Source: Streptomyces sp. NBC_00425
GTDB taxonomy: Bacteria; Actinomycetota; Actinomycetes; Streptomycetales; Streptomycetaceae
Direction of reading: 5' to 3'
Length of the DNA: 64,000 nucleotides
Assembly: GCF_036030735.1 (NCBI RefSeq)
Contig: NZ_CP107928.1
Span: 9,548,001 to 9,612,000, forward strand
Shown here: piece after piece, positions 1 to 64,000 of the stretch
How the letters are laid out: each line of letters begins with the position of its first letter
Position numbering within the stretch: position 1 is the stretch's first letter
Position numbers and translations under genes: made by a program
The notes under the pieces: model-generated
Databases searched by the model: none
Told to the model about the DNA's origin: nothing
Seen by the model: the letters and a program-made list of their open reading frames with translations, nothing else

Positions 1-84
1 CAGCACGACGGTGCCGTCGCTGGTCTGCTGGTGGGCCGGCTGGGGAGTGAGGCGGCCGGGGCCGCGTCGGAGAAGCGACAACAT
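1..84 (-). CDS. Start of a leftward gene, possibly rhodanese-like (partial)
   Basis: The first 28 codons of a leftward gene are visible, from an ATG at 82-84 and running off the window edge: MLSLLRRGPGRL, then TSDGTVVL. No diagnostic motif is present. A short N-terminus ending in a VVL beta-strand fits the start of a single-domain rhodanese, and the next gene upstream, 39 bases away on the same strand, is a sulfur-metabolism protein. The rhodanese reading is therefore mainly inference from context. It probably shares the transcript that starts near 1525. Confidence 0.4.
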   Translation of the reverse strand, partial: MLSLLRRGPGRLTPQPAHQQTSDGTVVL

Positions 85-123
85 CGGATGATCACTTTCG
101 TGCGGGTGGCGCGGTAGGGCGTG

Positions 124-1500
124 TCAGTCGGTGCGGCCGGGGTGGGTGAGGGTCAGTCCTGCCTCGGTGGCGGCGCCGAAGCCGTCGTCGATGGCGACCA
201 CGTCGCGGCCGGCCGCGTCGAGCAGGGAGGCGGCGATCGCCGCGCGCATCCCGCCGGCGCAGTGCACCCACACCACCCCGTCCGACACCTCGCCGATGCG
301 GCCGTGCAGCTCGTGGATCGGGATGTGGACCGAGCCGTCGATGTAACCGCCCGCACGCTCGGAGTCCCGGCGTACGTCCAGGACGACCACGTCGTCGCCG
401 CGCTGGCGGACATCGGCGAGGTCGGCGAAGCGGGCGCGGGGGAAGGAGGCGAGCCGCTCGCCCTCGCGGATCCAGCCGGCCGGGTCGCCGGTGGCGGCGG
501 CGGCCGGGCGGTCGATGCCCACCCGCGCCAGTTCCCGCTGCGCGGCGGTGATCTGCTCCGGGATGTCGGCGAGCAGAGTGACGGGCTTGCCCCACGGGAT
601 CAGCCAGGCCAGGTAGGTGGCGAGCTTGCCCTCGCCCTCGAAGTTGAACGATCCGGCCACGTGTCCCTCGGCGAAGGCCATGCGGCTGCGCAGGTCCACC
701 ACCCACTCGCCCGCGGCCAGCCGGGAGGCGATCTCTTCGGCGTCCGCACGCCTCGGCGGGGTGAGGTCGACCGGCGCGGGGCCCTCGGCGTTGGCCGGGC
801 CCATATGCGTGTAGTAGGCGGGCACGTCGTCCAGCCCGGCGAGCGTTTGGGCGACGAAGGTGTCCACGTCCAGGGTCAGCGCCTCGTTGGTCTCGCGCTC
901 CTTGCCGATCGTGGTCGCGTCCCCCTCGGCCTGGGCGGAGGAGCAGAAGCTTCCGAAGCCGTGGGTGGGCAGCACCGGCACCTCGTCGTCCAGCTCGTCG
1001 GCGAGGCGGTGGGCGGAGGCGTGCTGGGCACGTGCCAGCTGCTCGGTCAGCCGCGGCTCGACCAGGTCCGGGCGGCCCACGGTGCCGATCAGCAGCGATC
1101 CGCCGGTGAACGCCGCCACACCGCGCCCGTCCTCGGTCAGGGCGTAGGAGGTGTGGTGCGGGGTGTGCCCCGGGGTGGCGATCGCGCGCAGCACCAGACC
1201 CTTGTCCACCGTCGCGGTGTCGCCGTCGGCAACCGGGGTGCGGTCGAACGACACGTTCGCCCCGGCCGGCACCAGGTACCGGGCGCCGGTGACGCGCGCC
1301 AGCTCCAGACCGCCGGTGACGTAGTCGTTGTGCACATGGGTCTCGGCCACGAAAGCGATGCGCACCCCGCGGCGGGCCGCTTCGGCGATGACCCGGTCGA
1401 TGTCCCGCGGCGGGTCCACGACCACTGCCGCATCGGGCCCGCCGGCCAGGTAACTGCGGTTGCCCAGGCCCTCGAACTCCAAGGTGTCGATGAAGAACAC
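124..1500 (-). CDS. MBL-fold hydrolase with two rhodanese domains (persulfide dioxygenase-like)
   Basis: The 458-residue protein has an N-terminal metallo-beta-lactamase domain (about 1-240) with the metal motif THVHNDY (H55, H57, D59) and a further ligand in PGHTPHH (H112). This is the pattern of ETHE1/BlhA-type persulfide dioxygenases. Two rhodanese modules follow. The first (about 255-350) has no catalytic Cys in its loop. The second (about 360-455) keeps it in VHCAGGMR. Proteins of this architecture oxidise glutathione or low-molecular-weight persulfides to sulfite and move sulfane sulfur. Two CsoR-type palindromes lie just upstream and suggest sulfide/persulfide-responsive control. The family call is solid; the exact thiol substrate is unknown. 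Confidence 0.88.
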   Translation of the reverse strand: MFFIDTLEFEGLGNRSYLAGGPDAAVVVDPPRDIDRVIAEAARRGVRIAFVAETHVHNDYVTGGLELARVTGARYLVPAGANVSFDRTPVADGDTATVDKGLVLRAIATPGHTPHHTSYALTEDGRGVAAFTGGSLLIGTVGRPDLVEPRLTEQLARAQHASAHRLADELDDEVPVLPTHGFGSFCSSAQAEGDATTIGKERETNEALTLDVDTFVAQTLAGLDDVPAYYTHMGPANAEGPAPVDLTPPRRADAEEIASRLAAGEWVVDLRSRMAFAEGHVAGSFNFEGEGKLATYLAWLIPWGKPVTLLADIPEQITAAQRELARVGIDRPAAAATGDPAGWIREGERLASFPRARFADLADVRQRGDDVVVLDVRRDSERAGGYIDGSVHIPIHELHGRIGEVSDGVVWVHCAGGMRAAIAASLLDAAGRDVVAIDDGFGAATEAGLTLTHPGRTD

Positions 1501-1525
1501 GGCGCATGACTCCTATCGGGCGATG

Positions 1526-1539
1526 TACCCCCGGGGGTA
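1526..1539. promoter_or_regulatory. CsoR/CstR-type operator 1
   Basis: A perfect palindrome, TACCCCCGGGGGTA, lies 26 bases upstream of the MBL/rhodanese start. A/T-flanked C-run/G-run dyads are the known binding sites of CsoR-family repressors, including the persulfide sensor CstR. With a sulfur-oxidation gene downstream, a CstR-like regulator is more likely than a copper sensor; that choice is inference. Confidence 0.7.
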
Positions 1540-1561
1540 TCTGGTCCTCACCCTAGCAGGT

Positions 1562-1577
1562 ATACCCAGGGGGGTAT
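1562..1577. promoter_or_regulatory. CsoR/CstR-type operator 2
   Basis: A second dyad, ATACCC-AGGG-GGGTAT, lies 22 bases beyond operator 1. The half-sites ATACCC/GGGTAT are perfect and the spacer is 4 bases. Two tandem CsoR-type sites at one promoter would fit cooperative repression of the leftward sulfur operon. Confidence 0.65.
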
Positions 1578-1662
1578 GAGGGAGACGGGAAGCGGCCACT
1601 CGAGACTTCGCCTGGCGCCCGGCGAACACCCGGCGGACATAGCGGAATCAGTCGTTGCGTTT

Positions 1663-1866
1663 TCAGCGTTGCTTCTCCAGGGTGAGGGCGGCCTTGGTGA
1701 TGGCCCGGGCTGCGGACAGGGCACGGTTCTCGGTCCGCTCGAACCAGCGGCCCGGATCCGCAACGAGACGGGCGCGCGGGCCACCGGGGTGCACGCCGGG
1801 CAGGAAATCTCCACCGGCGTATGCGCTCTTTTGAGCGCTTGACGGCGGCCGCTGTTCCTGAATCAC
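1663..1866 (-). CDS. Possible small protein (67 aa), unknown
   Basis: A 67-codon frame whose part from about residue 23 onward (GVHPGGPRARL, WFERTENRALSAARAITKAA) has codon bias and amino-acid composition like real streptomycete coding DNA. No family was recognised and no convincing ribosome-binding site precedes the ATG. It could be a small gene or the tail of a decayed one. Apart from this frame, 1578-1900 shows nothing else. Confidence 0.3.
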   Translation of the reverse strand: MIQEQRPPSSAQKSAYAGGDFLPGVHPGGPRARLVADPGRWFERTENRALSAARAITKAALTLEKQR

Positions 1867-2039
1867 TGCGCTTCGGGTGGGCCAATATCTATGGCCGCGA
1901 AGTGAGGGTTTGACACGTCACGCGGAAAGTGTTTTTGCCGCAATCGGCAGCGTAGAGGAATTTTCCGCCCTCGGACCATCGCCTCGTGCTACTGTCGATC
2001 TCAGTTGCAGTTGTGGTTCCCAAAAACTTCAAGCGTCCT

Positions 2040-2063
2040 CGCCGACGTTTCCAGCCGTCGGCG
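2040..2063 (+). promoter_or_regulatory. Stem-loop in the cold-shock gene leader
   Basis: CGCCGACG (2040-2047) pairs perfectly with CGTCGGCG (2056-2063) around an 8-base loop, about 100 bases upstream of the cspA-type start. Long structured 5' leaders that control translation are typical of csp mRNAs. A TACTGT hexamer at 1990-1995 is a possible -10 for the transcript. The regulatory role is inferred from gene type and position. Confidence 0.5.
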
Positions 2064-2165
2064 GCGCTTTCGTATGGCCGGTCGTTTCCCGGACGGGGCA
2101 TCATCGCGGCGACCCGGTATCCGCGGATCGCGGGTCCCGGCGTACTGCCCAAGAGGAGATATGAC

Positions 2166-2369
2166 ATGGCGTCAGGTACAGTGAAGTGGTTCAACGCGGC
2201 CAAGGGTTTCGGCTTCATCGAGCAGGACGGTGGGGGTGTGGACGTGTTCGCCCACTTCTCGAACATCGCCGCCCAGGGCTTCCGCGAGCTGCTCGAAGGC
2301 CAGAAGGTCACCTTTGACATCGCGGCGGGCCAGAAGGGCCCGACGGCCGAGAACATCGTCCTCGCCTGA
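2166..2369 (+). CDS. Cold-shock protein, CspA family
   Basis: The 67-residue single cold-shock domain is of family-typical length. RNP1 is visible as KGFGFIE and RNP2 as VDVFAHFS, with the N-terminal start [10 protein letters not shown]. It is a cytoplasmic OB-fold nucleic-acid chaperone that melts RNA secondary structure. The ATG at 2166 is chosen because GAGGAG at 2153-2158 sits 7 bases upstream; the longer open frame upstream is leader. A strong hairpin terminator follows, and an RNA helicase gene comes next, as in other streptomycete cold-shock loci. Confidence 0.95.
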
Positions 2370-2387
2370 CGCTGACGCGCACTTCGT

Positions 2388-2425
2388 AGCTGGGGCCCGC
2401 ATCCCTCGGGGTGCGGGCCCCAGCT
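2388..2425 (+). terminator. Intrinsic terminator after the cold-shock gene
   Basis: A perfect 14-bp stem pairs AGCTGGGGCCCGCA (2388-2401) with its complement (2412-2425) around a 10-base loop, 19 bases past the stop. There is no U-tract, which is common for terminators in high-GC actinobacteria. It should separate most csp transcripts from the helicase gene. Confidence 0.8.
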
Positions 2426-2706
2426 GCGGACATTTCCCGCAGTGGTGCGACCTGCGGGACGAGAAGCGCCCGCAGTCCCTCGTCCAGGGCCGCGCGCCTC
2501 GTCCACGGCGCAACCGGTAGGCGTCCGGCGTCCGAAGATTCAGCTACATATGGCGTGAGAAATTCCGTCGATGCAACCGACGCCCGATCCACTGCACTCG
2601 CCAGATTCTTTTCCGTATTCCATTCGGCCGTTCTTGAGATTCCCCGCGCTGCTTTCGCTGCGGGAATTCCTTGATGCGTGCCGTGCCGTATCAAGGAAGG
2701 TTCTCC

Positions 2707-4221
2707 ATGAATTCCGCACGCACCAATGACCGCTCTTCCCGCCGCAGCCATGGCGAAGGCCCCTCGTTCGGTTCCAGCGCAGGCTCGAAGCGGGGCAGCC
2801 GTTTCGGATCCTCCGCCCCGAGCCGTTCTGGAGGTCCGAGCCGTTCGGGCGGCTACGGCCGGCGGCCCGCAGCGGTGCAGGGCGAGTTCGCCCTGCCGCA
2901 GACGATCACTCCCGCGCTGCCGGCGGTCGAGGCGTTCGCCGACCTCGACATGCCGGGGCAGCTGCTGGCCGCGCTGACCGCGCAAGGCGTGAGCGTCCCG
3001 TTCCCGATCCAGGGCGCGACCCTGCCCAACACCCTCGCAGGCCGCGACGCCCTGGGACGCGGGCGCACCGGATCCGGCAAGACCCTGGCCTTCGGCCTGG
3101 CCCTGCTCGCCCGCACCGCCGGACAGCGCGCCGAGCCCCACCAGCCGTTGGCCCTGGTCCTCGTGCCGACGCGTGAGCTGGCCCAGCAGGTGACCGATGC
3201 ACTCGCCCCCTACGCCCGCTCGGTGCAGCTGCGTCTTGCCACGGTCGTGGGAGGCATGTCGATCGGCAGGCAGGCCAACGCGCTGCGCAGCGGTGCCGAG
3301 GTCGTCGTCGCGACGCCGGGACGGCTCAAGGACCTCATCGACCGCGGGCAATGCCGACTGAACCAGGTCGCCATCACCGTCCTGGACGAGGCGGACCAGA
3401 TGGCCGACATGGGCTTCATGCCCCAGGTCACCGCGCTCTTGGACCAAGTCCGCCCCGAGGGCCAGCGGATGCTGTTCTCCGCCACCCTCGACCGCAACGT
3501 CGACCTGCTGGTCCGCCGCTACCTCACCGACCCGGTCGTCCACTCCGTCGACCCGTCCGCAGGTGCCGTCAGCACGATGGAGCATCACGTGCTGCACGTC
3601 CACGGAGCGGACAAGCACTGGACGACGACGCAGATCGCGGCGCGCGAGGGCCGGGTGATCATGTTCCTGGACACCAAGCACGCCGTCGACCGGTTGACGC
3701 AGGATCTGCTCAACAGCGGGGTGCGGGCCGCCGCCCTGCACGGCGGCAAGTCACAGCCGCAGCGCACCCGAACCCTGACCCAGTTCAAGACCGGGCACGT
3801 CAGCGTGCTCGTGGCCACGAACGTCGCCGCCCGCGGCATCCACGTCGACAACCTCGACCTGGTCGTCAACGTCGACCCGCCGACCGACCACAAGGACTAC
3901 CTGCACCGTGGCGGTCGCACCGCGCGCGCCGGTGAGTCAGGCAGGGTCGTCACCCTGGTCACCCCCAACCAGCGCCGCGACATGACCCGCCTCATGACCG
4001 CCGCCGGCATCGTGCCCCGGACCACCCAGGTCCGCTCCGGCGAAGAGGCACTCAGCCAGATCACCGGCGCTCAGACGCCCTCCGGCATTCCCGTGACGAT
4101 CACCGCCCCGGTCGCCGAGCGGCGTCAGCGCAGCACGTCGTCCTCACGCGGCCGACGCAGCCCCGCCTCGGCCAACCGGCGCAGGACCGGGCGGCAGTCG
4201 TCGTTCGACGCGGCGGCGTAA
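2707..4221 (+). CDS. DEAD-box ATP-dependent RNA helicase (RhlE-like)
   Basis: The 504-residue protein has a basic Ser/Arg/Gly-rich N-terminal tail (1-60) and then a complete helicase core. Visible motifs are Q-motif FPIQGATLP, motif I GRTGSGKT, Ia PTRELAQQ, Ib TPGRL, II DEAD, III SAT, IV IMFLDTK, V ATNVAARGIHV and VI HRGGRTARAG. A basic Arg/Ser-rich C-tail probably binds RNA. It unwinds short RNA duplexes at the cost of ATP, probably during ribosome assembly or mRNA decay at low temperature. The ATG at 2707 is chosen for its AAGGAAGG box; an in-frame ATG further upstream has none. The 280-base gap from the csp gene suggests its own leader, which includes an imperfect hairpin at about 2636-2670. 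Confidence 0.93.
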   Translation: MNSARTNDRSSRRSHGEGPSFGSSAGSKRGSRFGSSAPSRSGGPSRSGGYGRRPAAVQGEFALPQTITPALPAVEAFADLDMPGQLLAALTAQGVSVPFPIQGATLPNTLAGRDALGRGRTGSGKTLAFGLALLARTAGQRAEPHQPLALVLVPTRELAQQVTDALAPYARSVQLRLATVVGGMSIGRQANALRSGAEVVVATPGRLKDLIDRGQCRLNQVAITVLDEADQMADMGFMPQVTALLDQVRPEGQRMLFSATLDRNVDLLVRRYLTDPVVHSVDPSAGAVSTMEHHVLHVHGADKHWTTTQIAAREGRVIMFLDTKHAVDRLTQDLLNSGVRAAALHGGKSQPQRTRTLTQFKTGHVSVLVATNVAARGIHVDNLDLVVNVDPPTDHKDYLHRGGRTARAGESGRVVTLVTPNQRRDMTRLMTAAGIVPRTTQVRSGEEALSQITGAQTPSGIPVTITAPVAERRQRSTSSSRGRRSPASANRRRTGRQSSFDAAA

Positions 4222-4267
4222 GGACTTCATGTTCAGGAATCTGGCCCACCTCTGCAGGAGGCACGTT

Positions 4268-4672
4268 GTGACGATGGTTCAGATGCAGCCCCGCTCGACG
4301 GGCGCCGCCCCCGTGCCCAGGACAGCGGCCGACGCCATGGAGACCGCCGGACCACAGGTCTGCGACGACATGACCGTCGAGGTGGCCCTGTCCGTCATGG
4401 CGAGCGCCCGCACCGGACACCTGCTCGTCTGCGACAACGACGGCGTGTGCACCGGGCTTGTCACCCGGACCCAGCTCACCGCGATCCGCGACAGCTCCCT
4501 GTACACCGACCGGGTCCAGTTGCGGGACATCCTCGTCGACCCGCGGCCCTTCGCCTCGCCCCTGACCACGATGGCCGAAGCCGAGCACGCGATGCGCTGC
4601 CGCCGCCTCGGTGCCCTGCCCGTGGTCGACGAACACGGCAACGCCCTGGGCGTCCTCGCCCTGGCCCGCTGA
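4268..4672 (+). CDS. CBS-domain pair protein
   Basis: This is a stand-alone Bateman module of 134 residues. The first CBS (about 20-70) reads VEVALSVMASARTGHLLVCD and the second (about 75-132) ends LGALPVVDEHGNALGVLALAR. Such modules bind adenosyl ligands (AMP, ATP, SAM) and act as energy-state regulators. The GTG at 4268 is preferred because AGGAGG (4256-4261) sits 6 bases upstream; an ATG two codons later is also possible. It lies 46 bases after the helicase and may be co-transcribed with it. The ligand and partner are unknown. Confidence 0.85.
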   Translation: MTMVQMQPRSTGAAPVPRTAADAMETAGPQVCDDMTVEVALSVMASARTGHLLVCDNDGVCTGLVTRTQLTAIRDSSLYTDRVQLRDILVDPRPFASPLTTMAEAEHAMRCRRLGALPVVDEHGNALGVLALAR

Positions 4673-4729
4673 ACCGCCCCAACCGCGGCAGAACCATCCC
4701 CTCGTTCTTCTCCTCTCCTGTGAGGCATC

Positions 4730-5041
4730 ATGCGCTGTGTCATCGCCCGCTTCCCCTTCGACCTCACCAAGAGCGGCGTCCTGGAATCGATGAAGGGCGT
4801 CAAGCCCGAGGAAGTCTCCGGGGCGTCCGTAGTCGTCGGCCGTCGCACCTACCCCGTCAAGCAGGTCGGGCAGGTCCTCACCCGCCAGGACCGCCGCGAC
4901 TTCAGCGCCGGAGAAGTCCTGCGGGCCATGACCCAGCTCGGCTTCACCTGCCGCGACCGTCCCCAAGCCGCTGCACCCACGCGCCCGCTCAGCGCGTACC
5001 AGGAGGCTTCCGCCATGCTCGGGGCCTCCACAACCGTCTGA
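4730..5041 (+). CDS. Small conserved-looking protein (SCO5918-type, from memory)
   Basis: The 103-residue protein starts MRCVIARFPFDL and contains TYPVKQVGQVLTRQDRRDF and AGEVLRAMTQLGFTC. It resembles what is catalogued in streptomycete genomes as SCO5918 family protein, next to cold-shock and helicase genes; this is recalled, not searched. No catalytic motif or membrane segment is visible. A GAGG box 6 bases before the ATG supports the start. Its position after the helicase and CBS genes suggests an RNA or cold-stress role, which is inference only. Confidence 0.7.
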   Translation: MRCVIARFPFDLTKSGVLESMKGVKPEEVSGASVVVGRRTYPVKQVGQVLTRQDRRDFSAGEVLRAMTQLGFTCRDRPQAAAPTRPLSAYQEASAMLGASTTV

Positions 5042-5267
5042 CCGATGGGCAGGCGTGAGCCGACGGCACAGCAGCAGTGAGCATCACCGCCATCACCGTG
5101 CACATCAGTCCCATCCTTTTGGCAGTCACACGGGCCAACGCAGGGCGCACGGGGCCTGACCCCTGACCCCACACCGTCCGAGAGCGGTGACGGCCGGGCG
5201 GCTGGGTACCCGGTCGCAGGCCGGTGCCATTGCTGCAACGGTGTTTGTCCTGAGTGCGGGGCAGTCT

Positions 5268-5700
5268 TCAGGGGCTGTGCCCGCGTCGTTTGTAGCGAGT
5301 GGTGCGTGCTTGGTGTCGGCGTCGTCGGCGCCATGTCGACCAGTGCAGGATGTGGTCGATGGGGGTGGGGCGACGGTCGGTGAGGCGGGTGATCAGTCGT
5401 CGTATTTCGGCGAGGCTCAGCTGTATGAGCTGGGAGGATCCGGTTCTGCTTTCCCTGTGTCCAGCGGGCGGGCCCGCAGGACGGTGAGGCAGGCGTGGGC
5501 GGCCATGGCGAGGGTCATGTGGCGGTGCCAGCCCGGATAGCGGCGGACCTGGTAGTCGTCCAGGCCGCACTCCTGTTTGGCGGTCTGGAAGCACTCCTCC
5601 ACCGCCCAGCGGCTGCCGGCGACGCGGATCAGCTGATCCAGGGTGGTGTCGGCGGGACAGTAGGCGATGTAGTAGGAGCCCTTCCGCTGGCCAGGACGCC
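5268..5700 (-). pseudogene. IS701-family transposase, C-terminal remnant, frameshifted
   Basis: Leftward translation from about 5700 gives KGSYYIAYCPADTTLDQL, then RWAVEECFQTAKQECGLD and YPGWHRHMTLAMAAHA, the C-terminal catalytic region of IS701-type DDE transposases. A frameshift near 5440 moves the typical basic tail (LSLAEIRRLITRL, HWSTWRRRRRHQ) into another frame. The N-terminal two thirds are absent; homology stops at about 5700. No terminal repeats were found. 5042-5267 holds nothing recognisable. Confidence 0.85.
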
Positions 5701-5903
5701 CTGGTGGAGAGCTGGCGGGCAGGCGCTGCGGGCCGGCACGACAGTGGGCGTGCTACGTGCCAGACTGAGGAGTGATGGAGACGAACGGGCGTGAGTCCGC
5801 GACCGGGCCCCTGACGATCTCCCCAATTCCGCTCAGCACAGCCGCCTTTGCCGATCGGATCGCATCATCGGTGCGCTTCGGTGTCATAGGGAGGAAAGCT
5901 GCG

Positions 5904-6506
5904 ATGACCACTACCAACAGCCGCATCAAGCGCGGACTGCCGCCGCGAGCCAGCACCATCATGGATCTGGGGGACGACCACGCCTTGCAAATCCTCGACT
6001 TTCCCTCCGGAGTGCGGGCGATCGTGGAAGGCGGACGAGCCGTCGACCAACTCCCCGCCACCACCGGCGACATCGCGCCCCCGCCCGAGGCGGGAGTTAA
6101 TTCGGCAGGCGAACCGGCCGGCTACAGCGAGGGGATCCTCCGTACCACGGACGAACAACGCTGGTTCAAGGACAATTTCTGCAACGGTGCCCAAGCCTGT
6201 GTGCAGGGTTGGGACTGGGCCATCTGCGGCACGGATCACGCCGTGGGCTACGGGACCGGGATCGCGATGGTCGGAGCGGAAGGTTCGCGCAACGGCACCC
6301 TGTTCGTCGACGTGTGGGAGTGCATCTGCGTCGGCCCCTTTTGCGTAGGCGGCCACGAGTGCTTCTGGGTGGAGAACTGGCACGGCGCCGTCGTCCCCGG
6401 ACACTGGTTGTCCGTGAACACCAACGCGCCGGACCGCAAGTGGCTGCGATGGCGTCTCGAAGGGGCCGGCGGCGACACCCAGGTAAGTCTCGCCGCCAAG
6501 TACTGA
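5904..6506 (+). CDS. Cys-rich orphan protein (200 aa), unknown
   Basis: No family was recognised. The N-terminal 80 residues are polar and charged (ASTIMDLGDDHALQILDF), followed by a Pro/Gly linker. The C-terminal 115 residues hold seven Cys, among them NFC, QACV, AICG, WECICV, FCVGG and HECFW, and are rich in Trp and Gly. No signal peptide or membrane segment is visible. The start at 5904 is set by GGGAGGAAA 8 bases upstream. An IS701 remnant lies upstream (about 200 bases away) and an IS110 remnant begins 6 bases downstream, so it was probably acquired. The leader-like N-half and Cys-rich C-half could suit a modified or disulfide-bonded product; that is speculation. Confidence 0.6.
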   Translation: MTTTNSRIKRGLPPRASTIMDLGDDHALQILDFPSGVRAIVEGGRAVDQLPATTGDIAPPPEAGVNSAGEPAGYSEGILRTTDEQRWFKDNFCNGAQACVQGWDWAICGTDHAVGYGTGIAMVGAEGSRNGTLFVDVWECICVGPFCVGGHECFWVENWHGAVVPGHWLSVNTNAPDRKWLRWRLEGAGGDTQVSLAAKY

Positions 6507-6511
6507 CCCTC

Positions 6512-7410
6512 CTACGTCGAATTGGCGAGGCTGGCCTCGGAGGTCCGTCCGTCGCGCAGGAGTGCCCAGAGGACGTTGACGCGGCGGCGGGCCAGGGCGA
6601 GGACGGCTCCTGGATGTGGCGTTTGCCTTCAGGGCTGGTGCTCACTTCGAAGTCGCGGTGTTCGCGAGGCCGACCACGATCGCCTTGTCGAGCTCGGCGA
6701 CCTGCTGGTCGCGGACCATCACTTCCCGCGCGAGCGTGTGCACCATCCGGGCGGTCACTTTCCCGTCGGCAGGCTTGTGTGCTGGCGCCGGCGGCCTCCA
6801 GGGCTGTCTCGGCGAGCCGGTCGGCGCGGAGGACCTTGCGTTGCGCAGCCGGGTCTCGAGCGTCTTCCTGCCTGTCCGGCGCAGGGAGGCCGGGGTCTGG
6901 TAGCCGGTCAGCAGCATGAGCGGGCCGGTGTTGGGCGCGTCCAGAGCCGTCTCCAGGCCGGGGAGGATGTCGGTGAGTTGGGTGCGGAGCGGGTTGACGG
7001 TGCGGGTGCGGTCGGCGACCAGGTCCATGCGTCAGCCGGTGAGGATCTTGCGGTCGGTGGCCGCCTCGTCACCGGTGCGTAAGCATTGCAGGTCGCGCGG
7101 ATGCGGACCTGGTCGACGATGAAGGCGGCGTCCTCGGCGTCAGTCTTGCCTTCGCCGCGGTAGCTCTCAAGGCGCGGTGGATGGCCCGGCCGGAGATGCA
7201 GCGCAGCGGCTGATCGTGGGCGAGGAGGATCGCGATGGCCAGGGCGGCCCCGCCGTCGGCCAGGTCGATGTCCCAGGTCACCCCGTCGCCCGGAGGCGAA
7301 ACCCCGGTGAGGATTCGGAGGAGTTCGGGTTCGTTTTGGCGACGCGTCGTGACAGCAGCCGGCGGCCGCTCCTTCGACGCCGTCGTCACCACGGCGAAGA
7401 TCGCTCCCGG
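6512..7410 (-). pseudogene. IS110-family transposase, multiply frameshifted remnant
   Basis: The leftward frames give, in order, RQNEPELLRILTGVS, DGGAALAIAILLAHDQPL, DLVADRTRTVN, LMLLTGYQTPASLRR, ARMVHTLAREVM and, after a deletion near 6640, HPGAVLALARRRVNVLWALL ending at 6512. This is the order of an IS110 transposase from the middle of the RuvC-like domain to the C-terminal Tnp_IS110 domain. At least three frame changes make it inactive. IS110 elements usually lack inverted repeats, so the element ends cannot be fixed. Confidence 0.85.
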
Positions 7411-7698
7411 TCCGTGGCGGCGCTGCGTGGAGTGGTGCCCTGGCTCAGACGGCAGGGCTGTTCCTTTGGCCTCCCGGTGCGCCGAGAGCCCCGCTTGACT
7501 TGGGCGTTGGGGGCGCGGAGGCTGGTATAGGCAGTACGTGTGCAGCGTAGGTGTACGTCGAGTACCGCTGCGTCCGCTCGCCCCGCCGAGGGCGCCCGGC
7601 GCCGCGGTGGCTCCGGCACCGAGCCCTTGCCTCGAGCCCGGCATCCACCCGGGGCGGCCTGACGGGTCGTCCCCGGGGGCAGAGAAGGGAGGCTCCAA

Positions 7699-7971
7699 AT
7701 GGGCTTCCATGCCTTCCAGGAGGGGCGGCCGGTCCGCAGGCGTTTCTGGGCGGAGATCGCCCTGGGAACCCTCTCCGGACTGCTCTTCCTCGTCACGCTC
7801 ATCTGGCGCGACTGGATCGAAACACTCTTCGGCGTCGAGCCCGACGCCGGGAGCGGAGCCGTCGAGTGGCTCATCGTGGCCGTCACGGCCCTGGTCACCG
7901 TCCTGTGCGCAATCGGCGCCCGGACGGAGTGGCGGCGAACCCACCCGGCCGCGGTGCACGCCTCGCGGTAG
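7699..7971 (+). CDS. Small membrane protein, two predicted TM helices
   Basis: The 90-residue protein has two hydrophobic segments, about 20-37 (IALGTLSGLLFLVTLIW) and 58-77 (WLIVAVTALVTVLCAIGA), joined by an acidic loop, with basic ends. GGGAGG 6 bases before the ATG supports the start. It is 31 bases upstream of the next gene on the same strand and probably in one operon with it. Function unknown. 7411-7698 upstream shows no coding or repeat signal. Confidence 0.7.
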   Translation: MGFHAFQEGRPVRRRFWAEIALGTLSGLLFLVTLIWRDWIETLFGVEPDAGSGAVEWLIVAVTALVTVLCAIGARTEWRRTHPAAVHASR

Positions 7972-8002
7972 CGCGGCCGGCTGAGGCGAGAGGAGGGCCG
8001 TC

Positions 8003-8770
8003 ATGCCCGATGGTCCTGAAGATGTACTGGGACTGGTCCGGCGGACTCCGCTGAGCTTCCTGGGCACGGTCACCCGCGTCGGTGACACACGGCTAGCGGA
8101 GGTGCCGGCCGGCGAACGCACGGCTGTGGTCAAGGTGGACACGGTGCTGCACGCACCCGACGCCTTCACGAGGCTCGGGGGAAGCGAGGTCACCATTCAG
8201 CTGTCGGACGACCTCGATCTGCCGGCCGTCGGCGAGGCGGCCGCGTTCTTCACCGACGGAATGGCCTACGGCGAAGGGCTCGCCGTCCGGGAAGTCGGAC
8301 GCCTGCCCGCCGACGCCGTGGCCCCGAACGTCTCCCGGGTCGCCAGGACCGCCGATGCGATGCCGTTCTCCGCGCTCGAACGCGACATCGGGGACGAGGG
8401 CCTGGTCACGCACGCCGACGAGGCGGACGCGGTCGTGATCGCCGTGGTCGTCGGTCTGGAGCAGGCGGGCAGCGGGCGGACCCCCGACGAGAGGTTCAGC
8501 GAGCACGCCCCCGACTGGTGGCGCGCGCAGCTCGACGTGTCTCATGTGGAGCAGGGGGAGCTTGCTCCCGGGCGGATCACGGTGCTCTATCCCAACAGCC
8601 GGGACTTCCACTGGTACCAGGCGCCCAAGCCACAGCCCTCGCAGGAGGGGATGTGGATGCTGCACGCCACCGAGGGAGCTCTGGCTGAGTGGGCCCCGTT
8701 CCAAATCCTTCACCCCGATGACTACCAGCCGGTGCAGAGACTTCAGACGCTGCAGGCGGCACGGAGGTGA
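8003..8770 (+). CDS. Hypothetical protein (255 aa), unknown
   Basis: No family was recognised. The sequence is acidic with alternating beta-strand-like segments (FLGTVTRVGD, TAVVKVDTVLHA, VTIQLSDDL, RITVLYPNS). No signal peptide or membrane helix is visible. AGGAGG lies 7 bases before the ATG. Its stop is followed within 6 bases by the start of the beta-propeller protein, whose GGAGGTGA ribosome site overlaps this gene's end, so the two are probably translated together. Confidence 0.75.
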   Translation: MPDGPEDVLGLVRRTPLSFLGTVTRVGDTRLAEVPAGERTAVVKVDTVLHAPDAFTRLGGSEVTIQLSDDLDLPAVGEAAAFFTDGMAYGEGLAVREVGRLPADAVAPNVSRVARTADAMPFSALERDIGDEGLVTHADEADAVVIAVVVGLEQAGSGRTPDERFSEHAPDWWRAQLDVSHVEQGELAPGRITVLYPNSRDFHWYQAPKPQPSQEGMWMLHATEGALAEWAPFQILHPDDYQPVQRLQTLQAARR

Positions 8771-8776
8771 GCGGGC

Positions 8777-10174
8777 ATGCCCACGCTCAAAGTCGTCAAC
8801 ATCACTCCCGCAGCACTGAGCGGCGACCGCAGCCAGGACGCTGAGCCCAACCTCGCGGTCAATCCCGAACGCCCCTCAGAGATCGTCGCGACCGCGTTCA
8901 CGCCCGACCCCATGGGAGGCCCTCTCGCCCCGATCTACGTGTCGACCGACGGCGGGCAGACCTGGGGTCTCAGGAGCATCGTCCCGGGCGCAGCCGCCGG
9001 CACGGGCACCGGGGACATCTCGGTCGGGTTCGCGTCCCAGGGAGGCGCCCTGTACGCGGGCATCCTCAGCGGACGGCACCCGGCCAAGGTGACCCGCATG
9101 CAGATCCTGCGCTCGCCGGGCATCTCCTCGACGGCTCCCATGGAAGTCCTCGTCACCCGGGACAGGCCGGACCAGCCGTGGGTGGTGGCGGGCAGCGTCC
9201 GGCTGCACGACGGCACCCGCGACCGCGTCTACGTCGCCAACAACGACCTGGGTCGGCAGCCGCAGACCGCTGCGGTCGACGTCTCCGACAACGCTCGCAC
9301 GGCGTCGGCGCCCGCCGGGTTCAAGCCCAGCGTGATCGAGCGGCGCGCGCCGTCCGGCCAGGACGGGCCGCCGGTGCGGATCGCGCTGCATCCCGACGGC
9401 ACGGTGTATGCGGTCTTCGAGAGCTGGCGCGACGTCAGCGAAGCCGGCGGGGACATCCTGAACATCACGTTCGACGTCGTGGTCACCCGTGACGACGAGG
9501 GGGGCGTAGGGCCGAACCCGTTCCAGGATCTGAAGGACGCCGAGGATTCCGAGATCGGCCAGAGGGTGGTGGCAGAGCGCACCGAGAGGTTCAACGCCTC
9601 CATGGGACAGGAGCGCCTCGGCGGCGATCTCGCCATCGCGGTGGACCCGACGGACCCGGCCGGCGTGTGGGTGGCCTGGTGCGACCGCGGCGGCGCGGCG
9701 CCCGGGGGCGGCTGCACGCTGCACGTACGCCACTCCACGGACCACGGGCAGACCTGGTCGGCCGATGCCCGCACCGTCACCGACGCCAAGAACCCAGCGC
9801 TCGCGGTCAGTACGGACTCCCTGCTGGGGCTGGCGTACCAACAGTTCAAGCAAGGGCAATGGGTGACGACGCTGGAGCTGACCGGTGACGGCTGGCAGAC
9901 CCCGGCGGAACGCCACGTGCTGCACCAGGCGCCGGCGGACGTGCCGCGGGCGCACTTCCTGCCGTACCTGGGCGACTACATCCGGCTGCTCTCGGTCGGC
10001 CGGGACTTCTACGGGGTGTTCTCGGGCAACAACACGCCCGACCCCGCCGACTTCCCCGAGGGAGTGACGTACCAACGGCACGCCGACTTCGTCAGCCACC
10101 AGCTGTTCGACCTGGACAACGTGACGCGTGTGCCGCCGTCGATCGACCCGTTCTTCTTCCACCGCGCCGCGTAG
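8777..10174 (+). CDS. Sialidase-like (BNR/Asp-box) beta-propeller protein
   Basis: The 465-residue protein has two clear Asp-box turns, STDGGQTWG (56-64) and STDHGQTWS (about 319), plus repeated strand patterns, as in six-bladed sialidase-fold propellers. The Arg triad of true sialidases cannot be identified, so glycosidase activity is doubtful; many such proteins only bind ligands. No signal peptide is seen. It is preceded at 6 bases by the hypothetical gene and converges on a carboxypeptidase gene, leaving 68 bases between them. Confidence 0.75.
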   Translation: MPTLKVVNITPAALSGDRSQDAEPNLAVNPERPSEIVATAFTPDPMGGPLAPIYVSTDGGQTWGLRSIVPGAAAGTGTGDISVGFASQGGALYAGILSGRHPAKVTRMQILRSPGISSTAPMEVLVTRDRPDQPWVVAGSVRLHDGTRDRVYVANNDLGRQPQTAAVDVSDNARTASAPAGFKPSVIERRAPSGQDGPPVRIALHPDGTVYAVFESWRDVSEAGGDILNITFDVVVTRDDEGGVGPNPFQDLKDAEDSEIGQRVVAERTERFNASMGQERLGGDLAIAVDPTDPAGVWVAWCDRGGAAPGGGCTLHVRHSTDHGQTWSADARTVTDAKNPALAVSTDSLLGLAYQQFKQGQWVTTLELTGDGWQTPAERHVLHQAPADVPRAHFLPYLGDYIRLLSVGRDFYGVFSGNNTPDPADFPEGVTYQRHADFVSHQLFDLDNVTRVPPSIDPFFFHRAA

Positions 10175-10242
10175 GCCTGGGCGTCGCTGACCGCTTCCCA
10201 ACCCGGCCCCCGGCGGGAGCGGTCAGGCGTGGGCGCGCGAGG

Positions 10243-11313
10243 CTAGGCGACAGCGGTCAGGCAGAACTGCAGCAGGCCGGCGTCGACATCGAGGATGATC
10301 CGCTCCATCTCCGACCACGGCGGGTGGAAGCTCTTGCCCCATTCCACCGTGAAGGCCAGGACCTTGCCCTTGCCTGACTCCATGAGATGGCGCGCGTAGG
10401 CGTAGTCGTCGCTGGTTCCGCAGGTCGGGTACAGGTCGAAGCCGGGCATCGGGGTGTAGTCCTTGCCGCGCACGCCCTTCGCGCCCCGGCTGAACTGTTC
10501 CGCGAGGACGACGGAGTCGTCGGCGTCGGCCCTGGGCACGAACTCCCCGTACAGCAGGTCGTCGGCCAGTCCGCGCTTGTGGTCGAAGTCCGGGTTCTGG
10601 AAGTTCCGGCTGGGGTCGAGGGACTGGTTGTCGTCGTCGCCCCAGACGAAGAGCATGTCCTCGGAGTAACTGTGAAGGTCGACGAACCAGCGGGTGCGCG
10701 GGAACCGGTCGAGCAGCCAGCGGACGTTGCGGGTCTCGGGTTCCGAGAAGGGGCTGGGGCCCTGGTACACCTGCTGGGGGTCGGCCGGGTCGGTCGAGAC
10801 CCGCACCGGAGCGGACGGGTGGAACGCGGTCCCGAAGTCGAAGAGGAAGTCGTAGTTGCGGTTGATGTCGACGCCGACTCCTGCCGGGTCGCCGCCGGAC
10901 AGCGCAGGGTTGCGGTTCTTTCGCCACATGGGGTCGACGGTCTGGCTGTAGTGCCGGCCGTCGGGATTGACCAACGGGAAGACGACGACGTCGAGCCTCT
11001 CGAGGACGTCACGCACCTGGGCGGGTGTGAAGGCGGTGCCGCCGTAGACGAGTCCGGTTCCGTCGCGGTGGGCCTCCAGGAGGTCGGCCGCAAGGTCGAC
11101 CAGGATCTCGGAGCTGCCCCATTCGCGGGCGTGCACGCCGCCGATCAGCACGACGGCGTCGTTGACGTCCCGGCCTCCCGTACCGATCCGCAGGGCGTGC
11201 GCGGTCCGGCCTTCGACGGAGGGCTCGGGGAGTTCGGTGAGCTCTGCGGCCGGGTAGACGGCGGCCAGACTGGTCACGGCCGACTCGACCTCGGTGACGT
11301 TCAGATACTGCAT
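10243..11313 (-). CDS. M14-family zinc carboxypeptidase, no signal or pro-region
   Basis: The 356-residue protein carries the M14 metal motif HAREWGSSE (H61, E64), the substrate-binding WRKNRNP and DINRNYDF, the third ligand in VDLHSY and the catalytic Glu in FTVEWGKSFHP. It should remove C-terminal residues from peptides. The first 30 residues show neither a signal peptide nor a classical pro-region, so the enzyme appears cytoplasmic or exported by another route. The gene 9 bases upstream on the same strand encodes a pro-domain-like protein and may take that role. Confidence 0.9.
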   Translation of the reverse strand: MQYLNVTEVESAVTSLAAVYPAAELTELPEPSVEGRTAHALRIGTGGRDVNDAVVLIGGVHAREWGSSEILVDLAADLLEAHRDGTGLVYGGTAFTPAQVRDVLERLDVVVFPLVNPDGRHYSQTVDPMWRKNRNPALSGGDPAGVGVDINRNYDFLFDFGTAFHPSAPVRVSTDPADPQQVYQGPSPFSEPETRNVRWLLDRFPRTRWFVDLHSYSEDMLFVWGDDDNQSLDPSRNFQNPDFDHKRGLADDLLYGEFVPRADADDSVVLAEQFSRGAKGVRGKDYTPMPGFDLYPTCGTSDDYAYARHLMESGKGKVLAFTVEWGKSFHPPWSEMERIILDVDAGLLQFCLTAVA

Positions 11314-11322
11314 GTGTCCCTC

Positions 11323-11637
11323 CTAGGTGCGCGTCGCCTTGAGGGCGAGTCCGTGCGGAACCGCGTCCTCGGGAGCGAACCGGTCTCCCTCGCCGACCTC
11401 GCTCTGGCGGGCCCTGCCGGTGGCCGTGGCGTCGTCGTGGACGGTGACCACCACGCCCTCGCGGTCGAGGGCCTCGGCCTGCTCGGGCGACACGTAGGCG
11501 TCGATGCCGAAGGTGCCGTCCTCACTCCGGCGGACGCCGCCACCGACGTCGGGACGGACCTCGCGCAGAAGTGCTCGCAGCGTGTCGGCGTCCTCGGCCG
11601 TGACACGGACGCGGAGGGTGCTGTTCTCGCTGGACAT
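11323..11637 (-). CDS. Small protein, possible stand-alone carboxypeptidase pro-domain
   Basis: The 104-residue protein reads STLRVRVTAEDADTLRALL, then GTFGIDAYVSPEQAEALDRE and GVVVTVHDD. The beta-alpha-beta pattern with SPEQAEALDREGVVV resembles the inhibitory pro-regions that precede actinobacterial M14 carboxypeptidases. Here it is a separate gene ending 9 bases before the carboxypeptidase start, suggesting one operon. The ATG at 11637 is chosen because homology-like sequence begins there and GGAAAG lies upstream; an in-frame extension to 11763 is low-complexity. Assignment as pro-domain is inference. Confidence 0.6.
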   Translation of the reverse strand: MSSENSTLRVRVTAEDADTLRALLREVRPDVGGGVRRSEDGTFGIDAYVSPEQAEALDREGVVVTVHDDATATGRARQSEVGEGDRFAPEDAVPHGLALKATRT

Positions 11638-11731
11638 GGCGGCCACTTTCCGGGCGCCGTCGTACTCACCTCGGCGGTTTCGACGACGCACTTGCCGACG
11701 TAGGTGTATGTCCGATGTGTGCCTCGTATTC

Positions 11732-11880
11732 TCAGCGTGCGCTTCCGTCGTAGAAGGCGTCAAGGGGAGGCTCGGGGACGCGGCTCAGCAGGCTGTAGAG
11801 ACCCTCCATCAGTTCCCGTTCAAACACGACTCGATACGTGCCGTGCAGGTGCGGCCGCAAGTATCGGCCGAATGATGCGC
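11732..11880 (-). pseudogene. Possible C-terminal fragment of an unknown protein
   Basis: The leftward frame gives YLRPHLHGTYRVVFEREL, then GLYSLLSRVPEPPLDAFYDG before its stop. This reads like the end of a globular protein. Upstream of about 11880 the frame turns to non-coding composition, so only a tail seems left. No family was recognised. Confidence 0.3.
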
Positions 11881-11912
11881 GCCAAACCGCCCACCCGCTC
11901 CAGCGGGCGTTC

Positions 11913-12218
11913 ATGCATGCAAATCTTGACGCGCTCCTGGCCCGCATCGCTGCCGAAAAGTTCGATCGTTCAACTGTCGCAAAGATTGCTGGCGAACTCC
12001 GCGGACCATTCGAAGGCACGACCGGCCTTCGCGTCAAGAGCTTCATGCTCGACGAAGACGGCGTTCAGGAAAGGAACTTCTACGTGTGGGATGACGAGGA
12101 GAAAGGCCGATCCTTCTTCACGGAGGAGCTCGTCGACAAGGTGACGGAGATGGATGGCGTCCCGCCCAAAATCGAGTACCTCGACATCGTAGGATTCGTC
12201 GACAACTCTGGCGCCTGA
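11913..12218 (+). CDS. YdhR-like putative monooxygenase
   Basis: The 101-residue protein carries ELRGPFEGTTGLRVKSFML, an FYVWDDEEKGRSFF segment and PPKIEYLDIVGFV. The pattern of GPF motif, central strand, ALAYF-like helix and C-terminal strand follows the YdhR family of ferredoxin-fold ABM-type monooxygenases (about 100 residues). The ATG at 11913 gives the family length; a longer upstream frame lacks coding character. No ribosome site is obvious. Base composition is less GC-biased than its neighbours. Substrate unknown. Confidence 0.5.
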   Translation: MHANLDALLARIAAEKFDRSTVAKIAGELRGPFEGTTGLRVKSFMLDEDGVQERNFYVWDDEEKGRSFFTEELVDKVTEMDGVPPKIEYLDIVGFVDNSGA

Positions 12219-12410
12219 TTCTCAAGGAAGCTGTCGCACGAATCTTCGCCTATCGCTCGGAGGGTGCACGACCGGGCTACCCGCGAGCCGAAGTCGATCG
12301 TCCCCCTGCTCGCCACTCCTATTGCGCCGGCCAACGACGCTCGCGCGGGAGCCAGCGCCCCGCCGCGAGAACGTCGCCTTCAGGGTGATCTGCCCAAACC
12401 AGGCCCCCGA

Positions 12411-12512
12411 CGGGGCCACTCGATACGACAAACTCGCCGTCCGCTACGAAGCCACCGTGCTGGTCGCGGCCATCAACGAGTGGCTGTGACCAGCACGTTC
12501 ACAACAGACCCT
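12411..12512 (+). mobile_element. IS5-family remnant: transposase tail and right end
   Basis: A rightward frame ending at 12489 encodes [22 protein letters not shown], identical to the C-terminus of the transposase at 14920-15794. The bases after the stop (GTGACCAGCAC, then ACC-CTAG) match the IS right end. The final CTAG overlaps the stop codon of the HxlR gene. The remainder of the element is gone; 12219-12410 shows nothing else. Confidence 0.85.
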
Positions 12513-12873
12513 AGCCTGCCTGCTCCTCTAGCCGTCGAATGGTCGGCCGCTCTCGGCCCCAGGCGGCCAGCGGCTGGAGTGCGTCATTGAGGCGCATGCC
12601 GTCCTCGGTAAGCGAGTACTCGACGCGGGGCGGCACCTCGTCGTAGGAGACGCGGTGCACGACGCCGTCCGCTTCCAGCTCACGTAGGTGAGAGGCCAGC
12701 ACCTTCTCGGTGATCCCCGGAAGTAGCCGACGCAGCTCGCCGAAGCGACGGTGGGGATGCTCGTGGAGCGCCCAGAGGATCAGCACCTTCCACTTGCCGC
12801 CGATCACCTCCATCGCGGTGTCGATCCCGCAGACGTGTCCGTCTGGTGTGCCCGGCCGGTTCAGCGTCGTCAT
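12511..12873 (-). CDS. HxlR-family transcriptional regulator
   Basis: The 120-residue winged-helix protein has the HxlR signature: CGIDTAMEVIGGKWKVLIL, then RRFGELRRLLPGITEKVL, LRELEADGVVHR and YSLTEDGMRLNDAL. The Cys in the N-terminal helix is the residue that senses oxidants or aldehydes in some homologues. It is divergent from the imine-reductase-like gene, with a CAAGT-N4-ACTTG dyad between them, so it probably controls that gene and itself. Its TAG stop lies inside the CTAG end of an IS remnant, so the last residues may have been altered by the insertion. Confidence 0.9.
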   Translation of the reverse strand: MTTLNRPGTPDGHVCGIDTAMEVIGGKWKVLILWALHEHPHRRFGELRRLLPGITEKVLASHLRELEADGVVHRVSYDEVPPRVEYSLTEDGMRLNDALQPLAAWGRERPTIRRLEEQAG

Positions 12874-12922
12874 GCCCCACCCTTCTGACGTGCTTGCTCA
12901 CCCCGAGGTAACCACCCACTAC

Positions 12923-12936
12923 CAAGTGCGTACTTG
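12923..12936. promoter_or_regulatory. Putative HxlR operator
   Basis: An inverted repeat, CAAGT-GCGT-ACTTG, lies in the 96-base gap between the divergent HxlR and oxidoreductase genes. HxlR-type regulators bind short dyads containing GTACTT-like half-sites in such gaps. Confidence 0.6.
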
Positions 12937-12969
12937 ATCACCTCCGGAGCTGTGACCAGCCTAATCGGC

Positions 12970-13851
12970 ATGGCACAGAACACTGTTGAGAAAACTCCCG
13001 TCACGATGCTGGGCCTCGGTGCGATGGGCACCGCGCTGGCCCGCACCTGGCTTGCCGCCGACCACCCACTAACCGTCTGGAACCGCACCCCAGCCCGCGC
13101 CGCAGCGCTCGCCACCGAGGGCGCAAGGGTCGCGGACAGCGCCGCTGAGGCGGTCGCAGCGAACACCCTGATCCTCCTTTGCCTGTTGGATGACACCTCG
13201 GTCGATGAGGTGCTGGCCGGCACCGACCTGGCCGACAGGGACCTGGTCAACCTGACCACCAGCACCCCCGCCCAGGCCCGCGCCCGCGCAGAGTGGGCGC
13301 GCGAGCGCGGCGCCCGCTACCTGGACGGCGGGATCATGGCCGTCCCTCCGATGATCGGCGTCCCGGAAACCGGCGGCTACGTCTTCTACAGCGGCTCGCG
13401 GGAGCTGTTCGAGCGGCACCAGGAGACCCTGAGGGTCCCGGCCGGCACTACCTACGTCGGCGAGGACGCGGGCTTCGCGGCCCTCCACGACGTGGCCCTT
13501 CTCAGCGCCATGTACGGGATGTTCGCAGGCGCCGCGCACGCCTTCGCCCTGATCCGCAAGGAGGACATCGACCCCGCGGCGCTCGCCCCGCTGCTCGCCG
13601 ACTGGCTCGTCGCGATGGCCCCGGCAGTTCACCAGACCGCCGACCAGTTGCGGAGCGGCGACTACACCAAGGGCGTCGTCTCCAACCTCGCCATGCAGGT
13701 GGCTGGCACGCCTACCTTCCTGAGCACCGCCGAGCAGCAGGGTGTCAGCCCAGAACTGCTCAGCCCGTACTTCGGGCTGATGCGCCGCCGCCTGGCCGAG
13801 GGCAGCGGCGAGGAGGACCTGACGGGAGTGATCGACCTGCTGGTGAACTGA
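12970..13851 (+). CDS. NAD(P)-dependent oxidoreductase, imine-reductase/6PGDH-like
   Basis: The 293-residue protein has an N-terminal Rossmann domain with GLGAMGTALART and the NADPH-type WNRTP, then the interdomain helix and an all-helical C-terminal domain with LHDVALLSAMYGMFAGA. LDGGIMAVPPMIG and this layout match imine reductases, dimers that reduce cyclic imines with NADPH, more than beta-hydroxyacid dehydrogenases. The Asp of LHDVALL is a candidate for the usual IRED proton donor; the alignment is by eye. The ATG at 12970 is chosen for family length. It is controlled in all likelihood by the divergent HxlR gene. Confidence 0.8.
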   Translation: MAQNTVEKTPVTMLGLGAMGTALARTWLAADHPLTVWNRTPARAAALATEGARVADSAAEAVAANTLILLCLLDDTSVDEVLAGTDLADRDLVNLTTSTPAQARARAEWARERGARYLDGGIMAVPPMIGVPETGGYVFYSGSRELFERHQETLRVPAGTTYVGEDAGFAALHDVALLSAMYGMFAGAAHAFALIRKEDIDPAALAPLLADWLVAMAPAVHQTADQLRSGDYTKGVVSNLAMQVAGTPTFLSTAEQQGVSPELLSPYFGLMRRRLAEGSGEEDLTGVIDLLVN

Positions 13852-13854
13852 CCA

Positions 13855-13935
13855 GCCACTTGCCGCCACAGAAGCGACCGTGCTGGTCACAGTCCTCAAC
13901 GAGACGCTGTGACCAGCACTTGCACAACACGCCTT
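13855..13935 (+). mobile_element. IS5-family remnant: second transposase tail and right end
   Basis: A frame ending at 13911 gives ATEATVLVTVLNETL, a decayed copy of the [13 protein letters not shown] tail of the nearby transposase. It is followed by GTGACCAGCAC and ACACGCC, the IS right end. It abuts the left end of another element (GGGCGTGT at 13937) with only TTA between them. Confidence 0.75.
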
Positions 13936-14033
13936 AGGGCGTGTATCGAAAGTAGATCTTGGGCGTGATATGCCTGAGTGCTTGAATTGGCCAGTGAGCG
14001 GCCGGGTGTGGTCGGCCGTCGAGGGGGAATCCG

Positions 14034-14897
14034 ATGACGTCAGGTCCATCGAACATGTCCGGCCCGCCGAGCACGTTCTCTGTCGGGGGTGAGTACCGGG
14101 TATCCCGGCTCGGTTTCGGCGCTATGCGCTTGCCGACCGGGCCCGGCTCCGACCGAGGGACCGCCGTCGCGGTGGTCCGGCGTGCCGTCGAGCTGGGCGT
14201 CACCCTAATCGACACTGCCCACATGTACGGATGGGGAGCCAACGAGGAGCTCCTCGCCGAGGCCCTACACCCGTGCCCGGACGATCTGCTGATCGCCACC
14301 AAGGCCGGGATCACCCGGTCCGGCCCTGACGGGTGGGCGCACGATGCGCGGCCGAAGAGCCTGCGCGAGCAGGTCGAGCGGAGCCTGCACCGGCTCCGTA
14401 CCGAGCGCGTTGGCCTGCTCCAGCTGCACCGGATCGACCCGACGGTCCCCCTGGCCGAACAGATCGGCGCGCTCCACGAACTTCAGCAGGAAGGAAAGAT
14501 CGGGCACATCGGGCTGTCTGAGGTCACTGCCGAGCAGGTTGCCGAGGCCCGGCAGACCGCTGAGATCGCGAGTGTGCAAAACCGCTATAACCTCCTCGAC
14601 CGAGAGCACGAGCCCGTTCTCCAGGCCTGCGAGGCCGCGAACATCGCCTTCCTCTCCTGGCAGCCAGTCGCCGCCGCAGCCTCCGGCTCGGCACCCGCGG
14701 TACACGCCATCGCTACCGAACTCGGCGCCACCGCACCCCAGACCATGCTCGCCTGGCTGCTCGCCCGGTCCCCGGTCGTCCTGCCCATCCCTGGGACCAG
14801 CTCGCTTACCCACCTGGAGGAAAATCTCGCCGCGGCAGACCTCCAGCTGGCCGAATCCCAGCGGCAGCGCCTCGACCGCACGGCATTGCCCGCGTAG
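14034..14897 (+). CDS. Aldo/keto reductase
   Basis: The 287-residue (beta/alpha)8 enzyme has all four catalytic residues: Asp in LIDTAHMYG, Tyr in the same motif, Lys in LLIATKAG and His in LLQLHRID. The C-terminal IPGTSSLTHLEENLAA binds the NADPH phosphate. It reduces aldehydes or ketones; the substrate is not evident. GAGGGGGA before the ATG supports the start. The gene lies between IS ends of matching type and may move as cargo. Confidence 0.9.
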   Translation: MTSGPSNMSGPPSTFSVGGEYRVSRLGFGAMRLPTGPGSDRGTAVAVVRRAVELGVTLIDTAHMYGWGANEELLAEALHPCPDDLLIATKAGITRSGPDGWAHDARPKSLREQVERSLHRLRTERVGLLQLHRIDPTVPLAEQIGALHELQQEGKIGHIGLSEVTAEQVAEARQTAEIASVQNRYNLLDREHEPVLQACEAANIAFLSWQPVAAAASGSAPAVHAIATELGATAPQTMLAWLLARSPVVLPIPGTSSLTHLEENLAAADLQLAESQRQRLDRTALPA

Positions 14898-14919
14898 GAC
14901 GCATTATCGAATGTGCTGG

Positions 14920-15794
14920 TCACAGCCACTCGTTGATGGCTGCGACAAGAACGGTCGCCTCGTAGCGGACCGCGAGCTTGTCGTAGCGCGTGGCCACGGC
15001 CCGGTGCCTCTTGAGGCGATTGATGCCGCACTCGACCGCGTGCCGCGCCTTGTAGTCCTGCGGGTCGAACTTCGGCGGCCGGCCGCCGCGGAAGCCGCGT
15101 TTCTTACGGTTGCGGGCCTGGTCGGCCTTGTTCGGGATGGTGCAGCGGATCCCGCGCTGCCGCAGGTAAGCGCGGTTCTTCCGGGAGGCGTACGCCTTGT
15201 CGGCGCGCACGCGATCTGGCCGGGTGCGCGGCCTGCCCGGCCCAAGCCGCGGGACACGGACCTTGTTCAGGACAGGCTCGAACTGCGGGGAATCGCCCCG
15301 CTGGCCAGCCGTGATCACGATGGACATGGGCTTTTGGCCCTGTTCGACGGCCAGGTGCAGCTTGGTGGTCAGGCCGCCGCGCGAGCGCCCGAGGCCATGG
15401 TCGTCGGGCTCGACGCTGACGCCGCCGGGCGGGCTCCTTCTGCAGCTCCCCTTTTTCCTCGCACCGGCGGCGTGCTGGTGGGCCCGGCACACCGTGGAGT
15501 CGACGTTGATGGCCCAGGTGATCAGCTCTTTCGCGTCGGCCCGGGCCTGGAGCGCGGTGAAGATGCGATACCAGGTGCCTTCCCTTGCCACCGGCGGAAC
15601 AGGTCGTACACCCGGCCCCACGGCCCGTACTCGGTGGGCAGGTCCCGCCACGGAATGCCGGTGCGGACCCGGAACCGTGTGCCGTCGATCAGCTGCCGCC
15701 TAGCCCACGTCGGCGGCCGTCCGGGCTTCTTGCCCTTCGGTAACAGCGGTTCCAGCACTGCCCATTGCGCGTCCGTCAGATCTCCACGTGCCAC
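14920..15794 (-). pseudogene. IS5-family (IS427-like) transposase, frameshifted
   Basis: The N-terminal part (from ATG 15792-15794) reads LTDAQWAVLEPLLPKGKKPG and [20 protein letters not shown]. The C-terminal part in another frame has [16 protein letters not shown] (first Asp), [13 protein letters not shown] (second Asp) and [20 protein letters not shown] (Glu). The frames meet near 15580 at RRWQ, where one base seems missing relative to a continuous reading. Programmed frameshifting is known in this group, but the site is not an A-run, so mutation is more likely. Left-end terminal repeat missing. Confidence 0.85.
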
Positions 15795-15840
15795 AAACCA
15801 AGATCATCCCACGTTCAAGATCCACTTCGACACACGCCCT

Positions 15841-16538
15841 AGATGGGCCGCAACCACTCCGCGCAACGACACCAGTCGCCCCCGCGGGCTGGGCGCACTT
15901 GCGAAAAGGTACTCGTTGAGTTGCCGGCCGTCGGCGAGTACGAAGGGATCCGGCTCCGCGGCGATCGTGAGGGGGTACTCGAACACCGCATGCGCGAAAT
16001 CCACCATGGCGTAACGCAGACGTACCTCAGCCGTCGACGACCAGCGGGTCCGCCGGCACTCCAGACGACGCGCGACAACTGAAACAGTCACCGGGACACC
16101 GAACACCGCCCCTGACAGCACGACCCGCCCCGCGCATACCAACGGTCCCACACTGACAGCCCTCTCGAAGGTCGCTGACTCGAACTCGGAGTCGCCCTCG
16201 AAGGTCGCTGACTCGAACCTGGCGTTGTCCTTGAAGGTCGCTGACTCGAACAGGGCACGACCCAGGTGTGGGTGGCCGGTTGCGGGGGCGCGGAGGGGGG
16301 TGAGCAAGGCGTCGAGGAGGGATTTGGTGAATTGAGTACCGCGGTGGTCGATGTGGGCGCCGGGTGCCAGGCCCGCAAGGTAGGCATCGCGTTCGGGTCC
16401 GCCAAGGTGGGCGATGCAGGTGGTGTGGCCGGCAACGTGGATGCCAGGGCAGCCGGTTGAGTTCTCCGCACTGGCGTCCTCGCCGCAGTGTGGCCAGCCA
16501 GGTGGGGATGGGCTGGGGCTGGGGTTGGGCTGAGACAT
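15841..16538 (-). pseudogene. Pentapeptide-repeat protein, C-terminus cut by the IS
   Basis: From an ATG at 16536-16538 the frame encodes SQPNPSPSPSPPGWPHCGED, a Cys/His-bearing stretch (CPGIHVAGHTTCIAHLGG), LAPGAHIDHRGTQF, then pentapeptide repeats (ALFESATF, ARFESATF, EFESATF) forming a right-handed beta-helix. This layout is seen in a common streptomycete family of unknown role. The frame runs into IS sequence at 15840, so the C-terminal part is lost. Confidence 0.75.
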
Positions 16539-16559
16539 ACCCGAGAGACGATCGAGTAC

Positions 16560-17150
16560 GGACACTCGGTTGCCGATCTCACCGATGGGAATCGGCACCG
16601 CAGGGCAAAGGCGAGCACAGAGGACCACTCGTACCCGCTGCAAGGGCAGATCCCACCCAGACCCCTGTACCTCGTCCGACGACGCCCTCGCGAATCTACG
16701 CAGTGAATCGGTTCTGAGCCTGCCCGTGCTGCGCAGGTCGGCCAGCTCCCCGCTGCGGTGTCCAGCTCCAGCGCGAGCACGGCCGTCAGCCGGGTCTGCG
16801 CCGGGGACAAGGGCCCGCGAGGTACTGGTCGAGCTGGCGGGCCAGGGCGAGAGGGTGGCCGCCCTCGGTGCGGGCTGCAGCGGGATCTCCCCGCCGCCCA
16901 GGCGCAGCGCGGGCATCCCCAGCGTCTCGCGTAACAGGTCGACGCACTGGCGGCAGATCTCGTTGGTCGCCACCGAGGTGGGCGGGAGACCGCCCTCGAC
17001 CCGGCGGTGTCGCAGCGCCCCGGACTCCGCGAGCCGTACGTGCGGGCCGAGCTCTTCCTTGCGCGCGAAGAGCCAGCGGGCAGACCAGCCGGATCTACAC
17101 TCCTCACAGATACGACCGGAGTTCCACCTGTACCCGTGACCGAGCGTGAG
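16560..17150 (-). pseudogene. Decayed gene of unknown function
   Basis: Leftward reading frames carry SVATNEICRQCVDLLRETLG and ALRLGGGEIPL, then after a shift ALARQLDQYLAGP, after another LSPAQTRLTAVLALELDTAA, and after a third GELADLRSTGRLRTDSLRRF. The pieces form one plausible protein broken by at least three frameshifts. No family was recognised. Confidence 0.5.
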
Positions 17151-17224
17151 ATTTTCGGAGTTGCGCCGCTAACCCCCGCATCCCACAAAGTCCTGTCTGT
17201 CAGCGAACAGACAGGAGAAGGAAC

Positions 17225-17425
17225 ATGCCCGCCAAGAAGACCACCCGCCGCGATGAGAAGCCAGCCGAGCGCCGCCCGTACATCGTCGTGAGCATCGGTC
17301 GCGCACGGCTCACCGCACCGAAGCGCACGGCTCGTCGCGCCGTACGGGCCGTCAGGTCGACGGCCACGCACGTCGGTGCGTCGTGCCTCACCGTGGTGGT
17401 GGTGCAGCTGCTCGCCCGGCGGTGA
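17225..17425 (+). CDS. Small basic protein (66 aa), coupled to next ORF
   Basis: The 66-residue protein starts MPAKKTTRRDEKPAERRPYI and ends in a hydrophobic segment, HVGASCLTVVVVQLLARR. It has a very basic middle (RTARRAVRAVRS). AGGAGAAGG 5 bases before the ATG is a strong ribosome site. The stop overlaps the GTG of the next ORF as GTGA. The sequence could be membrane-associated or nucleic-acid binding; no family recognised. Confidence 0.6.
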   Translation: MPAKKTTRRDEKPAERRPYIVVSIGRARLTAPKRTARRAVRAVRSTATHVGASCLTVVVVQLLARR

Positions 17426-17640
17426 CCTGCGCCGGCCCCTCCGAGTACCCGGGCCGGCTCTTCTTCGCCCGCGAACAGGGCGCGTCCGAGGGCGAGCTCG
17501 AGCGGATCGCCGCAGAAGGACTGCAGGAGGTGTACTTCAAAGACGGCGGCCGCCGCGCCGGAGGGCTCACCGACGAGTTCACGGACATCGACTACATCGA
17601 CTACATCGACTACATCGACTACATCGACTTTGGACTGTAG
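17422..17640 (+). CDS. Small acidic protein with C-terminal Ile-Asp-Tyr repeat
   Basis: The 72-residue protein starts at a GTG that overlaps the previous stop (GTGA), a classic coupling. The body (SEYPGRLFFAREQGASEGEL, VYFKDGG) is acidic and probably helical. The C-terminus is DEFTDIDY followed by three more IDY units and IDFGL, encoded by a 9-bp tandem repeat. Transposase sequence begins right after the stop, so the end may be truncated. A short leader with a repeated Tyr/Asp tail can look like a peptide-product precursor, but no modification enzyme is nearby. Function unknown. Confidence 0.55.
   Translation: MTCAGPSEYPGRLFFAREQGASEGELERIAAEGLQEVYFKDGGRRAGGLTDEFTDIDYIDYIDYIDYIDFGL
17587..17631 (+). 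repeat. 9-bp tandem repeat (ATCGACTAC) in a coding frame
   Basis: Four perfect ATCGACTAC units (17587-17622) are followed by the variant ATCGACTTT. The unit is a multiple of three and keeps the frame, giving IDY repeats. Copy number could vary by slippage without frameshift. Confidence 0.95.
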
Positions 17641-17675
17641 CTGCGCCGCTGCGGCATCAAAGCCGTCATCCCCGC

Positions 17676-18406
17676 TGAGCCGAAGCACGACACCTGTCAC
17701 CGGTAGAGCCGAATGGGCTGGTGAAAGCAGGCCGAAGCAGCCTGGTTGTCACCCAGGAGGCAGGCTACTTGTCACAGACGTTTCAATCGGCAGCCTTACT
17801 GTCACCAGGTCGAGGGACGCGGACGCTCATCCGGTCGGTCGGCTACGGAGCTGCCTTGCGGAAGAGAGACAGCAGGGTCCGGGCCGGCAGGGTGTCCGGG
17901 TCGAAGAACTGCGTGGCCAGAGCGGGCGGCACCGCCGTTCCCTGCATGCGGACCTCGTGGCAGGTGAAGCAGAACGCCGCCTCGAACAGCGCCAGATCGA
18001 GAGAGTCCTCGTATGCCCGGACGCTCCAGCCTGGTGAGAAGCCGCAGCGGTGTTGTTCACTGCCGGGCAGGCTCTCGATCAAGGCCAGGGCGGCGGCGGC
18101 CTCGCTCCCGGCCCAGTGGGCAACCGCCGTGCCGGGGTACGGGACGTCCCGCCTGGTGGGAAGGGCGGAGATCCGTACGACCTCGATCAGCACGGTGGCG
18201 GTAACGGCTTCGGTGGGGAGCTGCATGCACGCAGTCTGCCCGCCAGGTCGGCGGCCCGGGGTAAAGGGTACAGACGCCTTCGGCAGGCGCAGGCCGGTGT
18301 CGTTCGATCGACCCGATGCTATCCACCGCGGAAGTCGCACCGAGGCAGCCACGGACGCGACGTGACAACCCGCCTGCCTTGGTGACAACCATCGTGCTTC
18401 GGCTCA
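17676..18406. mobile_element. Non-autonomous 731-bp element with cargo gene
   Basis: The ends are inverted repeats: TGAGCCGAAGCACGA at 17676-17690 and its complement at 18392-18406, followed inward by TGTCAC (17695-17700) and GTGACA (18382-18387). A 5-bp target duplication, CCCGC, lies at 17671-17675 and 18407-18411. TGTCAC recurs at 17747, 17770 and 17800, and GTGACA at 18362, suggesting several transposase-binding sites per end, as in Tn7- or Tn5053-like transposons. No transposase is encoded; one gene (17843-18226) is carried. Confidence 0.8.
17843..18226 (-). CDS. Hypothetical protein carried by the 731-bp element
   Basis: The 127-residue protein reads ATVLIEVVRISALPTRRDV, then ALIESLPGSEQHRCGFSPGW, LALFEAAFCFTCHEVRMQG and ARTLLSLFRKAAP. 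The layout CGFSPGW followed by FxxAFCFxC recurs in uncharacterised actinobacterial proteins (memory only). Two Cys in FCFTCH could bind metal. The ATG at 18224-18226 is preferred over an upstream frame that enters the element's end repeats. It is the only gene of the mobile element. Confidence 0.6.
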   Translation of the reverse strand: MQLPTEAVTATVLIEVVRISALPTRRDVPYPGTAVAHWAGSEAAAALALIESLPGSEQHRCGFSPGWSVRAYEDSLDLALFEAAFCFTCHEVRMQGTAVPPALATQFFDPDTLPARTLLSLFRKAAP

Positions 18407-18653
18407 CCCGCCAAGACCAAGCCCAGCACCGCAAGAACAAGGGCAGCCGAGGCGGCCAGCCCGTCTCCCATGACGAAGACCTCTACCGCGACCGCAACAC
18501 CGTCGAACGCTGCATCAACAAGATCAAGCAATGGCGGGGGCTCGCCACGCGATACGACAAAACCCCCGAAAGCTTCCTCGGGCTGCACCTCTGCGGAGCA
18601 CTCATCTGGATCCGAAGCCTCGACCCACTACAGATCCAAACCCAGAACACTCC

Positions 18654-18671
18654 CTAAGGACTGTCCCGTAA
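18654..18671 (+). repeat. IS left terminal repeat
   Basis: CTAAGGACTGTCCCGTAA starts the IS5-type element. A near-identical copy (17 of 18) lies in inverted orientation at 20414-20431, beyond the kinase gene. The TAA also serves as the stop codon of the preceding transposase remnant. Confidence 0.7.
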
Positions 18672-18721
18672 ATGATCTTTGGTGCGGTCAAGGTGTGGTC
18701 GAGGGCGGCGGGACCGCTCTC

Positions 18722-19489
18722 CTATCCCGCGAGGTTGAGGTTGTGCAGGCGGGCAAGGCCGCGCATGGCGTGATGGACTCCATCGCCTTTGAGGCGGCAG
18801 TCGCGAAGGATCTTCCAGCACTTCATGCGGGCGAAGACGTGCTCGACGCGGGCTCGTACCTGTTTGTGGGACTTGTTGTGCGCTTCCTTCCAGGCGGGCA
18901 GTTCCTCACCCGTGCGGCGGCGGTGCGGCATCACCAGGCCGGTGCCCGGATAGCCGCCGTCGGCGATAGTCATGGTGGCCCCGACGGCATCCTTGGCACC
19001 GGATTCCGCCGACGCCCTACAGTCGTTGCGGTTGCCGGGAAGCGGGCGGCCGACCGCCATGACGAGACGGGTGTCGGCATCGATGACGACCTGATGGTTG
19101 GTGGAGTACCGGTAGTTTTTCGACTGTTCGGCCACCGCGTGGTCGCGGGTGGGGACCAGCGTGCCGTCCACGATGAGCACAGTGTCCTTGCGGAACCGCT
19201 TTCGGGGCGGTAGGGCGAGCATCGGTCCGAGCTGGGCGATGACGCGGTCCGCGGCAGACTTCGAGATGCCGAACAACGGCGCGAGTTGACGCAGTGTCAG
19301 GTTGGTTCGCCAGTACGCCGTGACCAGCAGAACTCGGTCTTCCAGGGGCAGGCCCCACGGCCGCCCCCGGCGCAACTCGTCGGCTCCTTCGCGGTGCAGC
19401 GCGGTCACCAACTTTCCGAAGCATCGCGGGCTCGTCCCGGTGAACGGGGCTATCCAAGACGGTTCCGACGCCGTGATCACACCAGCCAC
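18722..19489 (-). CDS. IS5-family transposase, apparently intact
   Basis: The 255-residue DDE transposase has an N-terminal helix-turn-helix (LTLRQLAPLFGISKSAADRV), first Asp in VLIVDGTLVP, second Asp in MTIADGGYPGTG and catalytic Glu in VRARVEHVFARMKCWKILRD. No frameshift or stop interrupts it, so it could be active. A short inverted match (ATGATCTT-TGGTG at 18673 and its complement near 19490-19502) brackets the gene closely. A longer, better pair of repeats (18654 and 20431) would also include the neighbouring kinase gene. Confidence 0.9.
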   Translation of the reverse strand: MAGVITASEPSWIAPFTGTSPRCFGKLVTALHREGADELRRGRPWGLPLEDRVLLVTAYWRTNLTLRQLAPLFGISKSAADRVIAQLGPMLALPPRKRFRKDTVLIVDGTLVPTRDHAVAEQSKNYRYSTNHQVVIDADTRLVMAVGRPLPGNRNDCRASAESGAKDAVGATMTIADGGYPGTGLVMPHRRRTGEELPAWKEAHNKSHKQVRARVEHVFARMKCWKILRDCRLKGDGVHHAMRGLARLHNLNLAG

Positions 19490-19535
19490 ACCAAGATCAT
19501 CTCACCCGTGGTCTACGGGCCGGAGGTGGTTGTCA

Positions 19536-20312
19536 CTAGCGCCCAGCGTCCAAGAGTGCGTCGCGTTCCGAGCGGATCCAGCACTGCTCGGCCAACATCT
19601 CAGCCGCGTCACCGCGGGCGAGGAAAGTCGCCCATGGCTCGGTGCCCTGCCTGCCGAGGCGTTCGATGCGCGCGGCCTCGCGGAATTGAAGGGCGTCCAG
19701 CGCCTCGATCACAGCTACGGGCCGCTCCCCGTAGGCAGCACAGAGCGCATGAAGGCGAGCCTGCAGGGTGCTGGAGCCAGTGACCGACGCTCTTCGCTGC
19801 TGCTCCAGGGGTCGCAGTGGCACGGCATACCAGGCGAGTTGAGCCAAGTCGTCGATGGCATGGCCGGGTGCCGCGAAGTCCCAATCGATGAAGCCGGTGA
19901 GCTGGCCGCCGTCCCAGATCGAGTTCCACGGCCCGAGGTCTCCGTGCCGGATCACCATGCCTGGCCGCCACTCTTCTTCCTGACCCTGCCAGTAAGCATC
20001 GGCCGGCGGCCGGAAGGTCCGGACGGCATCGTGGTAGCCCCGCAGCCAGCGACCCAGCTCACCGACTCCGTGTGAGGAGCGCAGAGCCTCTGGCCAGGGC
20101 GTGAATGCGGGCTCGCCATAGAGCAACGACACCACTTCGTCGGCACCGTCCGTGCCCAACGCGCGCGGAGCCCTGCTGAATCCCACCGCCTCCAGGTGTC
20201 TCAGCAGGGCGTGCACGGCAGGTGTCCACGCGCCTGTCGGCCTACGGATCGTCGCGCCGATCCGTCGCACCGTCGTGACACTCCCGCGGTCAGTGGAGCC
20301 GTCCTCAATCAC
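19536..20312 (-). CDS. APH-family phosphotransferase
   Basis: The 258-residue kinase-like protein has the APH catalytic loop VIRHGDLGPWNSIWD (HxD and Asn) and the metal-binding Asp in LTGFIDWDFAAPG. The N-terminal ATP lobe is short. Family members phosphorylate aminoglycosides, macrolides or small metabolites such as choline; the substrate cannot be read here. It lies between an intact IS5 transposase and a solo inverted IS end, so it may be mobile cargo. No resistance phenotype should be assumed. Confidence 0.85.
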   Translation of the reverse strand: MIEDGSTDRGSVTTVRRIGATIRRPTGAWTPAVHALLRHLEAVGFSRAPRALGTDGADEVVSLLYGEPAFTPWPEALRSSHGVGELGRWLRGYHDAVRTFRPPADAYWQGQEEEWRPGMVIRHGDLGPWNSIWDGGQLTGFIDWDFAAPGHAIDDLAQLAWYAVPLRPLEQQRRASVTGSSTLQARLHALCAAYGERPVAVIEALDALQFREAARIERLGRQGTEPWATFLARGDAAEMLAEQCWIRSERDALLDAGR

Positions 20313-20413
20313 TCGGCCAGCGTAGACCGGCTACCTCAGTCGGCGCCCTGAATATCAACGCGCCAGACCCACGTCCTATGTCCGGCTGACAACGCACCTC
20401 GTTATCCCGCCAG

Positions 20414-20431
20414 TTACGGGACAGCCCTTAG
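20414..20431 (-). repeat. Solo inverted IS end
   Basis: TTACGGGACAGCCCTTAG is the inverse of the repeat at 18654-18671 with one mismatch. The two enclose 1.78 kb with the transposase and the APH gene. The bases just outside (TAA left, TTA right) do not form an identical duplication, so a single transposition event is not proven. Confidence 0.65.
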
Positions 20432-20499
20432 CCCTCACGGAACGGACAAGGGCCCCGGCGGTACTTTCTGAAGCCTTGGGAACCTCCGGGAGCGGCAGG

Positions 20500-20952
20500 T
20501 CAGGGGTAATACGATGTCACGCATAGCGGCGGGGTAGCCTGGTAGTAACCGGATCCGCCGCCGCCGTCCCTCCAGAAGACCGCGCACCAGCGGTCACCGA
20601 ACGAGCTGTCCTGGTATCCGGCCCAGTCATGCGTACGGTCTTTCCATTCCCCGTCCAGGCTGTTGCTGACGGTGCCGTGCGGGCCGAACAGCTCCCAGTG
20701 GCCAATTCCCGTTCTGCCGGAGGAACGGACGTTCATTTTGCTGACGTCGTTGGGGGGTGCGCCGGTCCCGTTCCCTCGGAAGGTCACGCACACCGTGTGG
20801 GAAAAGGCAACCGAGGGATAGTTGGCCGACTGGCAACGCTCGTTGTCCGCCGCTGCGGAGGCGGAGGCGGAGGCGGGGCCGGAGGCGATTCCGGCCATGA
20901 CGGTTCCTGCGGCCATTGCGGCGGTCATTGCAGCGGCCATGCGGTGTTTCAT
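20500..20952 (-). CDS. Small secreted protein, unknown
   Basis: The 150-residue protein has a Sec signal peptide (KHRMAAAMTAAMAAGTVMAG, with a likely cleavage after SASASA near residue 34). The mature part has four Cys (ERCQS, HTVCVTF, RWCAVFW, PLCVTSYY), enough for two disulfides, and ends in Gly/Tyr-rich sequence. Small beta-rich extracellular proteins of this kind are frequent in streptomycetes. The next gene upstream on the same strand encodes another secreted small protein. Function unknown. Confidence 0.75.
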   Translation of the reverse strand: MKHRMAAAMTAAMAAGTVMAGIASGPASASASAAADNERCQSANYPSVAFSHTVCVTFRGNGTGAPPNDVSKMNVRSSGRTGIGHWELFGPHGTVSNSLDGEWKDRTHDWAGYQDSSFGDRWCAVFWRDGGGGSGYYQATPPLCVTSYYP

Positions 20953-21010
20953 GCTGTTGTACTTCCTTTCGGAGAGGGTATACGGAGTTTCTGGGCGGAT
21001 GCGTGTCGGC

Positions 21011-21466
21011 TCAGGTGTAGACCGGGTTGCAGGCCATGTCCATGTAGCCGCCCCCTTCGAAGAGAGCGGCGCAGACGCGCGCTGCGTCGCGGGGCATCAG
21101 GACCGTGACCTCGAATTCGGCGTCCTCGCTGCGCCGGTTGCCGCCCCACGAGCGTTCCCTTTTGAACATCTCCCTGTTCTGGGCGTCCAGGACCCGGACT
21201 TCGATGCGCGGGTTGCCCACGCCCCAGAGGGGGGAATCGAAGTTCCCCCTGATGGTGTTGAGGTACTTGGTCGTCTGGGCGTCCCATCCGACGCACAGCA
21301 AACCCGTTTTGTTCTGAATGGTGGTGCAGCCCCCGCCAATCGCGGCGGCGGCGGGCGTGGCGGACGCCAGGGTGGCCAGAACGGCCCCCGCTCCCGCCAG
21401 CGCGAGACCGCGTCGGGTCAGCCGGTTCCGCCACGTCTTCCGATTCTGGTTTTCCTGCAAGGACAT
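21011..21466 (-). CDS. Small secreted protein, unknown
   Basis: The 151-residue protein has a twin-arginine-containing N-region (NRLTRRGLALAGAGAVLATL) and a signal-peptidase site after TPAAAA. The mature part has Cys in GGCTTI, LLCVGW, RVCAAL and MACNPV, and a beta-rich middle (NPRIEVRVLDAQNREMF). The ATG at 21464-21466 with AAAGG upstream is chosen; a longer frame is not coding-like. It may be transcribed with the secreted gene 58 bases downstream. No family recognised. Confidence 0.75.
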   Translation of the reverse strand: MSLQENQNRKTWRNRLTRRGLALAGAGAVLATLASATPAAAAIGGGCTTIQNKTGLLCVGWDAQTTKYLNTIRGNFDSPLWGVGNPRIEVRVLDAQNREMFKRERSWGGNRRSEDAEFEVTVLMPRDAARVCAALFEGGGYMDMACNPVYT

Positions 21467-21773
21467 GCTGCACCTTTCGGGATTCCGGTCAAGAGAAAGA
21501 CTGTCGGTAAATTGTGCTCTGAGTTCGGTTCCAGCGTATGAGTTACGGATCAACCTCTCTATCCGTTACCCGCAGAGTGCTCCGCGCGTATCGGATAGCC
21601 AGGAAGGCCCGGATCCGTTACCCCGGCGGATATGCCCCTGGAAACGGACCCGGGTTTCCGGGTCGGTTTCTGAAGCGGTTCTGGGTGTGCCTCGATCCGG
21701 TGGGCTTCAGTGCCTTTCGGCGGTGCGGGACGGTGCCTGGCCGTACATCTCGCGGTAGTAGGCGGATGAGAGG

Positions 21774-21806
21774 CGCCCCCGCCGTCGGGTGACTGGGGCG
21801 GGGGCG
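21774..21806 (-). terminator. Hairpin terminator beside a gene fragment
   Basis: CGCCCCCGCC (21774-21783) pairs perfectly with GGCGGGGGCG (21797-21806) around a 13-base loop. It lies 22 bases past the stop of the leftward gene fragment at 21828, so it is probably the old terminator of that lost gene. Confidence 0.6.
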
Positions 21807-21827
21807 TTGGAGCGGCTGGAGGCGTCG

Positions 21828-21905
21828 TCAGATGGCGTAGACGCTGATGCCGACGCTGCTGTACGCGTTCTGCCTGCCGAGGGCGATCCAGCCGGTCGCC
21901 GGACG
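21828..21905 (-). pseudogene. C-terminal fragment of an unknown protein
   Basis: The leftward frame gives ATGWIALGRQNAYSSVGISV-YAI and a stop at 21828-21830. It reads like the last strands of a small secreted protein. Upstream sequence (to about 22310) has no coding or repeat signal that I could recognise, so only this tail remains. Confidence 0.35.
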
Positions 21906-22316
21906 TCTCCGGCGACCAGCGTGTCTCAGCCAAGCCGAGCCGCTGAGCCTTAACTCTGCGCCGCCCTCCTGTAACCCCTGCCATTAACTGGGACGGGCTG
22001 CAATGCCTTTTCCGGAGATAGGCGCACGCCCCAGCGGCTTCACGCGAGGCGTGCCACCAGGAGCACGCTCTCGGTGGCGCGCCGTACGTCATCTGACAGA
22101 CGTACAGCTTGTTGCTTTAACCGAGTGCCCATCTCGACGCCGATCGTCTGGCCTGGCGATAACTACCCTGCCCGGCCGGGCGATCGGCGGCGCTGGGAGG
22201 TGATCACCGCGGGCGGCGGCGCTGGCTATCGGTGGTGGGGCACGAGGGCCATGCCAACGGTGCTCAAGCCATTCGTGAACTGCCTGCCCCTGGGCACGAC
22301 CAGCTTTCGGTACGTC

Positions 22317-22577
22317 TCACCGTTCTGCGAGGTCGCGGATGGTCGCGGTACCTGACCGGACGATCCAGGTGCCGCTGCCGGACGGGGTTTCTTTCGAGCG
22401 GGCCTTGAGGTCTTCGACGTTGATGGCCGGCGGCCACCGTGTGGTGTGTTCGGACCAGTAGACACCGCCGAGGTCAATGCCGGTCAGGTCTGCGTTGCTC
22501 AGGTCGGTGGCGGTGAAATCGTCCACGGAAGCCGAAGACGCGGTTCGTCGGCTCCAAAGCACCCTCGCCGGCTTCAA
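22317..22577 (-). pseudogene. Pentapeptide-repeat protein C-terminal fragment
   Basis: The frame reads DDFTATDLSNADLTGIDLGG, then VYWSEHTTRWPPAINVEDLK and SGTWIVRSGTATIRDLAE. Pentapeptide repeats with a TRWPP-containing end cap are known from large streptomycete membrane or regulatory proteins. Only the tail is present and no start is credible, so it is a remnant. Confidence 0.6.
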
Positions 22578-22685
22578 CGCCGGCTGACCATCCGGCGGGG
22601 AATGCCTGACCCCTCGGACAAGACCTGGGGTGCTTCTTTTGGATCTTCCCCCGGACGGTTCCAGGCGGCCGATAGAGTGCGCGCC

Positions 22686-22982
22686 GTGGGCATTCCCGGC
22701 TGGTTCGTCTGGATCTTTCTCGTTCTGTTCTTATGGCAGGTCCTCTGTCTCGTCCCCGTCATCCATCGACTGCGGGAAGCCAACTCCGCGCTGAGTTTCA
22801 AGGCGCGCCTTGACCAGCTGGAGGTCGTCGGCTCCCTGCTGCTCTTCGGCGGCAGCCTGCTGAGTTTCCTGGCGGGGGAATCCTGGTTCTGGCTCGGCAT
22901 CGCAGGCTTCCCACTCCTGACCGCCGTCTACGCCGTGAAGGGTGTCCACTGGCTCCGCGCCCGCCGCCACCCCACGGCCTGA
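22686..22982 (+). CDS. Small membrane protein, possibly leaderless
   Basis: The 98-residue protein has an N-terminal hydrophobic helix (GWFVWIFLVLFLWQVLCLV), an amphipathic stretch, then VVGSLLLFGGSLLSFL and FWLGIAGFPLLTAVYAV, so three membrane helices. The GTG at 22686 lies 7 bases after TAGAGT (22673-22678), a good streptomycete -10, suggesting a leaderless mRNA. An ATG at 22602 is an alternative but lacks coding character after it. Function unknown. Confidence 0.65.
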   Translation: MGIPGWFVWIFLVLFLWQVLCLVPVIHRLREANSALSFKARLDQLEVVGSLLLFGGSLLSFLAGESWFWLGIAGFPLLTAVYAVKGVHWLRARRHPTA

Positions 22983-23021
22983 TCCAAACGACGGGGCCTA
23001 ACGAGCTCGTGCATGGTTGGC

Positions 23022-23589
23022 GGTGAGACGTCGAGGACTTTGGTGGGGCCCGGGGTTCACATCTGCTGATGGGACAGCTGGCGATGGCCTGGACCGTGTC
23101 GCTCATGTGCTCGCGGCGGCCGAGGTGGCGGGCCAGTGCCCGCCAGTTCTTGAGATGTGCGATGCCGTGCTCGACGCGGATACGGCTCGCCGAGCGAGGC
23201 TGCACCATCAGCCCCGACGTACGGCTGCGGACTCTGGCCGAAGTCGTCGACCACCTCGTTGATGGCCCGGGTGATGGTGGAGCGGTCCGCGCCGAACCAG
23301 CAGGCCAGCACGTCGTGGGTAGTCCCGTGGCGGAGATGGACGAGAGTGGCCAGGAGCCGGTCGATGAACACCAGCCGATGCTTCGCGCCGGCACCCATGG
23401 CCCGCTTCCCCTGCCGGGAGGCAAGCCTGGCCTGGTGGCGCTCATGCCACAACGGCCGCACTTCGGGCACGAGTTCAGCAATCACATCGGCCGTCAAGCC
23501 CGTGATCCGTCGGTTGCCGATGACCAGTGCACGAGTCGAGTTCCCCACCACTCAACCATGATCAACGATCAAGGACTCGACGTCTCACC
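23022..23589. mobile_element. Internally deleted IS5-type element (568 bp) with perfect IRs
   Basis: GGTGAGACGTCGAG at 23022-23035 is perfectly inverted at 23576-23589. Inside is one leftward transposase remnant (23057-23551). The N-terminal half (HRLVFIDRLLATLVHLRHGT, FGADRSTITRAINEVVDDFG) is joined to the C-terminal RVEHGIAHLKNWRALARHLG with the catalytic centre missing and the frame shifted. With intact ends and no transposase it is a MITE-like derivative that could be moved in trans. Confidence 0.8.
23057..23551 (-). pseudogene. IS5-family transposase with deleted catalytic core
   Basis: Starts MVGNSTRALVIGNRRITGL and keeps the helix-turn-helix region. About 110 residues, including the DD of the DDE triad, are lost between GQSPQ and the Glu-containing C-terminal helix, and the frame shifts inside the junction. 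Not functional. Confidence 0.8.
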
Positions 23590-24475
23590 GCTCGTCGACG
23601 GCCAGGGGCAGGGTGCAGGCTGCCCTCGCGCCGGCCGCCAACGTGGCGAGCTGTTGGTGGTGGGGCCCATCGACGGTCACATGGCGGATCGTTCCGTTCG
23701 CCGCCTCCCGGACGAAGTCCACGGATTCGTCCTCGGGCAGCGCGGCAAGGACCGCATCGACATCAGGGTCGAGGTCGGGCCAGACGGTCAGGAGCGCGCG
23801 TGGGCCGAGCGCGGCGCGGACGGTATCGAGGTTGTTCTCGGTGAGACGGTGCCAGCGGGTGGCGTTGCGGAGGTAGGTCTCCTCCAGGAGGAGCATCTGC
23901 GGTGCGGCCAGTTCTGCGCGTACTTGTTCCCAGAACTCCTCGTCCGCAGCCTGTGTCGCCTCTGGTTCCTCAAGGTCTGCGGCGTAGGGCGAGGACGTGA
24001 TCGGTTCCGCGAACAGGCCGAGCTCGCGGGTCCGGACGATGGCTGCTTCGCACGGCTGGTCGCTGCAGACGTACACATACTGATCCCACCCGACGTGCAC
24101 GGTGAACGTGTCCTGCTGCTCCAGTCGGCACCAGGCGCCCTGGTCACGGAGCATGGCCCGGACCAGCTCCAGCGCGACCGGCACCGAGACTTCAGCACCG
24201 TCGTAGTAGCCGGTGTGGTCGGGCGGGAACAGCCCAGCGAGGCCGTGTCCGTCAACCGGCGCCTCCAGGCCGAAGTTGACGAAGCCGGTGACCTCCGGTT
24301 CACGGATCTCCAGTCGGTCGATGCCCGACTTCTGCGCGAAGGCGGCGATCCCTTCCAAGTAGGCCGCTTCGACCGGCCCGTGGTCGCTCATCGTGTCCTC
24401 AGCGCCGTTGTAGTGCCCACGCTCGTCGCGGTCGGCAGGGTTGTACTTGATCCGGTAGGCGAAGGACGGCGGCAC
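23585..24475 (-). CDS. Conserved-looking actinobacterial protein, role uncertain
   Basis: The 296-residue protein reads FAYRIKYNPADRDERGHYNG, HGPVEAAYLEGIAAFAQ, TGFVNFGLEAPVDGHGLAGL and WCRLEQQDTFTVHVGWDQYV. Similar proteins are often labelled RNA-binding in streptomycete genomes (memory; the basis is unclear). GTG at 24473-24475 is chosen, with AGGGAG 5 bases upstream; the longer frame lacks coding bias. Its TGA stop lies inside the terminal repeat of the neighbouring IS element, so the natural C-terminus may have been replaced. Confidence 0.65.
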   Translation of the reverse strand: MPPSFAYRIKYNPADRDERGHYNGAEDTMSDHGPVEAAYLEGIAAFAQKSGIDRLEIREPEVTGFVNFGLEAPVDGHGLAGLFPPDHTGYYDGAEVSVPVALELVRAMLRDQGAWCRLEQQDTFTVHVGWDQYVYVCSDQPCEAAIVRTRELGLFAEPITSSPYAADLEEPEATQAADEEFWEQVRAELAAPQMLLLEETYLRNATRWHRLTENNLDTVRAALGPRALLTVWPDLDPDVDAVLAALPEDESVDFVREAANGTIRHVTVDGPHHQQLATLAAGARAACTLPLAVDER

Positions 24476-24672
24476 GCTGCTCCCTGGGCTGTTGGAAGGG
24501 GATGTCAGCGTAGTTCGTGACAACCGGCCTGCCGGGTTCCCGCCACGACACTTTCGCGGATCTCGGCTTCCGCTCTGTACGTGAACTGTGCGCAGTGAGA
24601 AGTTGGAAGGCCTGCACACGGACGGGCCGGGCCTCGATCCGCACGTGTTCCACTCGCTCCAGGGAGTCGACC

Positions 24673-25194
24673 GTGACCTCCGACCACGACACGCTGTGGC
24701 GTCGTTGCGCGCACCTGGGTCGGCTCCTGCTGCCGGTGGTGGACGAGGAGAAATGGCGCCGGGCCCGCCGTCACGAGCGCCTGGGCACCTGGGGTATCGG
24801 CATCGCGGAAGGCGAGCGGCTGATCGAGGTCCTCGCGGCCCTGGCCGCCCATGCCGTCGCGGTCGATACTTCCGCGTCTGCCGCAGAACTTGACGTCCTG
24901 CCTCTGAGCGCGGTGGCTGACGCCGCGACCGGTAAACGCGACTTCGAGCTGCTCGCCGGGCTCCCGAACACCTTCGCCGACGGCCGCGACGAACTGGCCG
25001 TCAAGGTCTTCAGGCTGTACACCTACAGGGACGGGCTGTACAGCCTCCGGCTTGTCCAACTGAGCACAGAAGTGCGTCGTGCGCTGAACGTCCTCGCCGA
25101 ACGGTCGCGAGTGCCGTCCCCCAGGTGCGGGCACGTCTTCTTCTGGGCAGCTGCAGCGGGCCTGTCCAGTCAGCATGCAGATGTGACGAACTGA
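24673..25194 (+). CDS. Hypothetical protein (173 aa), unknown
   Basis: The protein starts TSDHDTLWRRCAHLGRLLLP and continues ERLIEVLAALAAHAVAVD, FELLAGLPNTFADGRDELAV and FRLYTYRDGLYSLRLVQL. It seems mixed alpha/beta and soluble. The GTG at 24673 has AGGGAG upstream; the frame further upstream is not coding-like. It overlaps the end of the leftward permease remnant by 25 bases. No family recognised. Confidence 0.5.
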   Translation: MTSDHDTLWRRCAHLGRLLLPVVDEEKWRRARRHERLGTWGIGIAEGERLIEVLAALAAHAVAVDTSASAAELDVLPLSAVADAATGKRDFELLAGLPNTFADGRDELAVKVFRLYTYRDGLYSLRLVQLSTEVRRALNVLAERSRVPSPRCGHVFFWAAAAGLSSQHADVTN

Positions 25195-25760
25195 CGGTGG
25201 GTGCTGCTCCTTCGCCCAGACCGGCTCTGGCCACCGGGCTCGCGGACGGCTCGATTCGGCTGCGCGTCGCGTCTGTGCAGCAGCAGGCTGCCGACCAGTA
25301 GCGCGGCTGCGGCCCACGTGGCGAGCACGCCCGGGCCGGCCCATGGGCCGATGGGCAACTCCTGCAGATTGACGGTGGCTTGGATCGCGAGTCCGGCGGT
25401 CATGGGCGAGATCTGCTGGAGGTGGCGCTGCCACTCCAGGTCGTTGACCACCCGGGTGACCACCGGGACGAGGTAGAGGAGCCCGAGCACGATCCCGAGG
25501 ACGGCGACGACCGCCTGCCCGACGGTTACGCCGGTCAGGGCGAGCCTGACGGCGTCCTGGCCGCACCCCGCGTCCGGGCACTTCACGGCCTTGGCGGTGC
25601 CGCAGCCGACGGCCACGGTCAGCGCGACGGCGAGCAGGAGCAACCTGCCCACTTCCCCTGCGGTGCGCAGCTTCGTCCACTCCGCGCGCAGCGCGCGGAC
25701 GAAGTCCCCTCGCCACGCGCCGTCCGCCGTGCCGGTGAGTCGTGCACCGCTCAGCCACCG
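25170..25760 (-). pseudogene. ABC-2 type permease with internal deletion
   Basis: The frame starts normally for this family (ALRAEWTKLRTAGEVGRLLL, LTGVTVGQAVVAVLGIV) and then jumps directly to the final membrane segments (GLLYLVPVVTRVVNDLEWQR, QISPMTAGLAIQATVNLQEL, AGPGVLATWAAAALLVG). Roughly 100-130 residues with the central helices are missing, but the frame is open across the junction. No partner ATPase gene is nearby. No good start codon is visible. It is most likely a non-functional relic. Confidence 0.6.
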
Positions 25761-26028
25761 GACCTGGATTCGTTCGCAGAACCCGTTCTCACTCAAGAGC
25801 GGGACGGGCCCGCCTCTGAGACCTGCATTGTGCGAAAGTCCGGCCCATGACGGACCCTCAGCAGCCTTCCCCAACCCACCGGTCGGACGCCGACGACGTC
25901 GAACAGCACGCCTGTCCGAAGGGTGCTGCACAGCCCGCTTCGCCTGCCGCTCGCGCGGCCCACGCGCGGAAACCGCCGCAGTCACCCGATCGACCGACAG
26001 CCTTCGAGATCGTTAGGGGCACTACCGC

Positions 26029-26532
26029 TTACGTGTCGGGATGCTGCGGCAGGGCGAGCCAGTCCGACCAGGAGATCTCGCGGCCGAGGAAGCGTGGCTG
26101 CTCGAACGGCCATTCGGCGGCGATCCACAGCGGCACCAGCGCGTCGAGGGCCTGCTCGACCTTGCCGCCCACCAGCTCGTCCACCACCCACCAGGAGATC
26201 TCGCCGTCCGCGCCGGCTCTCTCCGGCGGGTCGATGTAGACACAGCCGAGCAGAACTGTCTCCGCCGCGTCGAACAGCGCGTAGTTGAAGGACTGGTGCG
26301 CGGCGATCTCCTTCTCGTGCCGCAAAAGGTCGGCCTGGTCGGCCTCGTAGGTCATGGTGGCCGCGGGCCAGCCCCAGGCCGGGCCGAAGATCGTCCACAG
26401 CCGCTGGCGCGAACCCATCACAGCCGGATAGTCGAGCGGGGTGTCCGCCTCCCGGATCGGCCGCAGGTGATGACCACCGCCTGGCAGCGGTACCAGGGCG
26501 GGGTGGACGAAGTCATCGGGAAGCCAGCTCAT
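26029..26532 (-). CDS. GNAT-family N-acetyltransferase-like protein
   Basis: The 167-residue protein has HHLRPIREADTPLDYPAVMG at the N-terminus, the core strands FNYALFDAAETVLLGCVYID and the segment GEISWWVVDELVGGKVEQAL, where GNAT enzymes hold acetyl-CoA. The classic RxxGxG/A loop is not obvious, so the activity is uncertain. The ATG at 26530-26532 is selected by the coding signal. 26533-26819 upstream shows nothing recognisable. Confidence 0.65.
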   Translation of the reverse strand: MSWLPDDFVHPALVPLPGGGHHLRPIREADTPLDYPAVMGSRQRLWTIFGPAWGWPAATMTYEADQADLLRHEKEIAAHQSFNYALFDAAETVLLGCVYIDPPERAGADGEISWWVVDELVGGKVEQALDALVPLWIAAEWPFEQPRFLGREISWSDWLALPQHPDT

Positions 26533-26819
26533 GGCGCTCGACCGTAGCAGCGCGCGGCCGTCCGCTCCCCTGGATTTTCCCCGCATACCGCCAGGCTCTG
26601 CTCTCATGCCGAGCAGGGCCCGCGGTCCGAGACTCCCGTTCGATCGACAGACTCCATGATCGGTATGGCAACGGCTTCTGAGCTTGATCATTAACCTCGC
26701 TGCTGTTTCAGGCGGACGTGTTCGGTGAGGGATTCGATTCGTTTCACGGTCTTCCCAGGCTCGTGACGTAGGGCTGGCCTGCGGCTCTTCGAGCCGGGTG
26801 GGCGTCCGGGTCCGGGCTT

Positions 26820-27048
26820 GGAGGGTCGGGGCACGTCGGCGGGACCTGTGCTCGGCGGTGAGCGTCAACTCGACCAGCGACGTCACCGGCCCCTCCGAGC
26901 ACAGCACCGCGTCGGTGAGCTCGAAGAGCGCATCCGCCCGCGTGTAGAGGCAGTCGTAGAACTGGACACGAAAGTGGGACAGGACGCCCAACGCGGCGTC
27001 AGCGGACTGTTCAGGGGCGAGACGCTTCACCAGCGGCCGTTCCCTCAC
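26820..27048 (-). pseudogene. N-terminal fragment of a transposase
   Basis: The frame reads VLSHFRVQFYDCLYTRADAL, FELTDAVLCSEGPVTSLVEL and TLTAEHRS, the N-terminus of a transposase family common in Streptomyces (an NF041680-type label, from memory). It then loses homology near 26820. No catalytic residues remain. 27049-27347 shows no gene. Confidence 0.65.
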
Positions 27049-27347
27049 GCGACGTTGCTCGACGCCTCGAAGCGTGAAGAACGGCCGCCCTGCTGTCCCG
27101 GGAACGAACCAAGATCAGCGGGTCAGGTGAACGGCCGAGGTTAAACGCCAAGCTCAGTACGCGGGTTGGCGCTGGGTGGTGCTGGTCACGATGGAGTCGT
27201 CTGACTTCACTGTCGCGGTCGGCTGCGTCTGCGGCCGCCCGCATGGCGAACGAGCGCTCATCCGCATCCCTGTCCCCACGGCTCCCCTTCTGGCCCAAGC
27301 CGCTGGTAGCCCGTGACCTGTTTGCGGCTACTCCGGACAACACCGCT

Positions 27348-27717
27348 TCACCGGACAAAGTCCCGTCGATCAGGCGCAGTTGCTACAGCGCTACCTCGCG
27401 CCTCTTGAGGCTCGGAATGTCCCTGTGGGCCGAGCACCCTCTCCATCCGAGTCTCGCCGCGCTGTGCTCGTATGCGGGCGTCCTCCTCGTCGAGCAGCTC
27501 GTCGAGTGTCTTCGGCTTGAGGTCGAGGCATACGAGCAGCCACGCGGGCGCCTGCCAGTCGCCCGTCCGCCGGCGGACGCATCGCTCGTCGCGGGTCTCC
27601 CCGGTGATGGGGTCGGTCCCCGGGCGGTCAAGGGCTCCGGCCTCAGAATGGTGCCAGGACGGCCCGCAGGACGCTGGGCACGTCGGCCGGGTCGACCCCA
27701 AGCGTCGTTGCAGTCAT
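27348..27717 (-). pseudogene. Possible frameshifted small gene, unknown
   Basis: A first frame (27717-27643) reads TATTLGVDPADVPSVLRAVL and stops. A second frame from about 27650 reads GTDPITGETRDERCVRRRTG, DWQAPAWLLVCLDLKPKTLD and ELLDEEDARIRAQRG. Both look coding, and together they may be one gene broken by a frameshift, or two overlapping genes. No family was recognised. Confidence 0.35.
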
Positions 27718-27881
27718 TGTGTGTGCTGGGGGGCGTCGCAGACCTGTTGACCGGACTATGGGAGGAGAGGCCGGGCGGGAGCGCATCCCCGCTCGGCGTC
27801 GACGGCTTCTACGGCTGGGCGGTGGCTCCGATCGCCGCGTTGCCGGGATGCGCCGGTTCCCGCCCGGAGCCGGCCACATGG

Positions 27882-28793
27882 TCAGCCCAGTGCGGGACGT
27901 GTGCGGCGTGCGGTGCGTGCGGGCCGCCCGACTGCGGCGTACCAGACCAGGGCCGCACATATGAAGGCCGTCGCCGCGGAGACCAGTGACCTTGTGAGGG
28001 TGTCGTTGCGTGCGCCGGAAACGAGGGCAATGGCCAATGCCGCCGTCAGGGTGATGACGGGCAGGGCACGGGTGCTCCGCGTGGCGGCCGGCGCGGCGGT
28101 CGGCGGCAGCAGCCAGGTTGCGAGGCCGTAACAGGCACAGGCCAGCAGTGTGGCCCCCAGCACTTCGCTGGGCCGGTGGCCGCCCATGGTCGCGCTGGCG
28201 GCGGCGATGCAGGCGAGCCAAAGCACACCGGCCGTGGCGACGTACGGGCGGATGCGGGGGGAGACCACGAGGACGGCGGCGAGAGTCAGCGCAGCGGGGA
28301 TGGCGGTGTGCCCGCTGGGGAAGCCCTGATCAAGGAGATTCTCGGGCGCGCCCACCAGATCGGGGCGGGGCAGGGTCGATTTGAGCACATCCTTGCCTCC
28401 GGTCGTGAGAATGACGATGCCGAGCGCCGCGCACCCCGGCCACCAGCACCGCCGCACCAGGGTGAGGACCACGATGACGGCCAGGCCCACCATGACGGTG
28501 GGCTTGGCGCTCAATTCCAGCGGCGGCAGGGGCGTCGAGCCGTAGGCCGCTCCAGACAGGGGGTAGATCCATGCTTCTTCGCCGCCCTGTTTGCCGAGAC
28601 CGAACAGAGCGTTCTCAGCTCGTTGCCCCCACGGGGTGCAGACGGCGAGTAGGTAGACCGTCAGGAACCCCAGGGCGTACAGCAGAGCCGGCATCCACGG
28701 CCGTGTCGTACGCGACAGGCCGGGGGCGTCGGGGGCCTGCCTTGAGGCCCCCGGACGGTGCGTGGGCAGGGTCGGAGAATCGAACTGAGTCAT
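27882..28793 (-). CDS. PAP2-family membrane phosphatase
   Basis: The 303-residue protein has at least six hydrophobic segments and the three phosphatase motifs: KSTLPRP (KxxxxxxRP-like), PSGHT and SATMGGHRPSEV. These enzymes dephosphorylate lipid phosphates or undecaprenyl pyrophosphate at the outer membrane face. The ATG at 28791-28793 is preferred to an in-frame one 13 codons upstream. It follows the multi-spanning membrane gene by 93 bases and is probably in the PadR-controlled operon. Confidence 0.85.
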   Translation of the reverse strand: MTQFDSPTLPTHRPGASRQAPDAPGLSRTTRPWMPALLYALGFLTVYLLAVCTPWGQRAENALFGLGKQGGEEAWIYPLSGAAYGSTPLPPLELSAKPTVMVGLAVIVVLTLVRRCWWPGCAALGIVILTTGGKDVLKSTLPRPDLVGAPENLLDQGFPSGHTAIPAALTLAAVLVVSPRIRPYVATAGVLWLACIAAASATMGGHRPSEVLGATLLACACYGLATWLLPPTAAPAATRSTRALPVITLTAALAIALVSGARNDTLTRSLVSAATAFICAALVWYAAVGRPARTARRTRPALG

Positions 28794-28886
28794 CGCTCTG
28801 TTTCTTCCGTTGAGGGGAGTTAGGTCACGCACGCCTTGTGGCGCGACGTGGGCCGCCGGGCTCGGCCGCCCACCAGGGGTCCGCTC

Positions 28887-29843
28887 CTATTCGGGGAGTG
28901 CCTGCCCCTGTCGGCGCTGGGCGGTGATCGCCAGGGCGGGGAGGGGCGCGATCAGCAGGAGGAGTACGACCACGTCCGGAAGGGACTGCATGAACGCGTC
29001 CGGCTGGACGACGATCGCCTGCGTGCGGACGATCGCGACCGCCGAGACGGGGATCAGCCACCGGTGGTCGCCGGTGGCTGCCGTCGCCACCCACGCGCCG
29101 AGCAGCGCGGCGACCTCGAGGACGAACAAGCCGCGCTGGAAAGCCGGACTGACAGAGATGATGTGCAGGCCACCGGCCACGAACATGGCGAGCACGACAG
29201 GGGCCAGCCAACGGTACGAGCGACGTCGCAGACGACTGGGACGGCAGAGCGCCAGCACGGCGCACGCGGCGCACAGTGCCCCCGAGAGCGCCAGGTCACG
29301 GGCCGTCAGCGGGGCGCCCAACCCGTAGTAGCTCAAGCCCGCCTTGCCCTCGCTGCCGAAGAGGGTGCGGCCGTGGGACGTAGCGCCGGCCCAGATCATG
29401 GCTGCCGCGGCCGGCAGCGCGACCCATGCCCTGCCACGTAGTAGAGCGATCAGGCAGCCCAGCGGGAGCAGCCCGTAGGGCAGCAGCCGTATCCGTGTGG
29501 GTCCTTTGGCCCACGGGTACCAGCCGGAGAAGTGGAAGGCGATGGCGTGCTGTCCGGGGTCGATGTGCAGTGCCCAGTGCCACACATCCTGCAAGTACGG
29601 AACCAGCGCCAGCGCGGCGAGGGCCAGGGCGGCCAGATGGATGCCGTCCAGCCACCACGGCCGAGTGATGTCGTCAACGGTGGCACGGGCGCGGGCCTGC
29701 ACCCCGGCGCACACCAAGGCGGCAACTTCCCGCGGCGGGGGCCAGGAACGGCCGGGATATGCCTCGGCCAGGCAGGCCAGCAACTCCTCGCCCTGCCGGG
29801 AACGGTAGGACGTGGGATAGGCAGCAAGCAGCAGGCGATTCAT
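28887..29843 (-). CDS. Multi-spanning membrane protein, PadR-coupled
   Basis: The 318-residue protein has a cytoplasmic N-terminus typical of this group (RLLLAAYPTSYRSRQGEELL and CLAEAYPGRSWPPPREVAAL) and about eight hydrophobic helices. Proteins that begin this way are regularly paired with PadR regulators in actinobacteria. Its ATG overlaps the PadR stop (ATGA), so it is translationally coupled. Role unknown; export or membrane-stress functions are plausible guesses. Confidence 0.8.
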   Translation of the reverse strand: MNRLLLAAYPTSYRSRQGEELLACLAEAYPGRSWPPPREVAALVCAGVQARARATVDDITRPWWLDGIHLAALALAALALVPYLQDVWHWALHIDPGQHAIAFHFSGWYPWAKGPTRIRLLPYGLLPLGCLIALLRGRAWVALPAAAAMIWAGATSHGRTLFGSEGKAGLSYYGLGAPLTARDLALSGALCAACAVLALCRPSRLRRRSYRWLAPVVLAMFVAGGLHIISVSPAFQRGLFVLEVAALLGAWVATAATGDHRWLIPVSAVAIVRTQAIVVQPDAFMQSLPDVVVLLLLIAPLPALAITAQRRQGQALPE

Positions 29844-30181
29844 GCCGGGGCCGCTCCGGCATCCCGCGCGCGTCCGATGACGACGGCCGCCGCCTGCTGC
29901 ATCCGCAGCGCTTCCCGGCCGAGCGCCTCGGTGCCGTCCTCGGTGAGCCGGTAGTAGCGCCGCGCCCGCCCGTCCACGATCTCCTCATGGCCGGCGGCCA
30001 CCAGCCCGGCCCCCTCCATCCGCTCCAGTGCGCCGTAGAGCGTGGCGACAGCGATCCGGAGCCGCCCGTCGGTGGCCTGCTCGGCAGCCTTGATGATGCC
30101 GTAACCGTGCAACGGTCCGTCCATGAGCGCAGCAAGGATGAAGTACTGAGATTCCGTCAAAGGCGGCTTCCGTCTGGTCAT
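29840..30181 (-). CDS. PadR-family transcriptional regulator
   Basis: The 113-residue winged-helix protein reads TESQYFILAALMDGPLHGYG, IIKAAEQATDGRLRIAVATL, YGALERMEGAGLVAAGHEEI and YYRLTEDGTEALGREALRM, the PadR domain in full plus a short dimer helix. It should repress its own operon until a ligand binds. The start at 30179-30181 lies directly downstream of an ATATAT dyad that is the likely operator. The stop overlaps the start of the membrane protein gene. Confidence 0.92.
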   Translation of the reverse strand: MTRRKPPLTESQYFILAALMDGPLHGYGIIKAAEQATDGRLRIAVATLYGALERMEGAGLVAAGHEEIVDGRARRYYRLTEDGTEALGREALRMQQAAAVVIGRARDAGAAPA

Positions 30182-30190
30182 GCATCGAGT

Positions 30191-30213
30191 ATATATCGAG
30201 CTACGGAATATAT
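30191..30213. promoter_or_regulatory. Putative PadR operator
   Basis: ATATAT (30191-30196) and ATATAT (30208-30213) form a dyad with an 11-base spacer, in an AT-rich island 10 bases upstream of the PadR start. The adjacent repeat ATCGAG-TATAT-ATCGAG adds a direct-repeat element. PadR proteins commonly bind such sites at their own promoter. Confidence 0.6.
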
Positions 30214-30309
30214 CCGCCAGTCTTGAGCGATCATCGACAGCGCCTCCACGCCCACGGCGAGCGTCACCTTCTCCCGGCCTGGGGGCGCGACGGCTGTCTC
30301 CTCGACGCC

Positions 30310-30470
30310 CCGCGCGGCGTCGACGGATGCACACCGCGACCTGGTCCGGGAGGCATGTCACCGGCTGGAGGGCTCGAAGCGGCACCACGCCGTCAGCGTG
30401 CTGCGGTCGCTGTTCCGGCACGTCGAGAAGAAGGGCGCCATCTTCCGCGATCCCGGAGCGGCTCACCGTC
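30310..30470 (+). pseudogene. Integrase/recombinase fragment
   Basis: The frame reads REACHRLEGSKRHHAVSVLR, SLFRHVEKKGAIFRDP. The pattern LRSLFRHxKKxGxIFRDPT is characteristic of the SAM-like N-terminal part of streptomycete tyrosine recombinases. Only this piece is left, with no catalytic domain. Confidence 0.5.
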
Positions 30471-30537
30471 GTCGTCGGTGTTCTTGTGTCGGACGATCGT
30501 TCCACAGCGCACGCCAGTCGCCGGCGCCGTCGGCGGC

Positions 30538-30830
30538 CACGGCGACGGCCGGACACGCCCTTCGCGGACCGCGGCTACGGCCACGACAAGTACCGGCGGC
30601 TGCTGTGGCAGCGAGGTATCCGTCCAGTGATCGCCGAACGCGGCCAGCCGCACGGCTCCGGCCTGGGCATCTTTCCCTGGGTCGTCGAACGCACCATCTC
30701 CTGGCTCCACTGCTTCCGCCGCCTGCGTATCCGCCGGGAACGACGCGACGACATCCACGAAGCCTTCCTCGGCCTCGCCGTCTGCCTGATCACCTACCGA
30801 CACGTCCAACGCCTTTGTTGGAACCTCTAA
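30538..30830 (+). pseudogene. IS5-family transposase C-terminal fragment
   Basis: The frame reads FADRGYGHDKYRRLLWQRGI, VVERTISWLHCFRRLRIRRE and RRDDIHEAFLGLAVCLITYR, the second Asp and catalytic Glu region of an IS5-type transposase. The N-terminal half is missing. Confidence 0.8.
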
Positions 30831-30849
30831 GTGAGGATCGACGACGAAC

Positions 30850-31095
30850 TGGGAGGGCCGCGATAGGCAGACCACCCGTACTGACCGACTCCGAACGGGT
30901 CTGTGCCGCGGTCGCCCAGTCGATACGGGGGCGTAGCGGCCGAGCGCGACGGCGTCCTCCGGATCTGAGCACAATTTGAGTTGGCCCCAGTTTTTGCGGC
31001 TTGAAGTGGCCCCGTTCGAAGATCGGTTGGGCGGAGACTCCGGCTTGAAGCGGCCCCGGCTTCCGGGCCGAGTCGGCCCCGGCTCATAGTCGGCT
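30850..31095. mobile_element. Transposase N-terminal scrap and IS21-like end repeats
   Basis: At 30865-30930 the + frame gives GRPPVLTDSERVCAAVAQSI, a transposase N-terminus scrap. Then four related repeats occur: TTTGAGTTGGCCCC (30975-30988), CTTGAAGTGGCCCC (31000-31013), CTTGAAGCGGCCCC (31044-31057) and GAGTCGGCCCC (31070-31080). Multiple short direct repeats at an end are typical of IS21-family elements. No istA/istB genes are present. 31096-31208 holds nothing recognisable. Confidence 0.55.
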
Positions 31096-31208
31096 CATCG
31101 CAGCAGAGGGTGTAGTCGGGGTCTGCCGGTTTTCGGGGTCGCCCTCACGGATTTCAGGCTCGGATGCACTCCTGTCCGAGCGCGACGAGACGTGCGCCGC
31201 GGAACGAG

Positions 31209-31667
31209 CTATGCACCTTCGTTGTCACCGCGCAGGGAATGGATCATGCTTTGCAGGACCCGGAACGCGCCTGACTGCTCGGTCTCGGTCAGGTCGGCCA
31301 GCATTCTGGCCTCGACGGACCGGACCGCCGCGCTCGCCTTCTCGAGGCTTCGTCGGCCGCGAGGCGTGAGCCGCGTGGGAAGCACCTTCCCGACGGGTGC
31401 CTCCGCGGGCCTGGTCACGTAGCCGTCTCGTTCCAGGGCCTGGAGCAGCACGTTCATCGTCTGCCGTGTCACGAACGCGCCCCGCGCAAGCTCGGAGTTG
31501 GACAAGCCCGGTCGTTGCGCCAGCAGCTCGAGGCAGGAGTAGTGCGTCACGCTCATCCCGAGCGGCCGCAGTACTTCCTCCATGGCCGCGCGGAGGGCAC
31601 TCGACGCTTCTTTGAGCAGGTAGCCCAGTGACGTCTCCAGGTCGACGCCGACACCTTCTTGACTCAT
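31209..31667 (-). CDS. MarR-family transcriptional regulator
   Basis: The 152-residue winged-helix protein reads LGYLLKEASSALRAAMEEVL, LGMSVTHYSCLELLAQRPGL, SNSELARGAFVTRQTMNVLL and ALERDGYVTRP, then a dimerisation C-terminal half. The recognition helix and wing are complete. It is divergent from the glyoxalase-like gene, with two identical-type palindromes between. The first palindrome overlaps its own start codon (31665-31667), so autorepression is very likely. Confidence 0.92.
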   Translation of the reverse strand: MSQEGVGVDLETSLGYLLKEASSALRAAMEEVLRPLGMSVTHYSCLELLAQRPGLSNSELARGAFVTRQTMNVLLQALERDGYVTRPAEAPVGKVLPTRLTPRGRRSLEKASAAVRSVEARMLADLTETEQSGAFRVLQSMIHSLRGDNEGA

Positions 31668-31683
31668 GTCAGTATTCTGACAT
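31666..31683. promoter_or_regulatory. MarR operator 1
   Basis: ATGTCAG-TATT-CTGACAT is a perfect 7-bp inverted repeat with a 4-base spacer. It overlaps the MarR start codon. Confidence 0.85.
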
Positions 31684-31692
31684 AGGTTCCTC

Positions 31693-31710
31693 GTGTCAGA
31701 AAACTGACAC
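31693..31710. promoter_or_regulatory. MarR operator 2
   Basis: GTGTCAG-AAAA-CTGACAC is a perfect 7-bp inverted repeat with the same core TGTCAG-N4-CTGACA as operator 1, 27 bases centre to centre. It lies 19 bases upstream of the glyoxalase-like start. Confidence 0.85.
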
Positions 31711-31729
31711 GAACGCAAGGAGCGTCATC

Positions 31730-32098
31730 ATGCCCGCTACCGGCCCCGACTTCATCTCGCTCCAAGTGCACGACCTCGACGCTTCACAGGCGTTCTACGA
31801 GCAGTACCTGGGCCTCGTCCGCTCGCCGGCCGGACCACCGCACGCCGTCGTCTTCGAGACGAAGCCGATCGCGTTCGCACTCCGCGACGTCATTCCCGGC
31901 ACAGACCTCGCATCCGTCGCTCAGCCCGGCATCGGTGCCGCGATCTGGCTCCACGCCACCGATGTCCAGGCCATCCACGACGCGCTCGTCGCCGACGGAC
32001 ACACCATCGCCTCCGCACCGATCGACGGTCCCTTCGGCCGGACCTTCACCTTCGCCGACCCCGACGGCTACCAGGTCACGCTCCACGACCGCGCTTGA
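31730..32098 (+). CDS. VOC/glyoxalase-family protein
   Basis: The 122-residue protein shows two beta-alpha-beta-beta-beta modules: FISLQVHDLDASQAFYEQYL and GAAIWLHATDVQAIHDALVA, ending RTFTFADPDGYQVTLHDRA. The C-terminal PDGY motif and the H of the first strand are typical VOC features; members include dioxygenases, lyases and antibiotic-binding proteins. AAGGAG 7 bases before the ATG at 31730 supports the start. It is surely under the divergent MarR regulator. Ligand unknown. Confidence 0.88.
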   Translation: MPATGPDFISLQVHDLDASQAFYEQYLGLVRSPAGPPHAVVFETKPIAFALRDVIPGTDLASVAQPGIGAAIWLHATDVQAIHDALVADGHTIASAPIDGPFGRTFTFADPDGYQVTLHDRA

Positions 32099-32217
32099 TC
32101 GACCAAACGCCACTGGACGATCATCAGCGGTTGCGCCCAGGGCTCGTGCGTGACGGCGTGGCTCCCAGCCACAGGTTTTGACATTGCTTCCCCGGGCTCG
32201 TCCCGTCCTCGCTCGCT

Positions 32218-32480
32218 ATGGCTGAGCGTTTTCAGCGTGGCCACGGATCGGGTGACGCCGGTGAGGTCGAGGTGAGGGCCGCAACGCACAAAGCCCCCAT
32301 GCCGTTGAAGATCCAGTCCACGAACCCGCTCGAGCGGCTGAACCGGGAGATCGAACGCCGCACCGACGTCGTCCAGGTCTTCCCTGACCCGCGCGCGAGC
32401 CTCCGCCTGGCCACCGCGGGTCCTCGCCGAACCCCACGACGAATGGATCGCCTTTCCCCCGTCACCAATTCTCTAACGAG
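32218..32480 (+). pseudogene. IS256-family transposase fragment
   Basis: The frame carries IQSTNPLERLNREIERRTDV and VQVFPDPRASLRLA, the highly conserved Glu-containing C-terminal motif of Mutator/IS256 transposases (usually WSTNPLERLN). The rest is missing and the following sequence drifts out of frame. 32481-32884 has an open frame of unclear nature but no recognisable gene. Confidence 0.8.
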
Positions 32481-32884
32481 AGCATGGACGCCCTCTGTCT
32501 CGATCGTCGCGGTGATGAGCGTGGAAAGGATCTTCACGGTGCTTCGCCGGCGCCGACAGCCGCGAACCGCGACACTGACTCCACAAACGGTCCCGAGGCA
32601 CGGATCATCCGGCGCGCTGCTCCCTCCCCGCGTGACACGGATCCAACTGCCGAGGGCCGTCGCGCTTCCGCTGGTCATGCGGAGGGGGGGCGGCGCCGTC
32701 GACCAGCTGTCCGCCGACCGTGTGCGGGCCATCCTCTCCTTCGGCGCCCGGGCCGACGCAGGGCTGGGACGGGGCTGGGGCATGATCGCGCCCGGTGTCG
32801 TCCTCGCCCTGCGCTTCGGGTTGGCCGTGACCCGCTACTGCGGCCGCGCGTGGTGAGGCGCTACCGCCACTGCCCTCTATCCGC

Positions 32885-32920
32885 TAACATAGAACAATTA
32901 GATAGATGAATAGCCTAGTA
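32885..32920. promoter_or_regulatory. AT-rich operator-like island at the catabolic cluster edge
   Basis: TAACATAGAACAATTAGATA continues as GATGAATAGCCTAGTA, about 70 percent A+T in GC-rich surroundings, 17 bases before the first acyl-CoA dehydrogenase start. The reverse complement contains GGCTATT, a half of the dyad at 55027-55051. It probably holds the promoter and a regulator site. Confidence 0.45.
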
Positions 32921-32936
32921 TTGGCGAGGAGTGGCC

Positions 32937-34088
32937 GTGGACTTCGGGCTGACCGATGAGCAGGAGCTGTTGCGTGCGACGGCTCGGAAGTTCGTCGCCG
33001 ACGTGTGCCCGGCCGAGAAGGCCAAGCAGTGGGACGAGGAGGGCGTCCTACCGCCCGAGCTGTCTCGAGGCATGGCCGAGCTGGGGTGGTTCTCGCTCCC
33101 GTTCGCCGAGGACGAAGGCGGTGACGGTGGCGGACCGCTGGAGCTCATCCTCATCGCCGAGGAGCTCGGGAGGGCCAGCTTCGACGTGGCCATGTGCTAT
33201 ATCGGGGTGCTCATCCCCGGCATCACGGTGTTCCGCTGGGGCAGCGAGGCGCAGCGCGACTTCATCCGCGCGCAGGTGATGACGGGCCGCCACCGGCTCG
33301 CCGTCGGCCTCAGCGAGCCGGACAGCGGGTCCGACGCCGCGGCGCTGCGGACCACCGCCGAGGACCACGGGGACTACTTCCTCGTCCGCGGCCAGAAGGC
33401 TTGGTGCACGGGTGGCGGCCTGCCCGACACGACCATCGCCACGTACGTGCGGACCGGGCCCCGCGAGCCCAAGCACGGCGGCATCAGCCTGCTGCTCGTC
33501 GATCCCGCGACCGAGGGCGTCGAGGTGCGCCGGACGCCGACACTGGCCCGGCACATCCTGGGCACCAACGAGGTCTTCTTCAAAGACGCCCTGGTGCCGA
33601 AGGAGAACCTCGTCGGCCCGCGTGACGAGGGCTGGAAGGTGATGCTCTCCAACATCGAGCTGGAGAAGGTGATCATCAGCGGGGGCTATCTGGGCGCCGC
33701 GCAGGCCACGCTCGACGAGATGCTCGACTACGCCCGTAACCGGCATGCCTTCGGCCGGCCGATCGGTAACTTCCAGGCTCTCGCGCACGCCATGGCCGAC
33801 CTGCAGACCGAGATCGACTCCGCCCGGCTGCTCGCCTACCGGGCGGCCTGGCAGCTCGCCCAGGGCGAGCCCTGCACACGGGAGGGGTCGATGGCGAAGC
33901 TGAAGGGCTCGGAGACGTACGTGGCGGCTGCCCGGCTCGGGATGCAGGTCTGCGCGGGGCACGGTTTCTCGACGGAGAGCGTGATGAGCTTCCGGTACCG
34001 GGAGTCGATCGTGGCCACGATCTCTGGGGGCACGAGTCAGATCCAGCGCAACGGCATAGCCCGCAGCATGGGGCTCAGGTCGTACTGA
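32937..34088 (+). CDS. Acyl-CoA dehydrogenase
   Basis: The 383-residue FAD enzyme has the family blocks VGLSEPDSGSDAAAL (FAD/substrate loop), YARNRHAFGRPIGNFQALAH and the C-terminal CAGHGFSTESVMSF-RYRE with a Glu in the usual catalytic-base position, then GGTSQIQRNGIARSMGL. It introduces an alpha,beta double bond into an acyl-CoA and passes electrons to ETF, encoded at 39389-41175. GTG at 32937 is chosen because AGGAG (32927-32931) is 5 bases upstream; a GTG at 32931 overlaps that box. Confidence 0.9.
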   Translation: MDFGLTDEQELLRATARKFVADVCPAEKAKQWDEEGVLPPELSRGMAELGWFSLPFAEDEGGDGGGPLELILIAEELGRASFDVAMCYIGVLIPGITVFRWGSEAQRDFIRAQVMTGRHRLAVGLSEPDSGSDAAALRTTAEDHGDYFLVRGQKAWCTGGGLPDTTIATYVRTGPREPKHGGISLLLVDPATEGVEVRRTPTLARHILGTNEVFFKDALVPKENLVGPRDEGWKVMLSNIELEKVIISGGYLGAAQATLDEMLDYARNRHAFGRPIGNFQALAHAMADLQTEIDSARLLAYRAAWQLAQGEPCTREGSMAKLKGSETYVAAARLGMQVCAGHGFSTESVMSFRYRESIVATISGGTSQIQRNGIARSMGLRSY

Positions 34089-34109
34089 GCTCCGCTGCCC
34101 CAACCTGGT

Positions 34110-34667
34110 TCAGGTCCTACTGGTCCCGCCGCCCCGGCCTGCCGGTTGTTCCTGCCGAGCCTCGCCGTCCTGACCGGCCAGCCACTCCTGGTGCCGTGCG
34201 AAGTGGCCCCGGTCCCGGGTCACCCAGATCCCGGAGGCCCGGGCCAGCACGGCCCGCGTCGGCAGCAGCACCATCTCGCCGGCGATGTACCAGCGCCTGC
34301 CCTCCCGCTTCTCCACCCAGGCCCGGACCTCCAGCGGCCGCTGCACCGGCACCGGCTTCACGAAGCTCACGGTCAGTTCCGCCGTCACGCTCAACACCCG
34401 GTGCAGCAGCGGAAGATGGCCGAGGCAGTCGTCCAGTACGGCCGCGGTCCAGCCGCCGTGCGCCACGTCGGGCCCGCCCTCCTGGTCTCGCGGGCAGGAC
34501 AGCTCGAACCGCGCCGACCCGTCCTCGTCGAGCCGCTCCTGCTCCACTCCCAGCCGGCAGGAACCGGCGGCGCGGCACGCCCCGCACAGGGCCACTCCGC
34601 CGGGAGTCCGGGGCGGCTCCTGGAAGTCGACCCCTGCCCAGGGCCCGGTCGGTGGCGTGGTGGACAT
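34110..34667 (-). CDS. PaaI-type hotdog-fold thioesterase
   Basis: The 185-residue protein has the hotdog motif PDVAHGGWTAAVLDDCLGHL (HGG and a catalytic Asp) and the strand pattern VTAELTVSFVKPVPVQRPLE with RRWYIAGEM. An N-terminal extension contains CGACRAAGSCRLG, possibly a metal site. It should hydrolyse stalled acyl-CoAs in the pathway. The ATG at 34665-34667 with AGGAG upstream is preferred; an in-frame ATG 22 codons earlier has none. It converges on the acyl-CoA dehydrogenase gene. Confidence 0.8.
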   Translation of the reverse strand: MSTTPPTGPWAGVDFQEPPRTPGGVALCGACRAAGSCRLGVEQERLDEDGSARFELSCPRDQEGGPDVAHGGWTAAVLDDCLGHLPLLHRVLSVTAELTVSFVKPVPVQRPLEVRAWVEKREGRRWYIAGEMVLLPTRAVLARASGIWVTRDRGHFARHQEWLAGQDGEARQEQPAGRGGGTSRT

Positions 34668-34703
34668 GGTGTGACTCCTCTTGTCGGGCCTCGGAGTGGC
34701 AGG

Positions 34704-34744
34704 CATGGGGTCCAGACATGGGGGTCCAGACATGGGGGCTCAGA
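34704..34744. repeat. Three tandem 13-14 bp repeats between genes
   Basis: Copies CATGGGGTCCAGA, CATGGGGGTCCAGA and CATGGGGGCTCAGA lie in the 102-base gap between the thioesterase start and the LLM oxidoreductase stop. The units differ by one base in length, so they are not coding. Role unknown. Confidence 0.7.
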
Positions 34745-34769
34745 GATCGGGGTGTCGGAGAGCGAGGTG

Positions 34770-35744
34770 TCAGACATCGGCGAGCAGCGGGCGCAGCTTC
34801 CCGGCGATGAGCTGAACCTGCCGGGCCACCATGTCCTCGGGCATCCCGGCCAGCGAGGCCCACAGGAACACGCCCTCCACCGGCAACCCTGCCACGTACG
34901 CCTTGACGGCGTCGGCGACGTCCTGCGGGGTGCCGTACAGGAACTGACCGACACCGGTCGCGCTGAGCCCCGTCTGCCGCCACTTCTCGGGGTCGATGGG
35001 GCCAGGGAGCGGCTGGTCGGTGCCCTCCACCATGTACCGGCGGTAGCTGTCCCACTGGTAGGCCAGATGCTGGCGCACCACCGGCCAGTCGCCGTCGGGG
35101 TCCTCGGTGACGAACGTGGTGAACGAGCCCTGCATACGGCCCGCCGCCACGTCGTACCCGCTCTCGGCGAGCCCTTCCCGGTACGGCGTCAGCAGGGCCG
35201 GGTTGAGCGACAGCAGCCCCGTGCCGAGCCGGCCGGCCCGGCGGGCGCCCTGAGGGCCCTGGTAGCCGAGCCAGATCGGGAGCGGATCCTGGAGCGGGCC
35301 CGGGGTGACCAGGGATTCGGCCCACAGGCCGCGGATCTCCCGTACCCGCTGATCGGTGGTGGTGTAGCGCTTGGCGAGATCGGCGTCGTACAGCCGGTAC
35401 TCGGGCACCCGGTAGCCGGTGCCGAGCCCGAGGTCCAGGCGGCCGTCGCTGATGATGTCCACGAGCGCGGCCTGTTCGGCGATCTCGGGGGCCGCGTGCA
35501 GCGGTGCGGGGATGACCGCGGTGCCCAGGCGGACCCGGCGGGTGCGGGCGGCGGCCGCGGCCGCCATGGTGAGCGGCTGGGGGAGATAGCCGTCCTCGAA
35601 GCTGTGGTGTTCGGAGAACCAGACCGAGTCGAGGCCGAGGCGGTCCGCCTCCTCGCACATCTCCAGGGCGAACCCGTACACCCGTGACCAGCTCTGCCGC
35701 CATGGCGGCGGGTTGCGCAGGTCGAAGTAGATGCCCACCTTCAC
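34770..35744 (-). CDS. LLM-class (luciferase-like) oxidoreductase, probably F420/FMN
   Basis: The 324-residue TIM-barrel protein reads MKVGIYFDLRNP, DSVWFSEHHSFEDGYLP, RRVRLGTAVIPAPLHAAPEI, DIISDGRLDLGLGTGYRVPE and YGTPQDVADAVKAYVAGLPV. The WFSEHHS and LGTGY segments are typical of the F420/FMN-dependent monooxygenase/dehydrogenase family. Such enzymes occur in actinobacterial steroid and terpene pathways. The stop of the upstream fusion gene (35741) overlaps its start by four bases, so they are coupled. Substrate unknown. Confidence 0.85.
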   Translation of the reverse strand: MKVGIYFDLRNPPPWRQSWSRVYGFALEMCEEADRLGLDSVWFSEHHSFEDGYLPQPLTMAAAAAARTRRVRLGTAVIPAPLHAAPEIAEQAALVDIISDGRLDLGLGTGYRVPEYRLYDADLAKRYTTTDQRVREIRGLWAESLVTPGPLQDPLPIWLGYQGPQGARRAGRLGTGLLSLNPALLTPYREGLAESGYDVAAGRMQGSFTTFVTEDPDGDWPVVRQHLAYQWDSYRRYMVEGTDQPLPGPIDPEKWRQTGLSATGVGQFLYGTPQDVADAVKAYVAGLPVEGVFLWASLAGMPEDMVARQVQLIAGKLRPLLADV

Positions 35745-38188
35745 GAGGAACCTCCTGCTGCTGTGTTGTCGGCCAGCCGGATCGTCGCGTGCGCGACGGC
35801 CACTCCGTCCCCGGGTGCCAGGAGCCGTACCGGGCGCAGTTCGAGCGCCTCGATCTCGGGGTGGTCCTCGACCATCGCCGAGATGCGCAGGACGGTCTCC
35901 TCCAGGGCCGCGAGGTCCACCCCCGGGCCCCCGGTCCTGCCGTCCAGCAGCGGGGCGGCCCGCAGCGAGCGGACCATCTCGCGGGCGTCGCGGTCGCTGA
36001 GGGGGGTGACGCGGTGGGCGACGTCCGCCATGAGGTCGGCGTAGTCCCCGGTGAGGCCGAAGGCGACCACCGGGCCGAAGACCGGGTCGGCACGGACCGT
36101 GAGGAACGCGTCGGGTCCGGGGCCCGGTTCACTCCCGTGTACGGCGATCCCGTACGAGGCGAGCAGTTCGGCGGCGACCGCCGCGGGGACCGGCCCGGGG
36201 GCACAGGCGGCGATCAGCGTGCGGGCCCGCTCGGCGTCGACTCCCGCGAGGTCGGGTACGACGCCCGCGGGGGTGCTGCGCCAGGTCTGGTAGGCCGCCG
36301 CGTGTCCGAGCGAGGTGGCAGCGGCCTCGGGGAACGTGTACGTCGGTACCACCAGGTCGCCCCTGTGCAGAAGGTCGGCGACGCCCGCACCGCCCAGGAA
36401 GCTGGCCAGCACGGGCTTGTCGGGCCGGGCCGCGGCCGCGTCGAGGATCGCCGACGCCACCTCGTCGGGCTTGTCCGCCAGCGGCGGCATGAACAGGACG
36501 ACGGCCGCGTCGATGCCGTCGTCCGCCAGAGCGGCGTCCAGCGCCTGCCGGTAGTGGGCGGCGGTGGCGGTGGGTGTCAGGTCGATCGGGTTGGAGACGT
36601 CGGCGTGGGGCGCGAGGGCCGGACGGAGCGTCTGCCGGGTGCGCTCACCGAGCGCGGGCACGCACAGGCCGCTCGCCGCGCACGCGCCGACCGTCAGAGC
36701 CGCCGGGCCGCCCGCGTTGGTGATCACGGCGACCCGGTCGCCGGGCGGGGGAGGCTGGTGGGCGAGCAGCAGGGCGACGTCGAACAGCTCTTGGAGGCTG
36801 CGGGTACGGATCACACCGGACTGGGCGAACAGCGAGCTCACGGTCGAATCGGCGTGGCCCGGATGGACCGCGACGATGGGTTTGCGCGGTGCGACCCGGC
36901 GGGCGACGCGGGCGAACCGGCGCGGATCGCCGAAGGTCTCGACGTGCAGCAGGATCACCGACGTCCCCGGGTCCTCCTCCCACCACTGGAGCAGTTCGTC
37001 GGTGGAGACGTCGACGGCGTGGCCCACCGACACGAAGCCGGAGAAGCCGAGCCGCAGCCGCCGGGCGAAGTCGAGCACCGCGAGCCCGAGCGGCCCGGAC
37101 TGGCTGGACATCGCCACCCGGCCGGGCGTCGGCAGGGCGGGCGAGAAGGTCGCGGCCAGTCGCGCCGCCGGGGTGGTGTTGACCACGCCCATGCAGTTCG
37201 GGCCCACCAGTCGCATTCCGCAGGCGCGGGCGAAACGCGCCAGCTCCAGCTCGCCGGCCCGTCCTTCGACGCCGGTCTCTCCGAAGCCCGTCGATACGAC
37301 GACCACCGCCTTGACCCCGACCTCCGCGCACTCCCTCACGACACCGGGAACGGCCTCGGCCCGTAGGGCCACCAGCGCCAGGTCCGGCGGCTCGGGCAGG
37401 TCCCGGACGCTTGCGTACGCGCGCGCCCCGGCGATCCGCTCGGCCCGCGGGTTGACGGGGAAGACGCTGCCGGCGAAGCCGCCCCGCAGCAGGTTGGCGA
37501 CGATCTCGTGACCGATCGTCAGCGGGTCGCGGTTGGCGCCGATGACGGCGACCGAGCGGGGTTCGAGCAGGGGTTTGAGCGAGCGCCGTACGGCCGTCTG
37601 CTCGCGACGCTCGGCCCGCGCCACGGCCTGGGCCTGCGGGTCGACGGCGATCTCGAAGTGGATGATCTGGCCCGGCGGACCGGCTTCCGTCCGGTAGCCG
37701 GAGCCGAGGAACACGTTGATCATCCGCGTGTTGTCGGCGAGAACGTCTGCCTCCAGCACCCGGATGCCCCGTGCTCGCGCGGCGGCGGCGATGTGCTCCA
37801 GGAGCAGCCTGCCGAACCCCTCGCTCTGGTGGTCGTCCCGGATGGTGAACGTGACCTCGGCGTGTTCCGGTTCCTCCGGGTCGCGGACGTAGCGCACCAG
37901 GCCGGCGATCTCGTCACCTGCCAGGGCGACGAGCGCCAGCTCGTTGAGGTAGTCCACGTGGGCGCCCCGCCGGATGACGTCGTCGCGGGCGCGGACCACC
38001 GGACCGAGGGAGCGGTAGGCCAGGGTGGCCCGGGACAGGGTGCCGACGAAGGCGACCAGGCGGTCGGCGTCCTCCGGCCGGATGGGCCGGACGAAGGTCG
38101 ACCGCCCCGTCCTGACGAGTCCGGGCCGTTCCAGGTCTTCGGGATATGAGGGATAGGAGGGATACGAGGGGTACGGGGGAGTGGTCAC
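35741..38188 (-). CDS. GNAT / acyl-CoA synthetase (NDP-forming) fusion with shortened ATP-grasp
   Basis: The 815-residue protein has, in order, a Tyr-Pro-Ser repeat tail (1-16), a GNAT domain (about 20-170; EGFGRLLLEHIAAAARARGI), a CoA-binding domain (about 200-320; SVAVIGANRDPLTIGHEIV), a ligase_CoA part (PNCMGVVNTTP, SSQSGPLGLAVLDFARR) and the end of an ATP-grasp domain (FGPVVAFGLTGDYADL, REMVRSLRAAPLLDG). The nucleotide-binding lobe that normally follows LLASYGIAV is missing, about 80 residues. Full-length relatives are lysine acetyltransferases (Pat-like) or ADP-forming acyl-CoA synthetases. GTG at 38186-38188 is the likely start. It may acetylate and control the CoA ligases of the cluster. 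Confidence 0.8.
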   Translation of the reverse strand: MTTPPYPSYPSYPSYPEDLERPGLVRTGRSTFVRPIRPEDADRLVAFVGTLSRATLAYRSLGPVVRARDDVIRRGAHVDYLNELALVALAGDEIAGLVRYVRDPEEPEHAEVTFTIRDDHQSEGFGRLLLEHIAAAARARGIRVLEADVLADNTRMINVFLGSGYRTEAGPPGQIIHFEIAVDPQAQAVARAERREQTAVRRSLKPLLEPRSVAVIGANRDPLTIGHEIVANLLRGGFAGSVFPVNPRAERIAGARAYASVRDLPEPPDLALVALRAEAVPGVVRECAEVGVKAVVVVSTGFGETGVEGRAGELELARFARACGMRLVGPNCMGVVNTTPAARLAATFSPALPTPGRVAMSSQSGPLGLAVLDFARRLRLGFSGFVSVGHAVDVSTDELLQWWEEDPGTSVILLHVETFGDPRRFARVARRVAPRKPIVAVHPGHADSTVSSLFAQSGVIRTRSLQELFDVALLLAHQPPPPGDRVAVITNAGGPAALTVGACAASGLCVPALGERTRQTLRPALAPHADVSNPIDLTPTATAAHYRQALDAALADDGIDAAVVLFMPPLADKPDEVASAILDAAAARPDKPVLASFLGGAGVADLLHRGDLVVPTYTFPEAAATSLGHAAAYQTWRSTPAGVVPDLAGVDAERARTLIAACAPGPVPAAVAAELLASYGIAVHGSEPGPGPDAFLTVRADPVFGPVVAFGLTGDYADLMADVAHRVTPLSDRDAREMVRSLRAAPLLDGRTGGPGVDLAALEETVLRISAMVEDHPEIEALELRPVRLLAPGDGVAVAHATIRLADNTAAGGSS
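38142..38177 (-). repeat. 9-bp repeats coding for Tyr-Pro-Ser
   Basis: Four 9-base units (GGATATGAG, GGATAGGAG, GGATACGAG, GGGTACGGG on the + strand) encode PYPSYPSYPSYPE at the N-terminus of the fusion protein. Length change here would alter only a flexible tail. Confidence 0.85.
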
Positions 38189-38211
38189 CGCAGTGGTTCC
38201 GCCGGCGCCGC

Positions 38212-39291
38212 TCAGACGGCCGCCTCCTGGGGAGTCTGCTCCGGCAGGCGGAAGAGCTCGTTGAAGGTGCCGCGGGTGACGCGCTCGCGGATGTCGTCCG
38301 GCACGCCGTCGAACAGGTCGTGGAGCGTGGACTGGGTGTGGCCGTAAGTGCCTTCCAGATGGGGGTAGTCGTCGCCCCACATCACGTTGCGGTAGCCGGT
38401 CGACTCGACGATCTCCACCGAGCTCTTGTCGTGCTGGAAGGAGGCGTACACCTGCTGCCTGATGATCTCACTGGGCAGCCGGCTCAGCTTCGGCCGGACG
38501 AACATGCCGTGCTGGCGGTAGGCCTCGTCCATCCGGTCGCCGATGGCCGGCACCCAACCCGCGCCGCCCTCCGCGATGAGGATCCTCAGGTCGGGGTGGC
38601 GGTCCAGCGCGCCGCCGGCGACCATGTGGGACACGACGCGCATGCCCGGGTAGGTGGTCTCCATGTAGTTGACGACCGCGCCGCCGGGTCCGCGGAAGAC
38701 GACGTTCTGCGCGCCGGTGCCGATGTGGAAGCCGAGCACCAGGCCCGCCCGCTCGACCGCGGTCCACAACGGCTCCCAGCGGTCCAGGGCGTATTCCTCG
38801 CCCGGTCGTGTCGAACACGGCAGGAAGACCGCCTGGAAGCCCAGTTCCGCCACCCGCTCGACCTCCGCGACCGCGTCGTTGATGTCGGCCGTCGATACGC
38901 ATGCCGTGGTGATGACGCGCTGGTTCCTGCGGAGGATCTCGTCGTGGGCCCAGTCGTTCCAGGCCCGTACCGTCTCCCGGGCGAGTTCCCGGTCGGTGAT
39001 CGACACGAGCCAGAACCCCATGGAGGGGAAGGCCAGTTGGCCCCACACGCCCTCCTGGTCGAGGTCCTTGAGCCGGACGTTCAGGTCCCAGGCGCCCGGC
39101 GGACGCATCGCGTCCATGAAGTCGCCGAGCTGGCGGTCGATGCGCTCGCCGTCGATGTAGAGCATCTCGTACTTCTCGCCGCGCTCACTGCGCGGCGCCC
39201 GTGCGCCCAGCCGGGCGGACAACCGCGCGGTCCACACGTCGGCGGGCTCCATCACGTGGGAGTCCCCGGAGTTGACCCAGATCTTCGTCAT
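38212..39291 (-). CDS. Amidohydrolase-2 (ACMSD-like) family protein
   Basis: The 359-residue TIM-barrel metalloprotein has the metal-site variant SGDSHVMEP near the N-terminus, His in LVLGFHIGTG, His in RVVSHMVAGGALDRHPDLRI and Asp in NVMWGDDYPHLEGTYG. The family covers decarboxylases and hydrolases of aromatic or ring-derived acids, and such genes accompany actinobacterial steroid/terpene catabolism. AAGGAG before the ATG at 39289-39291 sets the start. It heads a leftward operon that continues into the fusion protein, LLM and thioesterase genes. Reaction unknown. Confidence 0.85.
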   Translation of the reverse strand: MTKIWVNSGDSHVMEPADVWTARLSARLGARAPRSERGEKYEMLYIDGERIDRQLGDFMDAMRPPGAWDLNVRLKDLDQEGVWGQLAFPSMGFWLVSITDRELARETVRAWNDWAHDEILRRNQRVITTACVSTADINDAVAEVERVAELGFQAVFLPCSTRPGEEYALDRWEPLWTAVERAGLVLGFHIGTGAQNVVFRGPGGAVVNYMETTYPGMRVVSHMVAGGALDRHPDLRILIAEGGAGWVPAIGDRMDEAYRQHGMFVRPKLSRLPSEIIRQQVYASFQHDKSSVEIVESTGYRNVMWGDDYPHLEGTYGHTQSTLHDLFDGVPDDIRERVTRGTFNELFRLPEQTPQEAAV

Positions 39292-39336
39292 GACACTCCT
39301 TCGGGTCAAGGCTGCACGCATCAATGGATGCAATCA

Positions 39337-39350
39337 GTTAGCGATTTTAG
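39337..39350. promoter_or_regulatory. Operator-like site upstream of the amidohydrolase operon
   Basis: GTTAGCGATTTTAG matches GTTAGCTATTTAG of the dyad at 55027-55051 with one substitution and one extra T. It lies 46 bases upstream of the amidohydrolase start in a short AT-rich island. Confidence 0.5.
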
Positions 39351-39388
39351 TTGTTTGGCTGGCTGAAGGGAAGGCCGGGCCGTGAAGA

Positions 39389-40351
39389 TCAGCTCCGGCG
39401 CCGCTCGATCTCGTCCACCAGCTGCGGCAGCACCGCGAACAGGTCCCCGACCACGCCGTGGTCGGCGAGCTCGAAGATCGGTGCGTCGGCGTCCTTGTTG
39501 ACGGCGACGATGGTCTTGGACGTCTGCATGCCCGCCCGGTGCTGGATCGCGCCGGAGATGCCGGCGGCGAGGTAGAGCTGTGGGGAGACCTGGGTGCCTG
39601 TCTGGCCGACCTGGTGGCTGTGCGGGTACCAGCCCGCGTCCACGGCCGCGCGGGACGCCCCGACGGCCGCACCGAGCGCGTCCGCGACCCGTTCGATGAG
39701 GGCGAAGTTCTCGGCGCCGTTCACCCCGCGACCGCCGGAGACCACGATGTCGGCCTCGGTCAGCTCGGGCCGGTCGCCGCGCTCCCGCGGTGTGCGGGAC
39801 AGGACCCGGACGGCCTGCGAGGGCGGGCCGAAGGTGACGTCCTGCTTCTCGACGAGGGGTTCGGCGGGGGCGGCCTCGGGGGCGGTGGCGTTCGGCTTGA
39901 CCGTGATCACCGGCACGCCCTGGGTGACGCGTGCGGTGACCTGGTACGTCGCGGCGAACGCCGACTGCTCGGTGACCGGCCCCTCGGGTCCCGCGGTGAC
40001 ATCGACGGCATCGGTGATGAGTCCGGAGCCGAGCCGTAGCGCGACCCTCGCGGCGATCTCCTTGCCGTCCGGCCCGGACGGCACCAGGACCGCGGCCGGG
40101 CCGGTGCGCTCGGCGAGCTGTGTGAGGGCGTCCACGGCCGGGGTGACGAGGTACTCGTCGACCTCGGGGGCGTCCACGACATGGATCTTCTGGGCGCCGT
40201 ACCGGCCGAGAACCTCGGTCGCGCGGTCCGCGCCCGGCCCCAGGAAGACGGCCGAGGGTTCGCCCAAGCGGCGGGCCAGGGTGAGCAGTTCGAGGGTCGG
40301 CTTGCGTACGGCGCCGTCGACGTGGTCGACGAGGACGAGGATCTCGGCCAC
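39389..40351 (-). CDS. etfA: Electron transfer flavoprotein alpha subunit
   Basis: The 320-residue protein carries the ETF-alpha FAD-binding signature near the C-terminus: [40 protein letters not shown] and [20 protein letters not shown], then [15 protein letters not shown]. It forms a heterodimer with EtfB and takes electrons from acyl-CoA dehydrogenases to ETF:quinone oxidoreductase. It follows etfB by 44 bases on the same strand. A dedicated ETF within the cluster suits the six dehydrogenases here. Confidence 0.96.
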
Positions 40352-40395
40352 GGTGATGCAACTCCTTCAGGCAGGTTGTCAGGGCGGGGGCGCGG

Positions 40396-41175
40396 TCAGA
40401 TGAACTTCTTGGTCGTGAGGAACGCGGCGAGTGCGATGCCGCCCGTCCCCTCGTCGGCGACGATCTCGCCCTTGGTGCGCGGCGGGCGTCGGGTCGCGGT
40501 GTCCACGGCCGACCGCGCTCCGGCCGGGCCGACCTGTGCGGCCTCGATGCCGAGGTCGGCGAGGCCGAAGGTCTCCAGCGGCTTCTTCTTCGCGGCCATG
40601 ATCCCCTTGAAGGAGGGGTAGCGGGCGTCCCCGGAGCGGTCGGTCACCGAGACGACGGCCGGCAGGGCGCCCTGGATCCGTACGGTCGCGCTGTCTCCCT
40701 CGCGGTGCCCGGTGACGGTTCCGTCCTCGATCGCCAGGTCTTCGAGGTGGGTGACGGCCGGGACGCCGAGCCGCTCGGCCAGCAGCGCGGGCAGCACGCC
40801 CATAGTGCCGTCCGTCGAGGCCATCCCGCACAGCACGAGATCAAAGCCGTGCCGCTCGATCGCCCTGGCCAGCACCAGTGACGTACCGAACGCGTCGCTG
40901 CCCTCGATGTCCTCGTCGCTGACATGGATCGCCGCGTCACCGCCCATGGCCAGGGCCTTGCGCAGGGCGTCACGCGCATTGTCGGGTCCGACGGTGAGAT
41001 AGCTGATCTCGGCGTCGGCGTCCGACTCGGCCAGGCGCAGCGCCTGCTCGACGGCGTACTCGTCGAGTTCGGACAGCAGCGAGTCGACCGACGCCCGATC
41101 GGTGGTGCCGTCCTCGGTGAAGGTGCGGTCCGCCGTGGCGTCGGGCACGTGCTTCACGCAGACAACGATCTTCAC
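40396..41175 (-). CDS. etfB: Electron transfer flavoprotein beta subunit
   Basis: The 259-residue protein reads MKIVVCVKHVPDATADRTF, DEYAVEQALRLAE, LVLCGMASTDGTMGVLPALL and RYPSFKGIMAAKKKPLETF, the ETF-beta pattern including the loop that contacts dehydrogenases. It binds AMP and docks the electron donors. It is the first gene of a leftward etfBA operon, with a GTTAAC-centred palindrome in the divergent gap upstream. Confidence 0.96.
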   Translation of the reverse strand: MKIVVCVKHVPDATADRTFTEDGTTDRASVDSLLSELDEYAVEQALRLAESDADAEISYLTVGPDNARDALRKALAMGGDAAIHVSDEDIEGSDAFGTSLVLARAIERHGFDLVLCGMASTDGTMGVLPALLAERLGVPAVTHLEDLAIEDGTVTGHREGDSATVRIQGALPAVVSVTDRSGDARYPSFKGIMAAKKKPLETFGLADLGIEAAQVGPAGARSAVDTATRRPPRTKGEIVADEGTGGIALAAFLTTKKFI

Positions 41176-41204
41176 GACAGCCCCCTATGGTTGAATGAGT
41201 TCTA

Positions 41205-41216
41205 ATAGTTAACTAT
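41205..41216. promoter_or_regulatory. Perfect palindrome between etfBA and the ligase operon
   Basis: ATAGTTAACTAT is a perfect 12-bp palindrome in the 143-base divergent gap, embedded in TCTAATAG-TTAACTATAT. It resembles the AATAG-GTTAG-CTATT dyad at 55027-55051 and could control both directions. Confidence 0.6.
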
Positions 41217-41318
41217 ATGGATCGGCGGAGCGCGAGCCCCGCGCCCCAATCCGTCGAATTGGTTGACTGATTGCGCTGATAGCTGGAAGATCTGGGCACT
41301 GAGCCGCGAGGAGGCGCC

Positions 41319-42641
41319 ATGGTCGGTGACAGGGACACCGCTGACAGGTACTTCGAGCCCCAGGTGGAGACCATGCCGCGCCAGGAACTGCGCGCGCGGC
41401 AGGAAGAAGGACTCCTGGAGCTCGTGGAGTACGCCTACGCCAACTCGGTGTTCTACCGCGAGCTGTGGGACGAGCACGGGGTCCACCCCCGCGACATCCG
41501 GTCCCTGGCGGACTTCCGGGCACGCATCCCGTTCATCACCAAGGACATGATCCGCACCTGCCGCAGCCGCACCGGCGATCCCTTCGCCGGCCTGCTCTGC
41601 GTCCCGGTCGGGGAGCTGACCTCGGTCTCCTCCAGTTCCGGAACCACCGGCGACCCGGAGTTCTTCGCCGAGATCTGGCAGGACGCCCCGCCCCTGGTGA
41701 CCGCACAGGTGCGGGACCTGTGGGAGCTGGGCCTGAGACCCGGCGACCGGGTCCTGAGCCCGCCCGGCACCTTCCGCAACTTCATGGACGCCGGCTTCCA
41801 GGCGCTGGGTGCGGTGGTCATCGAGGTCGACACCTGGATGGGCAACATGACCGAGGTCGTCGAGGCCCTGCGCACCTACCGACCCGCCTACCTGCAGATG
41901 ATGTATCCGCAGATGGTGGAGCTGGAACACCTGGCCGAGAAGACCGACCTGAGGGAAGCCTTCTCCTCCCTCAAGGGCGCCTCCTGCGCCGGCCAGCCCC
42001 TCAGCCGGAAGATGCGCGAGCGGATCCGCGACGACTGGGGCATCGACGTCTACGAGTACACCAGCGCCGCCGACACCGGCACGGCGTGGGAGTGCCGCGA
42101 GCACGACGGCTTCCACCTCTGGGAGGACACCGTCTTCGCCGAGTGCGTCGAGGTCGACGAGCACGGCTGGCAGGACGTCCCCGAGAGCGACCTCGGCGAA
42201 CTGGTCGCCACCGACCTGGACAACCGGGCCGCGCCGCTGATCCGCTACCGCAGCGAGGACCTCGTCCGCCTCTCCCGCGACACCTGCGGTTGCGGCCGCA
42301 CCCACGCACGCATGTGGGTGGCCGGGCGGCGCGGCGACGAGACGGTGGTCCAGGGGCGCTCCGTCGTCCTGCGGGACGTCTGGCAGGCGGTCGAGGACCA
42401 GCCGGAGACCGTCGCGGGCGTCTTCCAGATCGTCCGGGACCGGCGCGAGGTCGACGAACTGCGGCTGCGCGTCGGCTACGACCCCCATCTCACCGGCGAC
42501 GTCGACGCCCTGGCCGGACGTCTGAGCGAGGCCGTGCGCGAACGGACCGGAGTCAAGCCGGTGCTCGACATGCGCACTGAGGAGGACCTGTTGAAGACCA
42601 TGACCAGCGTCGCCAAATTCCCCCGGGTGGTGAAGACCTGA
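41319..42641 (+). CDS. PaaK-like acyl-CoA ligase (AMP-forming)
   Basis: The 440-residue adenylate-forming enzyme has the phosphate loop TSVSSSSGTTGDPE (about 104-117), the A5-like YEYTSAADTGTAWECRE and the conserved LIRYRSEDLVRL with CGCGRTHARM, as in phenylacetate-CoA ligases. The C-terminal domain is complete (LKTMTSVAKFPRVVKT). It activates a carboxylic acid to its CoA thioester via the acyl-AMP. GAGGAGG before the ATG sets the start. It opens a seven-gene rightward operon and its stop overlaps the next start (TGATG). Confidence 0.88.
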   Translation: MVGDRDTADRYFEPQVETMPRQELRARQEEGLLELVEYAYANSVFYRELWDEHGVHPRDIRSLADFRARIPFITKDMIRTCRSRTGDPFAGLLCVPVGELTSVSSSSGTTGDPEFFAEIWQDAPPLVTAQVRDLWELGLRPGDRVLSPPGTFRNFMDAGFQALGAVVIEVDTWMGNMTEVVEALRTYRPAYLQMMYPQMVELEHLAEKTDLREAFSSLKGASCAGQPLSRKMRERIRDDWGIDVYEYTSAADTGTAWECREHDGFHLWEDTVFAECVEVDEHGWQDVPESDLGELVATDLDNRAAPLIRYRSEDLVRLSRDTCGCGRTHARMWVAGRRGDETVVQGRSVVLRDVWQAVEDQPETVAGVFQIVRDRREVDELRLRVGYDPHLTGDVDALAGRLSEAVRERTGVKPVLDMRTEEDLLKTMTSVAKFPRVVKT

Positions 42642-43351
42642 TGGCCCGCGCCGACACCCTGGCCCGTGCCAGGACGCTCGACCGGCCCGAACTCGCCTAC
42701 CTCCTGCGCTTCCCCACCGCCGACGGCATGCGGGACCTGGAGCTGACCTGGGCGGAACTCGCCCGCGACACCGAGTGGGCCACCGCACGGCTGCGCGAAC
42801 ACGGCCTCGCCGCCGGGCAGCGGGCCCTGCTGACCGCCTCCGGCTTCGAGGGCTTCTGGGGGCACGCGGTCATCGGCGCCCTGCGCACGCTGAAGGTGCC
42901 GTACGGCATCGCCGAGGCGATGGGCTGGGACCACCGCCGCACCGCCGTCTTCCACCGCGAACTGACCCCGCACGCGGTGATCGGCCTGTCGGCGGAGACG
43001 CTGGAAGGGCTCGCCGGCACGGCCGACATCGGCGAGATGTTCCGGTCCACGCCCGTCGTGCTGGCCCGGCCCGCCGCGGTACCCCTGCTGCGAGCAGTGG
43101 GAGTGCCTGCCTCCGTGATCTCGGCGGTGGGACCGGCTCTCGCGCTGGAGTGCCCCGAACGGAGCGGCGCCCATGTCAACGCCACCGAATGGCGGTTCGG
43201 CGAGCGGGACGGACGGCTGACCGTGGCCGCGGGGGAGGGGCGCACCTCGCCGCTGCCCGAGACACCGCTCGGCATCCCCGGACGCGTCGTCGCGGGCCGC
43301 TGCGGCTGCGGCAGCGACAACCCGCGAGTCCTGCTCGCCGAGGCCAACTGA
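42641..43351 (+). CDS. Ligase-associated partial AMP-binding-like protein
   Basis: The 236-residue protein begins like the N-terminal part of an adenylating enzyme (LTWAELARDTEWATARLREH, GLAAGQRALLTASGFEGFWG) and ends CGCGSDNPRVLLAE, echoing the CGCG motif of PaaK-type ligases. No ATP phosphate loop or Lys-containing C-domain is present, so it should not be an active ligase alone. Its start overlaps the stop of the ligase gene by one base, which suggests a stable partner or regulatory subunit. No established family recognised. Confidence 0.6.
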   Translation: MARADTLARARTLDRPELAYLLRFPTADGMRDLELTWAELARDTEWATARLREHGLAAGQRALLTASGFEGFWGHAVIGALRTLKVPYGIAEAMGWDHRRTAVFHRELTPHAVIGLSAETLEGLAGTADIGEMFRSTPVVLARPAAVPLLRAVGVPASVISAVGPALALECPERSGAHVNATEWRFGERDGRLTVAAGEGRTSPLPETPLGIPGRVVAGRCGCGSDNPRVLLAEAN

Positions 43352-43374
43352 CCCTTCTGATGGAGGAATTGAGC

Positions 43375-44286
43375 ATGTCTGAAGGAGTGGTCGAAGGCCG
43401 GATCGCGGTCGTCACCGGCGCCGGCAACGGGATCGGCCGGGCGCACGCCCTGGCGTTCGCCGCGCACGGGGCGAAGGTCGTCGTCAACGACCTGGGCGGC
43501 GGACGGGACGGCGCGGGCGCCTCGGCCGGGCCCGCCCAGAGTGTGGTCGACGAGATCGTCGCGGCCGGGGGCGAGGCGGTGGCCAACACGGACGACATCT
43601 CCACCTGGGAGGGCGCCGGCCGGCTCGTACGGCAGGCCGTGGACACCTACGGCGGTCTGGACGTGCTGGTCAACAACGCCGGCATCCTGCGCGACCGGAT
43701 GATCGTGTCGATGACCGAGCGGGACTGGGAGAGCGTGATCGCCGTCCACCTCAAGGGCAGCTTCGCCACCCTGCACCACGCGGCCGCGTACTGGCGCGAG
43801 CGCGCCAAGTCCGGTCAGGACAACGACGCCCGGGTGATCAACACGACCTCCCCGTCCGGCATCTTCGGCAACCCCGGCCAGTCCAACTACGGCTCGGCCA
43901 AGGCCGGCATCGCCAGCCTCACCCTCATCGCCGCCGCCGAACTCGCCCGCTACGGCGTGACGGTGAACGCCATCGCGCCCACCGCCCTGACCCGGCTCAC
44001 CGATGACATCGAGATGATGAAGCAGGCCGCCGCGAGCCAGGATCTGACCCCCGAGGCCATCTCGCCGCTGGTGGTGTGGCTGGGCTCGGCCGCCTCGCGC
44101 GAGATCACCGGCCGGGTGTTCGGCGTCGTCGGCAACCGCATCACGGTCCTGGAGGGCTGGGTCAACGGGCCCGCCGCGAATGCCGACACCCGCTGGGCGC
44201 CGGAGGAGCTGTCCTCCGTGGTCCCGAACCTGGTGGCCAAGGCGGCTCCGAACGCCGACGTCCTGGGCAACCGGAACGGAGCCTGA
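43375..44286 (+). CDS. SDR oxidoreductase, (3R)-hydroxyacyl-CoA dehydrogenase-like
   Basis: The 303-residue protein has the NAD motif VTGAGNGIGRAHALAFA, NNAGILRDRM, catalytic Ser in NTTSPSGIFG and YGSAKAG with Tyr/Lys. The sequence VVNDLGGGRDG and the GRAHALA start are typical of the dehydrogenase domain of multifunctional enzyme type 2, which oxidises 3-hydroxyacyl-CoAs of bulky side chains. GGAGGAA precedes the ATG at 43375; an in-frame ATG at 43360 is less well placed. Close paralogue of the SDR at 50097-51008. Confidence 0.88.
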   Translation: MSEGVVEGRIAVVTGAGNGIGRAHALAFAAHGAKVVVNDLGGGRDGAGASAGPAQSVVDEIVAAGGEAVANTDDISTWEGAGRLVRQAVDTYGGLDVLVNNAGILRDRMIVSMTERDWESVIAVHLKGSFATLHHAAAYWRERAKSGQDNDARVINTTSPSGIFGNPGQSNYGSAKAGIASLTLIAAAELARYGVTVNAIAPTALTRLTDDIEMMKQAAASQDLTPEAISPLVVWLGSAASREITGRVFGVVGNRITVLEGWVNGPAANADTRWAPEELSSVVPNLVAKAAPNADVLGNRNGA

Positions 44287-44287
44287 G

Positions 44288-44746
44288 ATGCCGACGACAC
44301 AACGCCCCGTCTCCGAGGGCCTGTTCACCTGGCCGCCCGCCGCCGCGCCCCTCCGGCTGATCGGTTCCGAGTGCAGGGTGTGCGGCCTGGTGAGCTTCCC
44401 GGCGGCCGCGACCTGTGTCCGGTGCGCGAGCGACGAGTCGAAGGAACGGCTCCTGGCGGACCGCGGCACGCTGTGGACGTACACGACGCAGGACTTCCGC
44501 CCGCCGTCCCCGCCGTACGACGGCCCCGAGACCTTCGAGCCGTACTCCGTCGGATACATCGAGCTCCCCGGCGAGCTGCTCGTCGAGGCGCGACTGACCG
44601 AACCCGACCCGGGCAAGCTGCGGATCGGGCAGGCCATGCGGCTGACGCTGGTGCCCTACACGGTGCAGCACGACGGCACGGAGGTCATGACGTTCGCGTT
44701 CGCCCCGGTCGAGGAACCCACGGAGATCGAGGAGGAGGCGTCATGA
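44288..44746 (+). CDS. DUF35 Zn-ribbon/OB-fold protein, thiolase partner
   Basis: The 152-residue protein has a zinc ribbon with Cys29, Cys32, Cys43 and Cys46 (CRVC-N10-CVRC) followed by an OB fold (DRGTLWTYTTQDF, YSVGYIELPGELLVEARLTE). DUF35 proteins form complexes with thiolase-like enzymes, for example the ChsH2/Ltp2 aldolase of cholesterol side-chain breakdown. Its stop overlaps the thiolase start as ATGA, so the two are translated together. Confidence 0.88.
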   Translation: MPTTQRPVSEGLFTWPPAAAPLRLIGSECRVCGLVSFPAAATCVRCASDESKERLLADRGTLWTYTTQDFRPPSPPYDGPETFEPYSVGYIELPGELLVEARLTEPDPGKLRIGQAMRLTLVPYTVQHDGTEVMTFAFAPVEEPTEIEEEAS

Positions 44747-45891
44747 CCGAGGCCGTCATCATAGGGGTGGGCCTGCACCCCTTCGGCCGCTTCCCCGGCA
44801 AGCCCGCGCTGGACATGGGCGCGGACGCCGTACGGCTGGCACTCGCCGATGCGGGCGTGAACTGGCCACAGATCCAGGGCGGTTACATCGGCAGTTACGA
44901 GGTCGCCAACCCGGACGCGATCGTCGGCCGGCTCGGCCTGACCGGCGTACCCCTGCGCGGTGTCTTCAACGGCTGCGCGACGGCCGGTACGGCGGTGGCG
45001 CTGGCCGCCCGCGCGATCGAGACCGGCGAGCACGACCTGACCATCGCCATCGGCCTGGACAAGCACCCGCGCGGCGCGTTCGCCGCCGACCCGTCCGTGG
45101 CCGGCATCCCCTCCTGGTACGGGCGGACCGGGCTCTTCCTCACCACCCACTTCTTCGGCATGAAGATCAACCGCTACATGCACGAGCACGGCATCTCCCA
45201 CGACTCGCTCGCCCGCGTGGCCTCCAAGAACTTCCGCAACGCGGCCGGGAACGAGAAGGCCTGGCGCCGCACGCCCCTGTCGACGGAGGAGGTCCTCGCC
45301 TCCCCGGTCCTCAACTACCCCCTGCGTCAGTTCATGTACTGCGGCCCGAACGAGGGCGCGGCGGCGATCGTGATGTGCCGGGCCGACCAGGCCCACAAGT
45401 ACACCTCCACACCGGTACGGGTCCGCGCCACGGCCCTGCGCAGCCGCAGACTCGGCGCGTTCGAGGTGCAGAGCCCGTCGTTCCCGGTCGGGGAGGCCGT
45501 GGACAGCCCGAGCGTGGACGCCTCACGGGACGCGTACGAACGCGCCGGCATCGGCCCCGAGGACGTCGACGTCGCCCAGCTCCAGGACACCGACGCCGGG
45601 TCGGAGATCATCCACATGGCGGAGAACGGCCTCTGCAAGGACGGCGAGCAGGAACGCCTCATCGCCGAGGGCGCCACCGAGATCGGCGGCCGGCTCCCGG
45701 TCAACACCGACGGCGGACTGCTCGGCAACGGGGAACCGATCGGCGCGTCCGGACTGCGCCAGATCCACGAGATCGTCCTCCAGCTGCGCGGCACGGCGGG
45801 CATTCGCCAGATCCCCGGCACACCGCGTGTCGGCTACACCCACCTGTACGGCGCGCCCGGCGCGTCGGCCGTGACGATCCTCTCGACCTGA
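44743..45891 (+). CDS. Thiolase-family protein with nucleophilic Cys
   Basis: The 382-residue thiolase-fold protein has Cys78 in FNGCATAGTAVALAARAIET, in the position of the acyl-accepting Cys, and the loops NTDGGLLGNGEPIGASGLRQ and YTHLYGAPGAS near the C-terminus. It belongs to the SCP2-thiolase/lipid-transfer group of beta-ketothiolases that cleave branched or steroid-type 3-ketoacyl-CoAs. GAGGAGG lies just upstream of the ATG. It is coupled to the DUF35 gene. Confidence 0.88.
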   Translation: MTEAVIIGVGLHPFGRFPGKPALDMGADAVRLALADAGVNWPQIQGGYIGSYEVANPDAIVGRLGLTGVPLRGVFNGCATAGTAVALAARAIETGEHDLTIAIGLDKHPRGAFAADPSVAGIPSWYGRTGLFLTTHFFGMKINRYMHEHGISHDSLARVASKNFRNAAGNEKAWRRTPLSTEEVLASPVLNYPLRQFMYCGPNEGAAAIVMCRADQAHKYTSTPVRVRATALRSRRLGAFEVQSPSFPVGEAVDSPSVDASRDAYERAGIGPEDVDVAQLQDTDAGSEIIHMAENGLCKDGEQERLIAEGATEIGGRLPVNTDGGLLGNGEPIGASGLRQIHEIVLQLRGTAGIRQIPGTPRVGYTHLYGAPGASAVTILST

Positions 45892-45931
45892 GACCGGCCT
45901 GAGATCGACCTGAGAGCAGCAGGGACCCGCG

Positions 45932-47176
45932 ATGGAACAGGACATGCAGGACTTCGCCGTCGAGGCGCGCCGTTTCCTCGACGCGCACGTGGCGAAGGCC
46001 CTCGACCGCACCGCCTTCACCTGGGGCGAGGGCGACGACTCGATGGCGTACTTCAGCAGCCTCCCGCCCGAGGAGGAGCACGAGCACGTCCAGCGGGCAC
46101 GCGCGTGGCAGCGGATCCGCCACGAGAACGGCTTCGGCTGGATCACCGGACCGGCGGAGTACGGCGGCCGGGGCCTGACGCCTGTGCACGACCTGCTCTA
46201 CGACGCCGTCGAGTCGGAGTACGACGTCGCCGACACCGGTGTACTCAGTGTGATCGGCTTGGGCATGATCGGGCCGACGATCCTGGCCCACGCCCAGCCC
46301 CACATCAAGGACCGCTGGCTGCCGGCGATGTACCGCGGGGACGCCATCGCCTGCCAGCTGTTCAGCGAACCCGGCGCCGGATCCGACCTGGCGAGCGTGG
46401 CGACCCGGGCCGTCCGCGAGGGCGAGGACTGGGTACTGAACGGGCAGAAGGTGTGGACCTCGGTCGCCCAGCACAGCCAGATCGGCCTCGCCCTCACCCG
46501 GACGAACCCGGACGCGCCCAAGCACCGCGGCATGACGGCCTTCCTGGTCCCCATGGACACCCCGGGCGTCGAGGTCAGGCCGCTGCGGCAGATGACCGGC
46601 GGCGCGGACTTCAACGAGGTGTTCCTCACCGACGTCCGGATCCCCGACGACCACCGCCTGGGCGAGGTCGACGGCGGCTGGACGGTCGCCCTGACCACCC
46701 TGATGAACGAGCGCGCGACCGTCGGCAGCGAGGGAGTCGGCCCGGTGGCCGCCGCCCTGTCCCCGGACCACCTCTCGGCGCTCATGCGGGCCACCTGGAC
46801 CTGGGACGACCGCGCCCTGCGCGCCCGCCTCGCGGAACTCCTGGTGGACGTCCTGGCCACCGAGCACCTCAACGCCCGCGCCCTGCACAAGCTGCGCGCC
46901 GGAGTCGCGCCGGGCCCCGAGATGTCCGTCTCGAAGCTGATGTACGGCCAGAACCTGACCCGGGCGGCGCACTTCGTGTCCGACGTGCTCGGCCCCCGGA
47001 TCATCGCCGACACCGGCCAGTGGGGCACGTACGCCTGGACCGAACTGCTCCTGGCCACACCGGCGTTGCGCATCCTCGGCGGCACCGAGGAGATCATGAA
47101 GAACATCCTCGCGGAACGGGTCCTGGGCCTGCCCAAGGAACCGGTGACCGCCGCTGCCAGGGAGGTGCGGCCGTGA
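45932..47176 (+). CDS. Acyl-CoA dehydrogenase, first of a coupled pair
   Basis: The 414-residue protein has LFSEPGAGSDLASVATRAVR, WVLNGQKVWTSVAQHSQIGL and RILGGTEEIMKNILAERVLG. The usual QxxGGxG block before the catalytic position is replaced by DTGQWGTYAWTELLLATPAL. It overlaps the next dehydrogenase as GTGA, a layout seen for heterotetrameric dehydrogenases of steroid side-chain degradation (FadE26/27 or FadE28/29 type), where subunits share active sites. The ATG at 45932 follows GCAGGGA. Confidence 0.88.
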   Translation: MEQDMQDFAVEARRFLDAHVAKALDRTAFTWGEGDDSMAYFSSLPPEEEHEHVQRARAWQRIRHENGFGWITGPAEYGGRGLTPVHDLLYDAVESEYDVADTGVLSVIGLGMIGPTILAHAQPHIKDRWLPAMYRGDAIACQLFSEPGAGSDLASVATRAVREGEDWVLNGQKVWTSVAQHSQIGLALTRTNPDAPKHRGMTAFLVPMDTPGVEVRPLRQMTGGADFNEVFLTDVRIPDDHRLGEVDGGWTVALTTLMNERATVGSEGVGPVAAALSPDHLSALMRATWTWDDRALRARLAELLVDVLATEHLNARALHKLRAGVAPGPEMSVSKLMYGQNLTRAAHFVSDVLGPRIIADTGQWGTYAWTELLLATPALRILGGTEEIMKNILAERVLGLPKEPVTAAAREVRP

Positions 47177-48288
47177 CCGCCGACGAGAGCGAACTGCGGG
47201 AACTGCGGGCGTCCGTAAGGGAGTTCCTGGACTCCAAGTCGCCCGAGGAAGCCGTACGCAAGCTCATGGAGAGCGAGCCGCGCTTCGACCCGGCGGTGTG
47301 GGCCCAGGCGGCCGACCAGCTACGCCTGCCCGGCCTGGCGATCCCGGAGGAGTACGGCGGCGACGGCTTCGGCCTCGTCGAACTCGGCGTCGTCCTGGAG
47401 GAGATGGGCCGCGCGCTGTTCTGCGCGCCCTTCTTCGCCACCGTCCTCCTGGCTGCCCAGGCGCTGCTGGCCTCGGGGGACAAAGAGGCCTGTGCGCGCC
47501 TCCTCCCCGGCATCGCCTCCGGACGGACCACGGCCACCCTCGCCGTCGCCGAGGACCACGGCTCCTGGGACCCCGCCATGGTCTTGGCGCGCGCGGTGCC
47601 GGACAGCGACGGCGGCTGGACGGTACGCGGCCGCAAGTGCTTCGTCGTCGACGGTACGACGGCCGACGTGATCCTCCTCGTCGCCCGTACCGTCGCCGGA
47701 CCCACGCTCTTCGCCGTGCAGCGGGACGCCGTGGGGCTCTCGGCGGAACCGATGGAGACGCTGGACGCCACCCGGGCCATGGCCCGGCTGACCCTGGACG
47801 CCGTGCCCGCGACCCTCGTCGGGGCGCAGGGGGCGGGCGGGCGCATCATGGCCACCGTCCTCGACATCGCCTCGGTCGGGCTGGCCGCCGAACAGGCGGG
47901 CGGGGCACGGCGGTGCCTGGAGACGAGCGCGGACTACGCCCGCGTCCGCCATCAGTTCGGCCGGCCGATCGGCTCCTTCCAGGCCGTCAAGCACAAGTGC
48001 GCCGAAATGCTCGCCCAGGTGGAACTGGCCGAGGCGTCCTCCCGTGAGGCGGCCCGGCTGGCCGACGAGGACTCCCCGGACTTCCCCGTGGCCGCGGCCG
48101 TGGCGCACGCCTGCTGCTCACGGGCGTACATGGTCGCCGCCATGGAGAACATCCAGGTCCACGGCGGCATCGGGTTCACCTGGGAGCATCCGGCCCATCT
48201 GTACTTCCGACGGGCCAAGTCCTCGCAGTTGCTGTTCGGCGGGCCGGCGGTGTACCACGAGCGGCTGCTGGACCGGCTCGGGATCTGA
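47173..48288 (+). CDS. Acyl-CoA dehydrogenase, second of a coupled pair
   Basis: The 371-residue protein starts at a GTG inside the previous stop (GTGA). It has GLAIPEEYGGDGFGLVELGV, RVRHQFGRPIGSFQAVKHKC and ENIQVHGGIGFTWEHPAHLY with a Glu in the catalytic-base position. The SEPGAGSDL-type FAD loop is degenerate (VAEDHGSWDPAMVLA). This complementarity with the first subunit supports an alpha2beta2 enzyme. It is paralogous to the dehydrogenase at 61687-62886. A strong terminator follows. Confidence 0.9.
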   Translation: MTADESELRELRASVREFLDSKSPEEAVRKLMESEPRFDPAVWAQAADQLRLPGLAIPEEYGGDGFGLVELGVVLEEMGRALFCAPFFATVLLAAQALLASGDKEACARLLPGIASGRTTATLAVAEDHGSWDPAMVLARAVPDSDGGWTVRGRKCFVVDGTTADVILLVARTVAGPTLFAVQRDAVGLSAEPMETLDATRAMARLTLDAVPATLVGAQGAGGRIMATVLDIASVGLAAEQAGGARRCLETSADYARVRHQFGRPIGSFQAVKHKCAEMLAQVELAEASSREAARLADEDSPDFPVAAAVAHACCSRAYMVAAMENIQVHGGIGFTWEHPAHLYFRRAKSSQLLFGGPAVYHERLLDRLGI

Positions 48289-48309
48289 CAGGCACGACGG
48301 AACGCGAAG

Positions 48310-48347
48310 AAGGGTGCAGGCCCCGGTCTCCCGGGGCCTGCACCCTT
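48310..48347. terminator. Bidirectional terminator between convergent operons
   Basis: A 17-bp perfect stem (48310-48326 with 48331-48347) and a TCTC loop, with A's on the left and TTTT on the right, so it can work in both directions. It sits between two convergent dehydrogenase genes. Confidence 0.9.
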
Positions 48348-48366
48348 TTCACTCACCTCTGCCCGC

Positions 48367-49560
48367 TCAGCCGCGCGCCGCCTCGCCCAGCAGCGCCTTC
48401 GCGATGATGACCTGCTGGATCTGGCTGGTGCCCTCGTAGATGCGGAACAGCCGGGCGTCCCGGTAGAAGCGCTCGACGGCGACCCCGCGCATGTAGCCCG
48501 CGCCGCCGTGGACCTGCACCGCCCGGTCGGCGACCCGCCACACCATCTCGCTGGCGAAGTACTTCGTGCAGGACGGCCCGATCTTGGTGTCCGTGCCGGC
48601 GTCGAAGGCGCGGGCGGCCTCCAGGACGGTGGCGCGTCCGGCGTAGTAGTCGGTCTGCGAGTCCGCGATCAGACCCTGGACGAGCTGGAAGGAGCCGATG
48701 AGCTTCCCGGACTGCTTGCGGGTGCTCGCGTAGGCGACCGACTCGTCGACCAGGCGCTCGGCCATGCCGACCATCAGCGCGGAGATGTGCACCCGCCCGT
48801 GGGCGATGCAGCCCATCGCCGTGGAGAAGCCCCGGTTCAGACCGTCGTCGCCGCCGACGAGCGCCGAGGCCGGCACGCGGACGTCGTCGAAGAACACGTC
48901 CGCGGTCCAGGCGCCGAACTGGCCCATCTTGTGGTCCTTGGGAGCCACGGTGAGGCCCGGGGTACCGGCCGGGACCAGGAAGGTCGAGATGCCGCGGGTG
49001 CGCGGGGCATCCGGGTCGGTGCGGGCGAAGACCATGAAGACATCGGCGAGCGGGGCATTGGTGATGTAGCGCTTGGCACCGTTGATCACCCACTCTCCCC
49101 CACTCTCGGCTCCGCTCGAGCGGGAGGTGCCCCCATCGTCCGGATGCGCCCTCGTGGTGAGCGTCGAGGGATCGGAACCGGCCTCCGGTTCGGTGAGCGC
49201 GAACGACGCCAGAACCTCGCCCGAGGCGATCCTCGGCAGCCAGTGAGCCTTCTGTTCCTCCGTACCGCCGACCATCAGGACATGACCCGCGATGCCGTTG
49301 TTGGTGCCGAACATCGAACGCAGCGACGGGGTCGTGTAGCCCAGCTCGAACATCAACTGGGCTTCCTCGAGCATCGACAGCCCGAGTCCGCCGTACTCCT
49401 CGGGCAGCGCGAAGCCGAACAGGCCCATCTTCTTGGCCGCCTCGCGGATGTCCGCGGGCATCTCGTCCGTCTCGTCGATCTCCGCCTCGAGCGGCACGAC
49501 GCGGTCCCGGACGAAACGCCGGACCTCGGACAGCACCGCGCTGAAGTCAGCCGCGTCCAT
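48367..49560 (-). CDS. Acyl-CoA dehydrogenase with an in-frame repeat insertion
   Basis: The 397-residue protein has GFALPEEYGGLGLSMLEEAQ, ALTEPEAGSDPSTLTTRA, WVINGAKRYITNAPLADVFM and VQVHGGAGYMRGVAVERFYR. Between TTRA and GEWVING lies an insert, DDGGTSRSSGAESGG, encoded by a dispersed palindrome (49095-49137); it falls in a surface loop. Gly stands where most family members have the catalytic Glu (GYMRGVAVER), and no Glu is evident at the alternative position, so its activity needs caution. It is first of a leftward run that starts upstream at the SDR genes or has its own promoter. Confidence 0.87.
   Translation of the reverse strand: MDAADFSAVLSEVRRFVRDRVVPLEAEIDETDEMPADIREAAKKMGLFGFALPEEYGGLGLSMLEEAQLMFELGYTTPSLRSMFGTNNGIAGHVLMVGGTEEQKAHWLPRIASGEVLASFALTEPEAGSDPSTLTTRAHPDDGGTSRSSGAESGGEWVINGAKRYITNAPLADVFMVFARTDPDAPRTRGISTFLVPAGTPGLTVAPKDHKMGQFGAWTADVFFDDVRVPASALVGGDDGLNRGFSTAMGCIAHGRVHISALMVGMAERLVDESVAYASTRKQSGKLIGSFQLVQGLIADSQTDYYAGRATVLEAARAFDAGTDTKIGPSCTKYFASEMVWRVADRAVQVHGGAGYMRGVAVERFYRDARLFRIYEGTSQIQQVIIAKALLGEAARG
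49095..49137. repeat. Streptomycete-type dispersed palindrome inside a gene
   Basis: CTCCCCCACTCTCGGCTCCG is followed by CTCGAGCGGGAGGTGCCCCC. The unit, with its central CTCGAG, matches a short repeat I remember as widespread in streptomycete genomes. Here it adds 14-15 codons in frame to the acyl-CoA dehydrogenase gene. Confidence 0.75.
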
Positions 49561-49581
49561 GTCGACTCTCCCTTGTTGCCC

Positions 49582-50100
49582 TCATCGGTCGCATTGATCT
49601 GTCTCGGGCTCGCGCTCCGGCCGGTAGCACAGCGCCAGCAGAGCCGCCGCGCTCGCCGTGCCGATCCCGGCCGCCAGCAACGCGTGCCGCGTGTCGGCGC
49701 GTCGGCGGCGCAGCAGGCCGTCCAGCGAATATCGGCCGTTGCCCAGCGCGGCCAGTGCGACGGCCGCGCCGCCCACGACGCCGGCGTACTCCCAGCCGCC
49801 CTTGAAGACGAAGAAGCCCTTGCCGCGGTGGTCGGTGCGCGCGGCCACGGTCATCAGACCGACGGCCGCCGCCGCGGGGAGGGGGTTGGCGGCGCCGAGC
49901 GTGATGCCGACGCCTGCCGCCATCTCGGTGCCGGCCGCCATGCGGGCGTGCACCTCGGCCGGCTGGAGGCCCAGCGCCTCGAACCAGCCCGTGGTGCCCT
50001 GGAGCCCGCCCGGTCCGGCGACCTTGTTCCAGCCGTGCGCGAAGAGCATCGGGCCGAGGGCCGCGCGCAGCACGAGGGCGGCGGTGTCGTGGCCCTTCAC
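49582..50100 (-). CDS. DoxX-family membrane protein
   Basis: The 172-residue protein has four hydrophobic helices and the DoxX pattern ALVLRAALGPMLFAHGWNKV, FEALGLQPAEVHARMAAGTE and KGFFVFKGGWEYAGVVGGAA. Family members are membrane subunits linked to quinone or thiosulfate/redox stress systems. Its ATG overlaps the stop of the SDR upstream (ATGA), so it is translated with that gene. Its part in the pathway is unknown. Confidence 0.85.
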   Translation of the reverse strand: MKGHDTAALVLRAALGPMLFAHGWNKVAGPGGLQGTTGWFEALGLQPAEVHARMAAGTEMAAGVGITLGAANPLPAAAAVGLMTVAARTDHRGKGFFVFKGGWEYAGVVGGAAVALAALGNGRYSLDGLLRRRRADTRHALLAAGIGTASAAALLALCYRPEREPETDQCDR

Positions 50101-51008
50101 TGGCCGACGCCCGTCGCCCGGCCCACGGGAACGGCGCCGTACAACTGTGGTACGGCGTCGACGAGTTCGTCGTAGCTGAGGGCCTGTCCGGAATGGCTGG
50201 GGTGGACGGCGGCGACGGTCCAGCCCTGCAGGCGGTTGAGGCGGTTGCCCTCGATGCGCAGGATCTGGCCGGTCAGCCAGGCCGCGCTGTCGGAGGCCAG
50301 GTAGACGACGACTCCGGAGGCGTTGGCGGGGTCGCGCGGGTCGAAGCCCTCGGTGGCCTGGAGGGACTCGCCGACGGCCAGCCCGTCCGTCATCCGCGTC
50401 GCGGCGATCGGTGAGATGGCGTTCGCGGTGACACCGTACTTACGCATCTCCAGGGCGGTGAGGACGGTGAGTCCGGCGACCCCGGCCTTCGCGGCCCCGT
50501 AGTTGGCCTGGCCCTGGTTGCCGAACAGGCCGGTTCCGGAGGTCGTGTTGATCACGCGGCCCGCCACGCGCTCGCCTCGCTTGGACGCCTCACGCCAGTA
50601 CGCACACGCGTGCCGGGTGAGCGCGAAGGTGCCCTTCAGATGCACCGCGACGACGGTGTCGAACTCGGCCTCGGTCATCGAGAACAGCATGCGGTCGCGT
50701 ACGATGCCCGCGTTGTTCACGACGATGTCGAGGCGGCCGAACTCGTCGACGGTGTCCGCGACCATGGTCTCGGTCGCCGCCCAGTCCGTCACCGAGGAGT
50801 GGTTGGCGATCGCCCGGCCGCCGAGCTTGGAGATCTCGGCGACGACCTCGTCGGCGGGGGAGTCACGGGTCTGCTCGCCGTGTATGCCCGAGCCGAGGTC
50901 GTTCACCACCACGGTCGCGCCGGCCTCGGCGAGCGCCAGACAGTGCGCCCGGCCCAGCCCTCTGCCGCCGCCGGTCACGATGGCGACCTTGTCGTCGAGG
51001 ATGCCCAC
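50097..51008 (-). CDS. SDR oxidoreductase, (3R)-hydroxyacyl-CoA dehydrogenase-like
   Basis: The 303-residue protein has VTGGGRGLGRAHCLALAEAG, VVNDLGSG, NNAGIVRDRM, Ser in NTTSGTGLFG and YGAAKAG. It is a full-length paralogue of the SDR at 43375-44286 with the same C-terminal extension (ILRIEGNRLNRLQGW), which marks the MFE-2-like dehydrogenase group. It probably oxidises a 3-hydroxyacyl-CoA. An AT-rich stretch (AGATATATGAG) lies just upstream of its start. Confidence 0.88.
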   Translation of the reverse strand: MGILDDKVAIVTGGGRGLGRAHCLALAEAGATVVVNDLGSGIHGEQTRDSPADEVVAEISKLGGRAIANHSSVTDWAATETMVADTVDEFGRLDIVVNNAGIVRDRMLFSMTEAEFDTVVAVHLKGTFALTRHACAYWREASKRGERVAGRVINTTSGTGLFGNQGQANYGAAKAGVAGLTVLTALEMRKYGVTANAISPIAATRMTDGLAVGESLQATEGFDPRDPANASGVVVYLASDSAAWLTGQILRIEGNRLNRLQGWTVAAVHPSHSGQALSYDELVDAVPQLYGAVPVGRATGVGQ

Positions 51009-51031
51009 GCCGTACCTCCAGATATATGAGT

Positions 51032-52186
51032 TCAGTTGAGTTCGCGAAGCACTTCGTCGGTGTGCTCGCCGAGTGTCGGTGCGCCGCCGCGCGGCTTCTC
51101 GTCGACGCCCCAGAAGGCGACCGGGGTCGCCACCGTCCGCAGCGGCGGCGCGTCACCCATGCCGGGCTGTTCGACGAACGCCCCGATCGCCTCCGCCTGC
51201 GGATCGGCCGCCACCTCCGCCAGGGTCTGCACGGGCGCCCACCACACGCCCTCGGCGTCGAAGCGTTCGGCCCACTCGTCCAGCGGCCGCTTGGCGAACT
51301 CCTCGTCGAACACGGCGATCAGTTCGCGTGCGTGGCCGCGCCGGGCCTTGCCGGTGGCGAACCGCTCGTCCGTCTCCAGGTCCTCGCGACCGAGTGCTTT
51401 GACGACACCGGGCCAGTGCCGGTTGCCTTCCAGGCCGACCAGCCAGAACCAGCGGTCGTCGGCGGCCCGGTAGGAGTTGTAGAGCGGTGACTCGTGCTCG
51501 GCGCGGTGGCGGGTACGGCCGCGCTTGCCGAAGAAGTTCTGCAGGGCGAGGTCGTTTCCGTTGGCGTAGGTACCGGACCGCAGCAGCGACACGTCCACCA
51601 CCCCGCCCTCGCCGGTGCGTTCGCGTCGCAGGAGCGCGGCCAGCACCCCGGCGACCAGGTTGGCCGCGGCCGTGCGGTCGCCGAGGCCGGGCCGGATGCC
51701 GGGCGGCGGCTCCCCGGCCGGGTTGAGCATGGCGGCGATGCCGGGCCGGGCCCAGAACGCGGAGACGTCGTATCCGGCGCGGTCGCGCTCGGCGCCCGTC
51801 CAGCCGTAGCCCGTCAACGTGCCGACGACCAGGCGGGGATGGCGGGTTCGCAGCGCGTCCGGGGACAGGCCCAGCCGTTCCAGGGCGCCCGGGCGAAGGT
51901 TGGTGACGAACACGTCGGCGCGTTCCAGCAGCCGCTCCAGTACGTCCTTGCCCTCCTGCGAGCGCAGGTCGAGGACGATCCCGCGCTTGCCGCGGTTGTC
52001 GGTCTCGAACGGGGGAGCGCTGTCGATGTCCTGCCCGACGTGCTTGAGCGTGTAGCGGTTGGGGTCGCCGGTCGGCGCCTCCACCTTCACCACGTCCGCG
52101 CCCCAGTCGGCGAGCATGGTGGCCGCGGCCGGCGCCGCCACCCACATGCCCAACTCCACCACGGAATAGTCCTCCAGTGGCCGCAC
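51032..52186 (-). CDS. CaiB/BaiF-family (class III) CoA transferase
   Basis: The 384-residue protein has PLEDYSVVELGMWVAAPAAA, LADWGADVVKVEAPTGDP, the catalytic Asp in RAGYDVSAFWARPGI and LVAGVLAALLRRERTGEGGV. It moves CoA between carboxylates through an aspartyl-CoA intermediate, an ATP-free activation route complementing the ligases. GTG at 52184-52186 is chosen with GGAGGTGGG upstream. The same-class enzyme alpha-methylacyl-CoA racemase shares the fold, so racemisation of a 2-methyl branch is an alternative. Confidence 0.88.
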   Translation of the reverse strand: MRPLEDYSVVELGMWVAAPAAATMLADWGADVVKVEAPTGDPNRYTLKHVGQDIDSAPPFETDNRGKRGIVLDLRSQEGKDVLERLLERADVFVTNLRPGALERLGLSPDALRTRHPRLVVGTLTGYGWTGAERDRAGYDVSAFWARPGIAAMLNPAGEPPPGIRPGLGDRTAAANLVAGVLAALLRRERTGEGGVVDVSLLRSGTYANGNDLALQNFFGKRGRTRHRAEHESPLYNSYRAADDRWFWLVGLEGNRHWPGVVKALGREDLETDERFATGKARRGHARELIAVFDEEFAKRPLDEWAERFDAEGVWWAPVQTLAEVAADPQAEAIGAFVEQPGMGDAPPLRTVATPVAFWGVDEKPRGGAPTLGEHTDEVLRELN

Positions 52187-52223
52187 GGCCCACCTCCAGA
52201 TCACTCGGGCGCCTGTACGCCTG

Positions 52224-53003
52224 CTACACGCCGCGGAAGTCGCCCGGTCGGCGTTCCCGGAAGGCCTTGAGTCCCTCGGCCCGGTCCGCGGTGCCGAACA
52301 GCACCGCGACGGTTTCGCGCTCGTACGCGATCGCCGCCTCCAGGTCCATGCCGAGCCCGTAGTCGATGAGCCGTTTGCCCGCCGCGAGTGCGAGCGGGGC
52401 CCCGGCGGTCAGCTTCGCGGCCAGGGCCTCGGCGGTCTTGAGCGCGCCTCCGGGCTCGGCGAGTTCGTTGACGAGCCCGAGCGCGTGAGCCCGCTCCGCG
52501 TCGATCGGCTCACCGGTGAGGATCATCTGCTTGGCGATCGCCGGCGGCAGGAGGCGGGGCAGCCGCTGGGTGCCGCCCGCGCCCGGCAGCACGCCGAGCT
52601 TCATCTCGGGCAGGCCCAGCCGGGTGCCGCGCTCGGCCACCCGCAGGTCGCAGGCGAGGGCCAGCTCCAGGCCGCCGCCGAAGGCGAACCCGTGGACGGC
52701 CGCCACCGACGGCTTGGGGAAGTCCTCCAGCAGCGCGAACGCCTCGGTCAGGTGTCCCACGAAGGCACGGAACTGCCCGGGTGCTGTGAACGACTCGATC
52801 TCACCGAGGTCGGCGCCGGCCGAGAAGGCCCGTCCCGCACCGGTGAGGACCAGAGCGCGCACGGCGTCGTCGTCGCGCAGGTCGGCGAGAGTCTGCTTCA
52901 GCTGGTCAGCGATCTCGGAGCCGAGCGCGTTGAGCTGTCTCGGCCGGTCGAGGGTCAGCACGGCTGTCCGGTCGCGGAGTTCCGTACGCAGCACGGTGCT
53001 CAC
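52224..53003 (-). CDS. Enoyl-CoA hydratase/isomerase with both catalytic Glu
   Basis: The 259-residue crotonase has the oxyanion-hole segments GRAFSAGADLGEIESF and GFAFGGGLELALACDLRVAE, with Glu in GLELA, and the second Glu in LGLPEMKLGVLPGAGGTQRL. Both residues match the hydratase pair of rat mitochondrial ECH. It should hydrate 2-enoyl-CoAs to 3-hydroxyacyl-CoAs. It lies 1 base after the BadH-like SDR on the same strand. Confidence 0.9.
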   Translation of the reverse strand: MSTVLRTELRDRTAVLTLDRPRQLNALGSEIADQLKQTLADLRDDDAVRALVLTGAGRAFSAGADLGEIESFTAPGQFRAFVGHLTEAFALLEDFPKPSVAAVHGFAFGGGLELALACDLRVAERGTRLGLPEMKLGVLPGAGGTQRLPRLLPPAIAKQMILTGEPIDAERAHALGLVNELAEPGGALKTAEALAAKLTAGAPLALAAGKRLIDYGLGMDLEAAIAYERETVAVLFGTADRAEGLKAFRERRPGDFRGV

Positions 53004-53004
53004 C

Positions 53005-53760
53005 TCAGACCATCGTCAGGCCGCCGCTGACCGAGAGCGTCTGCCCGGTCATGTAAGCGGCGTCGTCGGACGCGAGGAAGGCCACCACACCGGCGATCTC
53101 GTCCGGCTGGGCGACGCGGCGCAGCGGGATGGCCCGCACTGTCGCGTCGTACATCTTCTGGCTGTAGTCGGCGACCTGTCCGAGCAGTGCGGTGTCGGTC
53201 GGGCCGGGGCAGACGCTGTTGACGGTGATGCCGTGACGGGCGACCTCGCGGGCCAGCGCCTTGCCGAAGGCGATGACTCCGCCCTTCGTCGCGGAGTACA
53301 CCACCTCGCCGGACGAGCCGACGCGGCCGGCGTCCGAGGCGATGTGCACGATCCGGCCGCCGCCGCTCTCGATCATCGAGTCCAGTACGGCCCGGGTCAC
53401 CGTGATCGTGCCGCGCAGATTGACGTCGATGATGCGGTTCCAGGTGTCCGCGGTGCTGTCGACGAAGCGGCCGATGACGTCGACGGCCGCGTTGTTGACC
53501 AGGACGTCCACCGGACCGAGCTCGACGGTCACCCGCTCCACGGCCGTGTGCACGGCCGCGCCGTCGGAGATGTCCGCGCCGACCCCCGTTGCCCGCACCC
53601 CGTACCGCTCGACGAGTCGGCCCGCGACCTTGGTGGCGGCCTCAGGGTCCAGGTCGCAGACGGCGACCGCGGCTCCCTGGGCGGCGAACCGGTCGGCGAT
53701 CGCCTCGCCGATACCGCGTCCCGCTCCGGTGACGAGTGCCACCTTGTCCCGTACGCTCAC
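53005..53760 (-). CDS. SDR oxidoreductase, BadH-like
   Basis: The 251-residue protein has VTGAGRGIGEAIADRFAAQG, NNAAVDVIGRFVDST, the catalytic Ser in IASDAGRVGSSGEVVYSATK with Tyr and Lys, and HGITVNSVCPGPTDTALLGQ. This last block is close to 2-hydroxycyclohexanecarboxyl-CoA dehydrogenase (BadH) of alicyclic-acid pathways, by memory. It would oxidise a ring or chain 3-hydroxyacyl-CoA with NAD. First gene of a leftward operon; an AT-rich operator-like site lies in the divergent gap upstream. Confidence 0.87.
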   Translation of the reverse strand: MSVRDKVALVTGAGRGIGEAIADRFAAQGAAVAVCDLDPEAATKVAGRLVERYGVRATGVGADISDGAAVHTAVERVTVELGPVDVLVNNAAVDVIGRFVDSTADTWNRIIDVNLRGTITVTRAVLDSMIESGGGRIVHIASDAGRVGSSGEVVYSATKGGVIAFGKALAREVARHGITVNSVCPGPTDTALLGQVADYSQKMYDATVRAIPLRRVAQPDEIAGVVAFLASDDAAYMTGQTLSVSGGLTMV

Positions 53761-53791
53761 GCGCCCTCCCTCGCCCAGGTCCCGATACAGC

Positions 53792-53822
53792 GCTATCGTA
53801 TAACTACTTCAGCTAAATAAGC
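53792..53822. promoter_or_regulatory. AT-rich operator-like site in a divergent gap
   Basis: GCTATCGTATAACTACTTCA continues as GCTAAATAAGC. The outer GCTAT and GCTAAATA elements match those of the 55027-55051 dyad. It lies between the BadH-like SDR (leftward) and an acyl-CoA dehydrogenase (rightward). Confidence 0.5.
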
Positions 53823-53845
53823 GAGATGCCTGAGTGGAGTCGAGC

Positions 53846-54988
53846 ATGCGCCGAACGATCTTCACCGAGGAGCACGAGCTGTTCCGCGAGACCGCCCGCA
53901 CCTTCTACCTGCGCGAATGCGCCCCGTATGCCGAGCAGTGGGAGCGCGACGGCCAGGTGAGCCGGGCCGCGTGGGCGGCGGCGGGCAAGGCCGGACTCAT
54001 CGGCTGGCAGTTCCCCGAGGAGTACGGCGGCCAGGGCATCCGGGACTTCCGCTACAACGCCATCATGGCCGAGGAGATGGCGGCCACCAGCTCGGTCGGC
54101 ATCGGGCTCGGGCTGCAGAACGACGTCCTCCCGCCCTATCTGATGAACCTCACCACATCTGAGCAGAAGGCCCGCTGGCTGCCCGGTGTCATCAGCGGCG
54201 AGACGATCTGCGCGCTCGCACTGTCGGAGCCGTCCGCCGGGTCCGACCTCAAGGGCATCCGCACCACGGCCCGCCGGGACGGCGACGAGTGGGTGATCGA
54301 CGGCTCCAAGACCTTCATCACCAACGGCATCCTGGCGGACCTGGTGATCGTCGCCTGCAAGACCGACCCGGAGGCCGGCCACAAGGGCATCAGCCTGATC
54401 GTCGTCGAGCGCGGCACCGAGGGCTTCGAGCGCGGACGCAAGCTCGACAAGGTCGGCATGAAGGCCCAGGACACCGCCGAACTCTTCTTCCACGAGGTCC
54501 GCGTCCCGGCCGACAATCTCATCGGGCAGGAGGGTCGCGGTTTCTACCACATGATGGGCAACCTCCCCACCGAACGGCTGGCCATCGCCGTCTCCTCGCT
54601 GGCGGCCGCGGAGCGCGCCTACGCGCTGGCGCTCGACTACGCCAGGACCCGCACCGCCTTCGGGCAGCCCATCGGAGAGTTCCAGGCCAACAGGTTCGCG
54701 CTTGCCGACATCAGGGCCAAGTTGAACGCCGCCCGGATCTACGTGGACGGCTGCATCATGGCCCTGATCCAGGGCGAGCTGACGGCCGAGGAGGCCGCCG
54801 CCGCCAAGTACTGGACCTCCGAGACCGGCTGGGAGGTCATCGACCGTTGCATGCAGCTCTTCGGCGGCTACGGCTACGTCAACGAGTACGAGATCGCGCG
54901 CATCTGGCGCGACACCCGGGTCCAACGGGTCTTCGGCGGAACCTCGGAGATCATGCTGGAGATCATCGGGCGGTCGCTGGGACTGTAG
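53846..54988 (+). CDS. Acyl-CoA dehydrogenase
   Basis: The 380-residue enzyme is canonical: ALSEPSAGSDLKGIRTTARR, WVIDGSKTFITNGILADLVI, YARTRTAFGQPIGEFQANRF and FGGYGYVNEYEIARIWRDTR with the catalytic Glu in NEYE, then FGGTSEIMLEIIGRSLGL. It is closest to the long- and branched-chain dehydrogenase group. The ATG at 53846 is preferred to GTG 53834. It stands alone between two divergent/operator gaps. Confidence 0.93.
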   Translation: MRRTIFTEEHELFRETARTFYLRECAPYAEQWERDGQVSRAAWAAAGKAGLIGWQFPEEYGGQGIRDFRYNAIMAEEMAATSSVGIGLGLQNDVLPPYLMNLTTSEQKARWLPGVISGETICALALSEPSAGSDLKGIRTTARRDGDEWVIDGSKTFITNGILADLVIVACKTDPEAGHKGISLIVVERGTEGFERGRKLDKVGMKAQDTAELFFHEVRVPADNLIGQEGRGFYHMMGNLPTERLAIAVSSLAAAERAYALALDYARTRTAFGQPIGEFQANRFALADIRAKLNAARIYVDGCIMALIQGELTAEEAAAAKYWTSETGWEVIDRCMQLFGGYGYVNEYEIARIWRDTRVQRVFGGTSEIMLEIIGRSLGL

Positions 54989-55026
54989 GCCCCGCTCCGG
55001 AGCTCCCTGAACTTATTGACTAGCTT

Positions 55027-55051
55027 GGCTTAATAGGTTAGCTATTTAGCC
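55027..55051. promoter_or_regulatory. Best copy of the shared operator-like dyad
   Basis: GGCTTAATAG-GTTAG-CTATTTAGCC is a 10-bp inverted repeat with one mismatch and a 5-base spacer, 39 bases before the aldehyde dehydrogenase GTG. It is the clearest member of a set of related sites in this cluster and would suit a dimeric GntR/TetR-type repressor. Confidence 0.65.
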
Positions 55052-55090
55052 TGGATATGTGCAGCGTTGCGCGGTCTCTAGGAGGTACCC

Positions 55091-56581
55091 GTGGTCACGG
55101 TCGATGTGCAGCTGCACCAGGACAGAGCCGAGCACGACCTGCCGCAGCCGCGTCTGGTCATCGGCGGCAAGGACGTCACCGACACCAGCGGCGGCCTCTA
55201 CGAGCACCGCAACCCGGCCACCGGCCTCATCCAGGCCTACATCCCGCTGGCCGGGCCCACCGAGGTGGACCAGGCGGTCGCGGCCGCCCGCCAGGCCTTC
55301 GAGGTATGGGGCACCATGCGCCCCGCCGAGCGCCGCCGGCTGCTCACCCGCTTCGCCGGGCTGCTGCGCGACCACATCCCCGACTTCGCGGCGATCTGCC
55401 CGCTGGAGAACGGCGTGTGCATCGGCGGCTGGGCGGAGAACGTCGGACCGCACGTCGCCGAGTGGACCGAGTACTACGCGGGCTGGGCCGACAAGATCGA
55501 AGGCATGGTCGGCGCGGCCTACAGCCCGCACGAGAACGTCGAGTACACCATCGCCGAGCCGTACGGCGTCATCGGCCACATCATCACCTGGAACTCTCCC
55601 GCACTGTCCCTGGCGATGAAAGTCCCCCCGTCGCTCGCCGCCGGCAACACCGTGGTCATCAAACCGGCCGAGTCCACACCGTTCTCCGCGCTGCTCTTCG
55701 CCGACCTGGCCCGCGAAGCGGGCATCCCCGACGGCGTCGTCAACGTCGTCACCGGGCTCGGCGACGCCGGATCGGCCCTGGTCACCCACCCCGGCATCGA
55801 CAAGATCTCCTTCACCGGCGGTCCCGCCACCGCGCGCCGCATCATGGCCGACGCGGCCCTCAGCCTCAAGCCGGTCGTGTTCGAGCTCGGCGGCAAGTCC
55901 GCCAACCTGCTCTTCTCCGACACCGACCTGGACACCGTCGTCCCCTACTGCGCCGCCTTCGCCATGAGCAACACCGGTCAGGGCTGCGCGCTGCCCACCC
56001 GGCTGCTGGTGGAGCGCCCGATCTACGACGAGGTCATCGCCCGGGTCACCGGGGTGGTCGCCCACCTGCCTGTGGGCGACCCGCTCGACCCCTCGACGTA
56101 CATCGGACCCCTCATCAACGAAGCCGCCCGCGAGCGCGTCCGGGGCGTGGTCGACAAGGCGGTCGAAGACGGTGCGGGGCGGCTCGTGTACGGCGGCGAA
56201 CACCTCGCGTCCGACGGCTACTTCGTCTCGCCGACCGTCTTCGCGGACGTCGACAACCGCAGCGATCTCGCCCAGCAAGAGATCTTCGGCCCGGTCCTGG
56301 CCATCACCCCGTTCGACACCGAGGACCAGGCCGTCGCCCTGGCCAACGACAGCGAGTACGGCCTGTCCGCTTACATCCAGTCCCGTGACATCGCACGCGT
56401 CAACCGGCTGGTGCCGCGCCTGAAGGCCGGGACGGTCTACGTCAATCCCGGCCCGAATCCCATTACTTCGCCTGCCACACCGTTCGGCGGCGTCGGCATG
56501 AGCGGGTTCGGGCGGGAAGGCGGCAAGGCCGGTCTGGACGAGTTCATCAACGTCAAGGGTGTGGGTATCGGCCGCGTCTGA
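55091..56581 (+). CDS. NAD(P)-dependent aldehyde dehydrogenase
   Basis: The 496-residue protein has Asn in IGHIITWNSPALSLAMKVPP, Glu in VVFELGGKSANLLFSDTDLD and the catalytic Cys in SNTGQGCALPTRLLVERP, followed by EIFGPVLAITPF. It oxidises an aldehyde to the acid, perhaps one released by a retro-aldol side-chain cleavage elsewhere in the pathway. AGGAGG lies 6 bases before the GTG at 55091. First gene of a rightward operon with ligase, thiolase and DUF35 genes. Confidence 0.93.
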   Translation: MVTVDVQLHQDRAEHDLPQPRLVIGGKDVTDTSGGLYEHRNPATGLIQAYIPLAGPTEVDQAVAAARQAFEVWGTMRPAERRRLLTRFAGLLRDHIPDFAAICPLENGVCIGGWAENVGPHVAEWTEYYAGWADKIEGMVGAAYSPHENVEYTIAEPYGVIGHIITWNSPALSLAMKVPPSLAAGNTVVIKPAESTPFSALLFADLAREAGIPDGVVNVVTGLGDAGSALVTHPGIDKISFTGGPATARRIMADAALSLKPVVFELGGKSANLLFSDTDLDTVVPYCAAFAMSNTGQGCALPTRLLVERPIYDEVIARVTGVVAHLPVGDPLDPSTYIGPLINEAARERVRGVVDKAVEDGAGRLVYGGEHLASDGYFVSPTVFADVDNRSDLAQQEIFGPVLAITPFDTEDQAVALANDSEYGLSAYIQSRDIARVNRLVPRLKAGTVYVNPGPNPITSPATPFGGVGMSGFGREGGKAGLDEFINVKGVGIGRV

Positions 56582-56618
56582 CGGCCCCCACCTCTCCCGA
56601 GCCTTTGGAGCCAACAGC

Positions 56619-58193
56619 ATGCATTCCGCCCGTCGCCTGACGTTCGGCGACATCATCCGTGAGCACCGAAGGTCCTTCCCCGACGGCGTCGCCCTCGTCG
56701 ACGGCGACGTCCGGCTGACCTGGCCCCAGTTGGACGAGCGCACCAACCGACTCGCAGGCGCCCTCGCGGACGCGGGCGTCGGCTCCGGCGACCGCATCCT
56801 GTGGCTGGGCCAGAACTCCTTCCGGATCTGGGAGCTCCTCGGCGCCGCAGCGAAGATCGGCGCCATGGTCTGCCCCGGCTACTGGCGCTGGGCAGCGCCC
56901 GAGATGGCCTTCGCCGTCGAGGACTTCGACCCCGCGGTCGTCGTCTGGCAGGACGAGGAGATCGGTGACACGGTCGCCAAGGCCCGGGCCGAACTCGGCG
57001 ACGACCACCGGGCGTTGTGGCTGCGTCACGACTCCGAGGGCGCCGACTCCTACGAGGCCTTCCTGGCCTCCGGCTCGGCGGAGGACCCAGTCGCCGAGGT
57101 CGACCCCGAGGCGGCCCTGCTGGTCATCTACACCGCGGCGATCTCCGGCCGGCAGTCCGGCTCGATGCTCTCGCACCGCAACCTGCTCGCCATGGGCGCG
57201 AGCGCCGCCTGGATGGGGGACATCGGCACGGAGACCTCCTTCCTCGGCGCCGGTCCCATGTTCCACATCGGCAACTACCAGTTCTGGGGCGTCCCGGCCT
57301 TCGTCCACGGCGGCAAGAACGTGGTCGTGCGCCGCGTGGTCGCCGAGGAACTGCTCCCGCTCCTGGCGGGCGAGAAGTGCACCCACGCCTACCTGATGCC
57401 CCCGACCATCGCGCAGCTCGTCGCCCTCAACCGCGAGGCCGGCCACGATCTCTCCCACCTGCGCGCGAGTGTCGCCGCACAGCTCTGGGAGGGCACCGTC
57501 CCCACCGATCAGAGCCGCTTCACCCGCAACGGCGGCGGCATGGGCCGCGGGTACGGGCAGACCGAGGTGACCGGCTTCGCGGTGACCGGCGCCTACGGCG
57601 ACGCGGGCACCGGCAACGCGGGACGGCCCGGCCCCTTCACCGCCGTACGCATCCTGGACGGCGCCGGCCAGGAGTGCGCGGTGGGCGAGGCCGGCGAGAT
57701 CTGTGTCCGCGGCGACCTCGTGCATCTCGGCTACTGGAACCGGCCCGAGACCAACGAGGAACGCTTCCGCTTCGGCTGGTGGCACACCACCGACCTCGGC
57801 CGGCGAGAGCCCGACGGCACGATCAGCTTCCTCGGGACGACGACCCGCATGCTCAAGTCCGCGGCCGAGAACATCTTCCCGGCCGAGGTGGAGAACTGCA
57901 TCGAGTCCCATCCCGCGGTGAAGGAAGCCGCCGTGATCGGTGTGCCCAACGAGCGCTGGGCGCAGGACGTCAAGGCCGTAGTGGTGCTCCGGCCGGGCGC
58001 CGGGCCGGTCACCGCAGCGGACGTCATCGAGCACTGCCGGGCGCGGATCGCCTCGTACAAGAAGCCGAAGACGGTCGAGTTCGTAGAGGTCCTGCCGCGA
58101 ACCAAGGACTACGCCAAGGACTACGAGGTGCTCGACGAGCGCTTCGGCGGGGGCGGCTACCCCGGCGGCGACACGCTCGGCGCGGGGCGGTGA
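56619..58193 (+). CDS. Acyl-CoA synthetase with a variant phosphate loop
   Basis: The 524-residue adenylate-forming enzyme has the A8 hinge-type and C-terminal motifs (WWHTTDLGRREPDGTISFLG, KSAAENIFPAEVENCIESHP, IASYKKPKTVEFVEVLPRTK), but the usual TSGTTGxPKG loop reads YTAAISGRQSGSMLSHRNL (171-189). Similar loops are known to me from steroid-linked FadD17/FadD19-like ligases. It probably activates a steroid- or terpene-type carboxylate. The ATG at 56619 has TTGGAG upstream. Confidence 0.87.
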   Translation: MHSARRLTFGDIIREHRRSFPDGVALVDGDVRLTWPQLDERTNRLAGALADAGVGSGDRILWLGQNSFRIWELLGAAAKIGAMVCPGYWRWAAPEMAFAVEDFDPAVVVWQDEEIGDTVAKARAELGDDHRALWLRHDSEGADSYEAFLASGSAEDPVAEVDPEAALLVIYTAAISGRQSGSMLSHRNLLAMGASAAWMGDIGTETSFLGAGPMFHIGNYQFWGVPAFVHGGKNVVVRRVVAEELLPLLAGEKCTHAYLMPPTIAQLVALNREAGHDLSHLRASVAAQLWEGTVPTDQSRFTRNGGGMGRGYGQTEVTGFAVTGAYGDAGTGNAGRPGPFTAVRILDGAGQECAVGEAGEICVRGDLVHLGYWNRPETNEERFRFGWWHTTDLGRREPDGTISFLGTTTRMLKSAAENIFPAEVENCIESHPAVKEAAVIGVPNERWAQDVKAVVVLRPGAGPVTAADVIEHCRARIASYKKPKTVEFVEVLPRTKDYAKDYEVLDERFGGGGYPGGDTLGAGR

Positions 58194-58197
58194 CGTC

Positions 58198-59349
58198 GTG
58201 AACGGCCGCCAACCCGTGGTCGTCGGAGTGTACGCCACCGAACAGGCGCTGACACTGCCCGACCGCGACGCCATGGACCTCGCCCTCGAAGCGGTACGCG
58301 GCGCGATCGCGGACGCCGGACTGACCCCGGCCGACGTAGACGGCGCCCAGGTCGACTGGCCCGGCCCCGGTGGCGTACCCGGCGAGGGCAGCTCCTGGGC
58401 GCGGATGCTCGGCCGGGACCTGCGCTGGACCAGCGACTCGATGCTCGACAACGCCGGCTCACGGGGCCTGCTGAAGGCGGCCGCCGCCATCAGCGCCGGA
58501 TACGCGGACACCGTCGTCCTCGGCGGCTGCAAGCTGGTCTCGCGCGGAGCCGGTCCCGTGGGAGCCGGGGTGCCCCTGGAGTTCGCCGACGTGTGGGGCA
58601 GCTATGTCGTCGCCCAGTTCGCGCTGGTGGCGGCACGGCACATGCACGAGTACGGCACGACCTCCCGCCAGCTCGCCGAGGTCGCCGCCACGATCCGCAA
58701 CAACGGCAGCAGCAACCCGGAGGCGATGATGCACGGGCGCGGGCCCTACACCGCCGACGACGTCCTCGCCTCCCGGATGGTGGCCACGCCCTTCCACCTG
58801 CTGGACTGCTGCATCGTCGGCGAGGGCGGCGCCGCACTCGTGGTCACCACCGCCGAACGGGCCCGCGACCTGCCCCACCCGCCCGTCGCCGTCCTCGGCG
58901 GCGGCATGGAGTACCACCAGGCCGCGTACGCCAACCCGGCTCTGTACCGGGAAGTCGGCCAACTCGGCCGGGACGCGGCCACCCGCGCCTACGCGATGGC
59001 CGGCGTCGGTCCCCACGACGTGGACGTGTTTTCCCTGTACGACCCCAACTCCTTCGAGGTCATACGGCAGTTGGAAGCACTCGGTCTGTGCGGGGAGGGC
59101 GAGGGCGGACCGTTCGCGGCCAGCGGAGCCATCGCCGTCGGCGGCAAGCATCCCGTCAATCCCGACGGGGGCTGCCTGTCCTATGCCTGGAACGGGACCC
59201 AGCAGATGACGCTCAAAGTCGTCGAGGCGGTAAGGCAGTTGCGCGGCACCGCCGTGCACCAGGTCGAGGGTGCCGAGCTCGCCGTCGTGGGGAACGCCGG
59301 GTCCGGCGCCCAGCACTACGAGATGAGCCTGCTGGGGAGAACGCGATGA
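58198..59349 (+). CDS. Thiolase-like protein without the nucleophilic Cys (Ltp2-type)
   Basis: The 383-residue thiolase-fold protein reads SMLDNAGSRGLLKAAAAISA where active thiolases have Cys, so no acyl-Cys can form. It keeps AVGGKHPVNPDGGCLSYAWN and VVGNAGSGAQHYEMS. The cholesterol-pathway aldolase Ltp2 is a Cys-less member of this fold that does a retro-aldol cleavage together with a DUF35 partner. The coupled DUF35 gene downstream (ATGA) fits that model. GTG at 58198 is 4 bases after the ligase stop. Confidence 0.85.
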   Translation: MNGRQPVVVGVYATEQALTLPDRDAMDLALEAVRGAIADAGLTPADVDGAQVDWPGPGGVPGEGSSWARMLGRDLRWTSDSMLDNAGSRGLLKAAAAISAGYADTVVLGGCKLVSRGAGPVGAGVPLEFADVWGSYVVAQFALVAARHMHEYGTTSRQLAEVAATIRNNGSSNPEAMMHGRGPYTADDVLASRMVATPFHLLDCCIVGEGGAALVVTTAERARDLPHPPVAVLGGGMEYHQAAYANPALYREVGQLGRDAATRAYAMAGVGPHDVDVFSLYDPNSFEVIRQLEALGLCGEGEGGPFAASGAIAVGGKHPVNPDGGCLSYAWNGTQQMTLKVVEAVRQLRGTAVHQVEGAELAVVGNAGSGAQHYEMSLLGRTR

Positions 59350-59741
59350 GCCGGCCCGTACCCGTCCCGACCGAACTGTCCCAACCGTTCTGGGAGGCGG
59401 CCCGACGCGGCGACCTGGTCGTCCCCTACTGCCCGAGCTGTGACCTGCGCTTCTTCGTCCCCGAGCCCGCCTGCCCCGGATGCCTGGCCCCAGGCTGGCA
59501 CTACGCTCCGAGCGCCGGCCGGGGGACCGTCTACTCGGTGACCGTGGTGCACCGCGCACCCGGCCCCGGCTTCGACACGCCCTTCGCGCTCGCCGTGATC
59601 GACCTCGACGACGGCGCCACCCTGCTCTCCCACGTGGACGCCGGCGATCCGGACGCCGTCGCCATCGGCATGCGCGTGCGCGTCGACTTCCGGCCCCTCA
59701 CGGACGAGATCACGCTGCCCTGTTTTGTTCCGGAGCGTTGA
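59346..59741 (+). CDS. DUF35 Zn-ribbon/OB-fold protein, aldolase partner
   Basis: The 131-residue protein has Cys29, Cys32, Cys43 and Cys46 (YCPSC-N10-CPGC) and an OB fold (GRGTVYSVTVVHRAPGPGFD, TPFALAVIDLDDGATLLSHV). Cys positions are identical to those of the DUF35 protein at 44288-44746. Its ATG overlaps the stop of the Cys-less thiolase-like gene, as expected for a complex subunit. Confidence 0.88.
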   Translation: MSRPVPVPTELSQPFWEAARRGDLVVPYCPSCDLRFFVPEPACPGCLAPGWHYAPSAGRGTVYSVTVVHRAPGPGFDTPFALAVIDLDDGATLLSHVDAGDPDAVAIGMRVRVDFRPLTDEITLPCFVPER

Positions 59742-59777
59742 TCGCATCGGTGGACACCGATGAGGGCGAATGTGAGA

Positions 59778-59809
59778 ACTCGATAACCTAGTCAAATCAG
59801 TTATCTAGT
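59778..59809. promoter_or_regulatory. Inverted repeat upstream of the GntR gene
   Basis: ACT-N-GATAAC (59778-59787) and GTTATC-N-AGT (59800-59809) form a dyad with a 12-base spacer. TAACCTAG and TTATCTAG also make a direct repeat. TAACCTA is shared with the reverse of the 55027-55051 dyad. It lies about 70 bases before the likely GntR start, so autoregulation is plausible. Confidence 0.6.
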
Positions 59810-59878
59810 AGAGTGAACCGTCTACCCGGTGCTCGGGCCCTGTCCCGCACCTGTGGGCGGACGGAGGTGGGCCCGGTG

Positions 59879-60661
59879 ATGAGTGCGGCGGGGCGGCACG
59901 GCGGTGGGCGCGTGAACGGTGTCAAGGTCCGCGTCCCCAAGATGGCCGAGCTGGTGGCGGCACAGCTGCGCCGCAAGATCGTGCGCGGAGAGCTGGCCGA
60001 GGGCGAGGCGCTGCCGGCCGAGTCGGCGCTGATGGCGGAGTTCGCCGTGTCCCGGCCGACGCTGCGCGAGGCGTTCCGGGTGCTGGAGTCGGAGTCGCTG
60101 ATCAGCGTGCGCCGGGGAGCCCGGGGCGGGGCGCGGGTGCAGATCCCGGAGGGCACGGTCGCGGCCCGGTATGCCGGCGTGGTCCTCGAATACCGGGGCA
60201 CGACCCTCAAGGACGTCTACGACGCCCGTACGGTCATCGAGGTACCCTGCGCCGGGCTGCTGGCCGAGGGGCGCACGGACGAGGACCTGGAGCGGCTGCG
60301 GGCCGCCGTCGCCGAGGGCGAGGCCCTGATGGACGACCCGTCGGCCTTCATCCGTGCCCACATGGAGTTCCACGCCCTGGTCGTCGAACTGGCGGGCAAC
60401 GAGACGCTGAGCGTCCTCAACGGCATGGTCCGGCACATCATCGACCAGGCGAACTGGTCCCACGTCGACCTGGACACGGGCAGCCCCGAGAACATCAGGG
60501 CCAACCGCCGGGGTTTCCGCGCCCACGGCGCGCTTGTCGAACTGGTCGCCGAGCGCAGGGCCGAGGCCGCCGAGGAGCTGTGGCGTCTCCATCTCCAGGA
60601 GGCCGAGGACTACCTGCTGCAGAACAGGTCCATGACCACCGTCCTGGACCTGCTCGGCTGA
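59879..60661 (+). CDS. GntR-family regulator, FadR subfamily (FCD domain)
   Basis: The 260-residue regulator has a winged helix (AELVAAQLRRKIVRGELAEG, LPAESALMAEFAVSRPTLRE, AFRVLESESLISVRRGARGG) and a helical FCD domain with the metal-binding pattern (DARTVIEVPCAGLLAE, HMEFHALVVELAGNETLSVL, FRAHGALVELVAERRAEAAE). FCD regulators bind acids or acyl-CoAs. The ATG at 59879 with GGAGGTGG upstream is preferred over GTG 59813. It is the only transcription factor in the catabolic cluster and the best candidate to read the shared operator. Confidence 0.9.
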   Translation: MSAAGRHGGGRVNGVKVRVPKMAELVAAQLRRKIVRGELAEGEALPAESALMAEFAVSRPTLREAFRVLESESLISVRRGARGGARVQIPEGTVAARYAGVVLEYRGTTLKDVYDARTVIEVPCAGLLAEGRTDEDLERLRAAVAEGEALMDDPSAFIRAHMEFHALVVELAGNETLSVLNGMVRHIIDQANWSHVDLDTGSPENIRANRRGFRAHGALVELVAERRAEAAEELWRLHLQEAEDYLLQNRSMTTVLDLLG

Positions 60662-60664
60662 CCG

Positions 60665-61690
60665 TCACTCGGGTGTGCGCAGCTCCTGCACGACGGGCTC
60701 CCACACCTCGGCGTCGATCTCGTACGCCGTGTAGAAGGACACCCGGTCGACCAATGCCCCGTACCGGCGCCGGATCTCGCCCGCGACCCGCTCCGGTTCC
60801 GCCACGACCGCGAAGGTGTGCAGCACCTCGTCGTCGACGAGGCCGCTCATCGCCTCCCACTTGTCCTCGCGCCGGGACGTCGACAACGCGTGCAGCTCGT
60901 TCCCGAGTTCGCCCCAGCCGTGCAGCTCCAGCACCCCCCGGTAGGCGGGTGTGCTGCCGTAGAAGGCGATCTGAGCGCGGGTGCCGTCGATCGCGCGGGC
61001 CATCTCCTCCTCCGTGCGGCCGGTCGCCGTCAGCAGCAGATGAGAGACGGCGAAGTCGGCCCGCGTACGGCCGGACGCGGCCAGCCCCGCCTCCACGGTC
61101 GGCAGGGTCACCTCCCGCAGGTACCGCTCGGTGGTGAAGCCGTGCGCGAGGAGCCCGTCTGCGACCTCGCCCGCCACTTCGGTCATCGCCTGGCCGACCG
61201 CGGCCACGAACACCTTGGGCGCGCCGCCGAGGGCGGGCGGTGGCGAGAAGAAGGGCGACATCAGGGTGTGCGAGTAGAAGTCGCCGCGGAAGTCGAGCTT
61301 CTCGCCCTCGTTCCAGGCGGCCCAGATCGCGTGCAGTGCGCTCACGTACTCCCGCATGCGGGCCGCGGGCCGGCTCCACGGCATGTCGAAGCGCCGCTCG
61401 ATGTGCGGCTTGATCTGGCTGCCGAGTCCGAGCGAGAACCGTCCGCCGGCGTAGGTCTGCAGGTCGTGCGCGGTGTACGCGAGCTGCATGGGGGAGCGGG
61501 CGAAGGCGACCGCGATGGCCGTGCCGACCTCCAGCCGGTCGGTGTGCTCGGCCGCCAGCACCAGCGGCAGAAAGGGATCGTGCTTGGACTCCGACGCCCA
61601 CAGGCCGTCGTAGCCGGCCTTCTCGTGGTGCCGGGCCTCCTCCACGACCTCCGTGGTGCTCCACACGTTGAGCTTGCCGTCGACCTTCAT
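60665..61690 (-). CDS. LLM-class oxidoreductase, probably F420-dependent
   Basis: The 341-residue TIM-barrel protein reads EEARHHEKAGYDGLWASESK, TDRLEVGTAIAVAFARSPMQ, LQTYAGGRFSLGLGSQIKPH and VFVAAVGQAMTEVAGEVADG, typical of F420-dependent LLM enzymes. Its start overlaps the stop of the acyl-CoA dehydrogenase by four bases, so they are coupled. A redox role on a pathway intermediate is likely. It converges on the GntR gene with a 3-base gap. Confidence 0.87.
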   Translation of the reverse strand: MKVDGKLNVWSTTEVVEEARHHEKAGYDGLWASESKHDPFLPLVLAAEHTDRLEVGTAIAVAFARSPMQLAYTAHDLQTYAGGRFSLGLGSQIKPHIERRFDMPWSRPAARMREYVSALHAIWAAWNEGEKLDFRGDFYSHTLMSPFFSPPPALGGAPKVFVAAVGQAMTEVAGEVADGLLAHGFTTERYLREVTLPTVEAGLAASGRTRADFAVSHLLLTATGRTEEEMARAIDGTRAQIAFYGSTPAYRGVLELHGWGELGNELHALSTSRREDKWEAMSGLVDDEVLHTFAVVAEPERVAGEIRRRYGALVDRVSFYTAYEIDAEVWEPVVQELRTPE

Positions 61691-62886
61691 GCCGCTCCCT
61701 TGTCCCGTTCCGTTTCCATGCCGATGCGCCGTGCGAGCAGCTCCCGGTGGTACGCCGGGTCGCCGAACAGCAGCTGTGACGTCTTGGCCCGCTTCAGATA
61801 CAGGTGGGCCGGATGCTCCCAGGTGAAGCCGATGCCGCCGTGCACCTGGATGTTCTCCTGCGTCGCCTGTACGCACGCGTCGGAACAGAACGCCTTGGCC
61901 AGACTCGCCACGGCGGGCAGCTCCGGGTCGGCGTTCTCGGTCTTCACGGTGTTCTCGGTGTTCTCGGCGTTCTCGGCGTTCTCGGCGGCGAGCAGGGCGT
62001 AGTGGGCGGCGGCGCGCGCCGACTCCACCTCCAGCAGGACGTCGGCCAGCAGGTGCTTGACGGCCTGGAAGGAACCGATGGGCCGCCCGAACTGGTGGCG
62101 CACCTTGGCGTACTCCACCGCCATGTCGAGCGCGCGGGAGGCCACCCCGACCTGCTCGGCGGCCAGCGCCACCGCGGCCCGGTCGAGCACCTCCGAGACC
62201 AGGTCCCAGCCGTCGCCGTGCGTACGCAGCCGGGTCGCCGGTACGTCCTGGTAGTCGAGGCGGGCCTGGCGTCGCGTCGGGTCCATCGTGGGCAGCGGCG
62301 CACGGGTCAGGCCGGCCGCGTCGCCCTCCACGCAGAACACCCCGATGCCGTCGCCGATGCCGTCGCCGGTGCGGGCGACGGTGAGGACGACATCGGCGGA
62401 GGCACCGTCCAGGACGAACATCTTGTGCCCGGTGAGCAGCCAACTCCCTTTGCTCTCACGGGCATTGAGCCTGACCCCTGCCGGGTCCCAGCGTGCGGAG
62501 CCCTCGGTCAGGGCGAGTGTCCCGACGAGTTCACCGGAGGCCAGGCCCGGCAAGAGGCGCTTGCGGGCGTCCTCGTCGGCGCAGCGCAGCAGCGTGGTCG
62601 TCGCCAGCACGGCCGAGGACAGGAACGGCGCACACACCAACGCGCGGCCCATCTCCTCCATCACCACGCCCACTTCGACCGGCCCGCACCCGGCGCCCCC
62701 GTACTCCTCGGGGACCGCCAGGCCCTGCAGCCCGAGCTCCCTCCCCATCCGGAGCCACAGCGCCCGGTCGAAGCCCTCGGGTGTCTCCATCAGGCGACGC
62801 GTCTCGCTCTCGGGTGAGGTGCGGGCCAGGAACGCCCTTACGGTGCGCCCCAGTTCCTCCTGCTCCTCGCTGAACGCGAAGTCCAT
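61687..62886 (-). CDS. Acyl-CoA dehydrogenase with a Glu-Asn-Ala/Thr repeat loop
   Basis: The 399-residue protein is paralogous to the one at 47173-48288: GLAVPEEYGGAGCGPVEVGV, KVRHQFGRPIGSFQAVKHLL and ENIQVHGGIGFTWEHPAHLY with the catalytic-position Glu. A loop between LLAA and DPELPAVASL is expanded by ENAENAENTENTVKTENA, encoded by 9-bp repeats. The FAD loop is degenerate (ALTEGSARWDPAGVRL), so it may need a partner subunit, which is not adjacent here. Confidence 0.88.
   Translation of the reverse strand: MDFAFSEEQEELGRTVRAFLARTSPESETRRLMETPEGFDRALWLRMGRELGLQGLAVPEEYGGAGCGPVEVGVVMEEMGRALVCAPFLSSAVLATTTLLRCADEDARKRLLPGLASGELVGTLALTEGSARWDPAGVRLNARESKGSWLLTGHKMFVLDGASADVVLTVARTGDGIGDGIGVFCVEGDAAGLTRAPLPTMDPTRRQARLDYQDVPATRLRTHGDGWDLVSEVLDRAAVALAAEQVGVASRALDMAVEYAKVRHQFGRPIGSFQAVKHLLADVLLEVESARAAAHYALLAAENAENAENTENTVKTENADPELPAVASLAKAFCSDACVQATQENIQVHGGIGFTWEHPAHLYLKRAKTSQLLFGDPAYHRELLARRIGMETERDKGAA
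61931..61984 (-). repeat. Six 9-bp tandem repeats in a dehydrogenase gene
   Basis: Six units of GCGTTCTCG/GTGTTCTCG (one variant GTCTTCACG) encode the Glu-Asn-Ala/Thr repeat. The units keep the frame. Confidence 0.92.
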
Positions 62887-62906
62887 GTCTCAGCCCTCTC
62901 CGGGTC

Positions 62907-63746
62907 TCAGCCGTCTCCGGCGGTCCGGCGACGGGCGCGGGACGCGATGATCTTCTCGACGACGGCGATGTGGTCCGGCGAGTGCATGGTCTCCCGCTCG
63001 GCGAGCAGGGCGGGTTCGAGCACGGTGGCGAGCGCCTGCTCCAGGTGCAGGTTCACCGCGCGCTTGGTCTCGCGCAGCGCCTGTGCGGGTAGGGCGGCCA
63101 GCCGTCCGGCGAGGTCCATGGCCTCGTCCAGGAGCTTGTCCTTGGGCACGGCGAGGTTGGCGATGCCCAGCCGGACCGCCTCTTCGGCGCTCACCCGGTC
63201 GCCGAGGAACAGCAGTTCCTTCGCGCGGGTCAGACCGACCAGCAACGGCAGGACGAGAGCACCGCCGTCACCGGCGACGAGCCCGACCTGGACGTGCGGG
63301 TCGGCGAGATGGGCATCGTCGGCGATCAGGACGAGGTCGCTCAGCAGAGCCAGGCTGCATCCCAGGCCCACCGCGGGCCCGTTGACGGCCGCGATCACCG
63401 GCAGCGGGCAGCGCACCATGCCGGTGATGATCCGCCGCGCCTCGTCCACGTTGCGTTCGCGGAAGGCGCGGTCGTGCTGCACCCGGGTCATGATGTCGAA
63501 GTCGCCCCCGGCGCTGAACGCCCGGCCGCGCCCGGTGAGGACGACCACCCGGGCCTCCGGGTCGGCGGCGAGGGAATCCCAGAGGGACGCGAGCGCGGAG
63601 TGCAGCTCCTCGCTCATCGAGTTGAGCTGGTCGGGCCGGTTCAGCTCGATGAGCCGGATCGGGCCGACAGCCGTCACCACCAGGTCGGTCATCTCCACCG
63701 CCATCAGTTCATCCATCAGCTCATCCATCAGCCAGGAACGAATCAT
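62907..63746 (-). CDS. Crotonase-family protein lacking both hydratase Glu
   Basis: The protein (up to 279 residues) has GRAFSAGGDFDIMTRVQHDR and NGPAVGLGCSLALLSDLVLI, then ADDAHLADPHVQVGLVAGDG. The residues aligned with the two catalytic Glu are Ser (GCSLA) and His (DPHVQ). It keeps the oxyanion hole, so a different crotonase reaction (hydrolase, isomerase, C-C cleavage) is likely. The N-terminus MDELMDELMAVEM is repetitive; start may be 63746, 63704 or 63692. The 63746 ATG lies just after an AT-rich promoter and could be leaderless. Confidence 0.82.
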   Translation of the reverse strand: MIRSWLMDELMDELMAVEMTDLVVTAVGPIRLIELNRPDQLNSMSEELHSALASLWDSLAADPEARVVVLTGRGRAFSAGGDFDIMTRVQHDRAFRERNVDEARRIITGMVRCPLPVIAAVNGPAVGLGCSLALLSDLVLIADDAHLADPHVQVGLVAGDGGALVLPLLVGLTRAKELLFLGDRVSAEEAVRLGIANLAVPKDKLLDEAMDLAGRLAALPAQALRETKRAVNLHLEQALATVLEPALLAERETMHSPDHIAVVEKIIASRARRRTAGDG

Positions 63747-63757
63747 TAGAGTTGAAT

Positions 63758-63774
63758 GCTATAACTAATTAAGC
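63758..63774. promoter_or_regulatory. AT-rich operator-like site in the last divergent gap
   Basis: GCTATAACTAATTAAGC lies between two divergent crotonase genes. Its reverse, GCTTAATTAGTTATAGC, resembles GCTTAATAGGTTAGCTA of the 55027-55051 dyad. Confidence 0.5.
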
Positions 63775-63812
63775 TTTCTGGAAACGGCTCGGCGGAGTGA
63801 CGGAGGACGCGT

Positions 63813-64000
63813 ATGCCGGAGCAGGAGTACGACACCGTGCGGACCCAGGTGGCGGACGGGATCCTCACCGTCACCCTCGATCGGCCCGAGAAGCTCAATG
63901 CATTCAATCCCCAGATGATGGCCGACCTGCTCGACGTCCTGGACGCGGCCGACGCCGACGACGAGATCCGGGTGATCGTGGTGACCGGCGCCGGGCGCGG
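63813..64000 (+). CDS. Enoyl-CoA hydratase/isomerase (partial)
   Basis: The first 62 residues are visible: YDTVRTQVADGILTVTLDRP, EKLNAFNPQMMADLLDVLDA and IRVIVVTGAGR, ending at the window edge inside the first oxyanion-hole strand. This is the crotonase N-terminus. GGAGGA 7 bases before the ATG supports the start. Confidence 0.9.
   Translation, partial: MPEQEYDTVRTQVADGILTVTLDRPEKLNAFNPQMMADLLDVLDAADADDEIRVIVVTGAGR

Follow-up and report, generated by a model that had tools for sequence, protein, structure and literature searches.

AT-rich palindromic sites in a Streptomyces catabolic gene cluster as probable operators of two paralogous FadR-type GntR regulators

In the very GC-rich genome of Streptomyces sp. 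NBC_00425, short A/T-rich islands stand before the genes of a large catabolic cluster, which raises the question of whether these islands are operators of a single regulon and, if so, which protein reads them. The window analyzed here is the whole stretch of 64,000 nucleotides (contig NZ_CP107928.1, positions 9,548,001 to 9,612,000); its numbering is continued past its end as extended coordinates. An earlier note had named seven islands within 32885..63774, each said to lie upstream of catabolic genes and to carry pieces of one dyad, and had assigned them to a FadR-type GntR protein described as the only regulator in the cluster, with a copy of the site at its own promoter.

A shared motif in the AT-rich islands

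The seven islands and the strings quoted from them are all present where they had been placed. When islands are defined by 25-bp windows with at most nine G+C, eight lie between 32 and 64 kb, and seven span at least 38 bp. The named islands are exactly these seven, which speaks against selective choice; from 20 samples of 20 kb of the same genome, 1.28 islands of this length would be expected in 32 kb (Poisson P ~4e-4). Each precedes a gene start; for the island at 59778, the gene is not a catabolic one but that of the regulator. A known structured RNA was dropped as a reading of the islands, since the window contains no Rfam match at the gathering score.

A statistical search supports the existence of a common motif. 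Its likelihood in the seven islands exceeded that in all 40 dinucleotide shuffles, whichever of five widths was used, and that in all 100 sets of seven control AT islands, whichever of three widths was used; the control sets overlap, since the pool from which they were taken contained 39 islands. With a palindrome imposed at width 16, the score was 38.7, compared to a mean of 22.9 and a maximum of 27.6 in controls (32 sets, pool of 43). In leave-one-out scans, all seven held-out islands scored 16.1–23.5, and none of 43 control islands reached any of these values. Simple dyad counting gave little (best 4-mer dyad in 3/7 regions, equalled in 14/60 shuffles; best 3-mer dyad in 5/7, equalled in 3/60), and likelihood models were therefore needed.

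The best consensus is a 16-bp palindrome, AATnAGTTAACTnATT, of which the 25-bp dyad proposed earlier is only one variant; the shared motif itself is real. Its half-sites are degenerate (G 0.76, T only 0.50, T 0.96), and the matrix gives the base before GT as A 0.70, G 0.16, C 0.12, and T 0.01. From the seven islands alone, widths 16 and 17 stand equally above controls (both z 7.4) and width 24 stands higher (z 12.9). The even width of 16 is clearly preferred (z 19.9 versus 9.9) only with a set of 13 sites, and the matrix itself had selected six of these, so that the set is partly circular. Near-perfect even palindromes occur in other genomes, ATTGAGTTAACTGATT in G014 and AATGAGTTAACTCAAT in G068. 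The odd 25-bp dyad was set aside as the consensus on the basis of the 13-site set and these even palindromes, not of the seven islands alone. An arrangement of 9-bp direct repeats was weighed informally and not adopted.

A palindrome matrix was built from the islands of the window together with their orthologues and compared to a 400-kb sample of the same genome, in which the best score was 10.2. Twenty matches in 98 kb exceed this value; all lie between 32885 and 91347, the first 32 kb of the window being free of them, and 19 of the 20 are intergenic by our own gene picks. Ten of the matches were found in the 34 kb downstream of the window, at the starts of genes, one of which is a second GntR/FCD gene. 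The seven islands fall within the interval given earlier, but sites continue to about 91.3 kb in extended coordinates. They front most transcription units across about 59 kb, both regulator genes included; the unit from 73261 on (hydratase/MaoC/ligase genes) has no match closer than 500 nt to its called start. Allowing up to three mismatches, the whole genome contains 12 matching places, 9 of them inside a 52-kb stretch of this region. Shuffles, control islands, leave-one-out analysis, and genome scans together provide good support for one motif marking one local regulon.

These data also bear on the notion that the islands represent AT-rich promoters of the ordinary sigma-70 type, with the motif as a promoter element. 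At least one island does contain plausible hexamers (TTGACT-17-TAGCTA, 55016-55044); however, AT islands elsewhere in the genome lack the motif, which is moreover palindromic and largely limited to the cluster. We regard this explanation as very improbable.

Predicted operators and the genes they precede

The features are collected below. The main site centres lie about 16–77 nt before start codons.

Table. Candidate regulator, predicted operators, and genes of the cluster in window coordinates
Feature	Coordinates	Strand	Position or evidence	Matrix score
Predicted operator AATTAGATAGATGAAT	32896..32911		centre 27 nt before acyl-CoA dehydrogenase start 32931	24.5
Acyl-CoA dehydrogenase	32931..34088	+
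PtmU3-like amidohydrolase-fold protein, acyl-CoA synthetase (ADP-forming type), LLM monooxygenase, 4HBT thioesterase	34110..39291	-	operon assumed from gene order
Predicted operator AATCAGTTAGCGATTT	39332..39347		~49 nt before PtmU3-like gene (ATG ~39291, minus)	23.9
etfB-etfA electron transfer flavoprotein genes	39389..41175	-
Predicted operator TAATAGTTAACTATAT	41203..41218		before etfB (41175, minus)	27.2
Predicted operator AATTGGTTGACTGATT	41257..41272		before PaaK-like ligase (41319, plus)	20.0
PaaK-like ligase, SDR, SCP2-type thiolase, tandem acyl-CoA dehydrogenases	41319..48288	+	operon assumed
SDR, enoyl-CoA hydratase, CaiB-type CoA transferase, SDR, DoxX, acyl-CoA dehydrogenase	48367..53760	-	operon assumed
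Predicted operator TATCGTATAACTACTT	53794..53809		divergent gap 53760(-)/53834(+)	20.2
Acyl-CoA dehydrogenase	53834..54988	+
Predicted operator AATAGGTTAGCTATTT	55032..55047		before ALDH-FadD-thiolase-DUF35 operon	23.8
Aldehyde dehydrogenase, FadD-type ligase, Ltp2-like thiolase/aldolase, ChsH2-like DUF35	55091..59741	+	operon assumed
Predicted operator AATCAGTTATCTAGTA	59795..59810		before GntR1	24.2
GntR1, GntR HTH + FCD domain, 260 aa, candidate binder	59879..60661	+	Pfam GntR 8.2e-18, FCD 5.6e-22
Enoyl-CoA hydratase, acyl-CoA dehydrogenase, LLM monooxygenase	60665..63746	-
Predicted operator AATGCTATAACTAATT	63755..63770		divergent gap 63746(-)/63813(+)	24.0

Comparison of homologous clusters shows that the sites are conserved in Streptomyces. 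The 32896 site is present in all five aligned genomes, and GCTAACTGATT of the 39332 site and ATATAGTTAACTATTAG of the 41203 site are invariant in 6/6. The site at 41257-41272, a clear eighth that was absent from the earlier list, is conserved in 6/6 genomes except for one C/T and is one of only two places in the whole 9.8-Mb genome with at most two mismatches. Around 53794, approximately 40 bp are nearly invariant in 20/20 sequences, AATAGGTTA[GT]CTATTT is found in 26/26 at the 55032 site, and the AATTAGTTA core of the 63755 site in 26/26 aligned sequences, several of which end just past it. Weaker second matches lie at 32885 (score 11.1, compared to the background best of 10.2) and before GntR1 at 59777-59792 (10.9).

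The candidate regulators GntR1 and GntR2

GntR1, whose start codon is supported by the point where its relatives begin to align, is the only regulator of the cluster inside the window, as had been claimed, but a second GntR/FCD gene (GntR2, 57% identical) follows about 15 kb beyond the end of the window. Both proteins combine an N-terminal GntR HTH with a C-terminal FCD domain, the architecture of the FadR subfamily. Autoregulation through a site at the regulator's own promoter is common in this subfamily, and such sites are found here for GntR1 (59795) and GntR2 (79773 and 79885, extended coordinates). The copy before GntR1 is not general, being found in 11 of 37 aligned sequences; in 22 of 37, GntR1 directly follows DUF35 as the last gene of the aldehyde dehydrogenase operon, and the remaining four, more distant sequences differ from both arrangements.

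Sites and regulator group occur together. Among 150 Streptomyces genomes, a match with at most two mismatches was present in 8/8 genomes with a GntR relative (E <= 1e-40) and in 18/142 others (P 3e-7); six of the eight share the same inherited cluster, so those genomes are not independent. GntR1 itself is found at 86% identity or more in 6 of the 150. Among the 30 FCD matches listed for the genome, the 20-wide matrix gave 28.5 and 22.9 for the two GntR paralogues and at most 15.5 for the other 28; with a 12-wide matrix, a control FCD gene (L154) reaches 17.9, near the 18.8 of GntR1. In total, 22 GntR loci were scanned for sites within 1.5 kb on either side. Sites adjoin GntR proteins of 75–80% identity in 4/4 records (L041, L042, L044, L045), three of them outside Streptomyces. 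A 59% identical GntR has a weak site only (L102, 14.0), and no site lies within this distance of a 50% identical GntR near a contig end (L108), of four relatives at 41–44% identity, or of GntR1 in L003-L006, where it is operon-internal. In G091, the sole match with at most two mismatches is far from the GntR gene, yet matrix sites flank that gene.

Consistent with recognition of a common site, the helix sequence SRPTLREAFR[VI]LE is common to GntR1, GntR2, and nearly all motif-bearing relatives. HTH position 28, which we map to FadR R35 and to the corresponding residue of the present proteins, is Ser, Thr, Ala, Asn, or Gly in the relatives shown, and never Arg. According to the available text of a comparative study, Arg at this position prefers G/C in the TKGT box (PMC4494728), and the absent Arg would fit the missing G in the operator. 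Arg is also missing in the motif-negative relatives at 41–44% identity, and position 28 thus does not discriminate. Based on the co-occurrence, the shared recognition helix, and the 28 other FCD genes as controls, GntR1 likely binds the sites.

Alternatively, the sites could mark one regulon whose binding protein is neither GntR1 nor GntR2 but is encoded elsewhere, the two GntR genes then being only targets. The sites at the promoters of both would agree with this too, the operator lacks a canonical FadR-type TKGT box, and a MarR-type gene (31209-31718) adjoins the cluster. However, the MarR-type gene has no match in related stretches, which in four genomes extend about 3–10 kb beyond this edge of the cluster, and was set aside on this ground; family scans of the cluster ORFs revealed no further regulator in a set that leaves out, for example, 83811-85088, 86178-88544, and ORFs past 95 kb. 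In addition, the sites accompany the GntR group beyond Streptomyces and also in G091, whose GntR2 has no detected cluster gene within 10 kb on either side. A different binder is therefore unlikely. We favor the interpretation that the islands serve a single local regulon as operators and are bound by the paralogous FadR-type proteins GntR1 and GntR2. The probability of this operator–regulator assignment is about 0.8; we are less confident about the mode of action.

In the proposed mechanism, dimers of GntR1 and GntR2, with their near-identical recognition helices, would bind AATnAGTTAACTnATT. Without substrate, they would occupy the promoters and block transcription of a regulon of more than 40 ORFs; at 55032-55047, which overlaps the putative -10 element, a bound dimer would cover it. 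Once substrate enters, an acyl-CoA or carboxylate intermediate of the pathway may bind the FCD domains and release the dimers from DNA, inducing the operons and regulator genes together. It is also conceivable that both proteins activate, or that one activates and the other represses. Each of the five related clusters mapped retains the two paralogues together, a possible sign of divided labour, and the extended 24-bp motif has room for more than one dimer. Against this stand the distances of the sites from the start codons and the overlap with the putative -10, with which repression fits better, and the near-identical recognition helices, which argue for a shared target set; activation by either protein thus appears improbable.

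Relation to known systems and possible substrate

The regulator pair is of a known kind; what differs is an operator without the usual TKGT box. As far as the available text of Suvorova et al. 2015 (PMC4494728) describes FadR-subfamily regulons, these resemble the present one in GntR HTH and FCD architecture, in AT-rich palindromes with a central GT..AC, and in single sites serving divergent operons. AATnAGTTAACTnATT contains the central GT-N(2-3)-AC palindrome in degenerate form and lacks TKGT/ACMA boxes, with A at the K position in AGTTAACT. Its spacing is 2 nt, compared to the more usual 3 nt, although groups with 2 nt are also named in that text, as are exceptions to TKGT such as NanR and BioR. 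Extra half-sites are described there at 7–12 nt from the palindrome centre; here, 24-wide motifs score well, and such half-sites may accompany the palindrome. Unlike the regulons described there, this one has many operators in one cluster.

The closest solved structure by sequence is Escherichia coli NanR (6on4; E = 2.7e-19, GntR1 residues 20-240). NanR is likewise of GntR/FCD type, but its operator consists of (GGTATA)3 repeats and it serves the sialic acid pathway (PMC8012715, available text), whereas the consensus here is an inverted repeat without GGTATA. Corynebacterium glutamicum GntR1/GntR2 form a redundant GntR-type pair on one catabolic gene set (PMC2230225, available text), as is proposed for the present paralogues, but that pair serves the gluconate pathway. 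None of the papers searched combined GntR and AGTTAACT, and among the matches listed there was neither a GntR-controlled diterpenoid cluster in Streptomyces nor a description of this catabolic cluster.

For a large catabolic cluster found in a minority of Streptomyces, the analysis thus names an operator–regulator pair that is specific enough to test. The matrix can retrieve pathway operons across many genomes and point to the inducer, the pair could serve as an inducible promoter system, and a FadR-type operator departing from the TKGT rule helps to decode how such proteins read DNA.

More tentatively, the sister FadR-type repressors and their shared non-canonical operator might jointly run a catabolon that comprises more than 40 ORFs and about 16 operator loci and breaks down a plant diterpenoid, such as an ent-kaurane acid or a glycoside of one, with a diterpenoyl-CoA as inducer, the regulator–operator pair having moved with the catabolic genes between actinobacterial families. 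The PtmU3-like hydroxylase hints at such a diterpenoid-like substrate. PtmU3 of Streptomyces platensis is linked to platensimycin, and the product of 38212-39291 aligns with it (6omp) over 351 residues (458 bits). In the available text of PMC7782822, PtmU3 is a diiron beta-hydroxylase of diterpenoid biosynthesis that accepts CoA-ligated substrates; in contrast to this biosynthetic role, the PtmU3-like gene here sits in a beta-oxidation-like catabolic cluster.

Palindromic sites in the AT islands

The sequence spans positions 9,548,001-9,612,000 of a 9.8 Mb chromosome and, from 32.9 kb on, carries a catabolic cluster whose genes encode acyl-CoA dehydrogenases, hydratases, thiolases, CoA ligases, ETF, and monooxygenases. 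The seven AT islands put forward in the earlier note (32885, 39337, 41205, 53792, 55027, 59778, and 63758) are present, each ahead of a gene start. All measure at least 38 bp, and no other island within 32-64 kb is that long. At the cluster edge, a MarR-family gene (31209-31718, minus strand) overlaps the start of a divergent glyoxalase-like ORF; it has no counterpart in the related stretches compared.

The islands had been proposed to share one dyad, and a statistical search bears this out. With a two-strand likelihood model and first-order background, they outscored every one of 40 dinucleotide shuffles (widths 8, 10, 12, 16, and 20). The same held at widths 10, 16, and 20 against all 100 control sets, each made up of seven AT islands from a pool of 39 found in 400 kb of this chromosome. 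Imposing a palindrome at width 16 yielded AAttAGtTAaCTaaTT, with a likelihood of 38.7 versus 22.9 ± 2.1 in controls (maximum 27.6 among 32 control sets). In leave-one-out tests at this width, all held-out islands scored 16.1-23.5, and none of 43 control islands exceeded 11.3. For the seven islands alone, the excess over controls was the same at widths 16 and 17 (z 7.4 for both) and larger at width 24 (z 12.9); for 13 sites, six of them matrix-chosen, width 16 stood out (AATtAGtTAaCTaATT; z 19.9 versus 9.9 for width 17).

Scoring matrices built from the window islands and their orthologues were scanned over 98 kb (the window plus 34 kb downstream), with a 400 kb sample of the genome as background. 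Twenty palindrome-matrix matches exceed the best background score of 10.2, the two lowest (10.9 and 11.1) scarcely so. All lie within 32885-91347, leaving the window's first 32 kb without a match above the background best, and half lie downstream of the window. By the authors' gene picks 19 are intergenic, and the other one coincides with the very beginning of an ORF called mechanically. For the genes from 73261 on, no matrix match falls within 500 nt of their called start.

Features of the cluster and its downstream extension (coordinates above 64 kb are extended; L049 is the stretch holding GntR2)
Feature	Position	Strand	Context	Basis
PtmU3 relative, close, amidohydrolase-fold	38212-39291	-		458 bits over 351 residues
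Weaker predicted site	64890		ahead of GH1 glycosidase	palindrome matrix, score 14.9
Predicted site	67703		hydratase/dehydrogenase divergent gap	palindrome matrix
Predicted sites (overlapping)	72647, 72651		ahead of CaiB-type gene	palindrome matrix
Predicted site	72713		ahead of CaiB-type gene, ~100 nt out	palindrome matrix
Predicted site	78891		ahead of second amidohydrolase-fold gene	palindrome matrix
Predicted sites	79773, 79885		GntR2 and its divergent hydratase	palindrome matrix
Predicted site	83019		dehydrogenase/SDR gap	palindrome matrix
Predicted site	91347		branched-chain ABC transporter	palindrome matrix
GntR2, GntR/FCD regulator	L049:14957-15760	-	~15 kb past window end; own predicted operator sites	recognition helix as in GntR1

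Distribution and conservation of the sites

In a search allowing up to three mismatches, AATNAGTTAACTNATT occurs at 12 places in the chromosome, nine of them in the 52 kb cluster; the reversed pattern, used as a control, occurs at three. The three places outside the cluster have matrix scores of 6.9, 11.6, and 15.1. Among 150 Streptomyces genomes, 26 contain a match at up to two mismatches: all eight with a GntR relative (E <= 1e-40) versus 18 of the 142 others (hypergeometric P = 3e-7, an optimistic value given that six of the eight have one inherited cluster in common). By the authors' count, the eight genomes hold 19 places (reversed control, 1), 17 of them within ~70 kb of a GntR relative, and the 142 others hold 21 versus 50 for the control. 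Away from any GntR relative lie the place in genome G091 and one of four in G014 (at up to two mismatches). In another Streptomyces (G068:C1:11564754-11579052, near L015), a third GntR relative, 48% identical, has four palindromes within 15 kb, which may mark a separate regulon sharing this operator.

The sites are also conserved, with little or no variation in block 53792 across 20 aligned sequences or in the cores of 55027 and 63758 across 26 each, while the flanks drift. Islands 32885, 39337, and 41205 are kept in 5, 6, and 6 genomes, and an extra site at 41257 in 6. Every named record whose GntR reaches 87% identity is Streptomyces; the clusters that surround GntR proteins of 75-80% identity in Streptosporangiaceae (L041), Nocardiopsis (L045), Actinomadura (L044), and Streptomyces (L042) contain several sites each.

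GntR1 and GntR2 as candidate regulators

GntR1 combines GntR and FCD domains, and GntR2 (chromosome 9,626,963-9,627,697) is its 57% identical paralogue; both promoters carry predicted sites. The site reported at the GntR1 promoter holds for this genome but is not a general feature, being found in only 11 of 37 aligned sequences (which include at least two repeats, G011 = L026 and G122 = L036). In 22 of the 37, GntR1 is the last gene of an aldehyde dehydrogenase operon, directly after DUF35; four more distant sequences differ. Here (59742-59879) and in ten other sequences, a promoter with a predicted operator lies between DUF35 and GntR1, and nine of those ten (L017-L020, L022, L023, L030, L035, and G140) have an additional ~4 kb between the two genes.

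Around the genome's 30 listed FCD matches, scanned to about ±1.5 kb, the 20-wide matrix scored 28.5 at GntR1, 22.9 at GntR2, and at most 15.5 at the other 28 (L154); with the 12-wide matrix, L154 reached 17.9 versus 18.8 for GntR1. GntR1 and GntR2 share the segment SRPTLREAFR[VI]LE with almost all relatives that bear the motif; in motif-negative relatives of 41-44% identity it is altered. In L102 (59% identical), AY replaces AF and the site is weak only; L108 (50% identical), a locus near a contig end, keeps the segment, and no site was found there.

The GntR protein fits the domain definition of the FadR subfamily, and the GT-N2-AC core of that subfamily's operators is present with a degenerate T, whereas the TKGT/ACMA boxes are missing. 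This is therefore a FadR-type system with an unusual predicted operator.

Predicted mode of action and substrate

The main operator centers lie ~16-77 nt upstream of the nearest start codon (gene starts are partly approximate), and at 55016-55044 the predicted operator overlies the TAGCTA box of a TTGACT/TAGCTA pair spaced by 17 nt. Both features fit a model in which the regulator would repress transcription by occluding the promoter. An acyl-CoA or acid from the pathway is the probable FCD ligand.

PtmU3 is described as a diiron beta-hydroxylase of diterpenoid biosynthesis that takes CoA-ligated substrates (PMC7782822). Its relative here, in contrast, sits inside a beta-oxidation-like cluster, which suggests diterpenoid catabolism. 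The cluster's thiolase and DUF35 pair resembles the 6ok1 lipid-transfer protein/ChsH2 complex. Taken with the GH1 gene, this makes it reasonable to guess, though no more than that, that the substrate is a plant diterpenoid or a glycoside of one. The second amidohydrolase-fold gene, a more distant one, is located at L049:13665-14846.
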